Of a DNA stretch of 64,000 nt, positions 1-64,000 are shown in pieces. The notes under the pieces were generated by a model, which worked only from the letters and a program-made list of their open reading frames with translations, was not told the DNA's origin and did no database searches. Numbering within the stretch: position 1 is the stretch's first letter; every line of letters begins with the position of its first letter. A program made the translations under genes and the position numbers. This DNA comes from Rhizophlyctis rosea. Lineage: Eukaryota; Chytridiomycota; Chytridiomycetes; Rhizophlyctidales; Rhizophlyctidaceae. The stretch lies in the NCBI GenBank assembly GCA_027596075.1, contig JADGJC010000144.1, forward strand, positions 12,300 to 76,299, given 5' to 3'.

Positions 1-743
1 CCCCCCCCCGGCCCATCACAAACCCCAAGTTCCAACGTTCTGCACCGATCCCAGAATTTACGCATAAACTTTATGCGTTCACCCTACGAAGTGTACCTAT
101 TCGTCGTTGGCGGACTTTTACCGACTTTAGTGAGTGGGCAAACTGAAAATCGCCCAGCATCTCCCCAAAGGGGTCTTCAAGCCCAACACTAACCCCGCAT
201 CATCCCCAGAAAGCAAATGTGGTGGTCGTGGTTGCAGTCGATATCATCCTCAGTTTTGTCTTCATCTACAAGCTGGCGGACGGATTGAGCTTACAAGGAT
301 GGTCGAAGATTAAAGTGCTGGGTCACTCACAGGGGTTCTGTCTCCCGTTTGGATGGTTACTTGGTGTTGCATATGTGATCAATGGCAACATGTTTTTAGG
401 TGAGGAGTTGGTTCTATTCGCACACCGAGTGCTGTATCCGCCCATTTCTAACCTGTGAAAAATGCAATCTGAAAGAGGCTTTATTCATGTCATGGACGCT
501 GTCGACTTTCCTCCAGTTCTCATTTGAAGAGGTGAGTGTAAAAGCCTTTGGTTATAACAATGTCTGAATTCGGGTTTCTTATACCACAAAACAAAATGCC
601 AGGTAAAGACGATCATAGACACCAACATCAGTGATGTTTCCGGCGAGAAGTCTAATAGTCTTAGTCGGGATTCAAAACCAAGACTGGTCCGTGCTCCACT
701 TTCTTCGGGTGTCACGAAGTCGCAGTCGCTGGAAACTGTATGA
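1..743 (+). CDS. Multi-pass membrane protein (7TM-like), C-terminal part, left-truncated
   Basis: Four exons join in phase: <1..129, 210..399, 476..531 and 603..743 (TGA), giving the last 171 residues. The first exon is open back to base 1, so the 5' end lies outside the window. The chain has hydrophobic stretches separated by short loops: VYLFVVGGLLPTL, then VVVVAVDIILSFVFIY, then a segment around FGWLLGVAYVI, then ALFMSWTLSTFLQF, followed by a hydrophilic Ser/Lys-rich tail of about 50 residues that fits a cytosolic end. This looks like the last helices and tail of a seven-helix receptor-like protein, but no family signature is decisive. All introns are short (72-80 bp) with GTGAGT/GTGAGG donors. 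Alternative: a transporter or other multi-pass protein. The exon joins are secure; the function is inference. Confidence 0.6.
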
Positions 744-1612
744 CAGTAGATCAGCTGTTGGTGGTTCGCAGCTGCAGTTGTTGATTTAGGGATAGGCTGT
801 AGTATGTAAGCGGTGATAAAGGAGATGATGGCCCTTGGCATCTTGGGCGAATTGACCTCAAAACTGACAAGTCTTTGCAGGTTTGGCAGCCGCATCTATG
901 AGTTGCTCGAGCCCCTTGAAATTTGAGACGAGGTGGTTTGCAGATATCCTGCATCTTTGATGCCCGCCATCGATGGTTCTCAATCAAATGTACCCGTGGT
1001 CCTTAGATCAAAATCACAGCCTACCGCCCCTTCCCACTGGAATGCCACAACCACGCGCCGACTATGACTTTGGCATATACATATTTTGGCGTAACTTTGG
1101 GCCGATTCATAGAGACTTTCTTCATATGTTTTGTATGGGGAAGGAGGGGGTGTTCTTGTTGGTCAGTGTCGGCTTCATCAATATCAATCCATTCCCCACC
1201 ATGCTGCGTGTGTTGTGCAATGGTGCGGTACAGGACAGTCAGGACCTTCGAAGTATGGGTTGAGAGGAGAATATTGTGCTCGGTATAGCTTGATGTCGTG
1301 TGCTTTTGCGTAGAGGGGATATCTTGTGGGGGAAACTTTCACTACGCTTCTTTAGTCGAAGGGTCCTAGGTTCCTAAGTGTCCTGCACCAAACCTGTCAG
1401 GGTCCTACGCAGTCATTTTGTGTTACCCCTGTGTCACCGTGTGAAATGGTGTGGCTTATATACATCAGACTCACCAGTGCAGCTTTTCAACTTTTCACCT
1501 CGAATTTTCTCTATCCCAGCACTCTGTAATTTGTTGCATCGACTCATAATTGCCACTAGTTCTTCATAAAACCATCTATTGGCTCGAACTCGAGAACACT
1601 GACTCGGTAAAA
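744..1612. other. Intergenic, no supported gene
   Basis: Between the membrane-protein stop and the MPP6 start I see only short open frames on either strand. The longest, 973..1263 (+), starts with ATG but has no recognisable domain and no obvious splice partner. The last part should hold the MPP6 promoter and 5' UTR. Confidence 0.5.
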
Positions 1613-2475
1613 ATGGCGTCAAATCAGAGAGAAATCCGCGTGAAGAATGTGCGTACTTTGTGACTATTCCATGCAGACCATTCCTGCCCCGGCCGTACTA
1701 ATTCTTCTAACCTTGTCACTATAGCTATCGAACAATGTTCTGGGTATGAAGGTGAGCTCTGTTTGCCACACGCTGCTACGTCTCCGGTTGCGAAGCCTGA
1801 CACACCTGCTTTGATTCTAGTTTATGTCAAGAACACACGAAGCATCACGCCGTGAGGAACTGGAGAAAGAGAAGCAAAAGAAGCTATCAGAAGCACAATG
1901 GGTTCTAGACTCAATAGACCGCACGGAACTGAAAAGGTACGTCTTCTCATTAATGGTTGTCTCTCGACTTATCGGACCAAAAAGGAAGATCCTCGCGTCT
2001 CTCTTTCACCAGAAGATACCAGGACACTTCCTCTAGGTCTCGGTCACACCATAAACAAGCCAAAACCCTATCCAACAAACTTGCCAAAACATAACATAAA
2101 CCCATCTCCCTTAGCGCAACCCAATTCGAACAAGACACCTCCTTCACATCCTTCCTCCCCACAACATCCTACGGCCGAAAATCCTACCAATCATTCAACA
2201 AGGAAATTGACAAAATCGCATCAGAGATGGAGAAGGCCGAGCGGGTGGCGAGACAGGTGGATAATGAGGAGCGCGAGACAGTGTCGGATAGGGAGATGAC
2301 GGAGCGGTATCAGGGGCTTGTTGGGGGTGGGGTGGTGGGTGGTGGGGAGGGGTCGAAGAAGAAGAGAAAAAGGGAGGGTGGGATTCAGCAGGAGGAGGAG
2401 GAGAGTGTGAGGATTGGGAAGGCGACGAGGTTTAGTTCGTTGAATAAGTTGTCGTTTATGAAGCCGCCTGAATAA
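1613..2475 (+). CDS. MPHOSPH6: MPP6 / M-phase phosphoprotein 6, nuclear exosome cofactor
   Basis: Exons 1613..1648, 1725..1751, 1821..1936 and 2115..2475 give 179 residues. Family landmarks appear in order: LSNNVLGMKFMSR near the N-terminus (crossing exons 2 and 3), a charged helix EELEKEKQKKLSEAQWVLDS, a YQSFNKEIDKI motif, DREMTERYQGLVGG, a basic patch KKKRKRE, and the C-terminal FMKPPE. In known members the N-terminal segment contacts Rrp6 and the C-terminal part contacts Rrp40/Mtr4, supporting RNA surveillance and 5.8S rRNA maturation in the nucleus. The length is close to the animal protein. Exon 2 is only 27 nt. The third intron (1937..2114) is the least certain, because its acceptor was chosen to restore the frame ahead of the SFNKEIDKI motif. 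Gly-rich insertion GLVGGGVVGGGEG is lineage-specific low complexity. Confidence 0.88.
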
Positions 2476-2712
2476 GATTTTTATGGGAAGTCGTGCCGTT
2501 GTTTCGGTTAAGTTTGAGCATTAGGGTTGGATGAGAATAATCCATGTCGGCGAAAGACGATATACAGGAACATGTCATTCCTCCGCTTATGCATTACAAT
2601 CCGCAGTCCTCAAGCCACATGGGAAAGCATCTGTTACTTCTTGCTACATTGAGTGATCACGAACAGGAAGTTGATCACTTGCTGCTGCAGCACATGCCAT
2701 TCACAACGACAT

Positions 2713-3657
2713 CTATCTGGCTAGCTTACCAAGTTGACTATACTTATCGGACATGGCATGAGGTGTTCGTTTCAAGCCTTGCAGCTTTCTCCAAGGTATC
2801 TTGCTCCTAACCTTTGACTGGGCTGCAAACTCCAGAAGTGTGGTCACCTCTTCCCTTCTCCAATGCCTACCACCGGGCTCTTGCCGCCATTCCTCAATAG
2901 AGTTCCACCTTCTTCTGACCTGCACACCCTTTCTACCGAGCAAGCGCCCAACAACAACCCACGATGGTTTCATTCCCGCTTTTCTTGCTGATTTAACATG
3001 TTCCAGGATTTTCTCATCTTCCGCTGCCGAGAACCGTCCGCTCGCTGGAGGGACGCACCGCCCAACCCAGAAAAACCAAACATCAGAGGATTTCCGTCGT
3101 AGCTTCCTAGCAATTGATGACCACGGTATGGGACACTTTTTAAGCCTTGCCTCAGCGACAGCTTGTCGGATTGCTATTGCTTCTTCGACAGAAAGTGGCC
3201 CTTTCTTCAAATCTGGACGTATCCTCTCCCACCGCTTCCAAACGTCATTTGCATAACGCCCAACTCTCTGAGCAAAATCAGACTTCCATCGCTTTGCACC
3301 GGTTTGTTCTGCCTGAGCCCAAGCATCAAGCAGCAACCTATCATCCTCGCCCGACCACGGACCTACTCGTGAACGAGGGTTTGCCAACAGTCGATGACGA
3401 GACCAAACGCTTCCCGTGCTGCGCCCAATCAATCTTCCTATGGCTGCATATGAAAGTTTACTCGCGCGATATTGGAGTAACCTTGCATCCTCTCCAGGTG
3501 TTAAAGGTCGACAGACTTTGTATGGTTGATATTGCTCTCGTTTCAAAAGCGGGGCATCAGACAGATACGACCTCGACACAATGGTGAGGCTCAAGGAGGG
3601 AAGGTCTGGGACGCGGTATACTTGGAGTACGGGGCGATGGATGCGCTCAAGAAACAT
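2713..3657 (-). CDS. Myb/SANT-repeat protein, tandem paralogue A
   Basis: Single-exon gene, 314 residues, starting at an ATG. From about residue 50 to the end there are five consecutive Myb/SANT-like units of about 50 residues, each with an acidic start (TPGEDARLL, WSGEDDRLLL, LSVEEAIAI, FSAAEDEKI, WRREEVTTLL) and spaced tryptophans or aromatics. The first 40 residues are Arg-rich, amphipathic and almost free of acidic residues, ending near SRSYLS, which resembles a mitochondrial targeting peptide with a processing site. It is the most downstream of three head-to-tail paralogues on this strand. Myb units normally bind DNA, so a nucleic-acid-binding role is likely; organelle targeting is inferred only from the leader. 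It does not show the C-to-G composition switch of most other genes here. Confidence 0.8.
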   Translation of the reverse strand: MFLERIHRPVLQVYRVPDLPSLSLTIVSRSYLSDAPLLKREQYQPYKVCRPLTPGEDARLLQYRASKLSYAAIGRLIGRSTGSVWSRHRLLANPRSRVGPWSGEDDRLLLDAWAQAEQTGAKRWKSDFAQRVGRYANDVWKRWERIRPDLKKGPLSVEEAIAIRQAVAEARLKKCPIPWSSIARKLRRKSSDVWFFWVGRCVPPASGRFSAAEDEKILEHVKSARKAGMKPSWVVVGRLLGRKGVQVRRRWNSIEEWRQEPGGRHWRREEVTTLLEFAAQSKVRSKIPWRKLQGLKRTPHAMSDKYSQLGKLAR

Positions 3658-4471
3658 TTCGCAGATTCTTGCTACAGGACAAAGTCATTGATTGATTAAA
3701 AACCCCATCAGTTCTTACTTGCAGAGGAAGGTAACGAATCATCCCTGCTATTTCGCACCTGAAGTTGATGGGGCTGCTGGTATCACGATCAAAGTTCAGT
3801 TTGCGACAGCGTATCGATGCAATATGCTTCAGGTTTGAAGGGTTTTGCTGAGAGATGATGAGGGTTGCGAACTTTGCGATGTGGAGTGGAGGATGTCGCC
3901 CTCGAAGTTGATATCGATTTGGACGGTACGGAGGCGGGGGACGGTTAGTTCAGTTGGAGGAGGTGGTTGAGGAATTCAAGGATACCTTGGATCTGCTTCT
4001 TTCTTCTCAGAACGAAGAACCGATTATGGACGGCGGGAGAAACGAATGCAAAGAGGCGGACAAGCTCATGTTTCGGCAAATTGCTGAGGCGGTCACAAAA
4101 CGGGAACATGGGGGAAACCCAGCTGAAACCCCTCACATTCTGAGCCTATCATGATATGACGACAATTGATAGTAAGGATGGCTCGGGGAAGGTGTGGCGG
4201 ATATTCAATATGTTTCGGATGGCTGCCCTGACTTTCCTTAATGTCGGTGTACATATTTCAAAACTGCACCAATGACGGATTACAGGGATTAAAGTCCATA
4301 CTTCCCCTGGTGGAGTTTGACAGCATTTGGGCATTTTCGGACCGGATCCGCATGTTTTCACAAACAGAGACAGACATTTGTTCAGCAATTGGCAACTGAG
4401 TTTGCACATTCTGGAATATATTGCGCATCTCATAACGAACCTATCCTATTGGGTAACATCTGGTAGGTTTT
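3658..4471. other. Spacer between Myb paralogues A and B
   Basis: This holds the promoter side of paralogue A and the 3' side of paralogue B. On the minus strand around 3945-4136 there is a short frame with protein-like text (LPKHELVRLFAFVSP) but without a convincing start or continuation. I see no fourth Myb copy here. Confidence 0.5.
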
Positions 4472-5443
4472 TCAGCTTCGATGGCTGGTCTGACGCTGAC
4501 TCAAGTTGTAGTACTTTTGGGAAAGTGCATGAGGTGTGCGATGGATGCCCCAAAGCTTTCTCCATGGTATTCTTTTTTGATGCTCGTATCGCGAAGCAAA
4601 TTGCAAGAGCTGCCCCACTTCATTATCTCTCCAATGCTTTCCGCTGGGCTCCTGCTTGAATTGCTGAATTTTGTGCCATCTCATATAGACCGATCGTTCC
4701 GATCTATCTAATGCCCGCCCAATCCCGGTCCAGGAGGGTCGTATGCCTCGTCTTTTTGCTTCCTCCACACATTCCTGAATGATGTGGTCCTCCCTCAATG
4801 AATAGGAACCTCTGAATCTACCGGTGTAGTTGTTCACCCAAAATGCTCTCAAATCTCTGTAGTTGCGACGCAACGCCCTTGCAATGGTCACCCATCCAAC
4901 TGGTTGATTTCTGGCCCGCGCATCGGCCACAGCAGTTTCGACCTTTGTCACTTCTTCTTCGCACAATGGCCCCGTTTTCAGCATCGGATGGATCTCCCAG
5001 CATCTGCTAGCAACCGCATGAGGAGACCTCCCGATCTTCCGAGCCAAAATGCTTTTCCAGTTTTTTGGACCCTGCAGCTGCGCTTGACGCCAAGCCTCCA
5101 TCAATGCCCTGTCCTCCTCTGCTGACCACCGCCCTGTGCGTGTTGGTGGAGAAGTCAATAGCTCATATCGGTTGCGAACTGCTCCCCGGGTTCGCCGAAT
5201 ATGCCTCCCTATTTCCGAAAATGTGAACCCTTCCTTACGAAGTTGGACCAAGTGGATGTCCTCTTCTGGAGTGAATGGATGCAGGACCCTATCAGGTATG
5301 TACGCTTCTCGTGCTTTCGAAGTGGGGTTTGTGCTGTAGATGCAGCTGCGAGCCGAAAGTGGTCGGGCTATGCGGCACGTGGACGTTGACAGGCTCAACG
5401 GTTTGGCGACGGGGTGAACGGCGTGGTGACAGAAATTGAGCAT
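4472..5443 (-). CDS. Myb/SANT-repeat protein, tandem paralogue B
   Basis: Single exon, 323 residues from the ATG at 5443; the open frame runs 15 codons further upstream but without an ATG. The leader (about residues 1-45) is rich in Arg, Ser, Ala and His and ends ARPLSARSCIYST, typical of a mitochondrial presequence. Five Myb-like units follow, starting FTPEEDIHLV, WSAEEDRALM, LCEEEVTKVE, YSLREDHIIQ and WRDNEVGQLL. The PWRKLWGIHRTPHA block in the last unit matches PWRKLQGLKRTPHA in paralogue A and PWKRLQGVQRTPAA in paralogue C, which proves common descent. Overall divergence is high, so the duplications are old. The target DNA and the compartment are unknown. Confidence 0.8.
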   Translation of the reverse strand: MLNFCHHAVHPVAKPLSLSTSTCRIARPLSARSCIYSTNPTSKAREAYIPDRVLHPFTPEEDIHLVQLRKEGFTFSEIGRHIRRTRGAVRNRYELLTSPPTRTGRWSAEEDRALMEAWRQAQLQGPKNWKSILARKIGRSPHAVASRCWEIHPMLKTGPLCEEEVTKVETAVADARARNQPVGWVTIARALRRNYRDLRAFWVNNYTGRFRGSYSLREDHIIQECVEEAKRRGIRPSWTGIGRALDRSERSVYMRWHKIQQFKQEPSGKHWRDNEVGQLLQFASRYEHQKRIPWRKLWGIHRTPHALSQKYYNLSQRQTSHRS

Positions 5444-6282
5444 GGTGTGGAGGAATGGAGGCGGTATGTGTGGTGGACTGCGATACAATATCTGCTCTAG
5501 GAAAATATAGATTTCCGCAAGGTTTCGCTAGGCGCTGTAAGCGAGGACCGTCAATTTGAATTGTTGGAGGTGGAAGAGTGAAACAAAGTTGAATACCGAC
5601 GGTCAAAACGGACTGTCAAACATATGAACAGACTCATTAAACCAACTAAAGACCAGAGGATCATATGTCACTCATCACCTTGCTGCTGACAAGCGAACCC
5701 GTTTTATGTTAGCCTCCATAAGATTTTGGACTTTGAGCAGTGCTATCGCCAATAGCAAAGTGGTACGTATGTGCAATGGGGAAAAGCACCGGAAGTCTGC
5801 GGCATCTACGGGCGTGATGCTTTCCGGAATGATAATCCCATTCAAATTCTGCCCCCTTGCCACTCTCAATTTGAACATGCTACGACACGTTGAGTGGAAC
5901 CATGTCTCAGATGTATAAAGATTGTAATATCAGCAGACCCTGGAACATTCACATTCGAGTAAGGTTTGATACAAGACAATGACCTAGTGGGATATTCATG
6001 GCACATGGTATGTTTACATGCGTATGTTGATTCATTCCAACATCTGGCATGAAATTTGACAAAGGGCCGGCTTGCGAAGTTGGTTTATGCACACGCTGAA
6101 CTGGGGCCAGTGTTCATTTGAGGATTTCATCCATCTCCAATGGTAGCTCTCATCACGTCCGCCGAAAATCCCAATTTGCTATAACCCTGCACGTTTTACA
6201 TTGCATCAATACTTTGGGACCCTAAGCTTATATTACAGCTAATCTACCATTGCACCCCTAAGCTACTATCTGTTACCAAACA
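5444..6282. other. Spacer between Myb paralogues B and C
   Basis: No gene supported. A 67-codon minus-strand frame (5675..5878, ATG) has ordinary amino-acid use but no recognisable feature. The region should contain the promoter of paralogue B. Confidence 0.45.
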
Positions 6283-7233
6283 CTATTCCCCGCGTTTTGT
6301 GAGTCTAAGATACTTGTCAGACATGGCTGCAGGTGTTCGCTGGACTCCTTGCAGTCTCTTCCATGGCACTCTCTTCATTCCCATACGTTTGAACCCCTCA
6401 GCGAATTCCAGCATCTTTTGGACCTCCTGCATCCTCCAAGCTTTTCCCTGAGGAGCCTCTTCCCATTGCAAGATGTAATGCCATCTAGTGCGAACTGATG
6501 TCTCGGTTCGACCTAACAAACTTCCCAAGTGAGCCCAGCATGGCTTCGCTCCTTCACTTTTTGCTTTTTGAACATGCTTCTGAATCTGACCATCTTCAGA
6601 TGCTGAAAATGATCCCCGTGATGGTGCCGTGTACCAATGCGTCCAAAACTTACGCACACTTTGTGGGTATCGCCGAATGTTACAGCCGATGGATGTCCAT
6701 GGGATACGAACCCCCCGACTTCTAGCATCAGAGACGGCACTACATATCGTGGCGGCCTCCTCATCCGTGTACCGTCCCCTCTTGAAATCCCATACTAAGC
6801 GTTGCCAGCGAGTGAACACGCTGTAGGGAAACCTCCCTATCCTGCGTGCAAAGGCACTTTGCCAATGCTTGATCCCCCGCGACCGAGCTTCTTGCCATGC
6901 ATTCAATAGAGCTACATCTTCCTCCTCCGACCATCGTCCGGTACGAGCAGGCGGGCATGTTATACGTAAGTAACGAGTTTCAATGCTGCCAGAACTTCGG
7001 AGCAGAGCTTCTCCCATTTGTTCGTAGGTTGCACCGCCCTTACGAAGTTTGAGTAACATGGCATCCTCTTCTGGTTTGTAGAAACGGTGGATTCTATCTG
7101 GTCTGTAGGCTTCACGTTCCGGCGCTCTGATCTGATGAGTAACCGACCGCACGTGGTTTGGGAAGGAAGATCGCAAAAGAGTAGGTGCGCTGGTGGGGCG
7201 GACAGCGAAACAAGAAAGAGTAGGGAACTGCAT
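6283..7233 (-). CDS. Myb/SANT-repeat protein, tandem paralogue C
   Basis: Single exon, 316 residues from the ATG at 7233, the first in-frame ATG (the frame is open 22 codons further up). The leader, about residues 1-40, has Arg, Ser and Pro, hydrophobic patches and no acidic residue before APEREAY, consistent with a mitochondrial targeting peptide. Five Myb-like units follow, beginning YKPEEDAMLL, WSEEEDVALL, YTDEEAATIC, FSASEDGQIQ and WRMQEVQKML. Unit 2 keeps the Trp/Trp pattern of classical Myb (WSEEED, HWQSAF, VFTRW). It is the upstream member of the three-gene array. A nuclear transcription or telomere-type factor remains possible if the leader is not functional. Confidence 0.8.
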   Translation of the reverse strand: MQFPTLSCFAVRPTSAPTLLRSSFPNHVRSVTHQIRAPEREAYRPDRIHRFYKPEEDAMLLKLRKGGATYEQMGEALLRSSGSIETRYLRITCPPARTGRWSEEEDVALLNAWQEARSRGIKHWQSAFARRIGRFPYSVFTRWQRLVWDFKRGRYTDEEAATICSAVSDARSRGVRIPWTSIGCNIRRYPQSVRKFWTHWYTAPSRGSFSASEDGQIQKHVQKAKSEGAKPCWAHLGSLLGRTETSVRTRWHYILQWEEAPQGKAWRMQEVQKMLEFAEGFKRMGMKRVPWKRLQGVQRTPAAMSDKYLRLTKRGE

Positions 7234-8110
7234 CGTTGTTGAGAGTGTTGATATGACAGATTGATTCAGGTACACTGGGCAGCACGGAGAGTGTGGCAAA
7301 CGTGAGTGAAGTTGTTACTTGTAAAAGATCGCAATCGCGAGATAAAATCACCAACCTCAACACTGGGCTGGCTAAAAATGTTGCTCAAAAGCGACTGGAG
7401 CGGACTTTTAAGGCAGTGTTGTAATTGTGATGAACAGTGAACAGTACCGCCGGACTCCATCGTTCCTACAGAAACCCAACCAGCGGCACCAACATTCGAT
7501 TGAGACATGGCACCTTCGCCACAAGGTCACGCGCTCAGGAGCCTTTCCAATCTGCCACATACTTAAGACACTGCAGAGGTTCCTAAATAAGTGGTCCGTC
7601 ACAATCAACACAGCTCTACACGATGCGATATCCGCAGCAGGCCCAAGTTCAGAGCTGACCAGAGTTGCCAACTTACGCCCTCATCAGTGCAGGTTCCGAT
7701 CCAAATACTTTGACTTGCCGATGAGAAGAGCTGAGCCATTTGGGCAGCGTCAGTGAAGCCGCGTTCCGTTCCATTATCTGAAGCGGGTATTGACGGTGGC
7801 CAATCACCGATATTCCTCTGAGGTGCCAAGTATTACGCCAGAAGTCAACTGGGGAAGAAACTGGATCATTTTGGCTGTGACTGTGCCCCGGGCCGGCCCT
7901 CCACTGGTATTGAATGGTGACTTCACCTCTCTGCAGTGGCTGTGTTGAAAGCCCTGATACCCTCCGAACTGCGCTTCTGTTGCAGAACACATAAAATCCC
8001 ACAGGAGAGCAGATGATGGGGAACCATTCTCAGTCTTCTAACGAAAAAAATATGCAACCTCCTCATTGAAGTCAATCAGCGAAGTTACTTCAAGCAAGAA
8101 TAGGAGAACA
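7234..8110. other. Divergent intergenic region, no gene seen
   Basis: This separates the minus-strand Myb paralogue C from the plus-strand oxygenase. Open frames here lack ATG starts or are short and overlap on both strands. It probably serves as a shared promoter zone. Confidence 0.5.
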
Positions 8111-9213
8111 ATGGCGTCCGCAAAGCAGGTGTGAATTTGACTTTCCTGTGCTCATTTTTCAATGTGCAAACTGAACGTCCATGATTTTCGCAGCATTATT
8201 CATATCTGCCAACAGATGAGGAAGGCTACACGGTCTCATTCATGCCAGACGACACGACAGCGATGTGCGAGTTTTTCAACAAACAGGGCGTCGTCGTCAT
8301 CCGCAACGTCCTTTCAAAGGCCGATTGTGATGCAACCGTTTCAGAGATGTTCGACATCCTGGAATCAGGAAGTGAGTTCCGTCGCGATGACATGAGCACG
8401 TGGAATTCCTGGCCAGCAGACAGCATCCCTCAGTACGGGAACATCTCCCGGCCTCCAATCTTCACTCCCCAATTCATCAAAAACCGCACGAACCCAACTC
8501 TCCACACCGTCGTCTCCAACCTAATCGGCCGAACAGATCTAATAGCCAACCACGACAGAGCAGGCTTCATGCGCCCCACAAAATCCCCAAACTCCCAACC
8601 ACAATGGAAAACAAAAGCCAACCTCCATCTCGACATGAACCCCTGCACCTGGCTCTCCGACCCAGAAGGCCACAACCAATCCTCCGTCATCGACGCCCTA
8701 ACCTACGACCGCCTCTCCGAATTCATAAACGAAAACAACCAACCCGTCCGCTCAAACGGCACATCAGTCCAAGCAGTCTACAACCTCATCGATAATGCTA
8801 AAGAAGACGGAGGCTTCGTCTGCGTACCCCGGTTCCACACCCGTTTCGCGGACTACTTCTCTACCCAAAGTCCGCCCGCAAACAACACACCAACATCGCC
8901 ATCCTACAACTTCCCGCGTAATCACGAACTGATGTCCCAAGCTCAGCGCGTGACGTCACGGGCGGGGTCGCTGATTGTGTGGGACCAGACGTTGCCGCAT
9001 GGGAGTTTTTCGAATGAGAGTGGGAGGCCGAGAGCGGCGCAGTTTTTGAGACTGTTTCCGAGAGGGGTGTTGAGGGAGGATCAGTTGAGGAGGAGGTTTG
9101 CGGTTGTGACGGTGGAGGCGGAGAAAGCCAAGGGGGAGGGGATTGATTGGACGGAGTGGGAGAAGAAAGCGTTGGGTGGGGATGGGGATTTTCAGTTGTA
9201 TGATGATGTGTAG
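8111..9213 (+). CDS. Phytanoyl-CoA dioxygenase (PhyH) family Fe(II)/2OG oxygenase
   Basis: Two exons, 8111..8128 (six codons) and 8194..9213, give 345 residues; the 65-bp intron is in phase. The iron facial triad is visible: HLD in NLHLDMNP (about H151 and D153) and the distal His in WDQTLPHGS (about H275), followed by the 2-oxoglutarate-binding Arg in GRPRAAQF (about R284). The N-terminal FFNKQGVVVIRNVLSKADC is the usual entry helix and strand of the PhyH fold. Family members hydroxylate varied small substrates, so the substrate cannot be read from sequence. No peroxisomal PTS1 is present (the protein ends LYDDV). The first half is C-rich and the last third G-rich on the sense strand. Confidence 0.85.
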
Positions 9214-9356
9214 ATAGCATTCAATTGTGAAGCATTCAAGTAAAGTAATGAAGGCAGCTGCGTGCGGCTGATGTTTGTATATTTGTACATGCAATATACC
9301 CCCGGACCCACATCTGTTCATTCGCTGGCTGAATTGCCCATTGACGCATTCTCTAC

Positions 9357-9878
9357 TCAATGTCCATCTGGTCGAGTACATTTCTCATCAGTCATGTCTG
9401 CAGAACTTCCAGCAACGATCTGCCGCCACCGCCTCAATTGCTCCAAAAACCCCATATTGATCCTAATCCCCCTCCTCCTCCCCCTCACAAACTCTACCGC
9501 CTCATCAACCTCCATACCCCTCCTCGCAACCAAATACCCAACAACAACAGCAGGACTCCTGCTCACCCCGCCCGCACAATGCACCAACACTACTCCCCTA
9601 CCCTCCAGCGCGCTATCTATAAAGTCTACAATGTCAGGCAGGTGGGATAAGAGATCTGCATCGGGTGAATCGGTAAAGTGAGCGCGATGGTACGTAAAGG
9701 AGGCGGGGAAGTGAGTCTTGCCCTGGAGGGATACGATATGGGTTATGTTGTGGGATTGGAGGAGGGGCAGGGAACGGGTTGGGCGGGCGGAGGAGAGGAG
9801 GAGGGAGGGGAGGATTTGGCGGATGTCGGAGGGGGGTGACCGGTGTGGTGTGGGATTGGACGATGCCATTCCTGCCAT
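9357..9878 (-). CDS. Dual-specificity protein phosphatase (small, atypical DUSP)
   Basis: Single exon, 173 residues. The catalytic signature VHCAGGVSRSP carries Cys101 and Arg107 in the HCxxGxxR loop; the upstream FTDSPDADLL supplies the general-acid Asp. It is followed by the AxxYL-type helix (VVGYLVARRGM). There is no MAP-kinase-binding or CBM domain, so this is a minimal DUSP that would dephosphorylate pSer/pThr/pTyr or a non-protein phosphate. It is convergent with the oxygenase gene, with about 140 bp between their stops. The sense strand is strikingly C-rich up to about codon 90 and G-rich afterwards. Confidence 0.9.
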   Translation of the reverse strand: MAGMASSNPTPHRSPPSDIRQILPSLLLSSARPTRSLPLLQSHNITHIVSLQGKTHFPASFTYHRAHFTDSPDADLLSHLPDIVDFIDSALEGRGVVLVHCAGGVSRSPAVVVGYLVARRGMEVDEAVEFVRGRRRGIRINMGFLEQLRRWRQIVAGSSADMTDEKCTRPDGH

Positions 9879-10505
9879 TCGTTTTGCAAAGCGTCTTTCC
9901 TAGGGTTCACAGTTGGGAGGGACGACGTAAAAGAAGTGGGAGAGCGTTGCGGGGAAAGTTGAGAACGTCCCCGAAACGCAGCGCCACGAGCATTTATGAT
10001 GAAGGCGCAGTCACACAAGCCGGCCGAACCACCCCAACGTTCAGGTTTTCATCACAGTAGTTGTGAGATCTCTCCCATCCTTGGCATGAACAGCTCTGAA
10101 GTGTTCACAATTCGATTATGAATAAGCTATCTGTCGTTAAGCTGTAGAGTCCATAAGGATTGCCCAAGAATCACGTCATCAGTGGACGGGGCCATGATGA
10201 AGTATTGAATGTTTCTACATAGAATGAAAACATACGTTCTCAACTGCTGTCCCAGTGCGCCAGTGCTACTTAGAAACGACTCTGACTAGTCTCTGCTTGC
10301 CATGCCCATAGGGGCATTGACGCAAAGTTTTCCAGTGTAGCTTTTTGATTGAACAACCTGGACATTGCATGGACCCATCTGGCTCGCCATCTGAACAGTT
10401 GGGTCCAAAATTTACACCTACATGATGTATTACCCCTGATTGTACACCAAGACTTCTCTTTCTTCAGCCCTTGTACATCCCACATCCATCAGTCCCCTGA
10501 CCAGA
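9879..10505. other. Intergenic region upstream of the DUSP gene
   Basis: Nothing recognisable beyond the DUSP promoter side and the 3' flank of the ankyrin gene. Confidence 0.5.
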
Positions 10506-11906
10506 CTAAAGATCGTCCAGCGACAACGAGGCCAACTGCGCCAGCATACAATCCTCCTTCCCCAACTTACACACAGACTTCCACCTCGCCACCTCCAACG
10601 CCTTCGCAACCGCAAAATCCCGCCTCGCCACCGCCTCCTCATACATCACCAAACTATCCCCCCTAGCCTCCACATTCGCCCCGGCATCCAACAACACCTC
10701 CACAACCCCCGCATGTCCCGCCTTAATCGCCTTGAAAAGAGCTTCATCCCGATCCAAATGCACATCCGCCCCACGTTCCACCAAAAGCTTCACGACATCC
10801 ACAAACCCACTCGCCGACGCATATTGCAATGCCGAGTCCCCGAGAACACAAGTATCGGCTCCACTTTCAAGTAGCACTCTCATGACATCCGCACGACCCG
10901 TCATAGCAGCCTCCTGCAAAGCTTGACCGTTGTTGACGTCAATGAGCGTCTTCCCACCATGCTTTGCCAATAAACGCACCATCTCTAAACTACGACGCTT
11001 ACAACTCTCCAAGAACGTGTTTCCGTCGCGAGAATGGACGTCCGCACCACCCTCGATAAGACTCTGCGCCATCGGAAGGTCAGCCCCGGCCACTCCCAAA
11101 GCAAGAGGCCCATCCTCGCCAACGTGGACGTCGACGCCGCCCTCCAAAAGCGCTGTCACGGTCTTCCGATACCCGCCCGAAATGGGTATCGCCCACATGC
11201 TAAGTGCATCAATCAGCGCACCAGCTTTCAGGAGCTCCTTCACTAAAGTATGATGATTCTTCTTGACGGCGTTCTGTAGTGCTCTATTTGCTTCAGGTTG
11301 GGTATAGGTTTGGGCTTTGAGGAATGTCATGAGAACGTCGTGATGGCCTTGTGTTGCGGTGTTTTCTAACGCCTTTGAACCTGCTACGGTCGCGCCGAAT
11401 TTGAGGAGCAACTTGACAACTTCTAGGTGGTTTGCAGAGGCGGCTAGCAACAGAGCCTTTTGATTGCCATAACACACATCTGCTCCTCGTTCAATGAGGA
11501 ACTCGGTTGTAACAACTCGTCCGCATCCTGCTGCAGTGGCCAGAATAGAACCTGTAGCTGCAGATCGTCCCTCGGCGTCCAGGGCAAAGCGGAGCAGGTC
11601 CGTGTGACCGTATTGGGCGGAAATATGTAGCAGTTGCTTTTTGTCGCGCGGGTTGGCGGTGGGGAAGAGGGGTTTGATGATGTCCAAGTGGTTGTTTCGG
11701 GCTGCCCAGCGCCAGCAGTTGGTAAAGTCCCGGTGATAGAGTCTCCAAGTGCCTTCAGCCCAGACGAGGTCCTTTGTTGTGATGATTTGTTTGAGAAGGC
11801 GGTTGCAGGCACGAAGGTTTCGGCCACTGAGTGGGTCGGTCCATCGCACAATGACGGTGAAGAGTTCTGAAGGCAAGATATCTATGATGGACGGTTGGCT
11901 CGGCAT
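10506..11906 (-). CDS. F-box-like plus ankyrin-repeat protein
   Basis: Single exon, 466 residues. An N-terminal F-box-like segment (about residues 8-45: ILPSELFTVIVRW ... NRLLKQIIT) is followed by roughly ten ankyrin units from about residue 65 to 430. Typical turns include GHTDLLRFAL, NHLEVVKLLLKFGA, GRADVMRVLLESGAD and GFVDVVKLLVERGADVH. This architecture fits a substrate adaptor of an SCF ubiquitin ligase, with ankyrins as the target-binding part. The target is unknown. Such genes are often expanded in chytrids. The F-box is divergent, so Skp1 binding is inferred. Confidence 0.8.
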   Translation of the reverse strand: MPSQPSIIDILPSELFTVIVRWTDPLSGRNLRACNRLLKQIITTKDLVWAEGTWRLYHRDFTNCWRWAARNNHLDIIKPLFPTANPRDKKQLLHISAQYGHTDLLRFALDAEGRSAATGSILATAAGCGRVVTTEFLIERGADVCYGNQKALLLAASANHLEVVKLLLKFGATVAGSKALENTATQGHHDVLMTFLKAQTYTQPEANRALQNAVKKNHHTLVKELLKAGALIDALSMWAIPISGGYRKTVTALLEGGVDVHVGEDGPLALGVAGADLPMAQSLIEGGADVHSRDGNTFLESCKRRSLEMVRLLAKHGGKTLIDVNNGQALQEAAMTGRADVMRVLLESGADTCVLGDSALQYASASGFVDVVKLLVERGADVHLDRDEALFKAIKAGHAGVVEVLLDAGANVEARGDSLVMYEEAVARRDFAVAKALEVARWKSVCKLGKEDCMLAQLASLSLDDL

Positions 11907-12481
11907 AGAGATCAGGTGGTACAGAAGTCAACTGGAGAAAGCTGGAAGATTGTGGGTGAAGGAGCCTAGATGGGAATGACTTGAATTAGCGAGGTATGGA
12001 CTTTGAAGGACACTCAAAACAGTTGACTTACCACTTTCTGCGTTGATTCAGAAAGTAGTGACCGGCTCTACACTGTACAGTGACAACCACAGACGCCGGT
12101 GCCAGGCAACTCGATGATTGGCCAGACTTATTAAGGTTGCTTCCTATCTCTGCTATACACCTACAGGTAAGAGGTGAAGTGCGATGTTTTTTGACTTTTG
12201 CACAATCTTCTGGATTTGTGGGATGGTGGGAGAGAAGGATTGCTTTGGCCCTGGCTGTGTGCACATGTGGGAGATCGGCCATCCAATCTGGGAATCAGGC
12301 ACAACCATCCAAGCTGGTGGTACAGTGACTAGCTAAGCCACTTGTCACTGACGCGAAGAAGATGAAATTGTCCTTGAACCTTGGCTTGATAACGGCGGGG
12401 GGGGGGTTCCAATAAGGCAAACTAGTCAGAAGTTTGTCATACCAACATTACGGTCGTCGCAACATGTATGCGCAAACGCCA
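11907..12481. other. Intergenic, no supported gene
   Basis: Promoter side of the ankyrin gene. A short minus frame (12028..12282) lacks domain features. A run of ten G lies near 12398. Confidence 0.45.
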
Positions 12482-12721
12482 TCACGAAAGCGAAACCCTG
12501 CCGGCTTCCGGACAACTCTCAGAAAAACCTTGCTCATAAGAAGACTTCACTTCTTGCTCTTCCTTTTCGTTTGCCGCATCTAGGAGAACAAAGACCATAG
12601 AAAACGTTACACACAACAGAAGATAGATCATCGCAATTATCAATGATCCCACAGCATCCTTCAAAGGAATGTTTGTTGACAAGATTGCGAGCATTTTCAT
12701 TGCCTTCCCTACCGCAGACAT
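12482..12721 (-). CDS. Possible small single-pass membrane protein
   Basis: 79 codons from ATG to TGA. One clear hydrophobic helix (about residues 26-46, starting GSLIIAMIYLLLC) is followed by a charged segment NEKEEQEVKSS, the pattern of a small tail-out or ER/mitochondrial membrane protein. No family is recognised and no splice partner was found, so it may be a chance frame. It lies between two F-box-type genes on the same strand. Confidence 0.35.
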   Translation of the reverse strand: MSAVGKAMKMLAILSTNIPLKDAVGSLIIAMIYLLLCVTFSMVFVLLDAANEKEEQEVKSSYEQGFSESCPEAGRVSLS

Positions 12722-12911
12722 GGGAACCGGAAATCAACAAGTTAGTTTTGCTTAGGCCTTTATGAACATGACGACCCCCCTTCACATGGAGCAACACATC
12801 AAAATGATGGCTGATGCATGTTGACCAGCTTCCCATTTTCGCACATATTCTGATTCATAGCAATGAGCACTGGGCTTCCACCACATGAAACATTGGTGAG
12901 ACCGCACTTAC

Positions 12912-14738
12912 TCAAGCTTCCTCACCACTTTCCCCATCACTGTCATCCCCACCCTCATCCTCCTCCTCCTCCATTCCATCATCCCACTCCTCATCCTCCG
13001 CATCATCATCATCAAACATAAAATCGTCACCATCACCACCCTCCTCCTCCTCCTCATCAACACCATTCCTTCCACCTCCCCCGTCCCCTGCAGCCCGTAA
13101 ACTCCTCTCCATACACTTCACCACCAATGTGTCAGCACCATTCACCCCCGCTACCCTCCCCAAAACCCCCTCCCACTCCTCCCTCCTCATCCCACTCCAA
13201 TCCCCCTCCAAAACAACCCTCAAAAACTCCAACCGATACACTTCCCAATGATCCTTCCTCACATCCAACGGCCGGACCCTTACTTTCCCTTCCACACCCC
13301 GTAAGCCCTCCAACCACGTATCACCATCCGCCTCATCCTCCTCCGTGTTCTCAGCATCCAGCTCTCCCAAGAAGATATCAATAAACTGCCATAAAGTCAC
13401 ACCCTTCCACCCCTTCAAATACCCCACTAAAACCCTCAAAACCCCCTCCCGCCACCTCTCCTGCCCTCCACACCTTTCCATCAACACCTCCACATCCCGC
13501 CGTCTCCGCAAAAATCTAACTTCAACTCCAAAATAACTATCCAAAACCATCAAATCCTCATTCCCAAAGCTACACCTCCACATCCCATTCATACCCCATT
13601 CCCCATACGCTGCTAAATCCCTCACCAAGGCGTTACGGTCCGCAACATACATCGCATGCGCCCACTGGATTTTATCATCTTCCGTCCAGTGTGCGGGCGG
13701 GTGAAGTAGTGGGGAGACGATGAGGCCCGGTGTGTTGGAGCTGATGTAGGTTTTGATTGGTAAGGTGAGGATCGAATGGATCAAATCAACTGGTGTGATC
13801 GCAACATTCCCAATCCCATAATCAAGACACGCGTTCAATATCGCTGCCGTTGGATGTGACTGCGACATATGGGCTGTCCACAGCCCCGATGCGGAATGGA
13901 GGTGGTGGAGGAGGGAGCGGAGGTTGGTGTGGTGGAGAGTGATTAGCGTTGAATCGGTTTTGCGGTATTGTCCAAGATAGTGTTTGTAGCTCTTATCGTA
14001 TGGTGGGTGGGGTGTTGTTTGGAGGTGGTGGATGTAGGTGTGCCAGTGGGTTGCGTTGCAGTTCCAGAGGAGCCAGTTGGAGAGGGATTTGAGGACTTGC
14101 TCAAAGAGAGTTAGGTTGCAGATGCGGATGGCGGCGTGGATCCATTCCATGTATGCTGGGTTTGGGACGGGACAGTGGGATGTCATCATTTCTCTCCATA
14201 CTGTGTCTTTGTAGTATTCTTGGAAATCTCTGGTGGGTAGGCGGTCTATGTAGATCCGGATGGGGATCATTAAAGCAGGCCCAATGATGGGTTCGAAACT
14301 TGTCCAGAATTCGGGCAGGTCGAGGATGGCGTTCATTAGGGAAATGATTCTCAACCGGAGATCAGGAACGGTTTGGAGGAGGATCGCACGTGCGCGGAGC
14401 ACGAAAAGGACATCTTCCCACACGGGATGGGACGTCAACCTCTCAGTTTTGAAAAAGCTTGGCCAGCGGAGAAAGAATTGTGTGACTGTGAATGCATCGT
14501 TGGAGTGGATGAACTGCAACACTTTAGCAGGGTCTGGGTGGCCGTCGCGTAACAGGGTTGACCGAATTCTCTCCACGCGGCTCTCAGCTGGAAAGCAAAT
14601 CTTTAGAAACAGCTGACGGAAGAATCGGCAGGATTGGGATAGTGCGAGTGTTTGTGCGGGTGGGAGGGAGGTGAGGATTAGGGTTGCTATGTCGTCGTTT
14701 GTGGTTATGGTTGGGGTGGGGTGGAGGGGAGTGGTCAT
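12912..14738 (-). CDS. F-box-like protein with acidic C-terminus, function unknown
   Basis: Single exon, 608 residues from the ATG at 14738 (the frame is open further upstream but without an ATG). Residues about 15-55 (ATLILTSLPPAQTLALSQ, then CRFFRQLF) resemble a degenerate F-box. The middle is helical and Trp-rich with no repeat that I can name. The last 50 residues are almost all Glu/Asp/Gly (EEEEEGGDGDD, EEEEDEGGDD), a disordered acidic tail. A substrate-adaptor role is inferred only from the F-box-like start. The sense strand changes from C-rich to G-rich near 13660. Confidence 0.65.
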   Translation of the reverse strand: MTTPLHPTPTITTNDDIATLILTSLPPAQTLALSQSCRFFRQLFLKICFPAESRVERIRSTLLRDGHPDPAKVLQFIHSNDAFTVTQFFLRWPSFFKTERLTSHPVWEDVLFVLRARAILLQTVPDLRLRIISLMNAILDLPEFWTSFEPIIGPALMIPIRIYIDRLPTRDFQEYYKDTVWREMMTSHCPVPNPAYMEWIHAAIRICNLTLFEQVLKSLSNWLLWNCNATHWHTYIHHLQTTPHPPYDKSYKHYLGQYRKTDSTLITLHHTNLRSLLHHLHSASGLWTAHMSQSHPTAAILNACLDYGIGNVAITPVDLIHSILTLPIKTYISSNTPGLIVSPLLHPPAHWTEDDKIQWAHAMYVADRNALVRDLAAYGEWGMNGMWRCSFGNEDLMVLDSYFGVEVRFLRRRRDVEVLMERCGGQERWREGVLRVLVGYLKGWKGVTLWQFIDIFLGELDAENTEEDEADGDTWLEGLRGVEGKVRVRPLDVRKDHWEVYRLEFLRVVLEGDWSGMRREEWEGVLGRVAGVNGADTLVVKCMERSLRAAGDGGGGRNGVDEEEEEGGDGDDFMFDDDDAEDEEWDDGMEEEEDEGGDDSDGESGEEA

Positions 14739-15363
14739 TGTGGGGCCTGGGGAGTCGCGAACGGGTGATGGGTTGCCACCCACCCAATAGAATTGAAGAT
14801 GGAGGGGTTTCGGATTTGAGATCTATGCTCAAGGATACGTTTTTCGTTGCGTTTGACAATTGGATGACACGCGGGGCGAAGATGATGGTGTCAATCAGTT
14901 GTGGGCGGGCAACGGGGACGGGTGGAGGTTATGGAAGGGGCGTGCGCGGTGAGGGAGCTGGTTGGAACCCCAGCTAGCCGGATTGCCAACCCTTCCTTCC
15001 ACACTCCCCATAATGCTTCCCCCAGTTCCGCCGCCACGATACAAAATTTGACCTTAATTGTCCCCCCAAACTGTAAACTGCGAAAAAAAAAACCATCCGA
15101 AATAGGATGAGATTCTTGAATGCTTTGGTAAACCGTTTGATCCACCCAAAACCACCCGGAAAGCACAAAGAAAGACCCAAACGCGAAAAAAAAAAAAAAA
15201 AAGGGCAGAATTACCATCCAATCGCTACCCTCAACAAAATCTTTCAAAAAAATTCTCACACGATGAAACCTCCCATACATGACAATGTTTACAAAAACTA
15301 TACAAATACTCTTTTCACCGTCCCGCACAATGATTACTATCATTGTCCAATCGTCCATATTGC
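14739..15363. other. Intergenic, no supported gene
   Basis: Contains homopolymer A runs (around 15084 and 15186-15201) and the 5' flank of the F-box-like gene. Frames on either strand are short and overlap. Confidence 0.5.
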
Positions 15364-17108
15364 TCATGTCTCTCCCACCGTTGCCCGTCTCCTCCTCTCC
15401 TCATCCTCCCTCTCCCTAACCCTCCTTCTAGCCTCCCTTTTCCTCTTCGCCTCCTTAGCCCGCTCCTCCGGCCCCTGCATAGCCCTCTTGGCCCGCTTCC
15501 GTGCCGCTTCGCGAGCTCGTAGCGCGTCTCCCTGTGCTCCGAGGCGCTTTTGGCGTTTGCGGAGGGCTGCGGGTGTGATTGGCGGGAGGTTTGGGGATGT
15601 GTGTGGGTGGGTGTGGGGTGCGGGTGGAGGGGATGGGAGGGCTGAGACGGGTGGTTGTGAGGTTGAGTGGGTGTTGGATTGGATGTCGGTGGGATGGGGA
15701 CGGTCGAAATGTGAGGGGTGTGATGTGATGGGGTGGTCTACAAGAAGGATGTAAAGAATGATTATTCTCCTGTGACGGGTAACTGATCACCTAACAATCG
15801 GTAACCAAAAATAAATACGCCCCCCTCTTCCCGCCCCCCTCCCCAACGAAACTACAAACTTACGCAGCACCTCCCCCGAACCCCTTCCACCCCCCTGCAG
15901 TGCATCTTCACAATCATCCGTCCTCTTCGGATGCACCAAAGACCGCGGCAAACGCCGCGACTCCCCCACTTCCACTTTACCCCGCCCCGCTCCTCCCACA
16001 GCAGACCCAGGCACAAACATCCCCCAAGTCCCCTTCGTCGACACGCGTCTTCGGACGGATTTCACGTTCGCTATGCCATGAGGAATGATAAGTTAACAAC
16101 TTTCTTCCAACCTCACGCGACGAGCTCCCAGTAAAAAAGACAAACTTACCATCCAACCCCAAACTCTCATCTCCACACGTTCGTCCCGCTCCCGCCATAC
16201 CGCCAACCGCCCCGCTCCACCCGCTGTGGCGCTGCGCGGGGAGGAGGTGATTTGTGTGCGAAAGCGCGTCTGACGGTATGCGAAGGAGGTGGGAGAGTAG
16301 TTCTGGTGGTGGGATGGTGGACGGATGTTGTTGGTACTTTGTGTGATTGGGTATGGATGGTGACGGCACTGCTGGCGGAATGGAAGTTCGTTAGAACATA
16401 GAGTTTTTTGATTTCCAACGGACTAAAGGTGGTATAACCCCGAAGGGTGGAAGGGGGTGACACTTTACCTTGTGTCTTTGCATGTCCCTGATACACGTCC
16501 ATGATGTTTTGCCATGCGGCGGTGCGGAGGTGTTCTGTAGGAGATCTCGATAGTGGAGAGGTTGGTGATCGTACTGCCTCGTTCACATCAAAGTATCCGC
16601 TCACAGGGAGGTGGAAGCCTGGAGGAAGGAATGGGTGAATTATAATCATGTAAGCTGTTTTGCTGCGAAGCAGAGAAAAGCGGAAGAGATGATCCCGCAA
16701 CACCCTACCATGTCCTTCACCCTTCCCACCACTCCACTCTGCTCCCCCCTCACCATCGATATCCCCCTTTCCACAACCCTCCTCACCCTCCAACGCACGC
16801 ACCAACCCCCCATACCGTCCATCCACCCGCGCCTCGCACTCCCCATCCACATACCGCCTGACCCGCTTATACGGCCGCCCCTCCTCGTCCCCATCAGCGC
16901 TCAACGCATGCTGACGCGCATAATGCTCAGCAGACGGAAGCACCACCGAGCGCAATGTAGCTCTGGCATTATTCTCTGCTGATGTACGTGGCGTGATATG
17001 TGCTACCGGGTACGTGACGCCTCCTCCTCCTCGCTGATGGGACGGCAGACGCTGGTGCAGGGTGTCGGTGGACGGTAGGTGGTGGTGGTAGTTCGTCGTG
17101 GTAGACAT
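15364..17108 (-). CDS. Unrecognised protein with basic C-terminal helix, five exons
   Basis: Exons in sense order 17108..16709, 16618..16469, 16371..16150, 16070..15864 and 15737..15364 join in phase and give 450 residues. The first intron (16708..16619) is a multiple of three and could be retained. The N-terminal half is low complexity, with a basic PYKRVRRY patch. The best-structured parts are FHLPVSGYFDVNEAV ... HLRTAAWQNIMDVYQGHAK and a helical LLSHLLRIPSDALSHTNHLL. Next come NVKSVRRRVSTKGTWGMF, a Pro/His/Thr linker and a long Arg/Lys/Glu/Ala helix (residues about 370-440, beginning LRKRQKRLGAQGDALRAREA) that is likely a nuclear signal and a coiled coil. A chromatin- or RNA-associated protein is a guess; no family is recognised. 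Confidence 0.6.
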
Positions 17109-18097
17109 ACTGGCTCGGGGGGCTCAAGTCACTGGTGGGTGCGGTGCGTAGCGTCGAAGGATCGAGTGAGGGATGGACGGATGGGTGGAGGGGAGGGCAG
17201 CTTTGCTACTTGGGCTGGCTTTGCACCTAAAGAGACAAGACGGACAGAACACCCAAGGACGGACAAAAAATGCGGGACGGACAAAAGTACGGACAACGAG
17301 TGAGGTGATCAAAACTATGTTTTTTGTGTTTTGTTTTGAGTGAGGTATTCTTCAAGTTGGGTGGGTATCCACCTCTCAGACTTGGCAACACTCCAACACA
17401 ATGGTTGCTCCCCCAATCGCAACCTATGAACACAATAAGGGAGAAGAGCCTCCTATGAGCACACCCGGTCTGAAGACTAGCGTGGGAAAAAACCGAAATA
17501 GGAGACCTTCAGAAAGAGCCTGTTCTTCTGTCGACAGTATTGGGAGGGCGAGGAATGTCATGATACCAGGTCCCTGTGACGCGTCGAAATGAAGCAAACA
17601 ACACGCGTGATCAGCCAACTGATCGTGATGACACATGTCGTAAGCAACCCCACTGATTGATGAAAATTCATTGACCTCAACTCCGCGACCAGACTACCGT
17701 TACGAAACTTCAATCTTCGCCGGAGCCAACCTAGCACAGTAATGAACCCAATAAGAGAAGTATTATATATCCAACTTCATCTGCATATGGCAGTTCCCGG
17801 TTGTCAGCTCACCGCTCATTCTCCACAAAACCCCAAACAAGCAATTTGATAGATAAACGTATCGAAAAAAAAACTTACTAAACAAGCACGTACATATTCA
17901 TATTTACATCCTATCTTGCCCAATTGAAAGCCCAAGTTTGTTCACACCCCACCAAGCAAAGCCAACCGACGATTACTAGGACACACGACCACACATTCAC
18001 AAAGCATAAAAAATAAACATAAAAAAACCCGTCGAAAAGAAAATTACTACAAAATCCAATTACCCTACCCCTTCCGCTCTCCTACCCGCAAACCACA
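17109..18097. other. Intergenic, no supported gene
   Basis: No open frame with support. Several repeats of the type GGACGGAC occur around 17240-17300 (short local direct repeats). AT-rich stretches near 17860-18050 suit UTR or promoter sequence. Confidence 0.5.
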
Positions 18098-21000
18098 TCA
18101 CAAAATCCCTCCACCCCCTCCAAACCCATTGATCAACTCCTCAACATCCACATCCTGCCCCGCCCCACCAACACCCCCCGCGCCACCCACCCCACCCGCC
18201 CCCACACCCCCAACCCCCCCAAACCCCCCCAAAACACCGCGTTTAAAAAAAAAANNNNNNNNNNCCCCCTCATCCCCCCACAAAGCACTCGGTATCAAAA
18301 ACTGATTGAACAGCTCCGAAAACACAGAGTCACCTAACCTAACTCCCCCAGTCACACTGCCATTCGCCACAGACGCCGAACCATCAAGTGGCGGAACCGT
18401 CGGCGACGGCGTCTCGGGCGAGAAGAACCCAGACGATGTTGTTGTGGATGTGAGGGGTGTGGCTGTCGTTGTTGTGTCGGGTGTGGGTGGTGCGGGTGGT
18501 GTGAAGGTTTGTTGCTGTTGCTGCTGTAGTTGGTGTTGTTGCTGTGACAAAGGTAATGGCGTCACGACGGGGTGTACGTACTGCGGGATGATATGCGGAT
18601 GTTGCTGCTGTTGTTGATACGGAATTCCCATCATCTGAACCCCCGACACGACAGGTACACCACCACCCTGATGCGGCACACCCATACCACCCGGCTGAAC
18701 CACAACCGGAATCCCAACTCCAACCGGAACCGCTTGATAAACAGGCGCACCCGCCGCATTCCCCGGACCAGAACTCGTCAGCACAACCCCCTCCATAACC
18801 TTCACATCCTGCAACGAGTGCTCCGGCAGATGGCTCAAATGGATCGGTGGTGGACGGCGCGGGTCGGAGAGCACGGGACCGTAATGTGTTGGCGGTCCCT
18901 GTCCCTGTCCCATCCCACTCCCAGCACCACCACCATGCTCCCCCGGCGCATAAGGGGGCAAATCAAACGATCCACCCCTCTGCTCCTCCTCCACACCCGT
19001 CATAGCCTCCGCTCCACCTGCCGATCCATCCCCCCTCCCCTCCTCCCATTCTTCCCCGCCACCTCCACCACCCTTCCGTCCTTCTCCACCCTCCTCACCC
19101 GCCTCCCCCTCCCCCTCCTTCTTCCCCCCTCCCCCAACCCACCCATCCAACCCAACCCCATTAGCCCTCAAACACTCAAAAATCAACCCCGCATAATGAA
19201 CACTAAACATCGCAACATCCTTCATCTTCTCAAAAACCCTCAAACTACTCTTCAACTCCCCCAACGCCTTAACACCCTCCTCGCTAACCTCCCCTCCCTC
19301 CTGCCTCCCAACTTTCGCCCTCTTCGCCCTACTCTTCCCTCCCTCAGCAGAAGTATCAACACCAAACGTTCCGAGAACCATGTCGAGGAAGAGCGTGGAG
19401 GCGGTTAAGCCGGCGTAGACTACGACGGGCATGACGAAGACGAAGGGAGATTCTTTCCCCCCATCGGAGGAGGAGGAGGAATCACCCTTAACAGGCAACG
19501 CCTCAAGAACCTCCAATATCCCCCTCGCACTACTCTCACAAACACGACTGAACCGCCCCGTCTTCATCCGTTCCAACAATATCACCGTCGTATGGTACAT
19601 CACCCACAAATGGTGATGGAACCCCCACTTGGCGCCCTCACCCTGCGGTTGCGCGACAAGATCCGGCGGGAGGAGACTGTGCCATTGGTTCAATTCGGCT
19701 TCAAGGTCGTGTGCGACTTCTTGTTTTGATGGGCGGTTCGGGCGCGTGGGGCGGTTGACGTGGTTCGCAATGCGCCCGAGGATGGAGCAGAGGGCTACGT
19801 GGCGGATCATGCGGTCGACTTCGCCGTCTTCTTCTTGGCGGGGGAGGGGGGTGTCCCAGTCTGTTGTAATGGAGAAGATCAGCAAATGTTTATACAGAGT
19901 GAGCAATTCTGGAGGATGCAAAGGGGAATGCTCGATCACATAGGACAAATATAGAACCCAAGCGTCACAATCCCGCCCCATTAACCCCAACTCCAAACCA
20001 ACCCAACCCCACCGCAACCCGCACCAAAAAATTGAAACAAACCACACAAAAAAAAAAAAAAAACTCACCATCATCATCAACAGCAAAAGGCCTCCCCTCA
20101 ACAACCCCAACATACCGATCCAAAATATACAAACAAAACCACGTCCCCCTCATAGTCTCCTTCATCCTCTCACTCAACCCCGGATTCCTCACATTATCCA
20201 AATTCCGATGCATCCCCAACTCAACCGCCTGTCGATGCGCGATCCCAATATAATGGTAACTGCTCGCGTTCCTATTCGTTCCCATCCCCACTAGCGCCAA
20301 CAGCAAAAGTCCCTGTATATTGTTGATATGCGGCCAGTCGAATTGTTTGCCTAGCAATACGCGAGCTTGCTGGAAGAACGCTTGGTGGAGTTGTTGGGGC
20401 GACGAGATGCCCCACCGTGTGAGTGAAGGAGTGTGTTGAGTTACGAGGGCGCACATGCTGTTGAGGAGGAAGGAAAAGTGTTCGGTTTTCTTTTCTTTTA
20501 GTTGGCGGAGGAAGCGCATGCGGTCGATCATGGGGAAGTAGGGGTGGAGGTGTTGGAAGTAGAGAGAGACGAGGTGGTGCTGTTTACGTAAATGAAGAGA
20601 AAGACAATTTTCCATGACTTAGCCAAACCGCCAGAAAATTTCGGCCATTCTCCTTTCCACACGTACCAGCAATTCGGGGGAGCACGGCGGCGCATCCATC
20701 GGCTGTATGTTGACAGGCGTCGCATCGGAAGACAACGATATGGACATGACACCATCGCTGAACCGCGGACTTTGGCGCCACGCAGCTGTATTGGATGTCG
20801 ATGTGCTGCCAAAGAAGAGAACGGTGTCCGTTGCCACATCCTCCACAATCGTGATCCCCCCCTTGCCACTATTAACCCGATGCGCAACCACACTATCATG
20901 ATCCAACGCCACACTCTGCACCAATATCCCACTCTCCGGGCCAGGCACTGTCACTCCATTCTGCCACTGCACGTTCCCCGTGCTAGGCAGCTCCGACACG

Positions 21001-22152
21001 CGCGAAGGGTCCAGTGCGCGAGGGCGGTAAATGGCCAACGCGATGCCCTTGAAGCCGGAAAAGTCGGGCGAGTCGGAGGGCTCTGTGTCGGAGACTTCGG
21101 ACTCGCTGTCGGAGAGTTCGTCGATGGATGTACGTTTTGGTGAGGATTGGCTGGTCGGTTCGTCGGGTGCTGGATCAGAGCCGGATATGAGGCCGCGGAC
21201 GAGGACTTCAACTGTTTTTAGACTTTGTGGAATGGTGTGTATGAGTATGTGATTCTTTCTGTTTCTGACCACCCAACTGACAAGTCGCGAATCGGTTTCG
21301 AACGAGAGCCTTACTCACCGAGAACGCAGTGTAGACTGGGGAACCGGCTTTGGAGCTTCAACTCGCTTTGGCGGTCCGCGCTTCTTTTGTGGAGCCGTGT
21401 AAGCTGTGATATAGAGTGAATGTAAGTCGAGTTCACATTGAAAACATTGATCATGCCATCACCATCCACACTTCTCCATTTTAGCGCCCGCTTCTCTCCT
21501 CACCAAACCACTCGAAACCTGTTCGCTACGCTCACAATAGTGTGCCGCCCCCCCCCTCTCCCCCCAACATCAAACTACCACGCACCACTCAACCAACCCA
21601 CTCAAACACACACAAATACTCACTGCAAGGAAACCCAAACGCCAAACACCCTTCACAAGGCTGCGTCCCCGCACACTTAGTTCTCTTCCTCCTACAAGTA
21701 TCACACGCCCTACTCGCTCTTGTCCTCTTCGTCGGGCCCCTGTACGTCGACAAATCCACCGGCAAGGGTTCATAGAGCGGTGCGGGCGTTGATGGGGCTT
21801 GTGGCTGCTGCTGCTGTTGCTGCGGAGGAAGAGGAGGAGAAGGAAGCGGAATTTGTGGTTGCGGTTGTGATTGCGACTGTTGTGGTGGCTGCACGGGTAG
21901 TTTCTGGTTGGGGCGTGGGGGTATGGGGGGCGGGAATTGGCGTTGGGTTGGGTGGGAGAGGGGGGTGGGCATTTGAGGTGATGCGAGGAAGGTTGTTTGG
22001 AGGGGGAAAGTGGTGTAGTGGAGAGGCTGTTGTTGTTGTTGTTGGTGGAGTGGTTGTTGGGTGTCTTGCGAGTCTGTTGGACGGGGCGGGATCAGGTGGA
22101 AGGTGTATTGAGTTGGTTGTTGTAAGTCGGGTGGGTGGTTTGAGTTGTACAT
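18098..22152 (-). CDS. Zn(II)2Cys6 fungal-specific transcription factor
   Basis: Exons 22152..21624, 21403..21319, 21222..20667, 20579..20069 and 19860..18098 join in phase to about 1147 codons. The N-terminus is Gln/Pro-rich. The binuclear zinc cluster (about residues 150-176) reads CDTCRRKRTKC, then CEGC and FPC; exon 2 then gives YTAPQKKRGPPKR, the usual linker. Exons 3-5 carry the regulatory (Fungal_trans) domain with LHPYFPMIDRMRFL, YHYIGIAHRQAVELGMHR, LYILDRYVGVVEGRPFAVDD, DWDTPLPRQEEDGE and ALCSILGRIANHV. The C-terminal third is low complexity (Gly, Gln, Thr, Pro) and contains a 10-N gap, so the end is provisional. It is a nuclear DNA-binding regulator; targets are unknown. The exon 3 donor was moved inside the open frame to restore the domain, which shows that frame length alone misleads here. 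Confidence 0.85.
18255..18264. other. Assembly gap (10 N) inside the transcription-factor gene
   Basis: Ten N follow a run of ten A and precede a run of C. The reading frame stays open on both sides at the written length, but the true length is unknown, so residues around the gap are unreliable. Confidence 0.99.
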
Positions 22153-24339
22153 TTTTGAGTCGGTTTCGTGAGTGATCTCACGGATAGCGAAGTGGGTGAT
22201 TGTGTGAAGTGTGATGTGTTGAATGGCGTGTGAATGGGAAAGATGTGATTTTGACAGGTAATGAGCGTGGGAAAGGTCTGCTTTTGGCTGGGTTGGTAAG
22301 AGGCACAGAGTGATGAAGTTGTTGATGTGAATGGCTGCGCTGATTGTATTGATGGGGACAATATTTTGAATCAACTTGCTGCATAGAGTCATATTGCATG
22401 AGGCTTGGCATGGGGCCATAGTGACACAAACGCGTGACATGGGTCACACAGAACTACCGGAGGGGGGGCCGCAAATACTCCAAGGACTCGTTGGTTGGAC
22501 ACCGCAACGAGTGTAACGGCAAGTCATCGAATCCAGTGAATCCTCTCGAATTGCATTGAAGTCAACTTGTACTCGCTATGCGATGTGGACTTGGGGGAAT
22601 GGGGGTCATTCAAACCGCCCATAGGCCATCCTTGTATCACCTGGCTAGAACAATCACCAATGGTTGCTTGGTTGTATCGGAAACACCCCCAGAGCCAAAC
22701 CACTGACTTGGGTCCAAACAGTGTTGCAAGGCCGACACGTCCACGTCTTGGGGGAAAAGGACACGTTTTCGGGTTTCCTGCCCGGGCTGCCCTCTTTCCA
22801 ACTTTCCAAGTCACTTCGCACTCGAAAACCAATCCACCGCGGGGAACCTGGTCTTCCAAGAATCCTCCTCTGCTTCATGACATTGAGACTGAAGGGATGA
22901 GAGTGAAAACGAACGCCTTTGGTATCTCACAGTTCCGAAAATAATTATCTTCATCATCACCTCACAACCCGGCGGTCTTCAGGGTCAAACTCGACCTGCC
23001 GCTGCACCTGCACTCTCAATCTGTTCGTGACGGCTAGGCCCACGAGCCCTTTGTAACAAAGAGTTGGAAATAGAGAAACAGGTGGACCCTTTTAGGGTCG
23101 TTCCCGTCCACTCAAATAATGAGCCCGTCGCAATCAGCGCACAATCGTCGCCACCGCCAGAACGGTGCACATGACAGATGATTCCTCATTAATTTGTCTT
23201 TGCAGCTCCATTACTAGGTGCAGTTGGGGCATGGCCTCGACAAAGCATACCAAGATCAGGTCAAACTCTCGATTGCGTAGACTTGCCTTGACCTTCTCTT
23301 CCCGGTCCCCAAAGTCCACCTTCAGTACCGGTACCTACCACTTATTCCCACCCTTCCAGCCCTCCCGGCACATCGCATCTAGTCACTGCTCTCGCGCATT
23401 CCCACACCTTCGGATCGCTCCGGTCAGACACAAATGGGGGTTGGTGACCTCCTCAAATGAAAACAGGGATATGAACATACCAACTCATACATGATCATCA
23501 ACATCAACATCATCAGTATGCGGATGGACACACTGGACACGGCCAATGGCGGGACAGAATGACTAGAATGCTCCGTACTCTCCCTTGCCCACACGGGGAA
23601 ACATGACCCCGTCAACATCATTATGCTGCAAGATGAAACTTGCTATGAAGAACCAGAAATACTGACACTACAATGTAGTACTCTGCATATACCTATGTAT
23701 GTGGTGTACATTGAAAGCCGTCATAATCAATGAATTGTCCAGCCAGTTGGACAAGCGGAGGGCCGTGGGAACATGGGAACCAGCATGGGAACATGGGGAT
23801 CATGGGGGTTTGAACTTTGCATGGTGTGCCAATGCGCGTCACACAAGGTTCACCCAACACCCAGTGAGTGCATACAACAAGAAGCTCGCCTGCCTCAGTA
23901 TAAACGCTTCTCCTCCTTTCGTAGCTGGAGTTGATTTGGTAGCCCATGTGATAGCCCGCTACTGTTCCATTCCACCGTTATCGAATCGTCTGTAAACGGA
24001 AGCGTCTTGTGCTTGCCACCTCCACTCGGGGAGATCACCTTCCCGACCAGTAATAAAAATAGGAAATGTGAGTCTTCCAACCCATTACTGATGAGTTTCC
24101 GAAGCCTGGAACAGGAGAAACCAGCAAAAACCAATTTTCAAGTATAAAGGTCTCGACGAGCGGTGGTGTCCCGCCGCCGCTCTGACGTCCTTAAGAATTT
24201 TAAGCTTTTTAACTTTCTCACACTCAACCTGACTTACTGTATTTACAAACAACACCCGTTAACAGAAACTCCATCCTCGCAACCCTCAAAACCCATAAAC
24301 TCTCTTCTCCCCCTCTTACCTTTCAAATAACCCCAAAAA
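22153..24339. other. Large intergenic region, no confident gene
   Basis: Two kilobases between the divergent transcription-factor and GH47 genes. The open frame upstream of 22152 runs to an ATG at 22440 and could extend the transcription factor, but its composition fits a 5' UTR. Direct repeats of the AACATGGGAACC type lie at about 23767-23810. One fragment with coding character is listed separately. Confidence 0.5.
23134..23331 (-). pseudogene. Possible gene fragment, unknown family
   Basis: A minus-strand stretch of about 65 codons ends in TGA and has strongly protein-like text: KVDFGDREEKVKASLRNREF, followed by DLILVCFVEAMPQLHLVMEL. No ATG or upstream exon was found. It may be the last exon of a gene I could not assemble or a relic. 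The function is unknown. Confidence 0.25.
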
Positions 24340-27300
24340 ATGCACAAACCGCCCCCCCTCCCAACCCACACCCCACCCCGCACACCCACAAAACCCTTTC
24401 CCCCTCACAATCACTACCACCGCCCAACAATAACAGCCAACTCCCTAGGCCGCCTCCTCCGCACACTCATCCTAACCCTGATGTGCGGCCTCGTCATCGG
24501 CGCGCTGTATTATGCTGTTGAGCCGTGGAGGGTGTTGTGGGGGATTGAGAGTGGGGGTGGGTGGAGTTGGGGTGGGCAGCAGGAGGTGGGAGGTGTGGGA
24601 GTGAGTAATGCGACTGGGAGTGTGGTAGGAGATGAGCAGTGGATGGGACATGCAAAGCCGGTGCTTTTGGAGAGGTTTTTGGGTGGGGATCGGGGTTGGA
24701 GGGATGTGGAGAAGATGGAGTTTGTTAGGAATGTGAGTTCTTATTTCTGCATTTTGGGTTTGTTGGCGGAAGCTGGGCGCGGGGGAGGGGGTGTGTGTGA
24801 GTGTGTGTGAGTATGTGAGTGTGTGAGGGGCGGGGGCCTGGGAGATGGGTTGGGTTGATTCAGGTTTGAGTGTGTCCACATATATTGAAACTTGAAAGCA
24901 ATTGTAACCACACTTGCAGATGATGATCCACGCCTGGGACTCCTACACCACCCACGCCTCCCCCTCAGACGAACTCCGTCCCCTCGCCCGCACCCCTCAA
25001 AACTGGTACACCAACCCACTAGACCCCCAAAAAACACCCCACACCCTCCTTCTAACCCCCATAGACGCCCTCGATACCCTCCACATAATGAACCTCACAT
25101 CCCGATACACACACGCAAAAAACCTAATCCTCACCCACTTCCCCTCCTCCCCACCACTAACAATCAACGTCTTTGAATCCACCATCCGAATCCTGGGAGG
25201 CCTCCTCTCTGCATTCGATCTGACGGGTGATAAGGCGCTGTTAAGCAAGGCGGAGGAATTAGCAGATAAGATGATTAAGGCCGGCGTGTTTGATACAGGC
25301 GCTGGGTGGGCGTTAAATTGGTGTAGAGTTGATGAAGGGTGGAGTTTGGGATCGAGTGGAGGTGTTTATAATGTCAATTTAGCGGAGATGGGGACGTTGG
25401 GGTTAGAGTTTCAGTATTTAGCGGATGTGACGGGGAGGGAGGAGTTTATGCAAAAGGCACTCTTCATTTATGAACAACTACACGCCATGCCGCGGAAGTA
25501 TAAGGGCTTGTACCCTACGGATTATCACCCGGATAAATTGGAAGCTACGAGTGGTGAGTGTTTGTGTCTGTTTTTTGAATGGTGGTTGTGGAACTCAAGC
25601 GGTGGGGGAGGGGAGTTTTCAGTGGTGCTGTGGAACTCGGTTGGCGGGGGAAGGAGAAGTCAATCAGTTTCACTCTACGCAACTTCCTGTCTTTAATCAA
25701 ATTTTTATCTGAAGAACGCTACGGCATCGGCGCAGCCGCGGATTCCTTCTACGAGTACCTTCTCAAACTGTGGTTATCGACGGGCGAGAGTCGGTATAGG
25801 GAATGGTATGATGAAAGTGTTGATGTGAGTTTTTCGTTCGATTGGTGCTTTTCGGAGCAATGGGGATGGAGTGGGGGTCTACGTAAATCTCCCAAATGAT
25901 GGCGTCTGTTATCAACTCGTTATTCTGAACAACGTCTACAGGCAATCAGCGACCATTTAGTACAACATACGGCAGACGGGAAGGAGTGGTATGTCCCTGA
26001 TGCGTATTGGTGGGAGGGTGCGCAGAAGGGTGGGGGGTTGAATCCGCAGAGTTCGTTTAATCATTTGGTGAGTTTTGGAAAGGGCGCTTGGATGTCGGGT
26101 TCCATTTGGTTTCCCCCAACCTTCAGCAAACGAAATGCCTCACCAAAAACCCCAATCACCATCCAACCAGACCTGCTTCGCCGGCGGCCTCCTAACCCTC
26201 GGCTCCCTAACAAACCGCCACAAAAACTGGTCCCACCACCTCTCCCTCGCAACCCGTCTAGCCGACACCTGCGTAAGAGCATACACATCCACCTCTACCG
26301 GCCTGTCGGGCGATTCGATAGACCCAACACGTCTAGCGCACCCAAACGACCCGAAATGGGCTCTTCGCCCCGAACTTGTGGAAACACTCTTCTACATGTG
26401 GCGTCTGACGCACGACACCAAATGGCGGGATATAGGATGGGAAATTGCACAAAAGGTTGAGAAGTATTGTCGGGTTGAGGGTGGGTATGTCGGGGTTTTG
26501 GATGTTACGAGGGGTGGTGAGGATGAAGAGCGTAAGGCGTGGATGCCACGGGAAGGGAGGGATGGAGATGTGATGGATACGTGGTTCCTCGGCGAAACAC
26601 TCAAGTATCTTTACCTACTTTTCACGGACGACGATGTGGTACCACTTGAAGAGTATGTCTTCAACACTGAGGCGCACCCACTTTCTGTGAGGGGGAGGGG
26701 ACGGAGACGAGATCCCAACACGTGGGTGAGGATACCGGATGGGGTTGATGTAAAGTGGTACCGTGACGTCGGCAGCGTCATCGATATATCAGAAGAATGG
26801 AAGCAGAAACGACAGAAGGGGATGGACCGGTGGAGGGAGGGGGAGGAAGCTAAGAGGCGGGTTGCGGAGGAGGAGGAGATGAAAAGACGGGTTGAGGTGG
26901 CTGAGAGGGAGGAGAGGGAGCGGGTTGAGAAGGAGGCGGGGGAGAAAGTTCAGAAGAAGGTATCGACGGGTATGAGTCCGCTTGAGAGGGAGAAGGAGAG
27001 GATTCGGAAAGTTGAGGAGGAGAGGGAACGGGAGTTGAGATTGAAGGAGATTAGTGCGCAGGAGGAGGAGAAGAGGAGACTGATGCGGAGTGGGGATAGC
27101 AGCCAAAAACCAGTTGTGGACCAGCAGCAGGATGGGAGGGGTGGAGGTGATGTGGGTGGTATGAGGCCACCGCCTAGTGCGATGGGGGTTGGGAAGAGGG
27201 TTGGTGGGGTGAAGGTTGGTGGGGAGATGAAACAGCCGGAACATCGACATAAGGAGGGGGAGAAAAGAGTTGGAGGTGGGGCACCGGCTTGGGCTGTTGG

Positions 27301-27382
27301 TGCGGGTGGGGAAGGGAAGAAAAAGGAGGAGGAGGGGAAGGGGATGGAAGGGGATTTCGCTCCTCCGCCGGGGAAGGTGTGA
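24340..27382 (+). CDS. GH47 alpha-1,2-mannosidase with long charged C-terminal tail
   Basis: Exons 24340..24732, 24920..25553, 25715..25824, 25942..26067 and 26171..27382 join in phase to 824 residues. A type II signal anchor lies at about 36-60 (RTLILTLMCGLVIGALYYAV), so the enzyme faces the ER or Golgi lumen. Family motifs: MIHAWDSY, INVFESTIRILGG (acid residue about E217), ADSFYEYLLK, TCFAGGLL, RPELVETLFYMWRL (about E492) and the calcium-binding Thr in VFNTEAHPL (about T587). The role is to trim Man9GlcNAc2 N-glycans. After the catalytic domain comes a further ~220-residue tail, first Glu/Arg coiled coil (KRRVAEEEEMKRRVEVAERE), then Gly/Pro disorder; this is unusual for the family. Intron 1 contains a TG-rich microsatellite. 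Confidence 0.9.
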
Positions 27383-28448
27383 GGTAGGGGGTTTTGTACT
27401 GTTCTTCTAACAGAGGATTTGATCCTCGGCATTGGTTCATGAGTCCTGTTCCAAGAAGAGGTTTGGACGTGCATCCGGGAGGAGAGGAATGTCTGCCAAT
27501 GGTTTCGGCGTGAAGTGCCGTTTGCTACAGTTCTGCGCTGCGTGCTGTGCGCACATCATGCAGAAGTTGAAGCAAGCATCATGCTTGTCGTGTGGAGGAG
27601 TCACATCGGCGCCAAGCCCAGGGTTAAGTTGAGGGCTTCAATTTGGACCGGAGGCATCTGCATGACTTGCATGAGAAAAGGAGATGATTGCTTGAAGTCC
27701 CCACACAAATAGCAGCTCATCATGCAGCGGAGCACAGAGTCGTCCCCAGAAGACGTACTACAAAAACTTTAAAACCAGAGCGCATTTGAACATACTCCAG
27801 CATCACTTGGAGCAATTCTTATCCCTCAAAACCAACTTCTGCCGCCCTTCGGCGATATAGTATCGTTCGCCGCGCAATCACACAACACTTCTCGTCTGCG
27901 ACGCTTCAGTTGGTCTAAAGAAAACCTCGGCGCAATATGAAAACCGAAAAGGCAACCTCCCGACATGCAGATGACAGGCACTTGCTTTTCCTTGACATGC
28001 CAAAGTCAAAACGTCTAACTCCTTCCGGTTGAATTTCTTTGATAGCTCATCACAGAAGGTTTCACTTCCGACTGTGGGCGACTTTGATGGTGAGGTTGAT
28101 AACAGGAAGGTAAGGCCAAACAAGTTGATGTCGATATGACATATTGTGGGTTCATTCAGTTGAAACGTCTTTCACATGACCTTGCAGCAGAAGAAAAGCC
28201 GTCGGCGGTGGTCTCTCGGATACGAGCATACTCAGCATCGTTCACAGACTGAACTGAACCCCTTGAAGGGGGGGAGAACTCCAAACAGGCTCGAACAGGT
28301 CACGGTAGCGGAACTGATAACAGAGATCAGCAAATTGCAGGACGAAAATGCCAGCGACAGCGGGATGAGATAAGTTAGCAGACTGCTCAGCTTCCGAAAA
28401 ATGGTTGATGCCCGTTAGAAATTTGTTATGATCGTTGTTTGATCAAAG
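27383..28448. other. Intergenic, no confident gene
   Basis: A plus-strand frame at 28176..28373 ends with a basic stretch and a helix (AELITEISKLQDENA) that faintly recalls a basic-zipper pattern, but no start or splice partner could be fixed. Otherwise nothing is seen. Confidence 0.4.
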
Positions 28449-29009
28449 ATGCCAAAGAAGTCTGACGAGCCTGTCAAGTGGCATGCCGACATCCAACTTC
28501 AACTTCGGCAACGAACAGGAGGCGAAAACTTCCCTTGGTTGATGAGAATCGCCAACTGCGCAACGAGACAGAAGGAAAAGGATCACCGTATCGCGACCCT
28601 TACTGCCGACAGCACAGGCAAAAGTGGCTTCATCAACTTCGTCAGTCGTATCGCAGATACAGAACAGAACGTCAGAGTTGTGGCGGAGAAGCAAGTCTTA
28701 AATCTCTGTCGAAAAGTTTGTAAAATGTACGGACGCAACTGGAAGAGTCGCTACGCATTCGCACCGATGGGGGGTTTAAGAATTGCAGGGACATGGATAT
28801 GCGTCAATTATGCTGGGGCCTCAAAAGACTCATTGGTGCCTGCAGTTATCCTTCCCATTGGCAGAACTTTGAGGCCGGATGACAAGCTTGCGGCGTTCTG
28901 TCGCAGATGTCGGTGCGGATATTGGAAAACAGATGAAAAAATAGCATTGCTTGCCATTTTGCAATCTGGCATTCCCATATACAATAGCATTTGGCAAAAA
29001 GGTCCATGA
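28449..29009 (+). CDS. Hypothetical protein, 186 residues
   Basis: ATG-to-TGA frame without introns. The text is protein-like in parts (KWHADIQLQLRQRTGGENFP, SGFINFVSRIADTEQNVRVV). Cysteines cluster in LCRKVC and FCRRCRCGYW, which could form a zinc-binding end. It is long for a chance frame in this base composition but not beyond chance over the window. No family is recognised. Confidence 0.4.
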   Translation: MPKKSDEPVKWHADIQLQLRQRTGGENFPWLMRIANCATRQKEKDHRIATLTADSTGKSGFINFVSRIADTEQNVRVVAEKQVLNLCRKVCKMYGRNWKSRYAFAPMGGLRIAGTWICVNYAGASKDSLVPAVILPIGRTLRPDDKLAAFCRRCRCGYWKTDEKIALLAILQSGIPIYNSIWQKGP

Positions 29010-29191
29010 TTTCTCGAGGTCAAGATGTGCCGAGTTCCCTGCGAGATCTGAGGGGGTTCGACCCTATTGCAGTCGTTCATAAATGGTGTTACAGAATTTT
29101 GAACGCATTTTCGAAGTATGGACGGTGAACTCCAAAAAGTGCATGTTTTTTTTTTCCCCCCAGCCTTTTACCTTTGAGATTTGCTGCCTCA

Positions 29192-31384
29192 TCAAACTAG
29201 CACGACCATCAAGACGATCAAACCCGCCAACGCGCCCAGCGCACGCACATCACCCGCCCGCACCCTATTTTCACCTCCTCCAGAAGTCCCAGTAGTAATC
29301 CCAGGCTTTTCATAATACTCCGTACAAACCGCCCCGCTCTGCGTCAACACCAAATACGCAGTTTGGCCCGTGCGAGTCAATCGCCCCGTAATCCCATCGC
29401 CGGAAACAGACGCCGCGTCAGACCATTCAAACGTTCCGATGACTGTTTGATAAGTGCAGCCCGGTGCCGTATTGATTGGGAGGAGTTGGACGAAGTTACC
29501 TGAAACGGTGGCGTTGTATTGGTTTGTGCATTTGACCATGCAGGAGTCTGGGGGGTTGTTGCAAAATGGGTAGGTTTGGAGGTTGAAGGTTCCGACCCAC
29601 CAGGTGTGGTCGCCGGTTTTGCTGTTGCTTGAGGCGGTTGTGTTTGATGTGCCTGTTTGAAAGGGAGGGAGAAGATTGAGTGTGGCAGTCAGTTTCCGGT
29701 GAGGTCTTGAAGGCCTGCTTACCGGATGCACCACTTGCACTAGGTGTAGAGCTGGGGGTTCTGTTAGGGCAACGATGATTTGGATACGTGTTAGAAGAAA
29801 GATACTTCCCCTCCTAGATGAGGCAACGTATAGGATGTGGGAATTGTAAAGGCAACAACTTACGATCCACTGGGGGTTTCACTGCTGGTGCTCCCAACGT
29901 TGGTGCTACCACTATTGGAGCCGCTGCCGGTGCCACTAATACTACTCCCCGATATGTCACAAACAGGTCCGCCAATGTAGATGCTCATGTAGGACGGTTC
30001 GACGCAAGCGGTGCAACAGTATTTGGTGGAACCAAGTGTGCCGCCATTGTCGCAGTCTGCGCAAGATCCAGGCCCGAAGCCGTTTGGGCAAGATTGTGAT
30101 GGAGCGGATGGGGTGGGGGGGGGGCTAGGACTGGGGCTGGGGCTCGAAGACGTAGCAGTTGGCAGGGAGCTGTACATGTTGAAAAAGCTTTTGTGTCAAT
30201 GCTGGATCTATGGCAGGGTTGCGAATCCTTCCTAGAAACGAAAATCGACACTGAAAAATAAAAGGANNNNNNNNNNCCCCCTCCCGCCGCTCCCTGAGTG
30301 ATACACTGCCCAACTTGTCCACGAATCCAGATCGAACAGCTCGTGCACGCGGAATCGCAGTTGGTCCAATAGTTGTAATTGTTGTAGGAGTCTTGAGTGA
30401 CAATGGAATATGTCATGTCGTTGTTGTACATGCAAGCGCCCAACGTGCGCGTAACTGTTATGGTTGGAGTTGAGGAACAATACGAGTTGCCGTTGTAACT
30501 TGCGAGAACGACTTGGCTGCCGGGATTGATGGTTGTTGCCGGGGTCCAGGAGTAGATGGCTTTTCCGCTGTTGCCTGAGGTGAAGCCGTTGGACGTGCAT
30601 CTATGTGCAAAAGCAGTGGCCAATAACGGTGAGATTGCTGCCGGGATTTCACGGACTGTACATCAAAATACTTACTGAGACTCATACAACATATACTGAT
30701 TAGTACAGTAAGAACAATCAGAAGAGCAACCCGTGTAGAAAAAGGCCTCGTTGTTTTGTACAACCCAGTAGGTGTAATCCGAACCCGATCCAAAGCATGT
30801 GCCCGTCTGTACTTGTGACTGAGTTAGGTCTGGGGTAGTGGCGCAAGTGCTCGATCCCGTGTAATGAGTGTAAGTGATGTACTGCACGGTGTTGGACAAT
30901 ATCGTTGGGTTGTAGGCGCGGCGGAAGAGCTTCCGCATGATCCCAGCAGCGAGGCCTCCGGCACTGCCTGGCGTTGTGGAGTTGCTGGGAATCAGTGCAG
31001 ACGACGAAGGACCGGACAAGATGGTCGGTTGGGGTTGGGGTGAAGGATTGGCCGTGACGGATGTGTTGGCGGGATTGGCAGATGGAGTGCCAGTGAGGTT
31101 GAATCCGTGCGGCAAGTTGCAGTTCAAAGTGATATTGCATGTTGCGCACAGCTCAGCTGGGAGGAGCTGGTAGATTCCGTTTGGGCATGGATGACTCAAA
31201 GGCTGATGAAGGAGTGGAATGATTTCTTCTGTCGCTTGGGACGCTGAAAAGGCAATCAGTCGAAGGGAGTGCTTAGGTCTCAGAATTGCAAACAAGCCTC
31301 CTCCCGCGCATACTAACCGATGAGCATGCAGGAGCATAAGACAGTGAAGACATGATAGAGGAAGGTGGGTTGTCTAGCATGCAT
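29192..31384 (-). CDS. Secreted Cys-rich surface protein with GPI/TM-type C-terminus
   Basis: Exons in sense order: 31384..31318, 31243..30676, 30600 to the gap, about 30169..29864, 29760..29723 and 29652..29192. The signal peptide is FLYHVFTVLCSCMLIA, interrupted by intron 1. Two similar Cys-rich units follow, one near YTHYTGSSTCATTPDLT ... GCSSDCSYC, the next near VVLASYNGNSYCSSTPTITV ... NCDSACTSC; a third Cys block lies in the last exon (FCNNPPDSCMVKC). Ser/Thr/Pro/Gly linkers suggest O-glycosylation. The end ALGALAGLIVLMVVLV is a hydrophobic tail fitting a GPI anchor signal or a membrane helix. It probably sits on the plasma membrane or wall. The gap at 30267-30276 and the exon 3/4 borders are unresolved; the other junctions keep phase. 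Confidence 0.65.
30267..30276. other. Assembly gap (10 N) inside the secreted-protein gene
   Basis: Ten N between an A/T-rich and a C-rich flank. It falls at the exon 3/intron border of the surface-protein gene, so that junction cannot be read. Confidence 0.99.
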
Positions 31385-31831
31385 CTTCGCCAATGTGTCG
31401 CGAAACTGCATAATGACGAACTGACTCCAAACAGCAGACGGCCGAATTTCTCAGCATTGTTCCTAAGTTCACTTATACTTTTAAGGTGATAGAGGCACAG
31501 ACACTTGCACTGAAAATGCATAATGTCATACATTTCGCAGACTTTCAGGGTCTCCAGCAAGTGCATTGTGCTCTATGTAAGCCCTCATTATGCTTTGAAA
31601 ACCGTACGTCCGCACCGGTTACATTTTGCCCCCAAAAGTAGCATTACCTGCTTACAGCTGGTACCAAAACAGCGTGTTAGAAAGTACCGGAGCTAATTCG
31701 GAGACGAGTAGCTGATTCAAATCGGACTTTGCTATTCAGATCTACATATGTTTCGTAATCCGTATATCCCTGAATGCACCAGAAGAGGAATGTCGGAGCT
31801 CAGGCTGATGTAAACTCAATGGTATGTCGCA
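31385..31831. other. Intergenic, no supported gene
   Basis: 5' flank of the secreted-protein gene; nothing else is seen. Confidence 0.5.
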
Positions 31832-32287
31832 CTAGAGAAGATCGGATTTTGGTTGATAACTTGTAAACGATGAATGCCTACAAGTAGGATCGTCCAACAT
31901 TGATTGGTCCAGGCAACCCAAGTTGATCCCCCAACGACCCACCGACCCTGGTCTTGATTGCGTGCAAGCAACCTGCGTGTACATACGATGGAGAGTACTC
32001 CCAGTGCAAAAATGGGGGTCGACGGGAGGAGAATGAGCATTTGGTGCCTTCCCCTGGCTTTTATCTGTGTTGACAAAGGAAATTATGTCAAAGACCCTTA
32101 TGGCGCAGCCGACGCACATGGCGGGATTGGTAAAAGATAGATGTTGTGCAGGTTCTGAATTTCTGATTGGAGTGACATATTGGTATGTGTATCGGCGGTT
32201 GACCATTACTTGAACCAAAATGAGTGCGTCGAGAGAACTTATAATCAGCAAGTGGCGCATCCAGACACATGTCGTGGTTGTGAACAT
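31832..32287 (-). pseudogene. Possible small membrane protein with a reading-frame shift
   Basis: Two overlapping minus-strand frames each carry hydrophobic helices. The first begins with ATG and has RHLLIISSLDALILVQVMV and later AMCVGCAIRVFDIISFV. The second, one base out of phase, has MLILLPSTPIFALGVLSIV and WVAWTNQCWTILLVGI. The change of frame near 32075 has no usable intron. A frameshifted relic, a sequencing indel or chance are all possible. Confidence 0.25.
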
Positions 32288-32579
32288 ATCACCTCAGCTG
32301 TACCTCATTCCATATGCCTTCACCCCGTCAACTATTGAAGCCTTTCTCATGTAGGTCGTACCGAACTGCAGCATATCCACATCAGGTGTACACTTCAAGA
32401 ACTATATCAATCATTCAGCACAAGCACCTAAATATTGTACAAGAAAACAACCAACCAACTCGTCCGCCAAACGCAAGTTTTGACGGGCGCACAAGCACTG
32501 ACATCCCCCTCTCGCTTGATCAAAGAGGATATGAAGCAAGATTGAGACAAAAGCCTGCTTTCAATGCAAACTCCACCGA

Positions 32580-34994
32580 CTATTCTCGACATCCCTCCTC
32601 TGCCAGCACAAGACCCGAATCATTCCTTCCCAATCTCTTGCCTCCAAATCGTCTTGCCATCCACCCCACATGCTCAAAACCTACATTTCCCAAACTTTTA
32701 TCCAATACTACTGCTTCCGGCGTCAACGTAACTCCTTCCCTCGATGGCACTACCTCCTCCACACCAACCTCCTCACACTCATACTCCACAACACCCGCTC
32801 CATCCCTCTCCCCACCACCAGAAACAAACACCTTCCCCTTCCCATTTTTCGCCACAACATGCAACGAACAAGTTCGCGGTCGACTCATCTCTGAGTTCAT
32901 ATCACCACCATCCAATCGTCCCTCCAAAACAATACTTTGACCATTCTGCACCTCGAACGACTCGATTGTACCGGAGGGCGTTGTGATGCATTTACCTATG
33001 AAGTGCGGGTGGGGTGGGAGGGAGAGGAGGTGACGAGGGAAGAAGAGGCGTTTTAGAGAGGAGCGGAGGGTAGTGGGGAGGAAAGTGGATTTGGGGAGGC
33101 GGGTGAGGGTTACGGTTATTGTTGCGGGGCTGTGGGGTGGTGATATTGGCCTGTGAGTAATGGAATGTTTTATTCTTGCGTGAGATTCAGACGTTTTGAA
33201 CAATTGATCCGTGGAAGTCACAAAAGATGAACTTACAACTGCCCATACAAATCCAACTTCACAGTGCCATCTTCTGCGGACACTCTCGGGGCCACCGCCA
33301 TCTCATTTTGCATCCATACAACGTCTCCAATCTTCACCGTTACTTGCATCAATACATCCGTCAGACCATATCCTTCCCCCAGACGGAGATCACGCAACGA
33401 TTTCAGATGGATGACCGTGTGCCGGTCTGAGGGAGGGAGCAGGGATGCGGGCGCGGGAGGTGGGTGCGGTTGAGTTGCGGCTTCGTAGAGGTCAGATACG
33501 AAACGGACTTTTTTGGGCGGTTTTTGTGGATTTGTTGGACGACGGCGGGAGGGGAAGTGGCCTAGGATGTGGTTGATGATGGATGAGGAGGTGGAGACGT
33601 GACGTTGTTGCGGGATGATTGAGCGGATTGATTTGGTTGTGGGAATGGTTTCGAGGTCGGAAGGCGTGATTTCGTCGGCGTCGATTTCGCTGAATGTTTC
33701 ATCATCTTCCTCCAGGTCTTCCTCCATACCATCATCCATGCAGTTTTCCATCCTATTTGAAGGAATGGATTCCTCCGATGTTCCCACCTTCTCCGCACGT
33801 TCAAATTGTTCGCCGTCCAGCTCGTCCGTTTCATTCAAAACTTCGTCACTATCGGATCCTTCCGACGCTGTTGTTGGCACACTCGATGTTCGCGCCCTAC
33901 TCCAGCCCCATCGCAGCCGGCTCAAAATAGTTCCTCCAATAGCTTTACCCTTGCCCGCCTCAGCCGCCTTTTCAATCCATTTGGCATTGGTTTGATCCTC
34001 ATCGAGCGTTCGACCGGGGCCGACTTCGGCGGTTCCATCGTCCTTTTCCGTGTGGAGCCCACCATGCCCAACCGTTCCATGACCATCTCCTTCCACTACA
34101 TCATCCGCCACATGTTGCGTGGTGGGAGTGTGAGCTTCATGATCTTTGACAGGAGGAACAGCCTGTGCTTCGTCTTCCACCTTCTCCAAAACATGTGCTG
34201 CCACACCGTCAGTGAGGTGACAATCTGTGCTATGATACCCCGGCGAAATCACTTCCTCCACATGATCTAAGCTCCGCACATCAATTGTACCATCCACCTC
34301 CTCAGATGCATTACCACTAAACTTCGCAACCCCATCCCACTTCCCTCCATCAACACATATACTCTTATTGTCGCTTGCCCGACCCTCACCAGACTCCACG
34401 TCCTTCCCCAAACAGTCATCAAGCGTTGATCGACTTTCCCATCGGGCACATACATTGGCCACATGACTGTTCGACCTCGTACGAACAGGCGTGATATCGG
34501 CCTTCTCCGCCGCGGCTGCAGCCATACAGCGCTCCTCCCATAACGACTTGATGGAATTTACGTGGACAGTTGTACGCGCAATTGTTGTGGTGTTGCATTC
34601 TTTGTCGTGAAGAGGTTGAATTGTGCCGCTTCGAAGCTGTTGGGCGGGGGTGTTCACGTGATGAATGGTATGTTGAGAAAGCTGAGTGGGAGTTGATGGA
34701 GCTTCTATGATGGAATTTGACCTGGTGAGAGTTGGGGAGTCTTGTAGAGTTGCTTGCGGCTGTTCAAATCGAGGGAATTGTTCCGAAGATGGATGCATAT
34801 TGTTGAATAGGAAAGTCATTAGCTAAAGAGGCCCCACATCAAAACACAAGTTGACAAACCCTTACCGCAAGAACCGTTTTCGTCATCCACATCCGTCTAC
34901 TCTTCACCAGTCCAGACGATCGCAGAAACGCCAAATCGTCCGGTATGGACGTCCCGCTACGCGGTGATGGGTCTTCAATGATATCATCAGCCAT
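32580..34994 (-). CDS. Large unrecognised protein with Ser/Glu-rich body and beta-rich C-terminal part
   Basis: Exons 34994..34866, 34822..33237 and 33150..32580 join in phase to 761 residues. The first exon gives MADDIIEDPSPRSG and RSSGLVKSRRMWM. Residues about 60-440 are low complexity, acidic and Ser/Thr-rich (EEDLEEDDETFSEIDADEIT). From about 480 the text becomes ordered and strand-like: DRHTVIHLKSLRDLRLGEGY, GLTDVLMQVTVKIGDVVWMQ and later HFIGKCITTPSGTIESFEVQ, NGQSIVLEGRLDGG. This may be a C2-like or other beta-sandwich domain split by an intron, but I cannot name a family. The SRRRPTNPQKPPKKVRF motif resembles a PP1-docking RVxF-type site (KKVRF). A scaffold or signalling role is a guess. 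Confidence 0.6.
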
Positions 34995-35937
34995 CTTTTT
35001 GCTGGAACTTTCCCTCAGATATATGTATGCAGTAGTCAGTCAAGCTGAAGAGAGGGATAGATCAATTTGAATTTTAGTTGAGCATTTGGGGAAGTCTCGA
35101 GAGGACGGGCAAACAGAGGAGCGGCGAATCTGTGGATCTAATTGCTGACCAAGAATTGGTGGTTCGGGCCAAGCGGCGCGCAAGCCACGTTAAACTTGGA
35201 GCCTTACTCTTTGAGAATGTCCATTACATTTCAACAGCGAAGAGATGGTGGAGTGGGAAATGTGATGTACGCTATCTTCTCAAGTCCGCCTCAGGTACGG
35301 AGTTGCCATCCTTGTCGTAACCTTTCAACTTGATATTTCTGAGCATTTGGCGAAAGACTACATTTCACTCCATGTTGAAAGGCCGGTGCCCGCTGGACCG
35401 ATCTGGAATGGTGACCCCAAATGCATGCATCCTTCGACAAGCCTTTTGTCTCATCGTTTGGGTCATAATCGGTTTTGCGGATCACTTGCTCAATTTGTCT
35501 GGGAACATTTGGTAGCCAACTACCAGCCACCTGGCTCGTACTTCGTAGCAAATTCGCCGCCATAGCAGAGAACAACGGAACAACCCGACCGATCCCATGG
35601 ATCCAAATGAAAACAAAAGACTTTATTACTTGTACGTTCACATAAAAGAAAAGCACATAAAAAGAAAGAAAAGGAACGGGCAAAGATACTGCGTTCTACA
35701 TATCTCCAACAAAAAGAAAGAAACAACAAAGCAAAAAGAACTTACTCTGTCGAAATTTGCTTATGTTTTGCCTGCCAACTCCTAGCTCGAAAGAAATGAT
35801 GCACAAACCCTCCCCCCGAGTGATGATTGAAGAAGGCACCAAGAAGAACTACCGCAACAAAAATACTATACATGAACAAACCCGGTCAAAAAAAATACAA
35901 AACCCCAACCAGAATTCCCATCCTTAACATCCCTCCT
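34995..35937. other. Intergenic, no supported gene
   Basis: Shared 5' flank of the preceding gene and 3' flank of the ceramide synthase gene. Short frames on both strands lack ATG starts or domains. Confidence 0.5.
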
Positions 35938-37867
35938 TCACTCGGGCCTCACAACCCTCCTCTTCCTCCTCCTTCTCGGCCTCTGCTTACTAATTGCCCC
36001 AGCCTCCCCCTCAGCTTCCTTCCCCGTATCATCCCATCCATCTTCCGCTTCACCTTCCCCACCAACAGCAACCAACTCTTGCTTCTCCCCGTCCCTCTTC
36101 TTCACCCCACCACTCCCAACCTCCTCAACCCACACATCCCCATCCCCCTCTTGACTTCCCTCCTCCCAGCCCCTCTTAGCCTTCCCACTCCCATTCTCCG
36201 ACCCCACAAACACGTCCCGCTCCTTCTCCTCACCCTCCGCCAGCCCCTCCTTCCCTTCGCCCACATCACTCTCCTCCCCATCACTCCTAACATCCCCCGC
36301 AACCTCCCCAACAACAACAACCTTATAAATAACCTTCACAACCATCGCCCCCCACAACACCATCAGCAGCTCCAACACAACAAACATGGCAATAAACCCG
36401 TACCAGACGTTGTAGGACCACCATGCGCCGGTGCCCCACGGGTCGAAGAATCGGTATTTTGGGGAGATGTGGAGGAACGGGTCGACTATTATGCTGTGGA
36501 GGAGGAGGATGACGTGGTAGTGGCGGGTGATGAACCAGGAGAGGGTGAAGATTCCGAAGATGGGCGTGGAGAGGTGGGAGAGGTTGGGGGCGTATTTTGT
36601 TACCTGGGGGTGGGTGGGGGGGAGTTGGGTTTTTGAGTGAAATGTGTTTCGGGATGGATCAGCGAGCGAGTTGAGCAACTCTTACCCCGCTTTCACCTAA
36701 CATAGTGCCCACATTTTAACAACATCAAATCCTCACCTTAGCAGCCGGCAACCAAATATCCGCCACATCCATCAACGTCATCGTCACATGCCCCATCCGC
36801 GTGAAGTTCATCATGTAACTCGCAACCACGAGTGCAATCGTTAAGACGTGGTGGATCATTGACGCTGCGGCGTCCGGGCGAGGTGGGGGAGGCAGTTTCT
36901 TCGGTCCTGGTCCAATTCCATTCTCTTTCATTGTGATGGCCTCCCGCGCTTGACGGACGCGGTACCGGTGGTGCATGTAGAGTTCGTAGCAGAGGTAGAG
37001 CATGTGGTGGATCCAGTAGGCTAATTGGGTCAGGTAGAAGAGCTGTGGGGGTTTTGGTGTGGGGATATGAGAAGATGGGAGAATGGTAAGCCATGGCGTG
37101 TATGGCATCAAGAGTCCCCTACAGGTTGTCCATTTAGCCACAGGCATAGCTACGCCCATGTAACGGACGCATGTCCGCCAGAAATGTGGAATTCTAGCAT
37201 GCACCATGACAGTTCACACGCCAAACAGGATTCATCCACAGCACATTTCAGCAGACCCGAAGTTGACTGAAGCTCGATTCTGCATCATGCAAAACCCATC
37301 TCGAAAATCGGTTTCCTCACCCTCCACCCAACCGCCCTCCCACTCGTCTGTCGCAAAGCGAAAATCACAATGCTAAGAAAAACCCACCTTAAACTCCGGC
37401 GTCAAAGTAACATCCCTAACAGGATACCCCTTCCACAACCACCCAAACGCCTCCCTATCCCCCCACAACATCCCCCAATACTTCTCCCTCCACATCAACC
37501 CCAACCCAACCGCACAACTCCCCGCATGCCACAAACACAACCAAAGCTGTTCGGAAAACTTATGCAGCGTCGTCTGGTACCGTTGCATCGATGGGGGTGG
37601 TGTGGAGATTGTCGGTTTAGATGATAACGATGCGAGAGAGGATGTTCCTTCTGGGGAAGCTTTGTGACTGTTGGGTTGGGGGATGTGGAAGGGTGTTGTG
37701 TGTTGTGCGAGGAAGGGCGCGAGGGTGTGGGTTACCCAGTGGCGGAGGGCGAGGATGAGGAGTGTTAGGAGGATTGTAGGGAGGATGTCTGTTGGGGATT
37801 TTGAGCAGAGGGAGGGGGAGGTGGATGTGCAGTGGAGGAGGGAGTTGAGAGGTTGTGGTAGGAGCAT
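35938..37867 (-). CDS. LAG1: Ceramide synthase (LAG1/LAC1 type, TLC domain)
   Basis: Exons 37867..37388, 37042..36737 and 36603..35938 join at phase 0 and give 483 residues. The Lag motif is clear: LFYLTQLAYWIHHMLYLCYE, then SMIHHVLTIALVVASYMMNF with the paired His (about 224-225), then HVTMTLMDVADIWLPAAK, the acidic cluster. Several hydrophobic helices flank it, including FGIFTLSWFITRHYHVILLL. It should acylate sphingoid bases with acyl-CoA in the ER membrane. The C-terminal tail, residues about 360-483, is long, charged and ends in a run of Arg/Lys (RPRRRRKRR), which may be an ER-retention or regulatory tail. The homeobox-like insert of some animal enzymes is absent. Which acyl-chain length it prefers cannot be told. 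Confidence 0.92.
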
Positions 37868-40499
37868 GATTATGTGACTTCGTTCTGGGGGGAAGTCTGT
37901 GGATGCGGGCGAAGGGGATGTTGGATATGGTGACTAGGTTATGGGTGAGGCATACGATTGCTGATTAGCAACGGAACCGGTGAAAATGACAGGTAGCACG
38001 ATTGATGAACTGAACATTGTGTATTTTGGCAGGATGTCAAACTCACCTCAGTGCAGAGTGTGTGGGAATTGACACACTGCTGGGAATGTGTGCGTGTGAA
38101 GAGGAGGTGCCGTGTCCGTCCGCCTCCGATTTATGCGATGTCTCAGGTTTCAATGCGTGTGTCGTATGTGTTTGTGTCAATCGATCAAAAGCAGATGACT
38201 TGGCTGCGCGGTTGGTGGACCTCTCTCAAATCTACGGGTCCTATTATACCGTGTATGTACAACCAGACAAACAGTTACTAATGTGAAAGGAAGAACTTCC
38301 CCAAACGTCAACCCGATGAATATATCACATGAAATGCCCTGTTTGCTTTGGTCGTCGTTGACATGTGTAATGGATGACCTCACTCACCAGAAGGACCCCT
38401 CCTGACTTGTCTTTGATGTTGGGGACGTGTCAACAGACGCGTTTCCCTGGTGGTGGATGGTGGTTTCAATTGGAGACGGGCAGGAAATTCGATCTCGGCG
38501 TTCCGTCTCGTGTAATGGCAAAGAAGAAGGTCCAATGTGCAATGGAGATTGGGAGCAAAACAAGCAAGCGATTGCAATGGAGGCGGCAGGAGCAGAGAGA
38601 AGTATTTCCGTGATTCACCCACACTTTGTCATTGGAAATGCCTCTGGCAAGAGCTGTATGGCGGACCAATTTCAAATGCGGGCCGACATAGTCTGCGTTA
38701 TCGCAGCACATTTGTACTGTGGCTACCGTCCTCCTTTTTCCTTCCTTCCTTTTTTTGCTGACCCATCGCCAACCCTCCCATCACTGGCCTCCGAGCGAAT
38801 CCGTGTGTAAGTCACTGGCCACACAATACGACGCGTCCCGGAGAAACTTTGCCGGCCCGACGTGTTGTCCGTCGTTTGATAAGTTGAACCATGACAGATG
38901 CGGTTACCCGGGCCAAGGGTCTCAGGGTCACTGCCGCCATGGATGACAAGGATGTGCATGGCCGCCGTGGCCGCCGATTGATCAATGCTTGTCAATCAGA
39001 CTGTCGCTCCCTCACAACCAGCAAATCGCATTCATCCAAGAATCAAGACCTGAATCAATTGAACATCCCAGTAGAAGACATGTTTGAATCAAGAGAAATC
39101 GGAAGTGGTGCTGATGCCGATTCCCACCTGATGTCATCCTGGGAACAAAGGAAAGTTCCCAAATTCTGAGCGCTGACCAATCTTCAATTGCCGTCGTACC
39201 ACCAACCTTGTGTTGGTTCGATAAAGGCAACTCGTTGCACAGACTGACATGTGGCTTGACGATTTGTTATATGCTTACCCAACTCTCGGAAGCAGGAGCG
39301 GAAAATTGCACTTCCGGTCGGTACGTGCGGCAAATCCAAGTTCCACACTGGAACTTCGAGCGGTTGTCCGATAGGACCCTCGCGAACATGGGGTCCAAGC
39401 GCCCCACATGCAAATGGCAAATACACATACCTCAAACCTACCACAAACCGCAATCATTCGGAAGCTCAAATAACCTTCCGGTATCAAAAGCCCCGCCCCC
39501 TATTCAGCGCATATATGCAGATCGCTTGCCTGAGCAAAGCTGAGGAATATATTGGGTTTCAGACCGGCAAGACTCAAATAGAAATGCCATAAGTATTACA
39601 ACTCGCATCATTAACTGCAACACTACAGAAACACAAGATGTAACCGAATCAAGACATGTCTAGAATGTACAAAGAGCCATGTCTGAATGCAATCAATGTC
39701 GGTCTGGCATCACTCACACTCATCACCATCAAACTGATGGCTGGACTGTGGCTGGATGGCTTCATTGACGAGAGGTACCTCAGCTGCTCACCCACCAAGT
39801 ATCGTAACTTGGTGCCGTTCCTCTCCCTTCCGATATAAAAAGGCAGACATTGAACTTTACTGGCCATATGCAACATCAGATATATGAGATATTTGTAATT
39901 GCTTGTCATCGAGCACTAAATAAGGTGTATCCGAGTCTGCTGTTCCAGCGGCCGATGGTGGGTGAACTCATTGGGTCGAGGCCTGCTCGTGAAAAATTTC
40001 GGAACCGCTAAGCTGGCCGACTTTCGTTGCATGGGTTCGGGTTTTCAGAGTGCGAAATCAGCTCTGAAGTCATATCTCTTTGTAAACTACTTTGGCTTCT
40101 TCCTCCCGCTTCCTTTCCAAGTTCGTGCCTCCACTTCCATCCTTCAACTCGTGTGAAGACTCGTCAAGACTGGGACGTACGCATCAAGGACCGCCGCAAA
40201 GAACGTGCGAGTACATGGCGCAACCCACAAATAGCTGGACTAAAAACTGTGCAAGCGCCCAAATCAACGGCTTTGGCCAGGAGAGCGCCGCGGCGGCCCT
40301 CATGAAGAGCTCGGAAAGCTTGGCCACCTTCAAAACACTGGTGCACAACCATAGCCATGTTGTGAAATTCGCCGACAGCGTTTCGCAGTCAAAGGTTCTC
40401 AGATGCCATCGACGAAAGATTTACACAGGTGAATTCTACATACAAAAATCTTTCGTCTCCTCCGACTCCCCTTATCCGCCAACCACCATCCCTCAAAAC
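37868..40499. other. Gene-poor intergenic region, 2.6 kb
   Basis: No frame on either strand has domain support. The best ATG frames are 38891..39169 (+), 92 codons without recognisable features, and an extension of plus frames at 40092 that is only the antisense shadow of the MICU last exon. The region contains AT-rich patches and short repeats but no element I can name. Confidence 0.45.
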
Positions 40500-42381
40500 C
40501 TACGCATCCGGATCCCTAACACACTTCCAAACCCTCTTGAAATACTCCGTAACATTCGTGTCCCTACTACTCCTCAACCCCCTCGAATGCCTCGTGCTCA
40601 TCACCTCGCTATAAAACTCATCCACATCCAAATGCCCATCCCTGTCCGTATCAAATATATGGAAAATGAGATCAACCTGTGTCGGTGTCAGTTCCGTCCT
40701 CGTTACTGCCGCCACGATACGGCGGAAATCGTCTTTGGAGAAGCCGCCGCCCATGGAGGTGTAGTATTTGTAGGCGAGGCCCAGGTCGTGGAGGCGGGTC
40801 CGGATCATGTGGTCGAATTCTGGGGGGGTTTGAGGGAGTTTTGATTTGGTGGTAAGGAGTCATTGGTGTTTTCATCCTCCGTTTCTATCACCAAGCCTAC
40901 GCAGCGACCTCCCCACATGACTCACCATAGAATTGCCCGAACGAGACCCTCTCCTCATACTGCGGCAAATTCTCTACCCGCTCCGCCAAATGCTTAAGCC
41001 GCTTCTCCTCCGCATACGAGATGATCGACAATCCAAAGTCCTTCATGCTGATCGTCTCATTGCTCGGCTCCACGTCAAATTGGTAGAACTCCAATTTGAG
41101 GATCTCGAGGTTGAGTCGTCTCATGAAGTCTGATGTCATTTTGGAAAGGGATTATCACCTTCTGTGAAGGGGCCATAGCTTCCAAACTGATGTGGCAGAG
41201 CAAAAATCATGCCCCCAACCTACCAGTAAAATCATCAAACGTCAGCACCTTGTCCCCCTCCTCTCCAAAAAACAGCTTGTTGATTCCCGTGTGACTCAGA
41301 TTGATGGCTTCTCGTTGCTTGTTCCCTAAACGAGCAAGTGCACCGAGACTAGCCGTATGGTGCGCCATAATGCGGGTGAACTCGTGTTTGGAGACGGTGC
41401 CGTCGCCGTCGAAATCGAAGAGTTTGAAAGAGATCTTCCAGTGGTATTCGGGTGCTGGACATTGAATGTGAGGTTGGTATTTCTCAAGGGCGAAGGGTCA
41501 TTGTAGAAGAATGAATCTGATGCCACTTACTGCCTAGTAGGCAGAGGAAAACAAGGTATTCGTCGTAGCTGATGAGACCGTCTGGGAAAGGAGACAGTAA
41601 GCCACGGGTTCTGTTGATTGCAGACCCGCACGAAGCAGTCCCCCACCTCCATCCGTGTCTGCTAGCTGGAAGAAGGCTTTTGTTGTTGGTGCCAGTATTG
41701 GAGGCCGTCCTTCATTCTGCAGAACAAAACACGTGTGGAAATGAATACTGACGGCACACTCCACACACATTCAAGACTACTTGGAACACACACATACATC
41801 TTGGAAATATCGGTACGGGATCAGTGAACGGATGAAATCCTCTGGCGTCATGAAGAATTGACCGCTTTTGCGCTAATTTCGAAACACTGTTGGGGGTGCG
41901 CTCTCCAAAAAATATTCTTTGATGGACATACCACAGAAGCGAAATATTGAAACACTTTGAGAGGGTGGGAGAATTTTCGGATCTCTTCAAAATTTTGCTT
42001 TTAGACTTCGTCCCGGCTTGGTGCAACTTCAACCCAATGCCTACTGTTCTCATAGTTGCCTATCCGTTCGACTTTCCATTGCTCAAATACCTAAATTCAT
42101 ACAACTTTGAGCTGAGGGGTTACCAGGTGTAAGCGGCGTTGTTTTCCTACAGTCTTATCCTCTGTCTCCGTCGCCTCACACTGCACGCCAGCAGGTGCGT
42201 TTCGTGCTGCGACCCCATAATATGTTACACCAGAAAAGACAGCGAGTGCAGCCGCCCACGGTAGTAGAGACGGACGCACTACGCGTTGCTGTTGTGTTGT
42301 TGCTGTTGCGAATGATCGCGAAGGGAGACATGAGTAAAGAGGTCTGGAGGCGATGAGACGTGTGGCGGGGCGTAATGACAT
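40500..42381 (-). CDS. MICU1: MICU1-like regulator of the mitochondrial calcium uniporter
   Basis: Nine exons join in phase (42381..42124, 42090..42045, 41984..41932, 41872..41798, 41716..41647, 41581..41531, 41454..41224, 41129..40926, 40819..40500) to 435 residues. The N-terminus is a classic mitochondrial presequence (MSLRPATRLIASRPLYSCLP) followed by one membrane helix (LPWAAALAVFSGVTYYGVAA). MICU landmarks follow: NYENKIRKFSHPLKVFQYFA, FMTPEDFIRSLIP, three EF-hand loops DTDGDGLISYDE (about 164-175), DFDGDGTVSKHE (198-209) and DTDRDGHLDVDE (386-397), and the C-terminal YFKRVWKCVRD. It should gate MCU in the intermembrane space. Animal MICU1 has two functional loops; the first loop here is canonical where animals are degenerate. 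No MCU gene lies in this window. Confidence 0.93.
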
Positions 42382-43423
42382 TGCGGAGCAGGAGCCAAGA
42401 ACGGGGGTTGGGGAGATACGTTGTGCGTGAAGGGTAGAGAAAAAGGATAGGTAGTTGGGCCAGTGCGGGTGTGACTAAGTAGTTTTTGTAAAGATGATCG
42501 CGAAGGAAATAAGGTTGGTTTGGGGCGGAACGTGCGACGGATGTGCAACAACAATTGTTCTGGTGGCACAGTAGACGTGGCGGAGTATTGGTATCAGCCA
42601 CCGCATCCGTTGCCTGTTTGAGACCAAACAGAGGACGCCAGGGGGCAAACCAGCTTCTTCCCTCAATTTTCTCTTGTACATCGCATTCCACTATGTAGAA
42701 TACTAAACTTCCTTTCTCATTTCCTTACTTGCATATTCGCTCGTACCTTTCTCTCCCATGCTACCATCTTTTTGATTCGCCCACTGCCTTCTTTCCTTCG
42801 CTACCGAGAACGGATGAGCCTTTTTCGGTATTGGATTCGTCGGTCGGACAACCCTGGGCCAAGACTTCGACCACGACAATGGAATCAGCACTCCATAAGC
42901 CTTCGCTGTCCTTCTTCAACAGTCCTGATCTTTTGGCATGCGGGTCTTGGGGTAACCAGTCCCCCTCGTGACCATTCCTTTCCCGGTTACACCCTCGCAA
43001 GAGGTGGCCCTTTGGATAAATGAGCCGCAATTCGGGTGGCAGAGACTCGTGTGCTGGAAGGGAAGACGGACTTATGCCTTTCGACTTTATAGTTTTGGTG
43101 CGGTTCGCGACGTGAGTATACCCTCTGCTTGTTCCTCTTCGGTGTTAATTCAGCTTGGTAATATTTCCTCTTCCTTTGGTAGATTACCTCTTCGCGGTAC
43201 ATTCAAGGCATTATTTCCTCCGATTGCGGAACGTAACCAAGTGGCCTCGAACGCCAGACTAGCGGATGCGCCCTCAGAGGAAAATGCAGCTCTCTGGTGA
43301 TGCTTGGGCTTTTTGCCAGCATGTGTCTGAAGGAGTATGGGGTACGGCCCGTCCCTGCGTCTGCCGACGTGTGATAATGCGATTGTAACATACACCGCCG
43401 CCACATGTAACATAGACCCCGGA

Positions 43424-43448
43424 TGAGCAACGTGCTTACCCGTTGCTC
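43424..43448. repeat. Inverted repeat next to the tandem array
   Basis: GAGCAACG and CGTTGCTC, 8-bp perfect arms separated by nine bases. It lies 40 bp before the 61-bp array and could form a small hairpin. Confidence 0.8.
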
Positions 43449-43487
43449 AAAGTGCTTGCATAGAGTAGAACTATGTAGTATAACATC

Positions 43488-43879
43488 CTGAGTAAGCGTG
43501 TTTACACGTTCTCAGGAGGGTTAGATTAGTGCCTTGTATTATAACCTCCTGAGTAAGCGTGTTTACACGTTCTCAGGGGGGCTGGATTAGGACGATGTAT
43601 CATAAACTCCTGAGTAAGCGTGTTTACACGTTCTCAGGGGGGCTAGATTAGGACGATGTATTATAACCTTCTGAGTAACCGTGTTTACACGCTCTCAGAA
43701 AGATAGCTTGATATCGTATCTTGTAACGCCGTGAGTAAGCGCGTTTACACGTTCTCAGGAAGGATAGCTTAGCATGGTGTATTTATAACTCCTGCATCAG
43801 CGTGTTTACACTTTCTCAGGAAGGTTAGATTGGTACCCTGTATCAAGACGTTGTGAGTAGGCGCGTTTCACGCTCTTAG
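43488..43879. repeat. 61-bp tandem repeat, seven copies, each with a hairpin core
   Basis: Units begin at about 43488, 43549, 43610, 43671, 43731, 43792 and 43853 (spacing 61, 61, 61, 60, 61, 61; the last is partial). The core reads CTGAGTAAGCGTGTTTACAC followed by GTTCTCAG; CTGAG pairs with CTCAG and CGTGT with ACACG around a TT loop. The first three or four copies are nearly identical; the last three have drifted, often with paired changes (for example GCG/CGC-type changes near the stem). Each core is followed by a variable AGATTAG-like spacer. There is no coding frame across it. Confidence 0.95.
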
Positions 43880-44838
43880 CCGCAATTCTATGCCCTTTAA
43901 CGGCATTGATTCTCCACCTCTGGGCCAATACGAAAGGCGCAGGCAAAGCAGGATTTGCTTTTATGTTTCTGGCGGTGGGACTTTCCCATCTTACTTGCCC
44001 AGCATGAAACCCTTTGCGGGTATATCTGATTTTGTTCGGAAAATTCAACTTCGATACTATTCCTGCAGGCTTAATAAGAGGGAGTTGCCTTCATCGTTAT
44101 GTTTTTCTGTTTGTGTATCGGGGGTCTGCGGAAGGGAGGGAAATTGGGGCCATGTTGGCGGTGATGAGTGAGGGAGTGTTTTGCACGTGCCGTGTCAACT
44201 TCTGAAATATTGTAGTCTGTATCCAATGAAAGACGTGGTCACTCTCTCAGTTGAATTGGCAAACGACATTTTCTATAATGCACCCCTATTTTCAGGAGCA
44301 AAAGCGCACGAAGAGCACGAAATGTTTGGGATCAATGCCCAACCTGGTGGCACAGTAGAGTGGCGGAGTGCTGACGTTAGTGACCATATCCCCGGCTATT
44401 TGCCAGCTATTGCCCAGGCGATCACCACTTGTTCACCCCCCTCCCAACTTCTTCTGCGCTTTTTCTTTCCATCTTTCCATCCACAAACATTCGCCTTCAC
44501 TTTCGACAAGCACATGCAACTCAATGCTCGACTGCAAGTCCAACTTCACTTTCAACAAGGACCTCCAACAATAAGCTGCCTTCCACCTTCCTTCACCCGC
44601 TTGGCCCTCGTTCAACACGGCGACACACCAAAGCTAAGTATCAATGTCTTCTCGTTCTCTGAAGGGCAATCAAGGGGAGTGGCAAAGAGTCGTAGTGGGC
44701 GCCTGCTGTCCGAGCTCAGCTCGTGGCCAAGTTGCTGCTGTCATCAGCGGGACTGAAGATGGAATGAGTGTATACGAGCTCCTGCTTCAGGTCGAACAAA
44801 CTGTTCGCAACGATCAAAAATGACGGGAGCGAAATGGT

Positions 44839-44872
44839 TGTCACATGTTCATTTCAAATGGAACATGTGACA
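44839..44872. repeat. Inverted repeat, 12-bp perfect arms
   Basis: TGTCACATGTTC and GAACATGTGACA flank a ten-base centre that is itself nearly palindromic (ATTTCAAATG). A partial third copy of the half-site (GGATGTCACATTC) follows directly. It could be a hairpin or a dimeric protein-binding site. Confidence 0.85.
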
Positions 44873-46040
44873 TTCAAATGGATGTCACATTCTTCTCTGG
44901 GGATTTTCCACAAGAACGGAACGACATTTTCTTCTGACTTTCAAGAACACATTTTAACAATCCTTTTGCATTCCAGACTTGGGAAACCTCTCGCAAGCAT
45001 GTCCTGGGCACGACCAATCATATAACTGCACTCCTGGAATGCGGAAATCAGAGCAAAGCGACCGTGACACTCGGTGGCCACTTCGGTGGACAACATAACT
45101 GGTCAAGTTCACCCAACCTGCTAAGTATCTGCGTGTGGTGTGTAGGAGGGTACGAGTCGAGTACGTGCCGACCGATGCTCGCTCATTGGTTCAGAGGGTT
45201 GATGGCGGGATTGAGTCCACGGCATAGGTGTCTAAGTTGCCCTTCTAGGTGAGACAGCATTGTCTCGGGGGGTCCATCATTGATAATAAACTTAGCGCTG
45301 ATGATTGTCAACGCCTGAAGCCGACGTTCACCGTACCTGATCGGACATTATTGGGGGGAGAGTTTCCATCGAGTTGGTTTCCCGCGCGATGACATTCTTC
45401 GGTTTTCGGCTTCCAGTACAATTCGTCCAACTCAACGGGAACTGGGATAGTCGGGATTAATTGTCATACATTTTGTACTGCGTACTAAATCCTCGAAAAT
45501 GTTACAGATCGGCGGTGGCTTCCAGCCGAAAGGAAGTTCGGGCCCCGAGGTGCTAATGAGCATCGGCGCACGAGCGTCGGTATGTCATGTATTGCTTTTC
45601 GGGTCTCTCATAAGTTGTCAATTCAGGAGGGCCCGAATGTGGCCTCATACTCACCGTCGGTGATATGAGCGTGTCGCAAGCCACTAACACAGAGCGGGGT
45701 CCCTGATTACATGACGTTTCAAGACCTTCCAAGAGTTGAGGCTTGCAAGAAAGAGAACTACATGTATAGCATAGCAAACATTGCATCGTGCATCTAATGA
45801 ACAAGTGTCCTATTTCACAAATTAAGTTTGATCCATCCCCACATGACGTACAAACAAAGTGAGGTTCGGTGGGTTACCTCACCATACCTCATCATCATAA
45901 ATTCCATGTTGGACACGAGATATACATAATAACACCAATATATTTCCTATACATGGAGAATCCCAGCTGGTGCTTGAGCAACATAACAGCGATATACAGC
46001 ATAACTTCCTCCTTTGGCGACCTGTTGAAGCCGGTCATTC

Positions 46041-47525
46041 TCACATGAACATGGTGTCATAATTCGGCGGCGGGAGGTCATCGTTGTCCGGATCACCACT
46101 ACTACAAAAAACTTTCGAGTATCAATCATTACTGACAATGTCGCAAAACCTCTTAATCGACAATTATGTTCTGATAGATTACCTGAACCCAGACGGCCCA
46201 CCACCAAACCCGCCTCCCGGACCTCCTGGTCTCGGCATACCAGGCCTCGGTCCAAACGGTCCAATGGGATCAAACCTCGCACCAGGCGGAACGGCACCAG
46301 GTGGCAGAGGCGGAGCTCCCGGTCCAGCGTACGGTCCCTGAGGACCACCACCACGAGGGTTGGCCGGTACGCCTCCAACGCCTCCGAACATTGGGTGAGA
46401 GGGGTCGACTACCATTCCTCCGCCCGGGTGCATGCCGCCCCCGCCGAAGGGGCGAGGGACGAGGCCTGGAGATGCTGCGAGGGGGTCTAGATCGACGTCG
46501 CCAATGCCATAGGGGTTTGGATGGAACCCGCCGATGCCGCCACCTACGCCGCCAATACCGCCTTGACCGAAGGGATCGAAGGGGCGAATTGGGCGGGGGT
46601 AGCCGCCGGAACGGGTGGGGTCGCGGAGGGGGTCGTTGTCTGGTTGTGGGCGGGGGCGGGAGGAGGAGGAGGAGGAGGAGGAGGAGGAGGAGGAGGTGTT
46701 TGCAGTGCTGGGTTTGTACATTCGTATTTGTGAGACGTCCTTCTCAATTCTCAAAGACAATGTTATCACGCATACCTTCTCGTCTCTTCATAACCCTCCT
46801 TGTACAACCCGGGAATCAATGCCTGCACAATCTTCACTTTGAACTGATAGATAAGCTCTCCCAGCTGTTCATCCGAAGCGAACACTGTTTGAATGGTGGC
46901 AGGAGTCAAGTCGTCCGACGATGGGGAGTAGGGAAAAGTGAAGTTGGGATTGATGAAGGTCGGAACGGAAAGTTCTAGCGTATGGAGTGTGCCGTCCTGT
47001 TTGTTTACACATTAGAAGTCTGTTGCGGGACGTTATTGATGATAAGACATTAACATCTCTCACCTCGATTGCCATCCCATGAACAATCAGCTTCGACGCC
47101 ACTTTGACTCCCTTCACCAAGAATGTAAACTGACTCTGATGATGTCTGTATCGGAACGAGTATGATTCGCCACTTCTGTTCCAGTCCGGTGGAAGTGGTG
47201 CAGACTGTTTAGCTGCCTGCATAAAGTCTTCGGTTGTCTGGTTTGGCGGTGGGGTTGACGCTGCCGAAACGTCAAATAGTTAGGGTCAATCTTGCCATAT
47301 ATACAGCCTAATCGAAACTCTTTCAAGTCATCACTCACTATCTGCCTCCTCTCCCAAGCCCAAGAACCTGAACCCCAAGTTTATCATCATAGCGTGGAAT
47401 AACGCCATGGTGGCGTCGACGCCGTGACGGAAGATGGGTGTCCTGTCATTTCCAATCGCCTTGACCACCGTTTCGAAAAGTGAGGTTGCATGCAAAGGGT
47501 TTGTGTTGCCAGTAGAGGCCGACAT
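46041..47525 (-). CDS. PSMF1: Proteasome regulator PI31
   Basis: Exons 47525..47339, 47260..47064, 46996..46776, 46749..46183 and 46101..46041 join in phase to 410 residues. The N-terminal FP domain (about 1-200) shows FRHGVDATMALFHAMMINLG, RYRHHQSQFTFLVKGVKVAS and EQLGELIYQFKVKIVQALIP, GLYKEGYEE. The second half is the typical Pro/Gly-rich tail with repeated GG and NP motifs, ending DNDDLPPPNYDTMFM, the conserved C-terminal signature. PI31 binds and modulates the 20S proteasome and the Fbxo7-type FP domain in other species. A poly-Ser run encoded by (TCC)n opens the tail. The acceptor of exon 4 was chosen by phase. Confidence 0.92.
46659..46696 (+). repeat. GGA trinucleotide microsatellite in the PI31 gene
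   Basis: About 12 GGA units on the plus strand, read as TCC codons (poly-Ser) at the start of the PI31 Pro/Gly tail. In-frame length change would alter only the serine run. Confidence 0.95.
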
Positions 47526-48100
47526 TGTGTCTTTCCCTACTTTGCTTCCCGTTATTTTGAAAATGGAAAAACGATGTGGATAGCAAGTGTGTGAAAAAGT
47601 TGGAGGCTAAAATTACACCCTGGTCATCAAATGCGCAGCTGGCGTCTGAACGCTTTCAAAGTTGCAAGTGACTGTGCCACGATGGTCATCTGTGCGTTTT
47701 GTTCCCCCACCCATTGCATTTGAAGTTTTTGATAGTCAACTTCTGAGTTCAGGGATCAGGTGTGTGTGCATGGCAGATGGCTTCCTTGCATGCCTCGGCG
47801 TGTGGCCACAAGGCCTAGACCCGGTCATCAAGCTGCCCTGAGGATGGACTACTCCATGCGAGCCCATTGAACATTGAACAAAAGGGATGAAGCAAATCCC
47901 ACCTATCCTAAGCTATTATGGCGATCAGCTCGGAGTCACCCTGAAGTTGCGTCCAAGCTGAATATGATAAAGTGATATCTGGTCAAGCGATTAGGTCTAG
48001 GCAGATAGACTGCCTCAACGCACATCAAGCAATGCTCATCATTCCCCAGCATGCGTATTTGTTATCTGACAAAACGCACCTATCTACATACCACGCAAAC
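47526..48100. other. Intergenic, no supported gene
   Basis: Promoter side of PI31 and 3' flank of the ALKBH1 gene. Nothing else is seen. Confidence 0.5.
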
Positions 48101-49368
48101 TCAAAACACCTGTCTGACATTTACATTGATCCTAGACGTCTGCAAATAGTCAGCAAAGATCTTCCAGTCCGGATCGTCCTCATTCTCCACCTCGGTGAGA
48201 TAAGCCGGCAACGTTCCTTCCAACAACCTCGGCACACCATGAAAAGCCCGCCGGGACGGTCCAGACATCACTAGTATGTCTCCACTGTCAAGTCTTAACG
48301 ATATTGGCGGGTCATCACGTGAGGTAGTGCCTATCAGGTAGACACAGGAATGACCAATGCTGATAGGAGTGTTGTAAATATATGCTATTTGGCACAATCC
48401 GTGTCGAGGTTGAGCTTACCTGAAACTGACTAAAGGAGCCTCTGTATTGACCTCACTCCGATCCTGATGAGCGGTCAATGATTTTTTCAATTGATAAAAA
48501 TTGACAATGCCAGCCTCCGACTTCCATTTCTCGATATCGTAATGGGTAATGAGCTGCACGGTTTTGATGATGGCGTTACATAGATCAGCGATTTCAGCGG
48601 GAAGTGGAGGGCGACGGTCGAGGTGGTATTCTGTTTATGAAGAAAATTATCCATGTTCAGCCCGACCATCACAGTACGCACGGCACGAGGAGCAATTGAC
48701 ATGCCTTTTGTTGACCAATTGTATTGAAAGCCTAAAGATGCCCACCGCAGCTGATGGACGGCATCCAAGGGTGTTATAGGTTTGAGGAATGGCGTAGGGG
48801 ATGTTGGTGGGTCTATCTTAACCTTGCCATTGGGTTCAGAAGATTCTGCCGCTTCATCATACCGTTCATCATCCGACGATGAATTGGCAAGACTGTCCGG
48901 GTCACGTCGTGCAAGGAGAAAGTCATCTGGATTTGAACTTTGTAACGTCTTCTCATGCACCCTCCATACGCCTTCATCTGGTATTACGAAATGCGTGTCG
49001 AGGTTTGTGACATTTGGTCGGGAGGTATATTCTCGTAGGCATTTTTTGGCGAGGAAGCGCTGAGCGGCGGGTGTAAAGGGGTTTGGTATGACTATTAGTC
49101 CTGGCACACTGCGGACAAGATAGGCGGTGGTTTGAGCTGCTTTTGAGGAAGACAAGCCAAATGTAGACGAGAGGCTGCATATGTCCGTTGGACAGGTAAT
49201 TGGTGTGAACTCGTCCTGCGGGTTCAGGATAGGGTGGAGGAGTGAAGCGAATAGTTCGTCGGGTAGGACTTTCCGCTTCCAAGTTCGTTCGACGATGCGG
49301 AAGGGCGTTTGGTTTGCCCATGCCGGCGAGTCTGGTGGTAGCTGTACGAACTTCTTCTTTTTGCCCAT
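48101..49368 (-). CDS. ALKBH1: AlkB homologue 1 (ALKBH1) Fe(II)/2OG dioxygenase
   Basis: Exons 49368..48678, 48630..48420 and 48359..48101 join in phase to 386 residues. The iron ligands are HQD in LTAHQDRSE (about H285, D287) and the His of RRAFHGVPRLL (about H341); RINVNVRQVF at the C-terminus supplies the 2OG-binding Arg pair (about R377, R383). Other family marks are LGFQYNWSTK, GIVNFYQ and SGDILVMSGPSRR. Known ALKBH1 acts on tRNA (m1A, f5C/hm5C34), DNA 6mA and mitochondrial RNA. The usual HVD of animals is HQD here. The exon 1 donor (GTACTG) was chosen by phase and joins to YHLDRRPPLPAEIADLCN, which is well conserved. No clear mitochondrial leader is visible. Confidence 0.92.
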
Positions 49369-49636
49369 CCCTTCTTTGTTGATAAGGTAAGTAAGTAGAT
49401 GTCTGGAAAGCTGGGACGAATTTCACGGAGGAGGAAAGCAGGAAACATGTCCAGCCAAGCCACCGCACTCACCTGGTGGCAAAGTCTCCAAAAAGCGGCA
49501 TAGTCACGTAATGACTCACCATGACTGCCCCACTCCCACCCACTCTGGTCGGCCCATTCCATATTGGCATCCATCCACAGCACATTTGCCTTCCTCCCTC
49601 TCACACATCCACTTTCCAGCCATCCATTAACGAAAG
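49369..49636. promoter_or_regulatory. Divergent promoter between ALKBH1 and eS30
   Basis: The start codons of ALKBH1 (minus) and eS30 (plus) are 268 bp apart, head to head, so both promoters and 5' UTRs must fit here. A pyrimidine-rich stretch precedes the eS30 start, as usual for ribosomal protein genes. No defined binding site was recognised. Confidence 0.5.
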
Positions 49637-50164
49637 ATGGGGTATGTATCTAGCATCGCAATGCATCCATCCATCCATCATCATGCGCGTATATCCAGGG
49701 AGGAACTATTGCTAATTTAAACCATCTTTTTATCGTTATTTTTCGCGATGTTCTTGTTGGTAATGCAGTAAGGTATGTCAAAGGAAGTCTCATGCGGTCA
49801 CAATGGCGAATGATGGAATTAACATGCCTTGACAATTGCCAGGTTCACGGTTCCCTCGCCCGTGCCGGTAAGGTCAAGGGTCAAACCCCCAAGGTCGACA
49901 AGCAAGAGAAGAAGAAGAAGAGGACTGGTATGTCTATTTATTGATGCCCGCTCAACGCATTCGATTTTCTCAAATACTGTATCTTTGCAGGCCGCGCCAA
50001 GAAGAGGATCCTCTACAACCGCCGCTTCGTCAACGCCGTCGCCTCTTTCGGCAAGCGGAGGGTAAGTTCACACATTTCACAATTGGAATACTGGAATTAG
50101 TTTATGGAGCTCACACGAATATCATCCGCAGATGAACCCCTCCCCCAACTCTGACTCGAAATAA
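49637..50164 (+). CDS. RPS30: 40S ribosomal protein eS30
   Basis: Five coding exons: 49637..49641 (ATGGG), 49769..49772 (TAAG), 49843..49927, 49991..50061 and 50132..50164, total 198 nt and 65 residues. The product begins [20 protein letters not shown] and continues through [35 protein letters not shown], the full eS30 sequence. The protein sits in the head region of the 40S subunit near the decoding centre. As in other fungi it is not fused to a ubiquitin-like FUBI domain. The 4-nt second exon is required: direct joining of exon 1 to exon 3 gives the wrong frame, while ATG GG+T AAG restores M-G-K before VHGS. Both flanking introns have consensus GTATGT donors and CAG acceptors. Confidence 0.93.
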
Positions 50165-50870
50165 ATAACCACATATTTCGCATCGCTCGTCTGTGCCATC
50201 AGTTGGGGATTTCCGGTCGCTGTCTCGTTTCGGTTGCTGGAAACCATTGTAGAATGTCGTGTTCAATGGATAGGAACCTATAATCCACCTACTTTGTTGG
50301 TTTTCGGATTGTGGAGTGTGCTCGTGGAGGTTTTGTCGAGGGGTGATGAGTTCGGTGCGGAGTTATGGGGTCGGAGTTGAGAGTCCGATGGGTTGGGAGA
50401 CGGAATGTTGAAAATGGGAATTATTGAGGATTCATTTGGGGGAGAACAGCCTGCGCACACGCTGTGTGGCGCCAGCCATTACAAGTGTGGACCGATGTCT
50501 CGGAATGGGTTTCGGACGGGAGGGAAGGACGTCCGGCGTGTCGTGAGAAGATGATGGACATTGATAACTTCATTGCGCAACGCCTTGCCTCACTGGATCA
50601 AATTACTTTACCTTCTCCTCACTTCACGAATATCAGGAACATTACAAGATGGCCCAATGCCCAATTCTTTCTAAATGTCGAATCCTTTCCAAAAACTCGC
50701 AAATCAAACCTCATATGACTGAATCTACATATGAATTAATACTACCATCACTAATAGGTTTCGTTCATTCCACCAGCTAACTCCACATGCCGCAAAGTAC
50801 CTAATACTGCACCAACATTTGATATCTTTCCCCGTCCCCCTCTCCCACCCTCCCCCAACCATCACCATCA
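50165..50870. other. Convergent 3' regions, no gene
   Basis: 3' flanks of the eS30 and barrel-protein genes. A short plus frame at 50464..50718 lacks features. Confidence 0.5.
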
Positions 50871-51786
50871 TCACTCAGCAATAACCCCCGTCCCAATAAC
50901 CCAATCCCCATCCAAACCGCCAACCTCAAATACCCCATCCACTTCAACCCCCTCACACCCCACCACCCACCACCTCACATCGCTCAACACCCCAATCCAA
51001 AACGCCTCATCCCACCCGCCCACCAACTCCGCAAACGCCGTATGCGATATGTCGACGCCGTAGAGGCCTTGACACCCGGGACATTGGTCGACGATTTGGA
51101 CTGTTGTTGTTGTGTTTAGGGGCGGGTAGGAGAGCGTGAGGCATTGGCCGCAGACGAGGGTCGGGGAGAGGGAGGTGTATTGGGCCGTGTTCTAGTAATG
51201 TGTGTTCGTAAAGTATATAAAAATCTTGCAGCAAAATGTTTCGCAAACACAGGGTCACACAGTCCTCACCAACGCAGCAAATTTATTAAAGTTTTTCGGA
51301 ATAACAATCTGACCCGGCAACGCATCATAACATGCGCCGTACCATCCACCATTGTCCGGTCCGATGGGTGGCGGGTCCGCACCGTTTTGTATTGTCTTGT
51401 CTGCAGCGCATACGTCCATTCAAACACAGGAATGCGACAATACAACGAGCCACAAATCAGCAACGCCATCCCAATGAGAGAACAAGCGAACCCCCAAGAT
51501 CCGCACACACACCCACCCACCGAAACTCACATCCATCACCATAATATGTTACGCGTCCACTGAATGTTGTCTCTGTCCATGACGCAGGTGCAGGCTCTGT
51601 AGTTGGTGACGGTGGTGGTGAGGATAATGGTACCGGGGTTGGAGTTGGGATCGGAGTTGCAGACGTAGTGGCGACCTTGACGAAGGTCACTCCTCTTCCG
51701 GCGTGGGCAGGTACGGATCGCGTTGGAGGTGGTAGTAATAGGAGGAGTACGAGAAGTGAGGTGGGGAGAAGAGTGAAGGCGAACAT
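50871..51786 (-). CDS. Secreted double-psi beta-barrel (expansin/barwin-like) protein
   Basis: Exons 51786..51540, 51400..51270 and 51191..50871 join in phase to 232 residues. The signal peptide is LLPTSLLVLLLLLPPPTRSV with a probable cut near AHA. A Thr/Pro/Ser-rich linker (about 35-75) follows, then the barrel: FSGRVTYY, DNGGWYGACYDALPG, KNFNKFAAL, TLVCGQCLTLSY, TVQIVDQCPGCQGLYGVDIS and FAELVGGWDEAFWIGV. The TYY ... GACG-type ... DQCPGC ... D(I/L)S series is typical of DPBB, RlpA-like and expansin-like fungal secreted proteins acting on or in cell walls. Catalytic activity is not assured. Cys pairs GACYD, CGQC and CPGC suggest disulfides. No carbohydrate-binding module is present. Confidence 0.85.
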
Positions 51787-52388
51787 TGGTATTGATGGGG
51801 CAGCCCACCCACTCGTTTTATCAGACGTATGTTCTGGTTTGTGGGTTTATATCATCGTTTGCATCAATGTAATGAAGGTCTTTGCGGAAATGTGAGTATC
51901 GCCCGGTTTAAGGTTTTAGGGCAATCCGGTGGAAGGATATTTTTGGGACTTGCATCTTTCACTGTGGCGGATAGGACCCTAAAAATTGACCAAGCCACAT
52001 CCTTTCATCGTTCCCACTCTCAAAAACCTCAGGGCCAATTGCAAACTCATTCCCACCATGAAACCAAATCAAACCCAACCACAAAGCAACAAAACTTCCG
52101 ATATAAAATCACTATATTCACAGGTGGGAATCTCCCTCACAATAACCCGAAAGCAAAAGAACCGCACCGTGACCATAACTAAAAACTGTACAAAAGCGCT
52201 TTGGCGCTATACAAAAAAACGTAAAACAAAAAAAACACAAACTGTGACAAAACAACCAATTCTAAAGCACTGCACCCAAACCCTATAAATACCGCCCGAA
52301 ATCACCGCAGTAAAAACCACGTACCCCTCCTCCCACCATCCCCCGTCCTCCACCAGATCCACGCTACCACTTCATTCCGCGCAATTCA
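51787..52388. other. Intergenic, no supported gene
   Basis: Promoter of the barrel-protein gene and 3' flank of the HMG gene; A-rich stretches near 52180-52250. Nothing else is seen. Confidence 0.5.
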
Positions 52389-54607
52389 TCAAACCATCCC
52401 AGCCTTCTCCATCCTCTCCCTCTCCTCCTTCTCCCTCAAATACCGAATCTTATCCTGCTTAGCCCGATCATTATAAACCCTCCTCTCCTCCGGCCCCAAC
52501 TCCTTCCACGCCGCCGATATCTTCTGACTAATAACCCCAACCGTACACCCCGGAAACCTTGCCGTATACGCCGGCCTCACCTCCGCTAAATAATAAAGGA
52601 AACTCCCCGTGGGTTTCTTCACTCCGCCTTTATCCTTCTTCTTCTTTTTCTTGTCGTCTTTTTTGTTGGTGGTGCTGTTGGTGTTGGTGCTGCCTTTGCG
52701 GTTTTTGTCTCTTTTCGAGGAAGAGGGTGGGGAGCCGGCGGGTGAGATGGGAGAGGGGAGACCGGTGTGGTGGGAGGAGGGGGCGCCGTAGTGGTTGTCG
52801 GTAGGGTATCCCATTAGGTTGTCGAAGAGTCCGGGTTCGCCGAGGGTGAGGCGTTCTTCGGGGCTAGGATATGGTTGTGCTTTTCCAGGCTTGTTCTTCG
52901 ATCCTTTATCTTTCTTCCCATCGCCAACACCGTTGTTCTCCGTCGCCCGCTTCTTCTTCTTCGCCCGCAACGCCTTCATCCGCTCATACTCCTCTTTGAG
53001 CTGCTTGCTCTTCGTCACGTATCTCTGCTTCTCGTCCGGTCCCAGCCCGCGCCACTGCTCCCCAATCAATCGTGAGATGTCCGATACCGTGAACGAGGAC
53101 TTTTGTCCCGCACCCGCCTGCATCTGTAACTGTTGCTGTAGCTGTGGTCGCATTTCTTGGTTGAACACAAGGAACGCGTTCATGGGCTTCTTCGTCTTGC
53201 CGTCAGCGCTGGCGGCGTCATCGCTGTCATCGTCCACTTCATCCGAGTCATCATCGTCCGGCCCCTTCTTCCGCTTCCCGCTGCCGTCATCCTTCTTCTT
53301 CTCACCCTTGACACGGCCCCACACATACTCCGGATGCTCCTTGACGAACTCTGCCTTCATCTCCTTGGCCCGCTGCACGTACGAATCCTTCTCGATCGGA
53401 TCCAGCCGCTTCCACTCATCAGAGAGCAGCCGACTGACCGTTGCTGTGGTCATCGTAGGATCCATGCGCCGAAGTTCCTTGCCTCGCGTTTGGGAGAAAA
53501 GGAAGTAGGAGTTGACTGGTCGTTTGACTTTTTCGACCACGGGGGCAGCTGGTGTTTGCTGAGGTGGCGTTGCGGCGGGAGATGGCGTTAGCGTGTTGTT
53601 GGGAGGAGCAGGTGAGCTGATGGACGAATTGAAGGATGCAGTTGGAATGTTGGATGGACGCGCTTGCTGTGGCATGGCGCGTCCGTGAAACGATACGTTG
53701 AAAGGGTCGGGATTGTGCGGATTGTAGCCGCCAGTCGCTTGATTGTTGAAGGAGTGATTTGAGACGAGTTGAGGGATTTGCGGCATGTAGGCATTGGGAG
53801 GCGATTGGTGGTGATTTTGCGGACTGACGCGGGGCATGTTGTATTGATGTTGCGGGTTTGTCGTTGGTGCATTTCTGGACTGAGCCGGTGATGTTGTCGC
53901 AGGAACATTATGCTGATGATGTTGTTGATTAGGATAGTAATGCGATGGATCAGCTAGTGCGCGATTGGCAAATGGATCGGCTGACGGCTCGATGATGGAC
54001 TCGATGGAACCCAGCAAATCGTTCGAAATGTTGCCGGGACGTGCCAACGCTGATCCCCAAGCGGGATCCGTGCTGTTGGATAGGAAGTTATTGGGAAATG
54101 CGGGTCGTCCAGACGCTTGAGCGTTATTTGGCATAGGCGAAGCATGGGTGAGCGACGACAAGGGAGGGAAATTTCCGGTTTGGTTATTCATTGATCCCGC
54201 GAAAAGCGAAGACTGTTGATGTTGCCCTTGTGCTTGGTTTGCGTATTGTTGCGGAAGTGTAGAAGCATTGGCTCCGGAGTTCATATCCGGCCATTTCGGA
54301 TTGAGAGACTGACTGAAGAGACCGGATTGATGTTGCTGCTGTTGCTGTTGCTGATCTTGCGGAAAGTATTGCGGATACCTTCCTTGCGGCATGTTATTCG
54401 GTTGATGTGATGATTGCATTGGAGGGAGTACCAGAGATGGTAATGAGCCATGGCCCGTCATTGTGTAGGGTTGCTGGTATTGTGCGGTCTGAGGGCCTGT
54501 TGATTGATGCATGTTAGAGAGATGATGCTAGGTCAACCTGCTAAACATAACTCACCGGCGAAGCCGCCATATTGGGGATGCGACCCCATATGTTGATTTG
54601 AATGCAT
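52389..54607 (-). CDS. Triple HMG-box protein
   Basis: Two exons, 54607..54556 and 54496..52389, give 719 residues beginning MHSNQHMGSHPQYGGFAGP; without this splice a 707-residue form could start at an ATG (54512) that lies inside the intron. Residues 1-330 are Gln/Asn/Pro-rich and disordered. Three HMG boxes follow: about 340-410 (KRPVNSYFLFSQTRGKELRR), about 453-535 (KKPMNAFLVFNQEMRPQLQQ, then ISRLIGEQWRGLGPDEKQRY) and about 644-710 (KKPTGSFLYYLAEVRP, ISAAWKELGPEERRVY). Basic KKKK patches between boxes supply nuclear signals. Multi-HMG proteins bend DNA and act in chromatin, rDNA or sex regulation; which applies here is unknown. The first box resembles the sequence-specific type, the third the non-specific type. 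Confidence 0.88.
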
Positions 54608-57581
54608 GTCCGCTTTCGATGCAAGGTAATATGGTCACGTCAGACTGTATGGTTCACAGGAATGAAACATGAGTATGGTCCCCAATGGGTCTGCCATTCA
54701 CAAAAACATCAAGCAGAGTTCCCCCCGCCGTTGAAGCTTCGCAACAGAAGCATGAAACTTTGTTTGTAAACATTGAGCGCCAGCGGCCATAACGACCCCC
54801 GCGTTTCCCGTCCTAAGTGCTTACTCCATACACGTACTCAAAGCACCCATGAACTCACCTTACACAATCGAGAAAATATCGGGACTGGTCGCGTTCGATG
54901 AAAGGGACAATCGCGATGACGGTAACACGCCGGAGGCTGCCCTTGGTGAAGGTGATCGGAGGTGCACAGTGTCTAGCGGTCGTTGATGGTGTTGCAGGAG
55001 AAGATTGCACTGTAGCAAAGAGTGTATGCAGTGAGTAAAACTTGTCAATTGAGCAGTAGGCGATGGGATAGGCGCCACAAGATGGGCATTGATGGACCGA
55101 TGGCTCAGAAATTGTTGACTGTTGACAGCAGCAAGCAACAGTAGCCAGTAGCTTCCCCTCCCTACTGCACCACCCAGTTGCAAGTCACTTTGATGATGGC
55201 ACTAATGCAACGTCTTTTCCCTCCGAGTAAATCGCTACAACCCGCATAGACAAGGGTCCTATTTACTCACAGTGTTTCGGGGAGTGTGGGAAATGAATGG
55301 GTCCCCCACTTGGGAATTCGCCGGCACCACAGACTGTTCAAAGACAATTGACAAGTGCACTCACAGCTTATTCTTGCTAGCACGGGACACAAGCTGCAAC
55401 AACAAAACACGGGCGGTGTGTGTGTGTGTCTGCTGGGCAAGTGGTGAAGGACTGATGGACGATGTTGGGTTGGGATCGCGATTGACAGAGTTTGGGACTA
55501 CACAGCAGAGTGTGGCAGCACGCAGTAGCAAGCAGTAAGAGCGCAGTGATGAAACAATAAAAAGGACCGACAGCAAGTTGGGGGTGAATTTGGGTGATTG
55601 GGATCTGGAACCCCTGTGTCTTTCCCAAACAATTGAACGCAGGAACGGGAATGATGGCGGCGCTAGTGAATGTTGGAGTTGGGTGTTAGGGGCGATAAAA
55701 CGTACACACCAACTTGCAGAGCAGTTTGAAAGTTGAAACTGGATGGACAAATTGCAATGATGATGATGGATGATGGGAAAAGGGGGGGGGCGTGGGCTGG
55801 TTCTTTCTTTCACATGGAGGGGGGCATGGGGCCATCCCAGAGTCTTTGAACATTCTGGGGGTTGGTCTCAATGGGTCCACTCATTTGTCCAGCAGGACCC
55901 GTGCTCAGCCGTGTATCACCGTGTGTTACCCAATTTGTGGCGCATGGCATGAAAATGGCAAATGTTGCTGAGCACCGCCAATTTGATTGGTGGGACAATC
56001 CGTGACTATCACCCGGAAATGGGTGAATCCTCCATTCACCTCATCAATGGCATTGTCAAACCGAGTATGCGGATCAAGCACAACCTGTGTTTCGGATCCC
56101 GGAATCTTAATCCAAATTTTGTTGTTTGACATCATGTGTGACAGGGGGCGATCACAAGCCTGGGCTTGTCGTTCCGTTCGATGTGGTTCATGATGACACA
56201 TCACACACCACACTTTGCTTACGTCAACACAACCCAGGACCCCAGGGCTCCGGGTCGGAGGGAAAGTGACTTGAGAATCTCCCCAACACTAACACCGAAA
56301 ATGTTCGCAATCTCATCACTACTGGACGAAAGCACTAGTAAATGCATCAAAGGTCTGAATACATACACATAACAAACGAACCAAGCTGAGAAGTCTTTGC
56401 ATGGTACAAAGCTGTTTGGTATGGCGATATAGTCAATGTTGAATGTGCTTATAAAGAGTGAATGCGTACCTATAATTGGTGTGCACAACAGGACTGTTTC
56501 GACTATCTAGACTCATACATTCTGCACAGTAAGCGCTTTATCTGTACAAGACGGAAGAGATGGACTGAGCGTCAACGGCCGCACTTGAACGGTATGCATT
56601 CCGACATCCAAAATGATGCTGTGGATGGAGACATGGTGTCAGTCTGACCGAATGGGATCAGCAGCCCCACTTTCTTACAGCTCATGCAAGAGGAATGCAA
56701 TGATCATGCCCATCGCTTCTATGCTGCAATTGCATTCGTCAGAATCCGGGGACCTAAATTCAACAGAAGCAACCAACTGGTTGTTCGTCTGTTCGTGGCT
56801 GTGGTCAGTGACATCGCGTCCGGTTGAACGCGTTGGTTCTGTGCACAGAACTCCGCACAACTCGATTCGGGCCCGGTCTCGCCCCAGCCACAGAAGCCCA
56901 TCTCGTTCGGCCGCCCACTCAATCACAATTCGGGCCAAAACACCAAAAACAGTCAGTAAAAGTCCCTCCCTTTGTTTCGCACGTTTCTTTGAACTCTTTT
57001 TAGTGAACTCAGTTGAAGACCGAAGACCAAACCGCACAATATATCTTCGTGCCTAATCGTACGTTTCTGTGCACATATATGCCGCAATCAGTATGCTGAC
57101 CTGTACCTCCAAACCTTGTTTAGGTGTTTACTCATATTTTGGCAACGAGCTTCCCGCGCGAAACCACTTTTCTTTCTTGTTAGCTGTACGATACTTCCTA
57201 ATTTAGCGCTCAAGCCGCTACCAACCCTGTTGCTCCCTTCGTCCGCAGCAGCAGAGAACTTGAGACTTCCGCCGGGCACTCTAGCCAGACCCCATTGCAA
57301 TTTGCACCCAAAAACCTTGGCCACTCGCCGGCCAAGATAAAGACAAACACCGAAAATTTCAAACCCGTGGAACCGTTGGAAAAGAGGGGACCAAACGCGG
57401 AACGTGGTATGTTGGGATTAGGGTGGTTGCAGGAAAGCACATCCTTTGCAACTTGACGCGATGAATCCCACTCCGCACTGATGAGAGTGTGGCGTTTGTT
57501 TACTATCAAAAACTCAAATGAAATCAACCTCCCCTCTCGGTATTCCCACAGGTGATCCAAACCACCACACCCACGTCCAGA
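54608..57581. other. Divergent intergenic region, 3 kb
   Basis: Lies between the HMG gene and the I-BAR-like gene, both reading outwards. Apart from the candidate at 55810-56135, frames are short or start without ATG. A TG run is at about 55418-55430 and a perfect 7-bp-arm palindrome (ACAAGCC TG GGCTTGT) at 56154-56169. Confidence 0.5.
55810..56135 (-). pseudogene. Small gene or relic of unknown family, with a frame change
   Basis: Starting at the ATG at 56135 the text is regular and protein-like: NKIWIKIPGSETQVVLDPHT, then RFDNAIDEVNGGFTHFRVIV, resembling a beta-rich, ubiquitin-like start. A second overlapping frame ends the unit: STGPAGQMSGPIETNPQNVQ, then RLWDGPMPPSM. Both have codon patterns like real genes, but joining them needs a frame change between about 55926 and 55998 for which I see no proper intron. 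It may be a functional gene with an unusual intron, a sequencing indel or a pseudogene. Confidence 0.35.
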
Positions 57582-60340
57582 ATGGTCGCCCCAACCCACC
57601 ATCCTACAACCCAACCATCCCAATCCACCCCTACCTCTCCTCTCGTCTCTCCCACCGGATTCACAGTCCCACCACCCTTCATCACCCGGTCAGATGTCAA
57701 AGACACAATCCAAAAAACATCGGCATTGGTGAAGGCGGCAGCAAAGTATAGGGCGACGCTGGGATTACTTGCAGCTGTGACAGGGGATTTGGCGGATGCG
57801 ATTGGCGATTTGTCGAGATGTAGATCGGTGGTGGCGGTGTCGAGGGGGGAAACGGGGGGTATGTTTTCGTGTTTTTGAGTGGGATGGGGTGTTGTATTGT
57901 GTAGGTTGAAATGGCGGCTGATGTGTACTCTTTGCGCGTTGTAGAGGCTATGAAGCATGTTGGGGAGCTGCATGCGTTGATGTCGAGACAGTTGCGGGAA
58001 CTGGTAAGCTGAATGCAAGGTGATTGGTCTCGTGAGAGATTGTGTGCTCATAAAATATCAATTCCAGGCGGAGCGAGTGCAAAGAGACGTTGAAGAGCCT
58101 GTACATAAGAGTATTGATGAGCATAACGCGCATGTTGCGGTAAGTTTTGCTGCGATCACAACCGGCCCAATCATTCATCAATGATGGGGTTAAACTTGAA
58201 GTTAGCAAAACTAAACCTTTCTTTGCGACGTCAGTGGAATGAGAAGAATATCTTGCAGATGAAGAATGGCATCCAAGATAAGATTAAGAAGGCTGAATCT
58301 GAGACGCGGAAGAAGAAATCTCGAGATCCGGATCAGTTACAGCAGGTAGGACGTGCCATTCAATCGGAGTGTACTAGATAGACGCTCGGTCTGACACGCC
58401 GACTTGTCACTTCAACAGGCACTCAAGAATCTCAACGCATACACAGCTGAACTTCACGACCTGAAGTTTGTGCATCAGCGAGCGATATTGAACGAGGAGA
58501 CTCGTAATGTCAGGAAAATTCAATCTCATTGGAGCGCCCTACTTCGCCGCCAGAGTGAAATGCATTCGGGATGGGGACTCAGCGGATACAAAATCGCAGA
58601 GGAGCTGGTGAAACCTATTGGTGCTGAATCGCAGAATGGTAGCTTACCCAGAAGTCAGGATGATGTGAAGGGAGCGGAGAAGTACGGGGCCAGTCGGCAA
58701 TCTATGGATCAGGAGCGGGCGAAGGCGCTGCAGAGGGAAAGGACATCAAATGCTGCTGTTGGGCCATTACCACTTCGACCATCATCAGCTGGCCCACCAC
58801 CTCGTACCGACTCGAAGCAACAACAACAACAACAACCACAAAATTATAAAACCGTAGCGGGTCCTCATAATCCACAAAACAATGGAACAACACAATCACA
58901 ACCATCATCGAAATTGGGTCCTGAATTCATATCCAGTAGTGCCCCAGCTTCGCATACTCATTTGTCGCGACGCGGATCATTAGACAGCAACACTGGATCA
59001 TTCACGAACGCTATACAGCTGGATACCCCCTTGCTAGGAAGTCTCTCCCTCGAACGAACCTCATCATCATCAACACTGGATGACGTCAAACTAGCAAGAT
59101 CACCTCATATACCGGTCACAGCCACCAATAACTCTTCATTAGCATCGACCCTTTCGGTCACACCGGCAGCGACCGTCAAACAGCCTCAACCACCATCAGT
59201 TACAACAACCGCCGCTACGATCCCGCCAGTTGCAGCGACGACGGCAGTACCATCAACAACAACAGCAACAACCACACCCGCAATACCGCCCCACGTCACC
59301 CAAACCGCCACCCCACCCCCCTCACCACCAACTTTACCCCAATCAGCTCTCACTAAACCCGCTACAACAAACGACGACAAAACCAAAGATAAAGAAAAGA
59401 AGCGAGTCCGGTTCCCGCATCAACAGCCCATCGCGACCGTCGCGACGGAATCAGATTCTGAAGACGAGGATTTGACGTCTCTGGAAGTCCCTACGCATCC
59501 CACGACGGCCACACCAGGCAACCTCCAATCAACCCTCTCCACTCTCTACCCCCACATTTTCGGCAGCGAGCGACCGGCACTGAGCAGCGTTCCCGTCCAA
59601 CGTGTCGCTGTTTCCGGGAAAGACAGTTCGGGAAGCGTCGGCAGCGCCTCAGGCCTAAATCTAATGAATAGTAATCCGACGAAAGGGAGCGTGACGCCGC
59701 CTTCTGCAAGTGGGAGCGTGAGAATGGTAGCGGTGAAGATGCCGGAAGTGTATGTCAGTCAAGAAGCGGATGTGGAGAGTCAGATGGGGAGTGTTGTAGG
59801 TGTTAGTGAGAGTTTGGTGGGGTTACCGAAGGAGGTTGATATGGTGTATGCTATTCATGATTTTACGGCGAGGAGTGCTAAGGAGATGAGTTTGGCTAAG
59901 GTTTGTTTGTTTTTGGGGTCTGTTTTAGGTGTGGGTGCGGTTGGGGGCACAAGTAGATTGAACGGTTCGGCACTTTGCGCACATCCCACAGGGCGATGTC
60001 ATAACTGTTCGGAAACGCCAGGGGACGTGGATATATGGGACTAAAGTTCCTCGATCGAAGACTCCGGGAGGAGGAGCGGGGGCAGGGCAACAGGCTGCGA
60101 ATGCGGCGAATAATAAGTCGTTTACGGATCGGTTCCGGAGGGGGCCGCCGCAGGCTGGTGGTGGTGGGGCGGGGGAGAGTCAGAGTGGTGGTGCGGCGGG
60201 GGAGACGCCCGCTGTTGGGTGGATTCCTATGGCTTTTGTTGGTAGGTTTCGTTTGGTGTATGGGGTTGGGGAAGTTGTTGAATGTGTGCTGATGCTACTT
60301 TCCTTTATTTGGGTTTGCAGCCAAGTTCAGTCCAAATTGA
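57582..60340 (+). CDS. I-BAR (IMD)-like and SH3 domain protein
   Basis: Seven exons (57582..57858, 57945..58003, 58068..58139, 58235..58345, 58419..59900, 59992..60241, 60321..60340) join in phase to 756 residues. Residues about 25-245 form a helical bundle: DTIQKTSALVKAAAKYRATL, AMKHVGELHALMSRQLRELA, WNEKNILQMKNGIQDKIKKA and VRKIQSHWSALLRRQSEMHS, the pattern of an I-BAR/IMD membrane-curving domain. A long Ser/Thr/Pro-rich linker follows, with acidic SDSEDEDL. The C-terminal SH3 domain begins MVYAIHDFTARSAKEMSLAK and ends GWIPMAFVAKF, with a Gly/Ala/Pro insert of about 55 residues between the WIYG and GWIP strands. This layout matches IRSp53-type actin-membrane adaptors; F-BAR or other BAR classes remain possible. 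Start ATG 57582 is the likeliest; one at 57552 is in frame. Confidence 0.75.
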
Positions 60341-61950
60341 TGGGTACCATGTCAGGGACGTAGATGATGGTGCATAGTTGAGAGTTGCAGGAACGGACTC
60401 TTTTTTTTTTTTTTTCCTTTTTCGTTGGAGGGAGTAAAAATTGCTCCCGTTTTGTTTTATGTTTTTGGTGTATGTTTTTTTCTGTTACGATTTTTCCTCT
60501 TGAGGAAATATGTCCTTTCTGTTTACATGTCCGTGTTTTGGGAGTTGTTTGTGAAGAAAATAGTAAATGTTTTTTTTTGTTTTTGTTTTGGGTCGTTAGT
60601 GTCCTGGTGTTTATACAGTATAGAAATGTTTGTTTTGGTTTGTTTTGGTGTGGTGTGTATGGGTCGAGTTTAATGTAAAAGATGAGGGTTGAGGGAATGA
60701 TACTTACATCGGAAACTGTCTATGGGATAGGGTGCGCAGAACACGCCCATTGATTGGGCTGTCCAACTGGTGTAGCGAACATCGCTGTTGTTGCGTTGGG
60801 GATGAAAACTGCCATTCTTTGATTCGGGCAAAGTTCCTTTACTACATGGTTCTTTCGAGCAATCAGCGACAGAAAACAGCAACCGGCAGCTGCCAGCAAA
60901 CTGCTTTCGGGTCTACGCCATCGCTTCGGGTCCGTAACAATTTGTCTTATACGCAATCACGGATCGGCGGCATCTGCACATATGGCGTCAAACACCGATG
61001 AAGAGGAGTAGTGGCTTCATATGGCTTTCTATTCTCCTAAGTTGTGGTGAGTTGCCCGCTTTCGCACTGGCATTTGCCCATCGTATGGCCATCCATTGCT
61101 CCAATGCCTTACGTGGCTGCAGTATGCTACTGAGTCGATTTGCTTACATGCTATGTGCTAGTTGCATAGGTGTCTCCGACTTGATGGACCAATGTAGAGC
61201 GCCCGTTCTGCCATGTCACATCGTCAACGATACTGCCGCGGAATTGGGTTAGGGTGGGTCGGCACCCTATGGCGGACTCTTCAATAGCGTGTAGCCGCAT
61301 GTTACAGGGAGATGATGACAGATATTCTGGTTGAATGTCACGGCTCCATATCAAGATATTATGGCATCCGATTGAACAGTATTTGGTTTACATTTCGTCC
61401 ATTGCGGCAGTCAAAATCTTTCGACATCTGCGGGACCATTATGCCGCGTCTACCATGTCATTGGCTCCAGGTGAGCATTTGATCATCCGAAATGGAGAGC
61501 ATCGTCAGTAATACCAGGCTAAGTATACCTCGAAGCTTTCTGCACGTTCGGCATGGCCCTGACTGCAAAGAAGTTTTCAAAATTGATATCTTCAAAAAGG
61601 GATACCGAGAAGGGTAAAAGGACCCTGAATCGCTGTGCCACTTCGGTCGGCACAGCCCAAACACAAATGCAGGAAATGGAACGTGCTCAAGCCACAAAAT
61701 AGAATGTTCCACATTCTCACAAACGAGATCGTGTCAATGCTGACGTGAGCAGATATCCTCCATTTTATTTTTCAGATCTCAGCCTTTGAAAACAAAATCT
61801 TCAACGCAAATGAAGCACCCTCCCAAACCATCAACAGCAAAAAACCGTACGGGTCGCCACCACTTTTATTCCGGCAACTGAAATCATCGACAGGCATATG
61901 GCATCCATCGTCCCACCCGTAATCGGACTGGTTCACCAACCCCATAGGAA
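60341..61950. other. Intergenic, no confident gene
   Basis: 60390-60670 is extremely T/G-rich and probably 3' UTR. A minus-strand stretch near 60723-60833 has protein-like text (RMAVFIPNATTAMFATPVGQ) but no gene model. The remainder contains nothing recognisable apart from the promoter of the DUF1003 gene. Confidence 0.45.
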
Positions 61951-63744
61951 ATGAACGGTCGGAACAATAGCAAGAAGCGGGATGATGGTGTTTTGCAGGG
62001 AGCAGCTGTGGGAGGCGCGTCAAATCTGCTTGGAGACCCGCATGCACATATGCAGACCAACGAACTCACCATGAACAGCATGGAGCTGCGCGCCCTTGCC
62101 AGCGCTGCCTCCTTACATCCAGAAGCAGATACAACTCCCAGCAACGAATCATTGTACAGAGGAGACGGCGAAGGCACTCCGCTCATACCGTTACTCGACA
62201 CGACGCGGATGCCAATTGCGGATGCGGAGGGGTTACGGGAGAGGCGGACGAACCATAACCGGCAGGGCACTGACGAGTCGGACATAGAAGACATCAAAAG
62301 GAGGAACCAAGGGATGGGTGATGGGCAGCGTGGAGGAGGGTACTTTGGCAGCCGACGCGGCTCATATGATGCAAATATAGCAAGTCCACTAATGACCTCA
62401 CCCTCCTTCACATCCGACGGAGCCAATTCCCCAGACATCTCCCACGGCTGCGTCATCTGCCAACGACCCCTCCGCTCCCCATCCGACGAAGGCATCATCC
62501 CCCTCAAACGGATCAAACCCCGTTTCATGCGCCACCTCAAACGGATGTTCCCCACGCGCAACTTCAACGTCCAGGATGGCTACCTATGCGTTCGAGACGT
62601 CCAGGCTGTGCTCTCCTCTCGCATTGAGCACCTCCTGGAGGAGGATCGCTCGCAATTCTCACGTCTGCAGGAAGATGCGATGAAGAACGCTGCGCAGTAT
62701 GAGCTTGAGGAGGAGCATTGGCAGGATATATTTGAGAAGAAGCCTACGTTGGGGGAGGCGTCTGCGGATCTTGTTGCTGAGTGGGGTGGGTCTTGGAAGT
62801 TTTTGATTGGGTTGTTGGGGTTTTTGGCGATTTGGATGATGTAGGTACTCTGCTCCACGTCGATGCATGGTCTCATTCGTGATATTTGTCTCACTGTACA
62901 TCATTCGATCAATCCAGAATCAATTTGATCCTCGGTAAATTCGGTAGTGCATGGGATGAGGTGAGTTTTGCGGTCGGGTTCTCATCAGAATTGACCCTGC
63001 TGTTGACCAACCTATGTTAGTATCCCTTTGTCCTCCTCAACTTGTTCTTATCCACTCTCGCGGCTACACAAGCACCCATCATCATGATGTCTCAGAATCG
63101 ACAAGCGGAACGAGACAGAGCTCAAGATGTGAGTAGATATGTATCGAAAAGGTACATCGGATGCCGTCACTGAGAAAATTCACATCCGAAAGAACTATAT
63201 CAGCAAAATAACGATGCGAACCGAACTCCACGTCCGCCATCTCGACGCCAAAATGGACCACCTCCTCTCGTACCAATGGAAACGCCTCCTCGAAATCCAA
63301 GAACTCCAAATCGATCTCCTCCAAATCCTACAAGCTCAGAACCGCTCCCCCACCAGCTCTATCAAACCACGACCATCCCGCGAGGGATCACCGAAATCCT
63401 CCTCTCGCCGGTACTGGACTATCCAAACCCAACCCGACGAACATCTAGACATGCTGCTGAAACATTATTTCAAGCTTGTTGATAGTGGGAAGGATTATTT
63501 GCTCTTTAGTCGGTGGCATGAGGAAGGGGATAATTTTGTTGGAGTGTTGAGTGGGGTGGAGGTTGAGTGGAAGAGGGAGAGTATTTTGAAGAGTTTGAGG
63601 TATGAGGTTGGGTTTTTGGGGATGGGGGCTACGTTGGATGATGTGTTGAGTGGGGAGGGGACGGTGGAGTTGAGGAATGATTTTGATATGCCCGGGATGG
63701 AAATGGCTGGTGAGCTGGGGTTTTTTCAAATTTGGGACCATTGA
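61951..63744 (+). CDS. DUF1003 membrane protein
   Basis: Exons 61951..62840, 62918..62960, 63021..63128 and 63193..63744 join in phase to 530 residues. After a disordered start, a zinc-ribbon-like CVICQRPL (about 168) pairs with DGYLCVRD (about 211). Then comes the DUF1003 core: SWKFLIGLLGFLAIWM, a second helix YPFVLLNLFLSTLAA and the hallmark APIIMMSQNRQAERDRAQD, followed by RTELHVRHLDAKMDHLLSYQ. The arrangement equals that of bacterial DUF1003 proteins, plus about 150 extra residues at each end. Family function is unknown; two membrane helices with a cytosolic coiled segment are predicted. Introns show that it is resident in the nuclear genome. Such genes are mainly bacterial, so old transfer is plausible. 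Confidence 0.88.
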
Positions 63745-63797
63745 TTTGAGAGTGTGGCTCTGACGTTGTTAGCGCAGGCCGTCTGATACGAGTAGAA

Positions 63798-64000
63798 ATG
63801 CACACACCCAACCGAATATTCACGTACGCCAACGGCGAACTACCTCCACGCTATAAACCATCCTTCGCAACAAATCGCGTTGAGCGCATTTCAGACTTTT
63901 GGAAAATGCGAGTAAACCGTCTTGTTCTAACCTACGCCCCACCACCCCTGGTAGCAGTCGTCGACCTTTCTGCCGGTCAGACCCTCCGCAGAATAGACGC
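63798..64000 (+). CDS. Start of an unrecognised gene, truncated by the window end
   Basis: An ATG at 63798 opens a frame without stop to the last base (67 codons): MHTPNRIFTYANGELPPRYK and on through RVERISDFWKMRVNRLVLTY. It follows the DUF1003 stop by only 53 bp, so it could instead be a later exon or a chance frame. No family is recognised. Confidence 0.4.
   Translation, partial: MHTPNRIFTYANGELPPRYKPSFATNRVERISDFWKMRVNRLVLTYAPPPLVAVVDLSAGQTLRRID

Follow-up and report, generated by a model that had tools for sequence, protein, structure and literature searches.

Step-like C-to-G composition switches along long exons in 314 kb of the Rhizophlyctis rosea genome

In most protein genes of a 64-kb stretch of the Rhizophlyctis rosea genome (hereafter the window, meaning the whole stretch that was analyzed), a sequence-only reading had remarked that the sense strand starts C-rich and turns G-rich, often at one point, raising the question of how general this polarity is, what its unit is, and which process could generate it. 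We analyzed the window together with 250 kb from elsewhere in the same 44.1-Mb assembly (tiles), amounting to 314 kb of one genome, or 0.7%, with the tiles placed by hand and non-randomly. Gene models were predicted from sequence using a home-made gene finder and are unchecked against transcripts. Against 30 Pfam-confirmed frames, this finder placed none (0/30) on the wrong strand; it wholly missed three (Zn_clus, SHLD2, and one MYND) and further ones in part. A gene finder based on a single codon table was dropped, as it put part of a dual-specificity phosphatase (DUSP) gene on the wrong strand and lost skewed genes. Exons of at least 240 nt were scored by third-position GC skew at the exon start versus the exon end. 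Pfam matches were obtained for 10 of 40 window frames and for 21 of 40 tile frames, the latter submitted from the 66 existing tile frames of at least 230 aa; exclusion of a weak tile match (IRX15) under the cut-off left 20 frames in 13 tiles, and an F-box-like frame (L008) and a second TLC frame were retained though under Pfam cut-offs. For open frames, the skew difference between the first 40% and the last 40% was compared with synonymous-codon shuffles within each frame.

Third-position GC skew rose from exon start to exon end in 85 of 89 genes called by the gene finder across the 314 kb (median 0.72), so that the polarity first remarked on in the window holds in nearly all sampled genes. 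It was positive in 15 of 17 window genes and 70 of 72 tile genes. Among Pfam-confirmed frames, 10/10 in the window had a positive difference (9/10 with p<0.05 against synonymous shuffles), as did 18/20 in the tiles (13/20 with p<0.05); in 28 of these 30, the sense strand leaned to C at its start and to G at its end, and metaprofiles at start and stop codons agreed. The polarity is real, extends beyond the window, and is far from chance: the average profile, whose flatness the sequence-only reading would have taken as contrary evidence, was not flat in this sample. Exceptions in the window were the genes at 47908-49368 and 52389-53465, with negative mean amplitude, and one exon each of 15364-17108 and 32561-34525. 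A regional origin restricted to the window was rejected, as window genes were just moderately stronger than tile genes (mean amplitude 0.95 vs 0.70, p=0.008) and loci were alike. Raw skew overstated the contrast between the window and elsewhere. Regional clustering of amplitude at the 10-kb scale was not found (25 loci, 82 genes, ANOVA p=0.50). Five HSP70 loci were varied: two were nearly all C blocks, two ended in a G block, and one switched twice.

Individual window genes illustrate the pattern. The two-exon PhyH gene (8111..9213, + strand; Pfam PF05721, 4.1e-11) comprises a C block followed by a G block with an abrupt wall at 8960, and its skew moves from -0.42 to +0.44 between the first and last 40% (best-fit step -0.56 to +0.93; fourfold difference +1.03). 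The convergent DUSP gene (9353..9878, - strand; Pfam DSPc, 1.5e-26), with a wall at 9632, runs from -0.67 to +0.74 (third-position difference +1.42); the switch fits best 0.53 of the way along its 180 codons, at about codon 95, the earlier placement being near codon 90. Between these two genes, segmentation placed an abrupt G-to-C wall at 9287. The single-exon ankyrin-repeat gene (10506..11906, - strand; Pfam Ank_2, 2e-40) rises from -0.40 to +0.64, with a C block at 10405-11178 and a G block at 11582-12009 given on the + strand. In the gene that the reading called F-box-like (12912..14738, - strand), a single 1827-nt exon for which the Pfam search gave no match, a switch had been proposed near 13660, and C-to-G walls were found at 13689 and 13849. 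A seven-exon fungal transcription-factor model (18098..21479, - strand; Pfam Fungal_trans, 6.9e-31) runs from C to G in all three of its exons of at least 240 nt; the Zn_clus frame beside it (21592-22443; Pfam 4.3e-8) is absent from the gene-finder calls.

Several genes repeat the switch. The five-exon GH47 alpha-mannosidase gene (24340..27382, + strand; spliced protein GH47 3.3e-120, residues 132-593) has exonic C-to-G walls at 24479, 25225, and 26423 and intronic G-to-C walls at 24876 and 26113; its intron at 26068..26170 (+ strand) passes from G/T-rich to C/A-rich within 103 bases, between flanking exon skews of +0.54 and -0.54. The three-exon ceramide synthase (TLC domain) gene (35938..37867, - strand; spliced protein TLC 5.5e-31) likewise has C-to-G walls at 36440, 36830, and 37548 and intronic G-to-C walls at 36676 and 37106, its second frame moving from -0.66 to +0.87. 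Repeated modules also occur in the model at 32561..34525 (- strand), with C-to-G walls at 32964, 33399, and 34113, G-to-C walls at 33219 (intron) and at 33700 and 34157 (exon), and no Pfam match for its frames. The HMG-box open frame (52389..54527, - strand; Pfam HMG_box, 1.6e-45), of which the gene model covers 52389-53465 only, holds a multi-module exon with walls at 52645 and 53440 and an exonic G-to-C wall at 52896, giving a negative amplitude and a single-switch p of 0.25. Towards the right end, a nine-exon model (57582..60377, + strand), whose frame at 58395-60041 had no Pfam match, has a C block at 58764-59556 and a G block at 59710-60734, and the last model (61951..64000, + strand) has walls at 62636 and 63476; Pfam gave no support to the DUF1003 label that had been put on its last exon.

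The unit of the polarity is the exon. On passing the exon centre, skew in internal exons climbs from -0.48 to +0.47, consistent with the exon-scale polarity proposed from the window: the reset occurs at introns on average and at times inside exons, so that a gene may contain more than one sign change. Around 43 homology-validated introns, skew was +0.14 before and -0.06 after, with 27/43 in this direction (p=0.003). Segmentation of the same introns found 33 neutral on both sides, 4 G-to-C, 0 C-to-G, and 6 one-sided, and the intron reset is therefore not universal. The expectation that introns would lack the pattern did not hold. In the window, skew continues over splice junctions and introns carry the G-to-C reset within themselves (+0.21 in their first half and -0.25 in their second). 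Tile introns averaged -0.07 in the first half, which is not G-rich, and -0.18 in the second, and each half still correlated with the exon next to it (r 0.23 and 0.35). Exons shorter than 120 nt showed little or no switch and those of at least 260 nt a full one, with no further rise of amplitude with length among exons of at least 360 nt (rho -0.08). Blocks reached about 60 nt beyond stop codons and about 100 nt ahead of start codons, and the 12 single-exon genes in the sample carried the polarity too.

The change is a step and not a ramp. Fitting 51 strong exons among 103 of at least 360 nt gave a logistic scale of about 10-20 nt, with scales of at least 40 nt fitting less well, by 54 log units or more, and simulations reproduced the profile at a true scale near 20. 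Plateaus were flat for about 600 nt on each side of the wall, the step fell inside about 30 nt with the wall narrower than about 100 nt, and exons of 2.2 kb and 1.8 kb had no neutral middle. Several exons contain two or even three C-to-G modules without an intervening intron. The C-to-G walls are located mostly within exons. The opposite, G-to-C walls lie in introns, in unannotated intergenic DNA, or within exons: 23 of 68 abrupt G-to-C walls were in introns, against 1 of 100 C-to-G walls (p=1e-9), and 42 of 135 G-to-C successions were inside predicted exons. A small AT-rich dip marked 26 exonic G-to-C walls (p=0.03); GC content was 45.8% in introns, 48.3% in unannotated DNA, and 53.4% in exons.

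On either strand across the 314 kb, the part of a long exon toward the 3' end of that strand is G/T-rich and the part toward the strand's 5' end C/A-rich. The asymmetry is nearly reverse-complement symmetric, with C and A falling jointly and G and T rising jointly: fourfold composition in the window was A.237, C.497, G.156, T.111 in the first fifth and A.115, C.093, G.517, T.275 in the last, a near complement that holds in the tiles also, and third-position T/A skew in internal exons followed G/C (-0.17 to +0.52). Since a C-then-G pattern is its own reverse complement, the earlier argument that minus-strand genes, by showing it in their own sense, speak against a replication-strand effect carries no information. 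The skew difference ranked fourfold sites above third positions above positions 1+2, both in the window (1.20, 1.07, 0.59) and in the tiles (0.44, 0.37, 0.10), and because of this ranking we favour mutation over codon selection.

Nor is this a synonymous-codon polarity without change in protein character, as had been proposed, because positions 1+2 and amino acids follow, and the skew continues into untranslated flanks. Amino-acid usage in the 3' part relative to the 5' part of exons (at least 240 nt long) was lower for T (ratio 0.62), H (0.69), and P (0.69) and higher for V (1.35), E (1.45), M (1.48), and G (1.50). Composition driven by the protein is opposed by two F-box-family paralogues (L028 and L029), 32-33% identical to the window copy, which switch elsewhere in the alignment and show opposite states at homologous codons: across columns 450-575, skew lies between +0.4 and +1.0 in the window copy (61% GVEMWRKD, 12% TPHNSIQ) and between -0.3 and -1.0 in L028 (26% and 41%). 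For substitution direction, the search for close paralogues gave none for PhyH, DUSP, or ankyrin and just four short matches for the F-box gene. The C-loss ratio (3'/5') at fourfold sites, a measure of composition and not of mutation, was 0.40 before G and 0.43-0.55 before T, C, and A, a CpG effect that is slight at most; with C loss alike in all contexts, a strongly neighbour-specific deaminase (CpG, TpC) is not supported. Together, a directional, strand-symmetric mutational process, and not codon selection, is the probable source of the pattern.

Could the pattern instead arise from gene calling, with false exons starting at C-rich and ending at GT-rich sequence? The finder's models lack transcript checks, 5' splice motifs are GT-rich, the effect was 0.30 in all predicted introns vs 0.20 in homology-validated ones, and the few exons reaching 240 nt that were called in sequence shuffled within 30-nt windows leaned from C to G (9/10, compared with 5/11 for 60-nt windows). 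Such surrogates, however, yielded 4-6% of real coding bases, 5-6 long exons vs 166, and 1-3 introns vs 187, so that false calls are too few to create the result, and the effect holds at Pfam-spanned junctions and in unspliced open frames; an artefact is thus extremely unlikely. We also consider it very unlikely that selection on RNA is responsible, through complementary exon halves that fold or through structure-free splice sites. C/A then G/T composition could pair, and G-rich flanks at GT-rich 5' splice sites with C-rich flanks at 3' splice sites would fit accessibility; however, 39 strong exons folded no better than their 24-nt block shuffles (mean z -0.19, s.e. 0.17), leaving hairpin selection in RNA or single strands unsupported, and such selection would need to rewrite amino acids and to act in single-exon genes.

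Transcription-coupled mutagenesis, in which RNA polymerase II phases, R-loops trailing the polymerase, or antisense transcription starting at the 3' end expose opposite strands at gene ends and splicing resets the process at each intron, is a somewhat unlikely alternative. The extension of blocks past stops and before starts fits it, as do a unit matching exons, which are RNA-defined, and the weak effect in exons shorter than 120 nt, expected if introns limit R-loops. A transcription-phase mutational model is also the published proposal for a gene-scale pattern (PMC3315797), the available portion of that paper making no mention of antisense transcription. Yet sense transcription alone would make the sense strand G/T-rich throughout, and the C/A half would call for another process, of equal strength and reverse sense, in each exon; exons with multiple C-to-G modules and no intron between also stand against it. 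HSP70 loci are presumably highly transcribed, and two of the five nearly lack a G block, although codon selection could mask one. A self-reinforcing two-state process, in which local composition steers later mutation or repair so that C and G domains form, ordered only by boundary conditions at exon ends, would account for the flat plateaus, the narrow step, and wall positions that differ between paralogues. It appears unlikely, as skew at third positions was widely spread and not clearly bimodal across 882 windows taken from long exons, and it names no molecular process and needs a separate cause for the polarity.

The best explanation overall, which we advance tentatively, is that single-stranded DNA, extending outward from breaks or open sites at introns and the ends of genes, mutates with a strand bias. 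Introns, promoters, and terminators, being AT-richer and probably nucleosome-poor, may be sites of DNA breakage or opening. Resection from 5' to 3' would leave 3'-ended single strands, of the top strand leftward and of the bottom strand rightward; if exposed C and A are the preferred targets of mutation, as through deamination or error-prone fill-in, G/T-rich DNA would be left to the left of the site and C/A-rich DNA to its right. Meiotic breaks would be the most natural source. Between two sites, the equilibrium would be the ratio of exposures from either end, which is why the two ends of an exon would saturate in C/A and in G/T respectively, and in short exons the two would cancel. That breaks and resection are the actual cause is possible, though we hold this part with considerable reserve. 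Around introns and gene ends, C+A is depleted on the left and G+T on the right, in composition rather than in mutations. In Arabidopsis, SPO11 breaks occur preferentially in promoters, terminators, and introns, according to the available part of a review (PMC8945028), and the R. rosea genome holds a weak, partial SPO11-type match (PF04406, 28.2 bits, 26/62 positions) and a HOP2-type match (PF07106, 2.5e-13).

Several observations stand against this mutational mechanism. The wall is too sharp for it, as resection tracts span hundreds of bases or more. Amplitude lacks the 10-kb clustering that recombination hot regions predict. C loss shows little neighbour preference, unlike the strongly CpG-biased C>T described in the available text on human breaks (PMC7615360). 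The first half of tile introns lacks G skew, many introns are neutral in segmentation, and G-to-C walls occur in exons. The GC content of unannotated DNA does not follow skew strength (rho 0.11), and two of five HSP70 loci are nearly all C blocks. With regard to GC-biased conversion, considered as an alternative, block content correlated with overall GC at rho 0.66, with exon GC at 0.45, with intron GC at 0.35 (p=0.05), and with the GC of unannotated DNA at 0.11. A more speculative and rather doubtful extension is that base composition maps recurrently opened or broken DNA, with introns, promoters, and terminators as fixed sources, the exon as the interval between them, and C/A and G/T domains phase-separating at a wall of tens of bases. 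If so, introns would shape the mutation of neighbouring coding DNA and the amino-acid content of exon halves, and exonic G-to-C walls would be hidden break sites or lost introns.

In vertebrate genes, transcription is associated with a G+T excess on the coding strand. There, as in R. rosea, G changes together with T and C with A; the vertebrate asymmetry keeps one sign over the transcribed region, whereas in R. rosea the sign changes within exons. As far as the available text of the following papers goes, the closest precedent is McLean & Tirosh 2011 (PMC3315797), who reported that GC skew has opposite signs at the two ends of genes in nearly every unicellular fungus examined, their data list including Batrachochytrium and Spizellomyces; the claim that the polarity was undescribed is thus wrong at the gene scale. 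Both patterns are C-biased 5' and G-biased 3', affect fourfold sites and amino acids, and extend into flanks. Theirs, with frames binned from ATG to stop, consists of linear ramps with a constant middle, a flat AT skew, and similar effects at degenerate and non-degenerate positions, in contrast to sharp walls with a reset at many introns, T/A moving with G/C at third positions, and the strongest effect at fourfold sites in R. rosea; 33% of C. albicans genes were significant there, against 85/89 positive here by a different test. Fujimori 2005 (PMC555766) described a GC skew (C>G) at transcription or translation starts in plants and fungi, resembling the C excess at and just upstream of gene starts in R. 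rosea, with the accessible portion treating gene starts only and holding nothing on exon ends, introns, or a sign change. At human meiotic-break flanks (PMC7615360), C+A loss on the left and G+T loss on the right predicts the R. rosea direction and both base pairs; that study measured new mutations at PRDM9-set hotspots, with tracts of 1-2 kb and CpG-biased C>T, whereas R. rosea offers equilibrium composition only, with much sharper walls and little neighbour preference. A search of literature titles and abstract openings, mostly outside subscription papers, found no exon-scale sawtooth among the matches listed. Should the exon-scale step form hold with transcript-supported models and in relatives, coding mutation would be organised by intron positions in a strand-symmetric manner, which the published gene-scale explanations, so far as their available text goes, do not predict. 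In such lineages it would bias codon-usage statistics, the make-up of proteins, and phylogenetic inference, may drive homologous segments to opposite amino-acid compositions, and may give a sequence-only readout of break or repair sites. Collectively, the gene-scale polarity is already known, and the exon unit, the step form, and the near reverse-complement symmetry go beyond the published pattern.

The 44.1-Mb assembly (634 contigs) was sampled through the window (C51:12300-76299) and 25 usable 10-kb tiles drawn from 20 contigs; two tiles lay on the window's contig, and the hand-picked tile positions were fixed before the tile sequence was known. The tile at the start of the window's contig (L022, C51:1-10000) was entirely N and was excluded. 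Genes were called with a purpose-built finder. Its tables for codons, introns and intergenic DNA were conditioned on local skew, (G-C)/(G+C), so that neither order of C-rich and G-rich sequence was favoured by construction. The calls comprised 91 genes of 450 or more coding bases, averaging about 3.9 exons each. The nearest named matches of the window's ankyrin protein (Borealophlyctis, about 30% identity) and GH47 alpha-mannosidase (Rhizophlyctis rosea, 55% identity) were from chytrids. Among the tile genes, a 15-exon coiled-coil protein at L009:142-2793 (-) presumably resembles an intraflagellar transport protein, which would fit a flagellated fungus. The open frame at L006:625-2052 (+) matched the OB domain of Shieldin complex subunit 2 (PF21669, 32.8 bits, cut-off 26), a DNA-end-protection family unexpected in a chytrid.

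The sequence-only reading had described coding exons that pass from C-rich to G-rich on the sense strand, and this polarity was borne out in both Pfam-confirmed frames and gene-finder genes, in the window and the tiles. Comparing the first with the last 40% of Pfam-confirmed frames, we found that third-position (GC3) skew rose in 10/10 window and 18/20 tile frames, with the rise exceeding that of synonymous-codon shuffles (p<0.05) in 9/10 and 13/20, respectively. Across window and tiles, mean amplitude was positive in 85 of the 89 genes with an exon of at least 240 nt (median 0.72), namely 35/37 on the plus and 50/52 on the minus strand. The polarity is real, strong and present in nearly all sampled genes. 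Agreement between strands is no proof about sense, since C-then-G is its own reverse complement, and for that reason the earlier appeal to minus-strand genes as evidence against a replication-strand effect is uninformative.

The switch is a step, not a ramp. When the 51 strong exons among the 103 of at least 360 nt were aligned at the fitted switch, a plateau near -0.55 for 600 nt gave way, inside one 30-nt bin, to a plateau near +0.65. Linear ramps simulated and fitted in the same way produced a jump as well, from -0.57 to +0.49, yet they sagged to about 0.3-0.4 beside it, a sag that real exons do not show. Fitting one shared logistic width gave an optimum of 10-20 nt and a penalty of 55 log units at 40 nt, a pattern reproduced by simulations with a true scale of about 20 nt. 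Some long exons held two or three C-to-G modules. Segmentation of the plus strand, blind to genes, placed 111 of 142 C-to-G successions in exons and 3 in introns; of 135 G-to-C successions, 66 fell in unannotated DNA, 42 in exons and 27 in introns. The alternation was broken by 31 C-to-C and 38 G-to-G successions. Away from locus ends, introns contained 1/100 of the abrupt C-to-G walls, the sharp meeting points of blocks, and 23/68 of the G-to-C walls. Exonic G-to-C walls in the window include those at 13798, 18897, 19480, 33700, 34157 and 52896. A slight AT-rich dip was observed over 26 exonic G-to-C walls (p=0.03), which could be traces of lost introns or hidden break sites.

Polarity at the scale of the exon, which the earlier reading had proposed alongside gene scale, was seen in every exon class of at least 240 nt: GC3 skew by eighths of internal exons (n=64) ran -0.48, -0.43, -0.44, -0.21, +0.01, +0.26, +0.42 and +0.47, and single (12), first (38) and last (37) exons had a similar profile. 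Exons shorter than 120 nt showed little or no switch. Over 190 predicted introns, skew went from +0.17 before to -0.13 after, falling in 153, whereas pseudo-introns placed in exon middles behaved oppositely, with a fall in only 31/123. Because splice motifs might pull false exon ends to G-rich or C-rich spots, three control checks were applied. Skew fell at 35/44 strict-motif introns. At 43 junctions in 8 genes where a Pfam domain spans the intron in the spliced protein, skew was +0.143 before and -0.061 after, with a fall in 27/43 (p=0.0033), or 24/38 when window genes were left out (p=0.0095). Once the sequence had been shuffled within 30- or 60-nt windows, the finder's output shrank to 4-6% of the coding bases called on the real sequence and to 1-3 introns in place of 187; its few long exons leaned C-to-G on the 30-nt surrogates (9/10), against 5/11 on the 60-nt ones. 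The intron effect was weaker in the homology-validated set than over all predictions; segmentation found 33 of these 43 introns neutral on both sides, 4 G to C and 0 C to G, and their genes are conserved and rich in short exons. Within introns, mean skew of the first and second halves was +0.21 and -0.25 in the window and -0.07 and -0.18 in the tiles.

The pattern is nearly strand-symmetric and looks mutational. At fourfold sites of window exons, base frequencies in the first fifth (A.237, C.497, G.156, T.111) are close to the complement of those in the last (A.115, C.093, G.517, T.275), C and A declining jointly on one strand; tiles were similar and weaker, and the effect of neighbouring bases on the change was small. 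The polarity was strongest at fourfold sites and extended to codon positions 1 and 2, and amino-acid usage tracked the skew blocks. In GH47 (24340-27382, +), the C block gives a Pro/Thr/His-rich N-terminus and the G block a long, low-complexity, Glu/Lys/Gly-rich C-terminal tail. All three frames of the F-box family (26-33% identity), the window gene at 12912..14738 (-) and its paralogues in tiles L028 and L029, run C to G with switches at different columns. Over alignment columns 450-575, the window copy has skew of +0.4 to +1.0 and 61% GVEMWRKD residues, L028 has -0.3 to -1.0 and 26%, and L029 is mixed at 45%; since copies occupy opposite states at homologous columns, the state shifts the protein and not the protein the state. 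Five HSP70 loci, whose genes are presumably highly expressed, were mixed. Two, L033 (C357; 1553-nt exon) and L037 (C294), were skewed to C at third positions over almost their whole length, without a clear G block; the long exon of L034 and the last exon of L035 ended in a G block, and L036 had two switches. At HSP70 loci the polarity may be overridden by selection favouring codons that end in C.

We hold firmly that the polarity is mutational in origin. Selection on folding was not supported by a folding test, and a uniform transcription effect has no way to yield a sign change within each exon. Breaks and resection at block boundaries would produce strand-asymmetric mutation and, through it, exon polarity. 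PMC7615360 describes loss of C and A from the strand to the left of human meiotic breaks, and the flanks of those breaks agree with these exons in direction, in both base pairs and in symmetry; the promoters, terminators and introns at which Arabidopsis breaks are reported in the review PMC8945028 likewise agree with the block boundary positions. Of two meiosis-type families tested in the genome, HOP2-type gave a good match and SPO11-type a weak one. Counting against break-and-resection are the sharpness of the wall and the flatness of the plateaus; amplitude also does not cluster by region, CpG preference is weak, and G-to-C walls inside exons are numerous. On these grounds break-and-resection is only loosely suggested as the cause, with a transcription-coupled or a self-reinforcing process as rivals.

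The earlier suggestion that such polarity is undescribed does not stand for its gene-scale form: PMC3315797 (McLean and Tirosh 2011), with Batrachochytrium and Spizellomyces on its data list, reports, for nearly every unicellular fungus studied, a C bias at the 5' end and a G bias at the 3' end, the same direction as in the exons here. It does stand for the exon-scale form, within the literature searched. In the main text of PMC3315797, where 'exon' does not occur and 'intron' occurs once, open frames are binned from ATG to stop; the ramps described are linear, AT skew is flat, and there is no exon/intron analysis. Relative to this known fungal skew, and within the literature searched, the exon-scale, step-like, strand-symmetric form is new: gene-scale linear ramps in the fungi of that study, exon-scale steps in Rhizophlyctis rosea.
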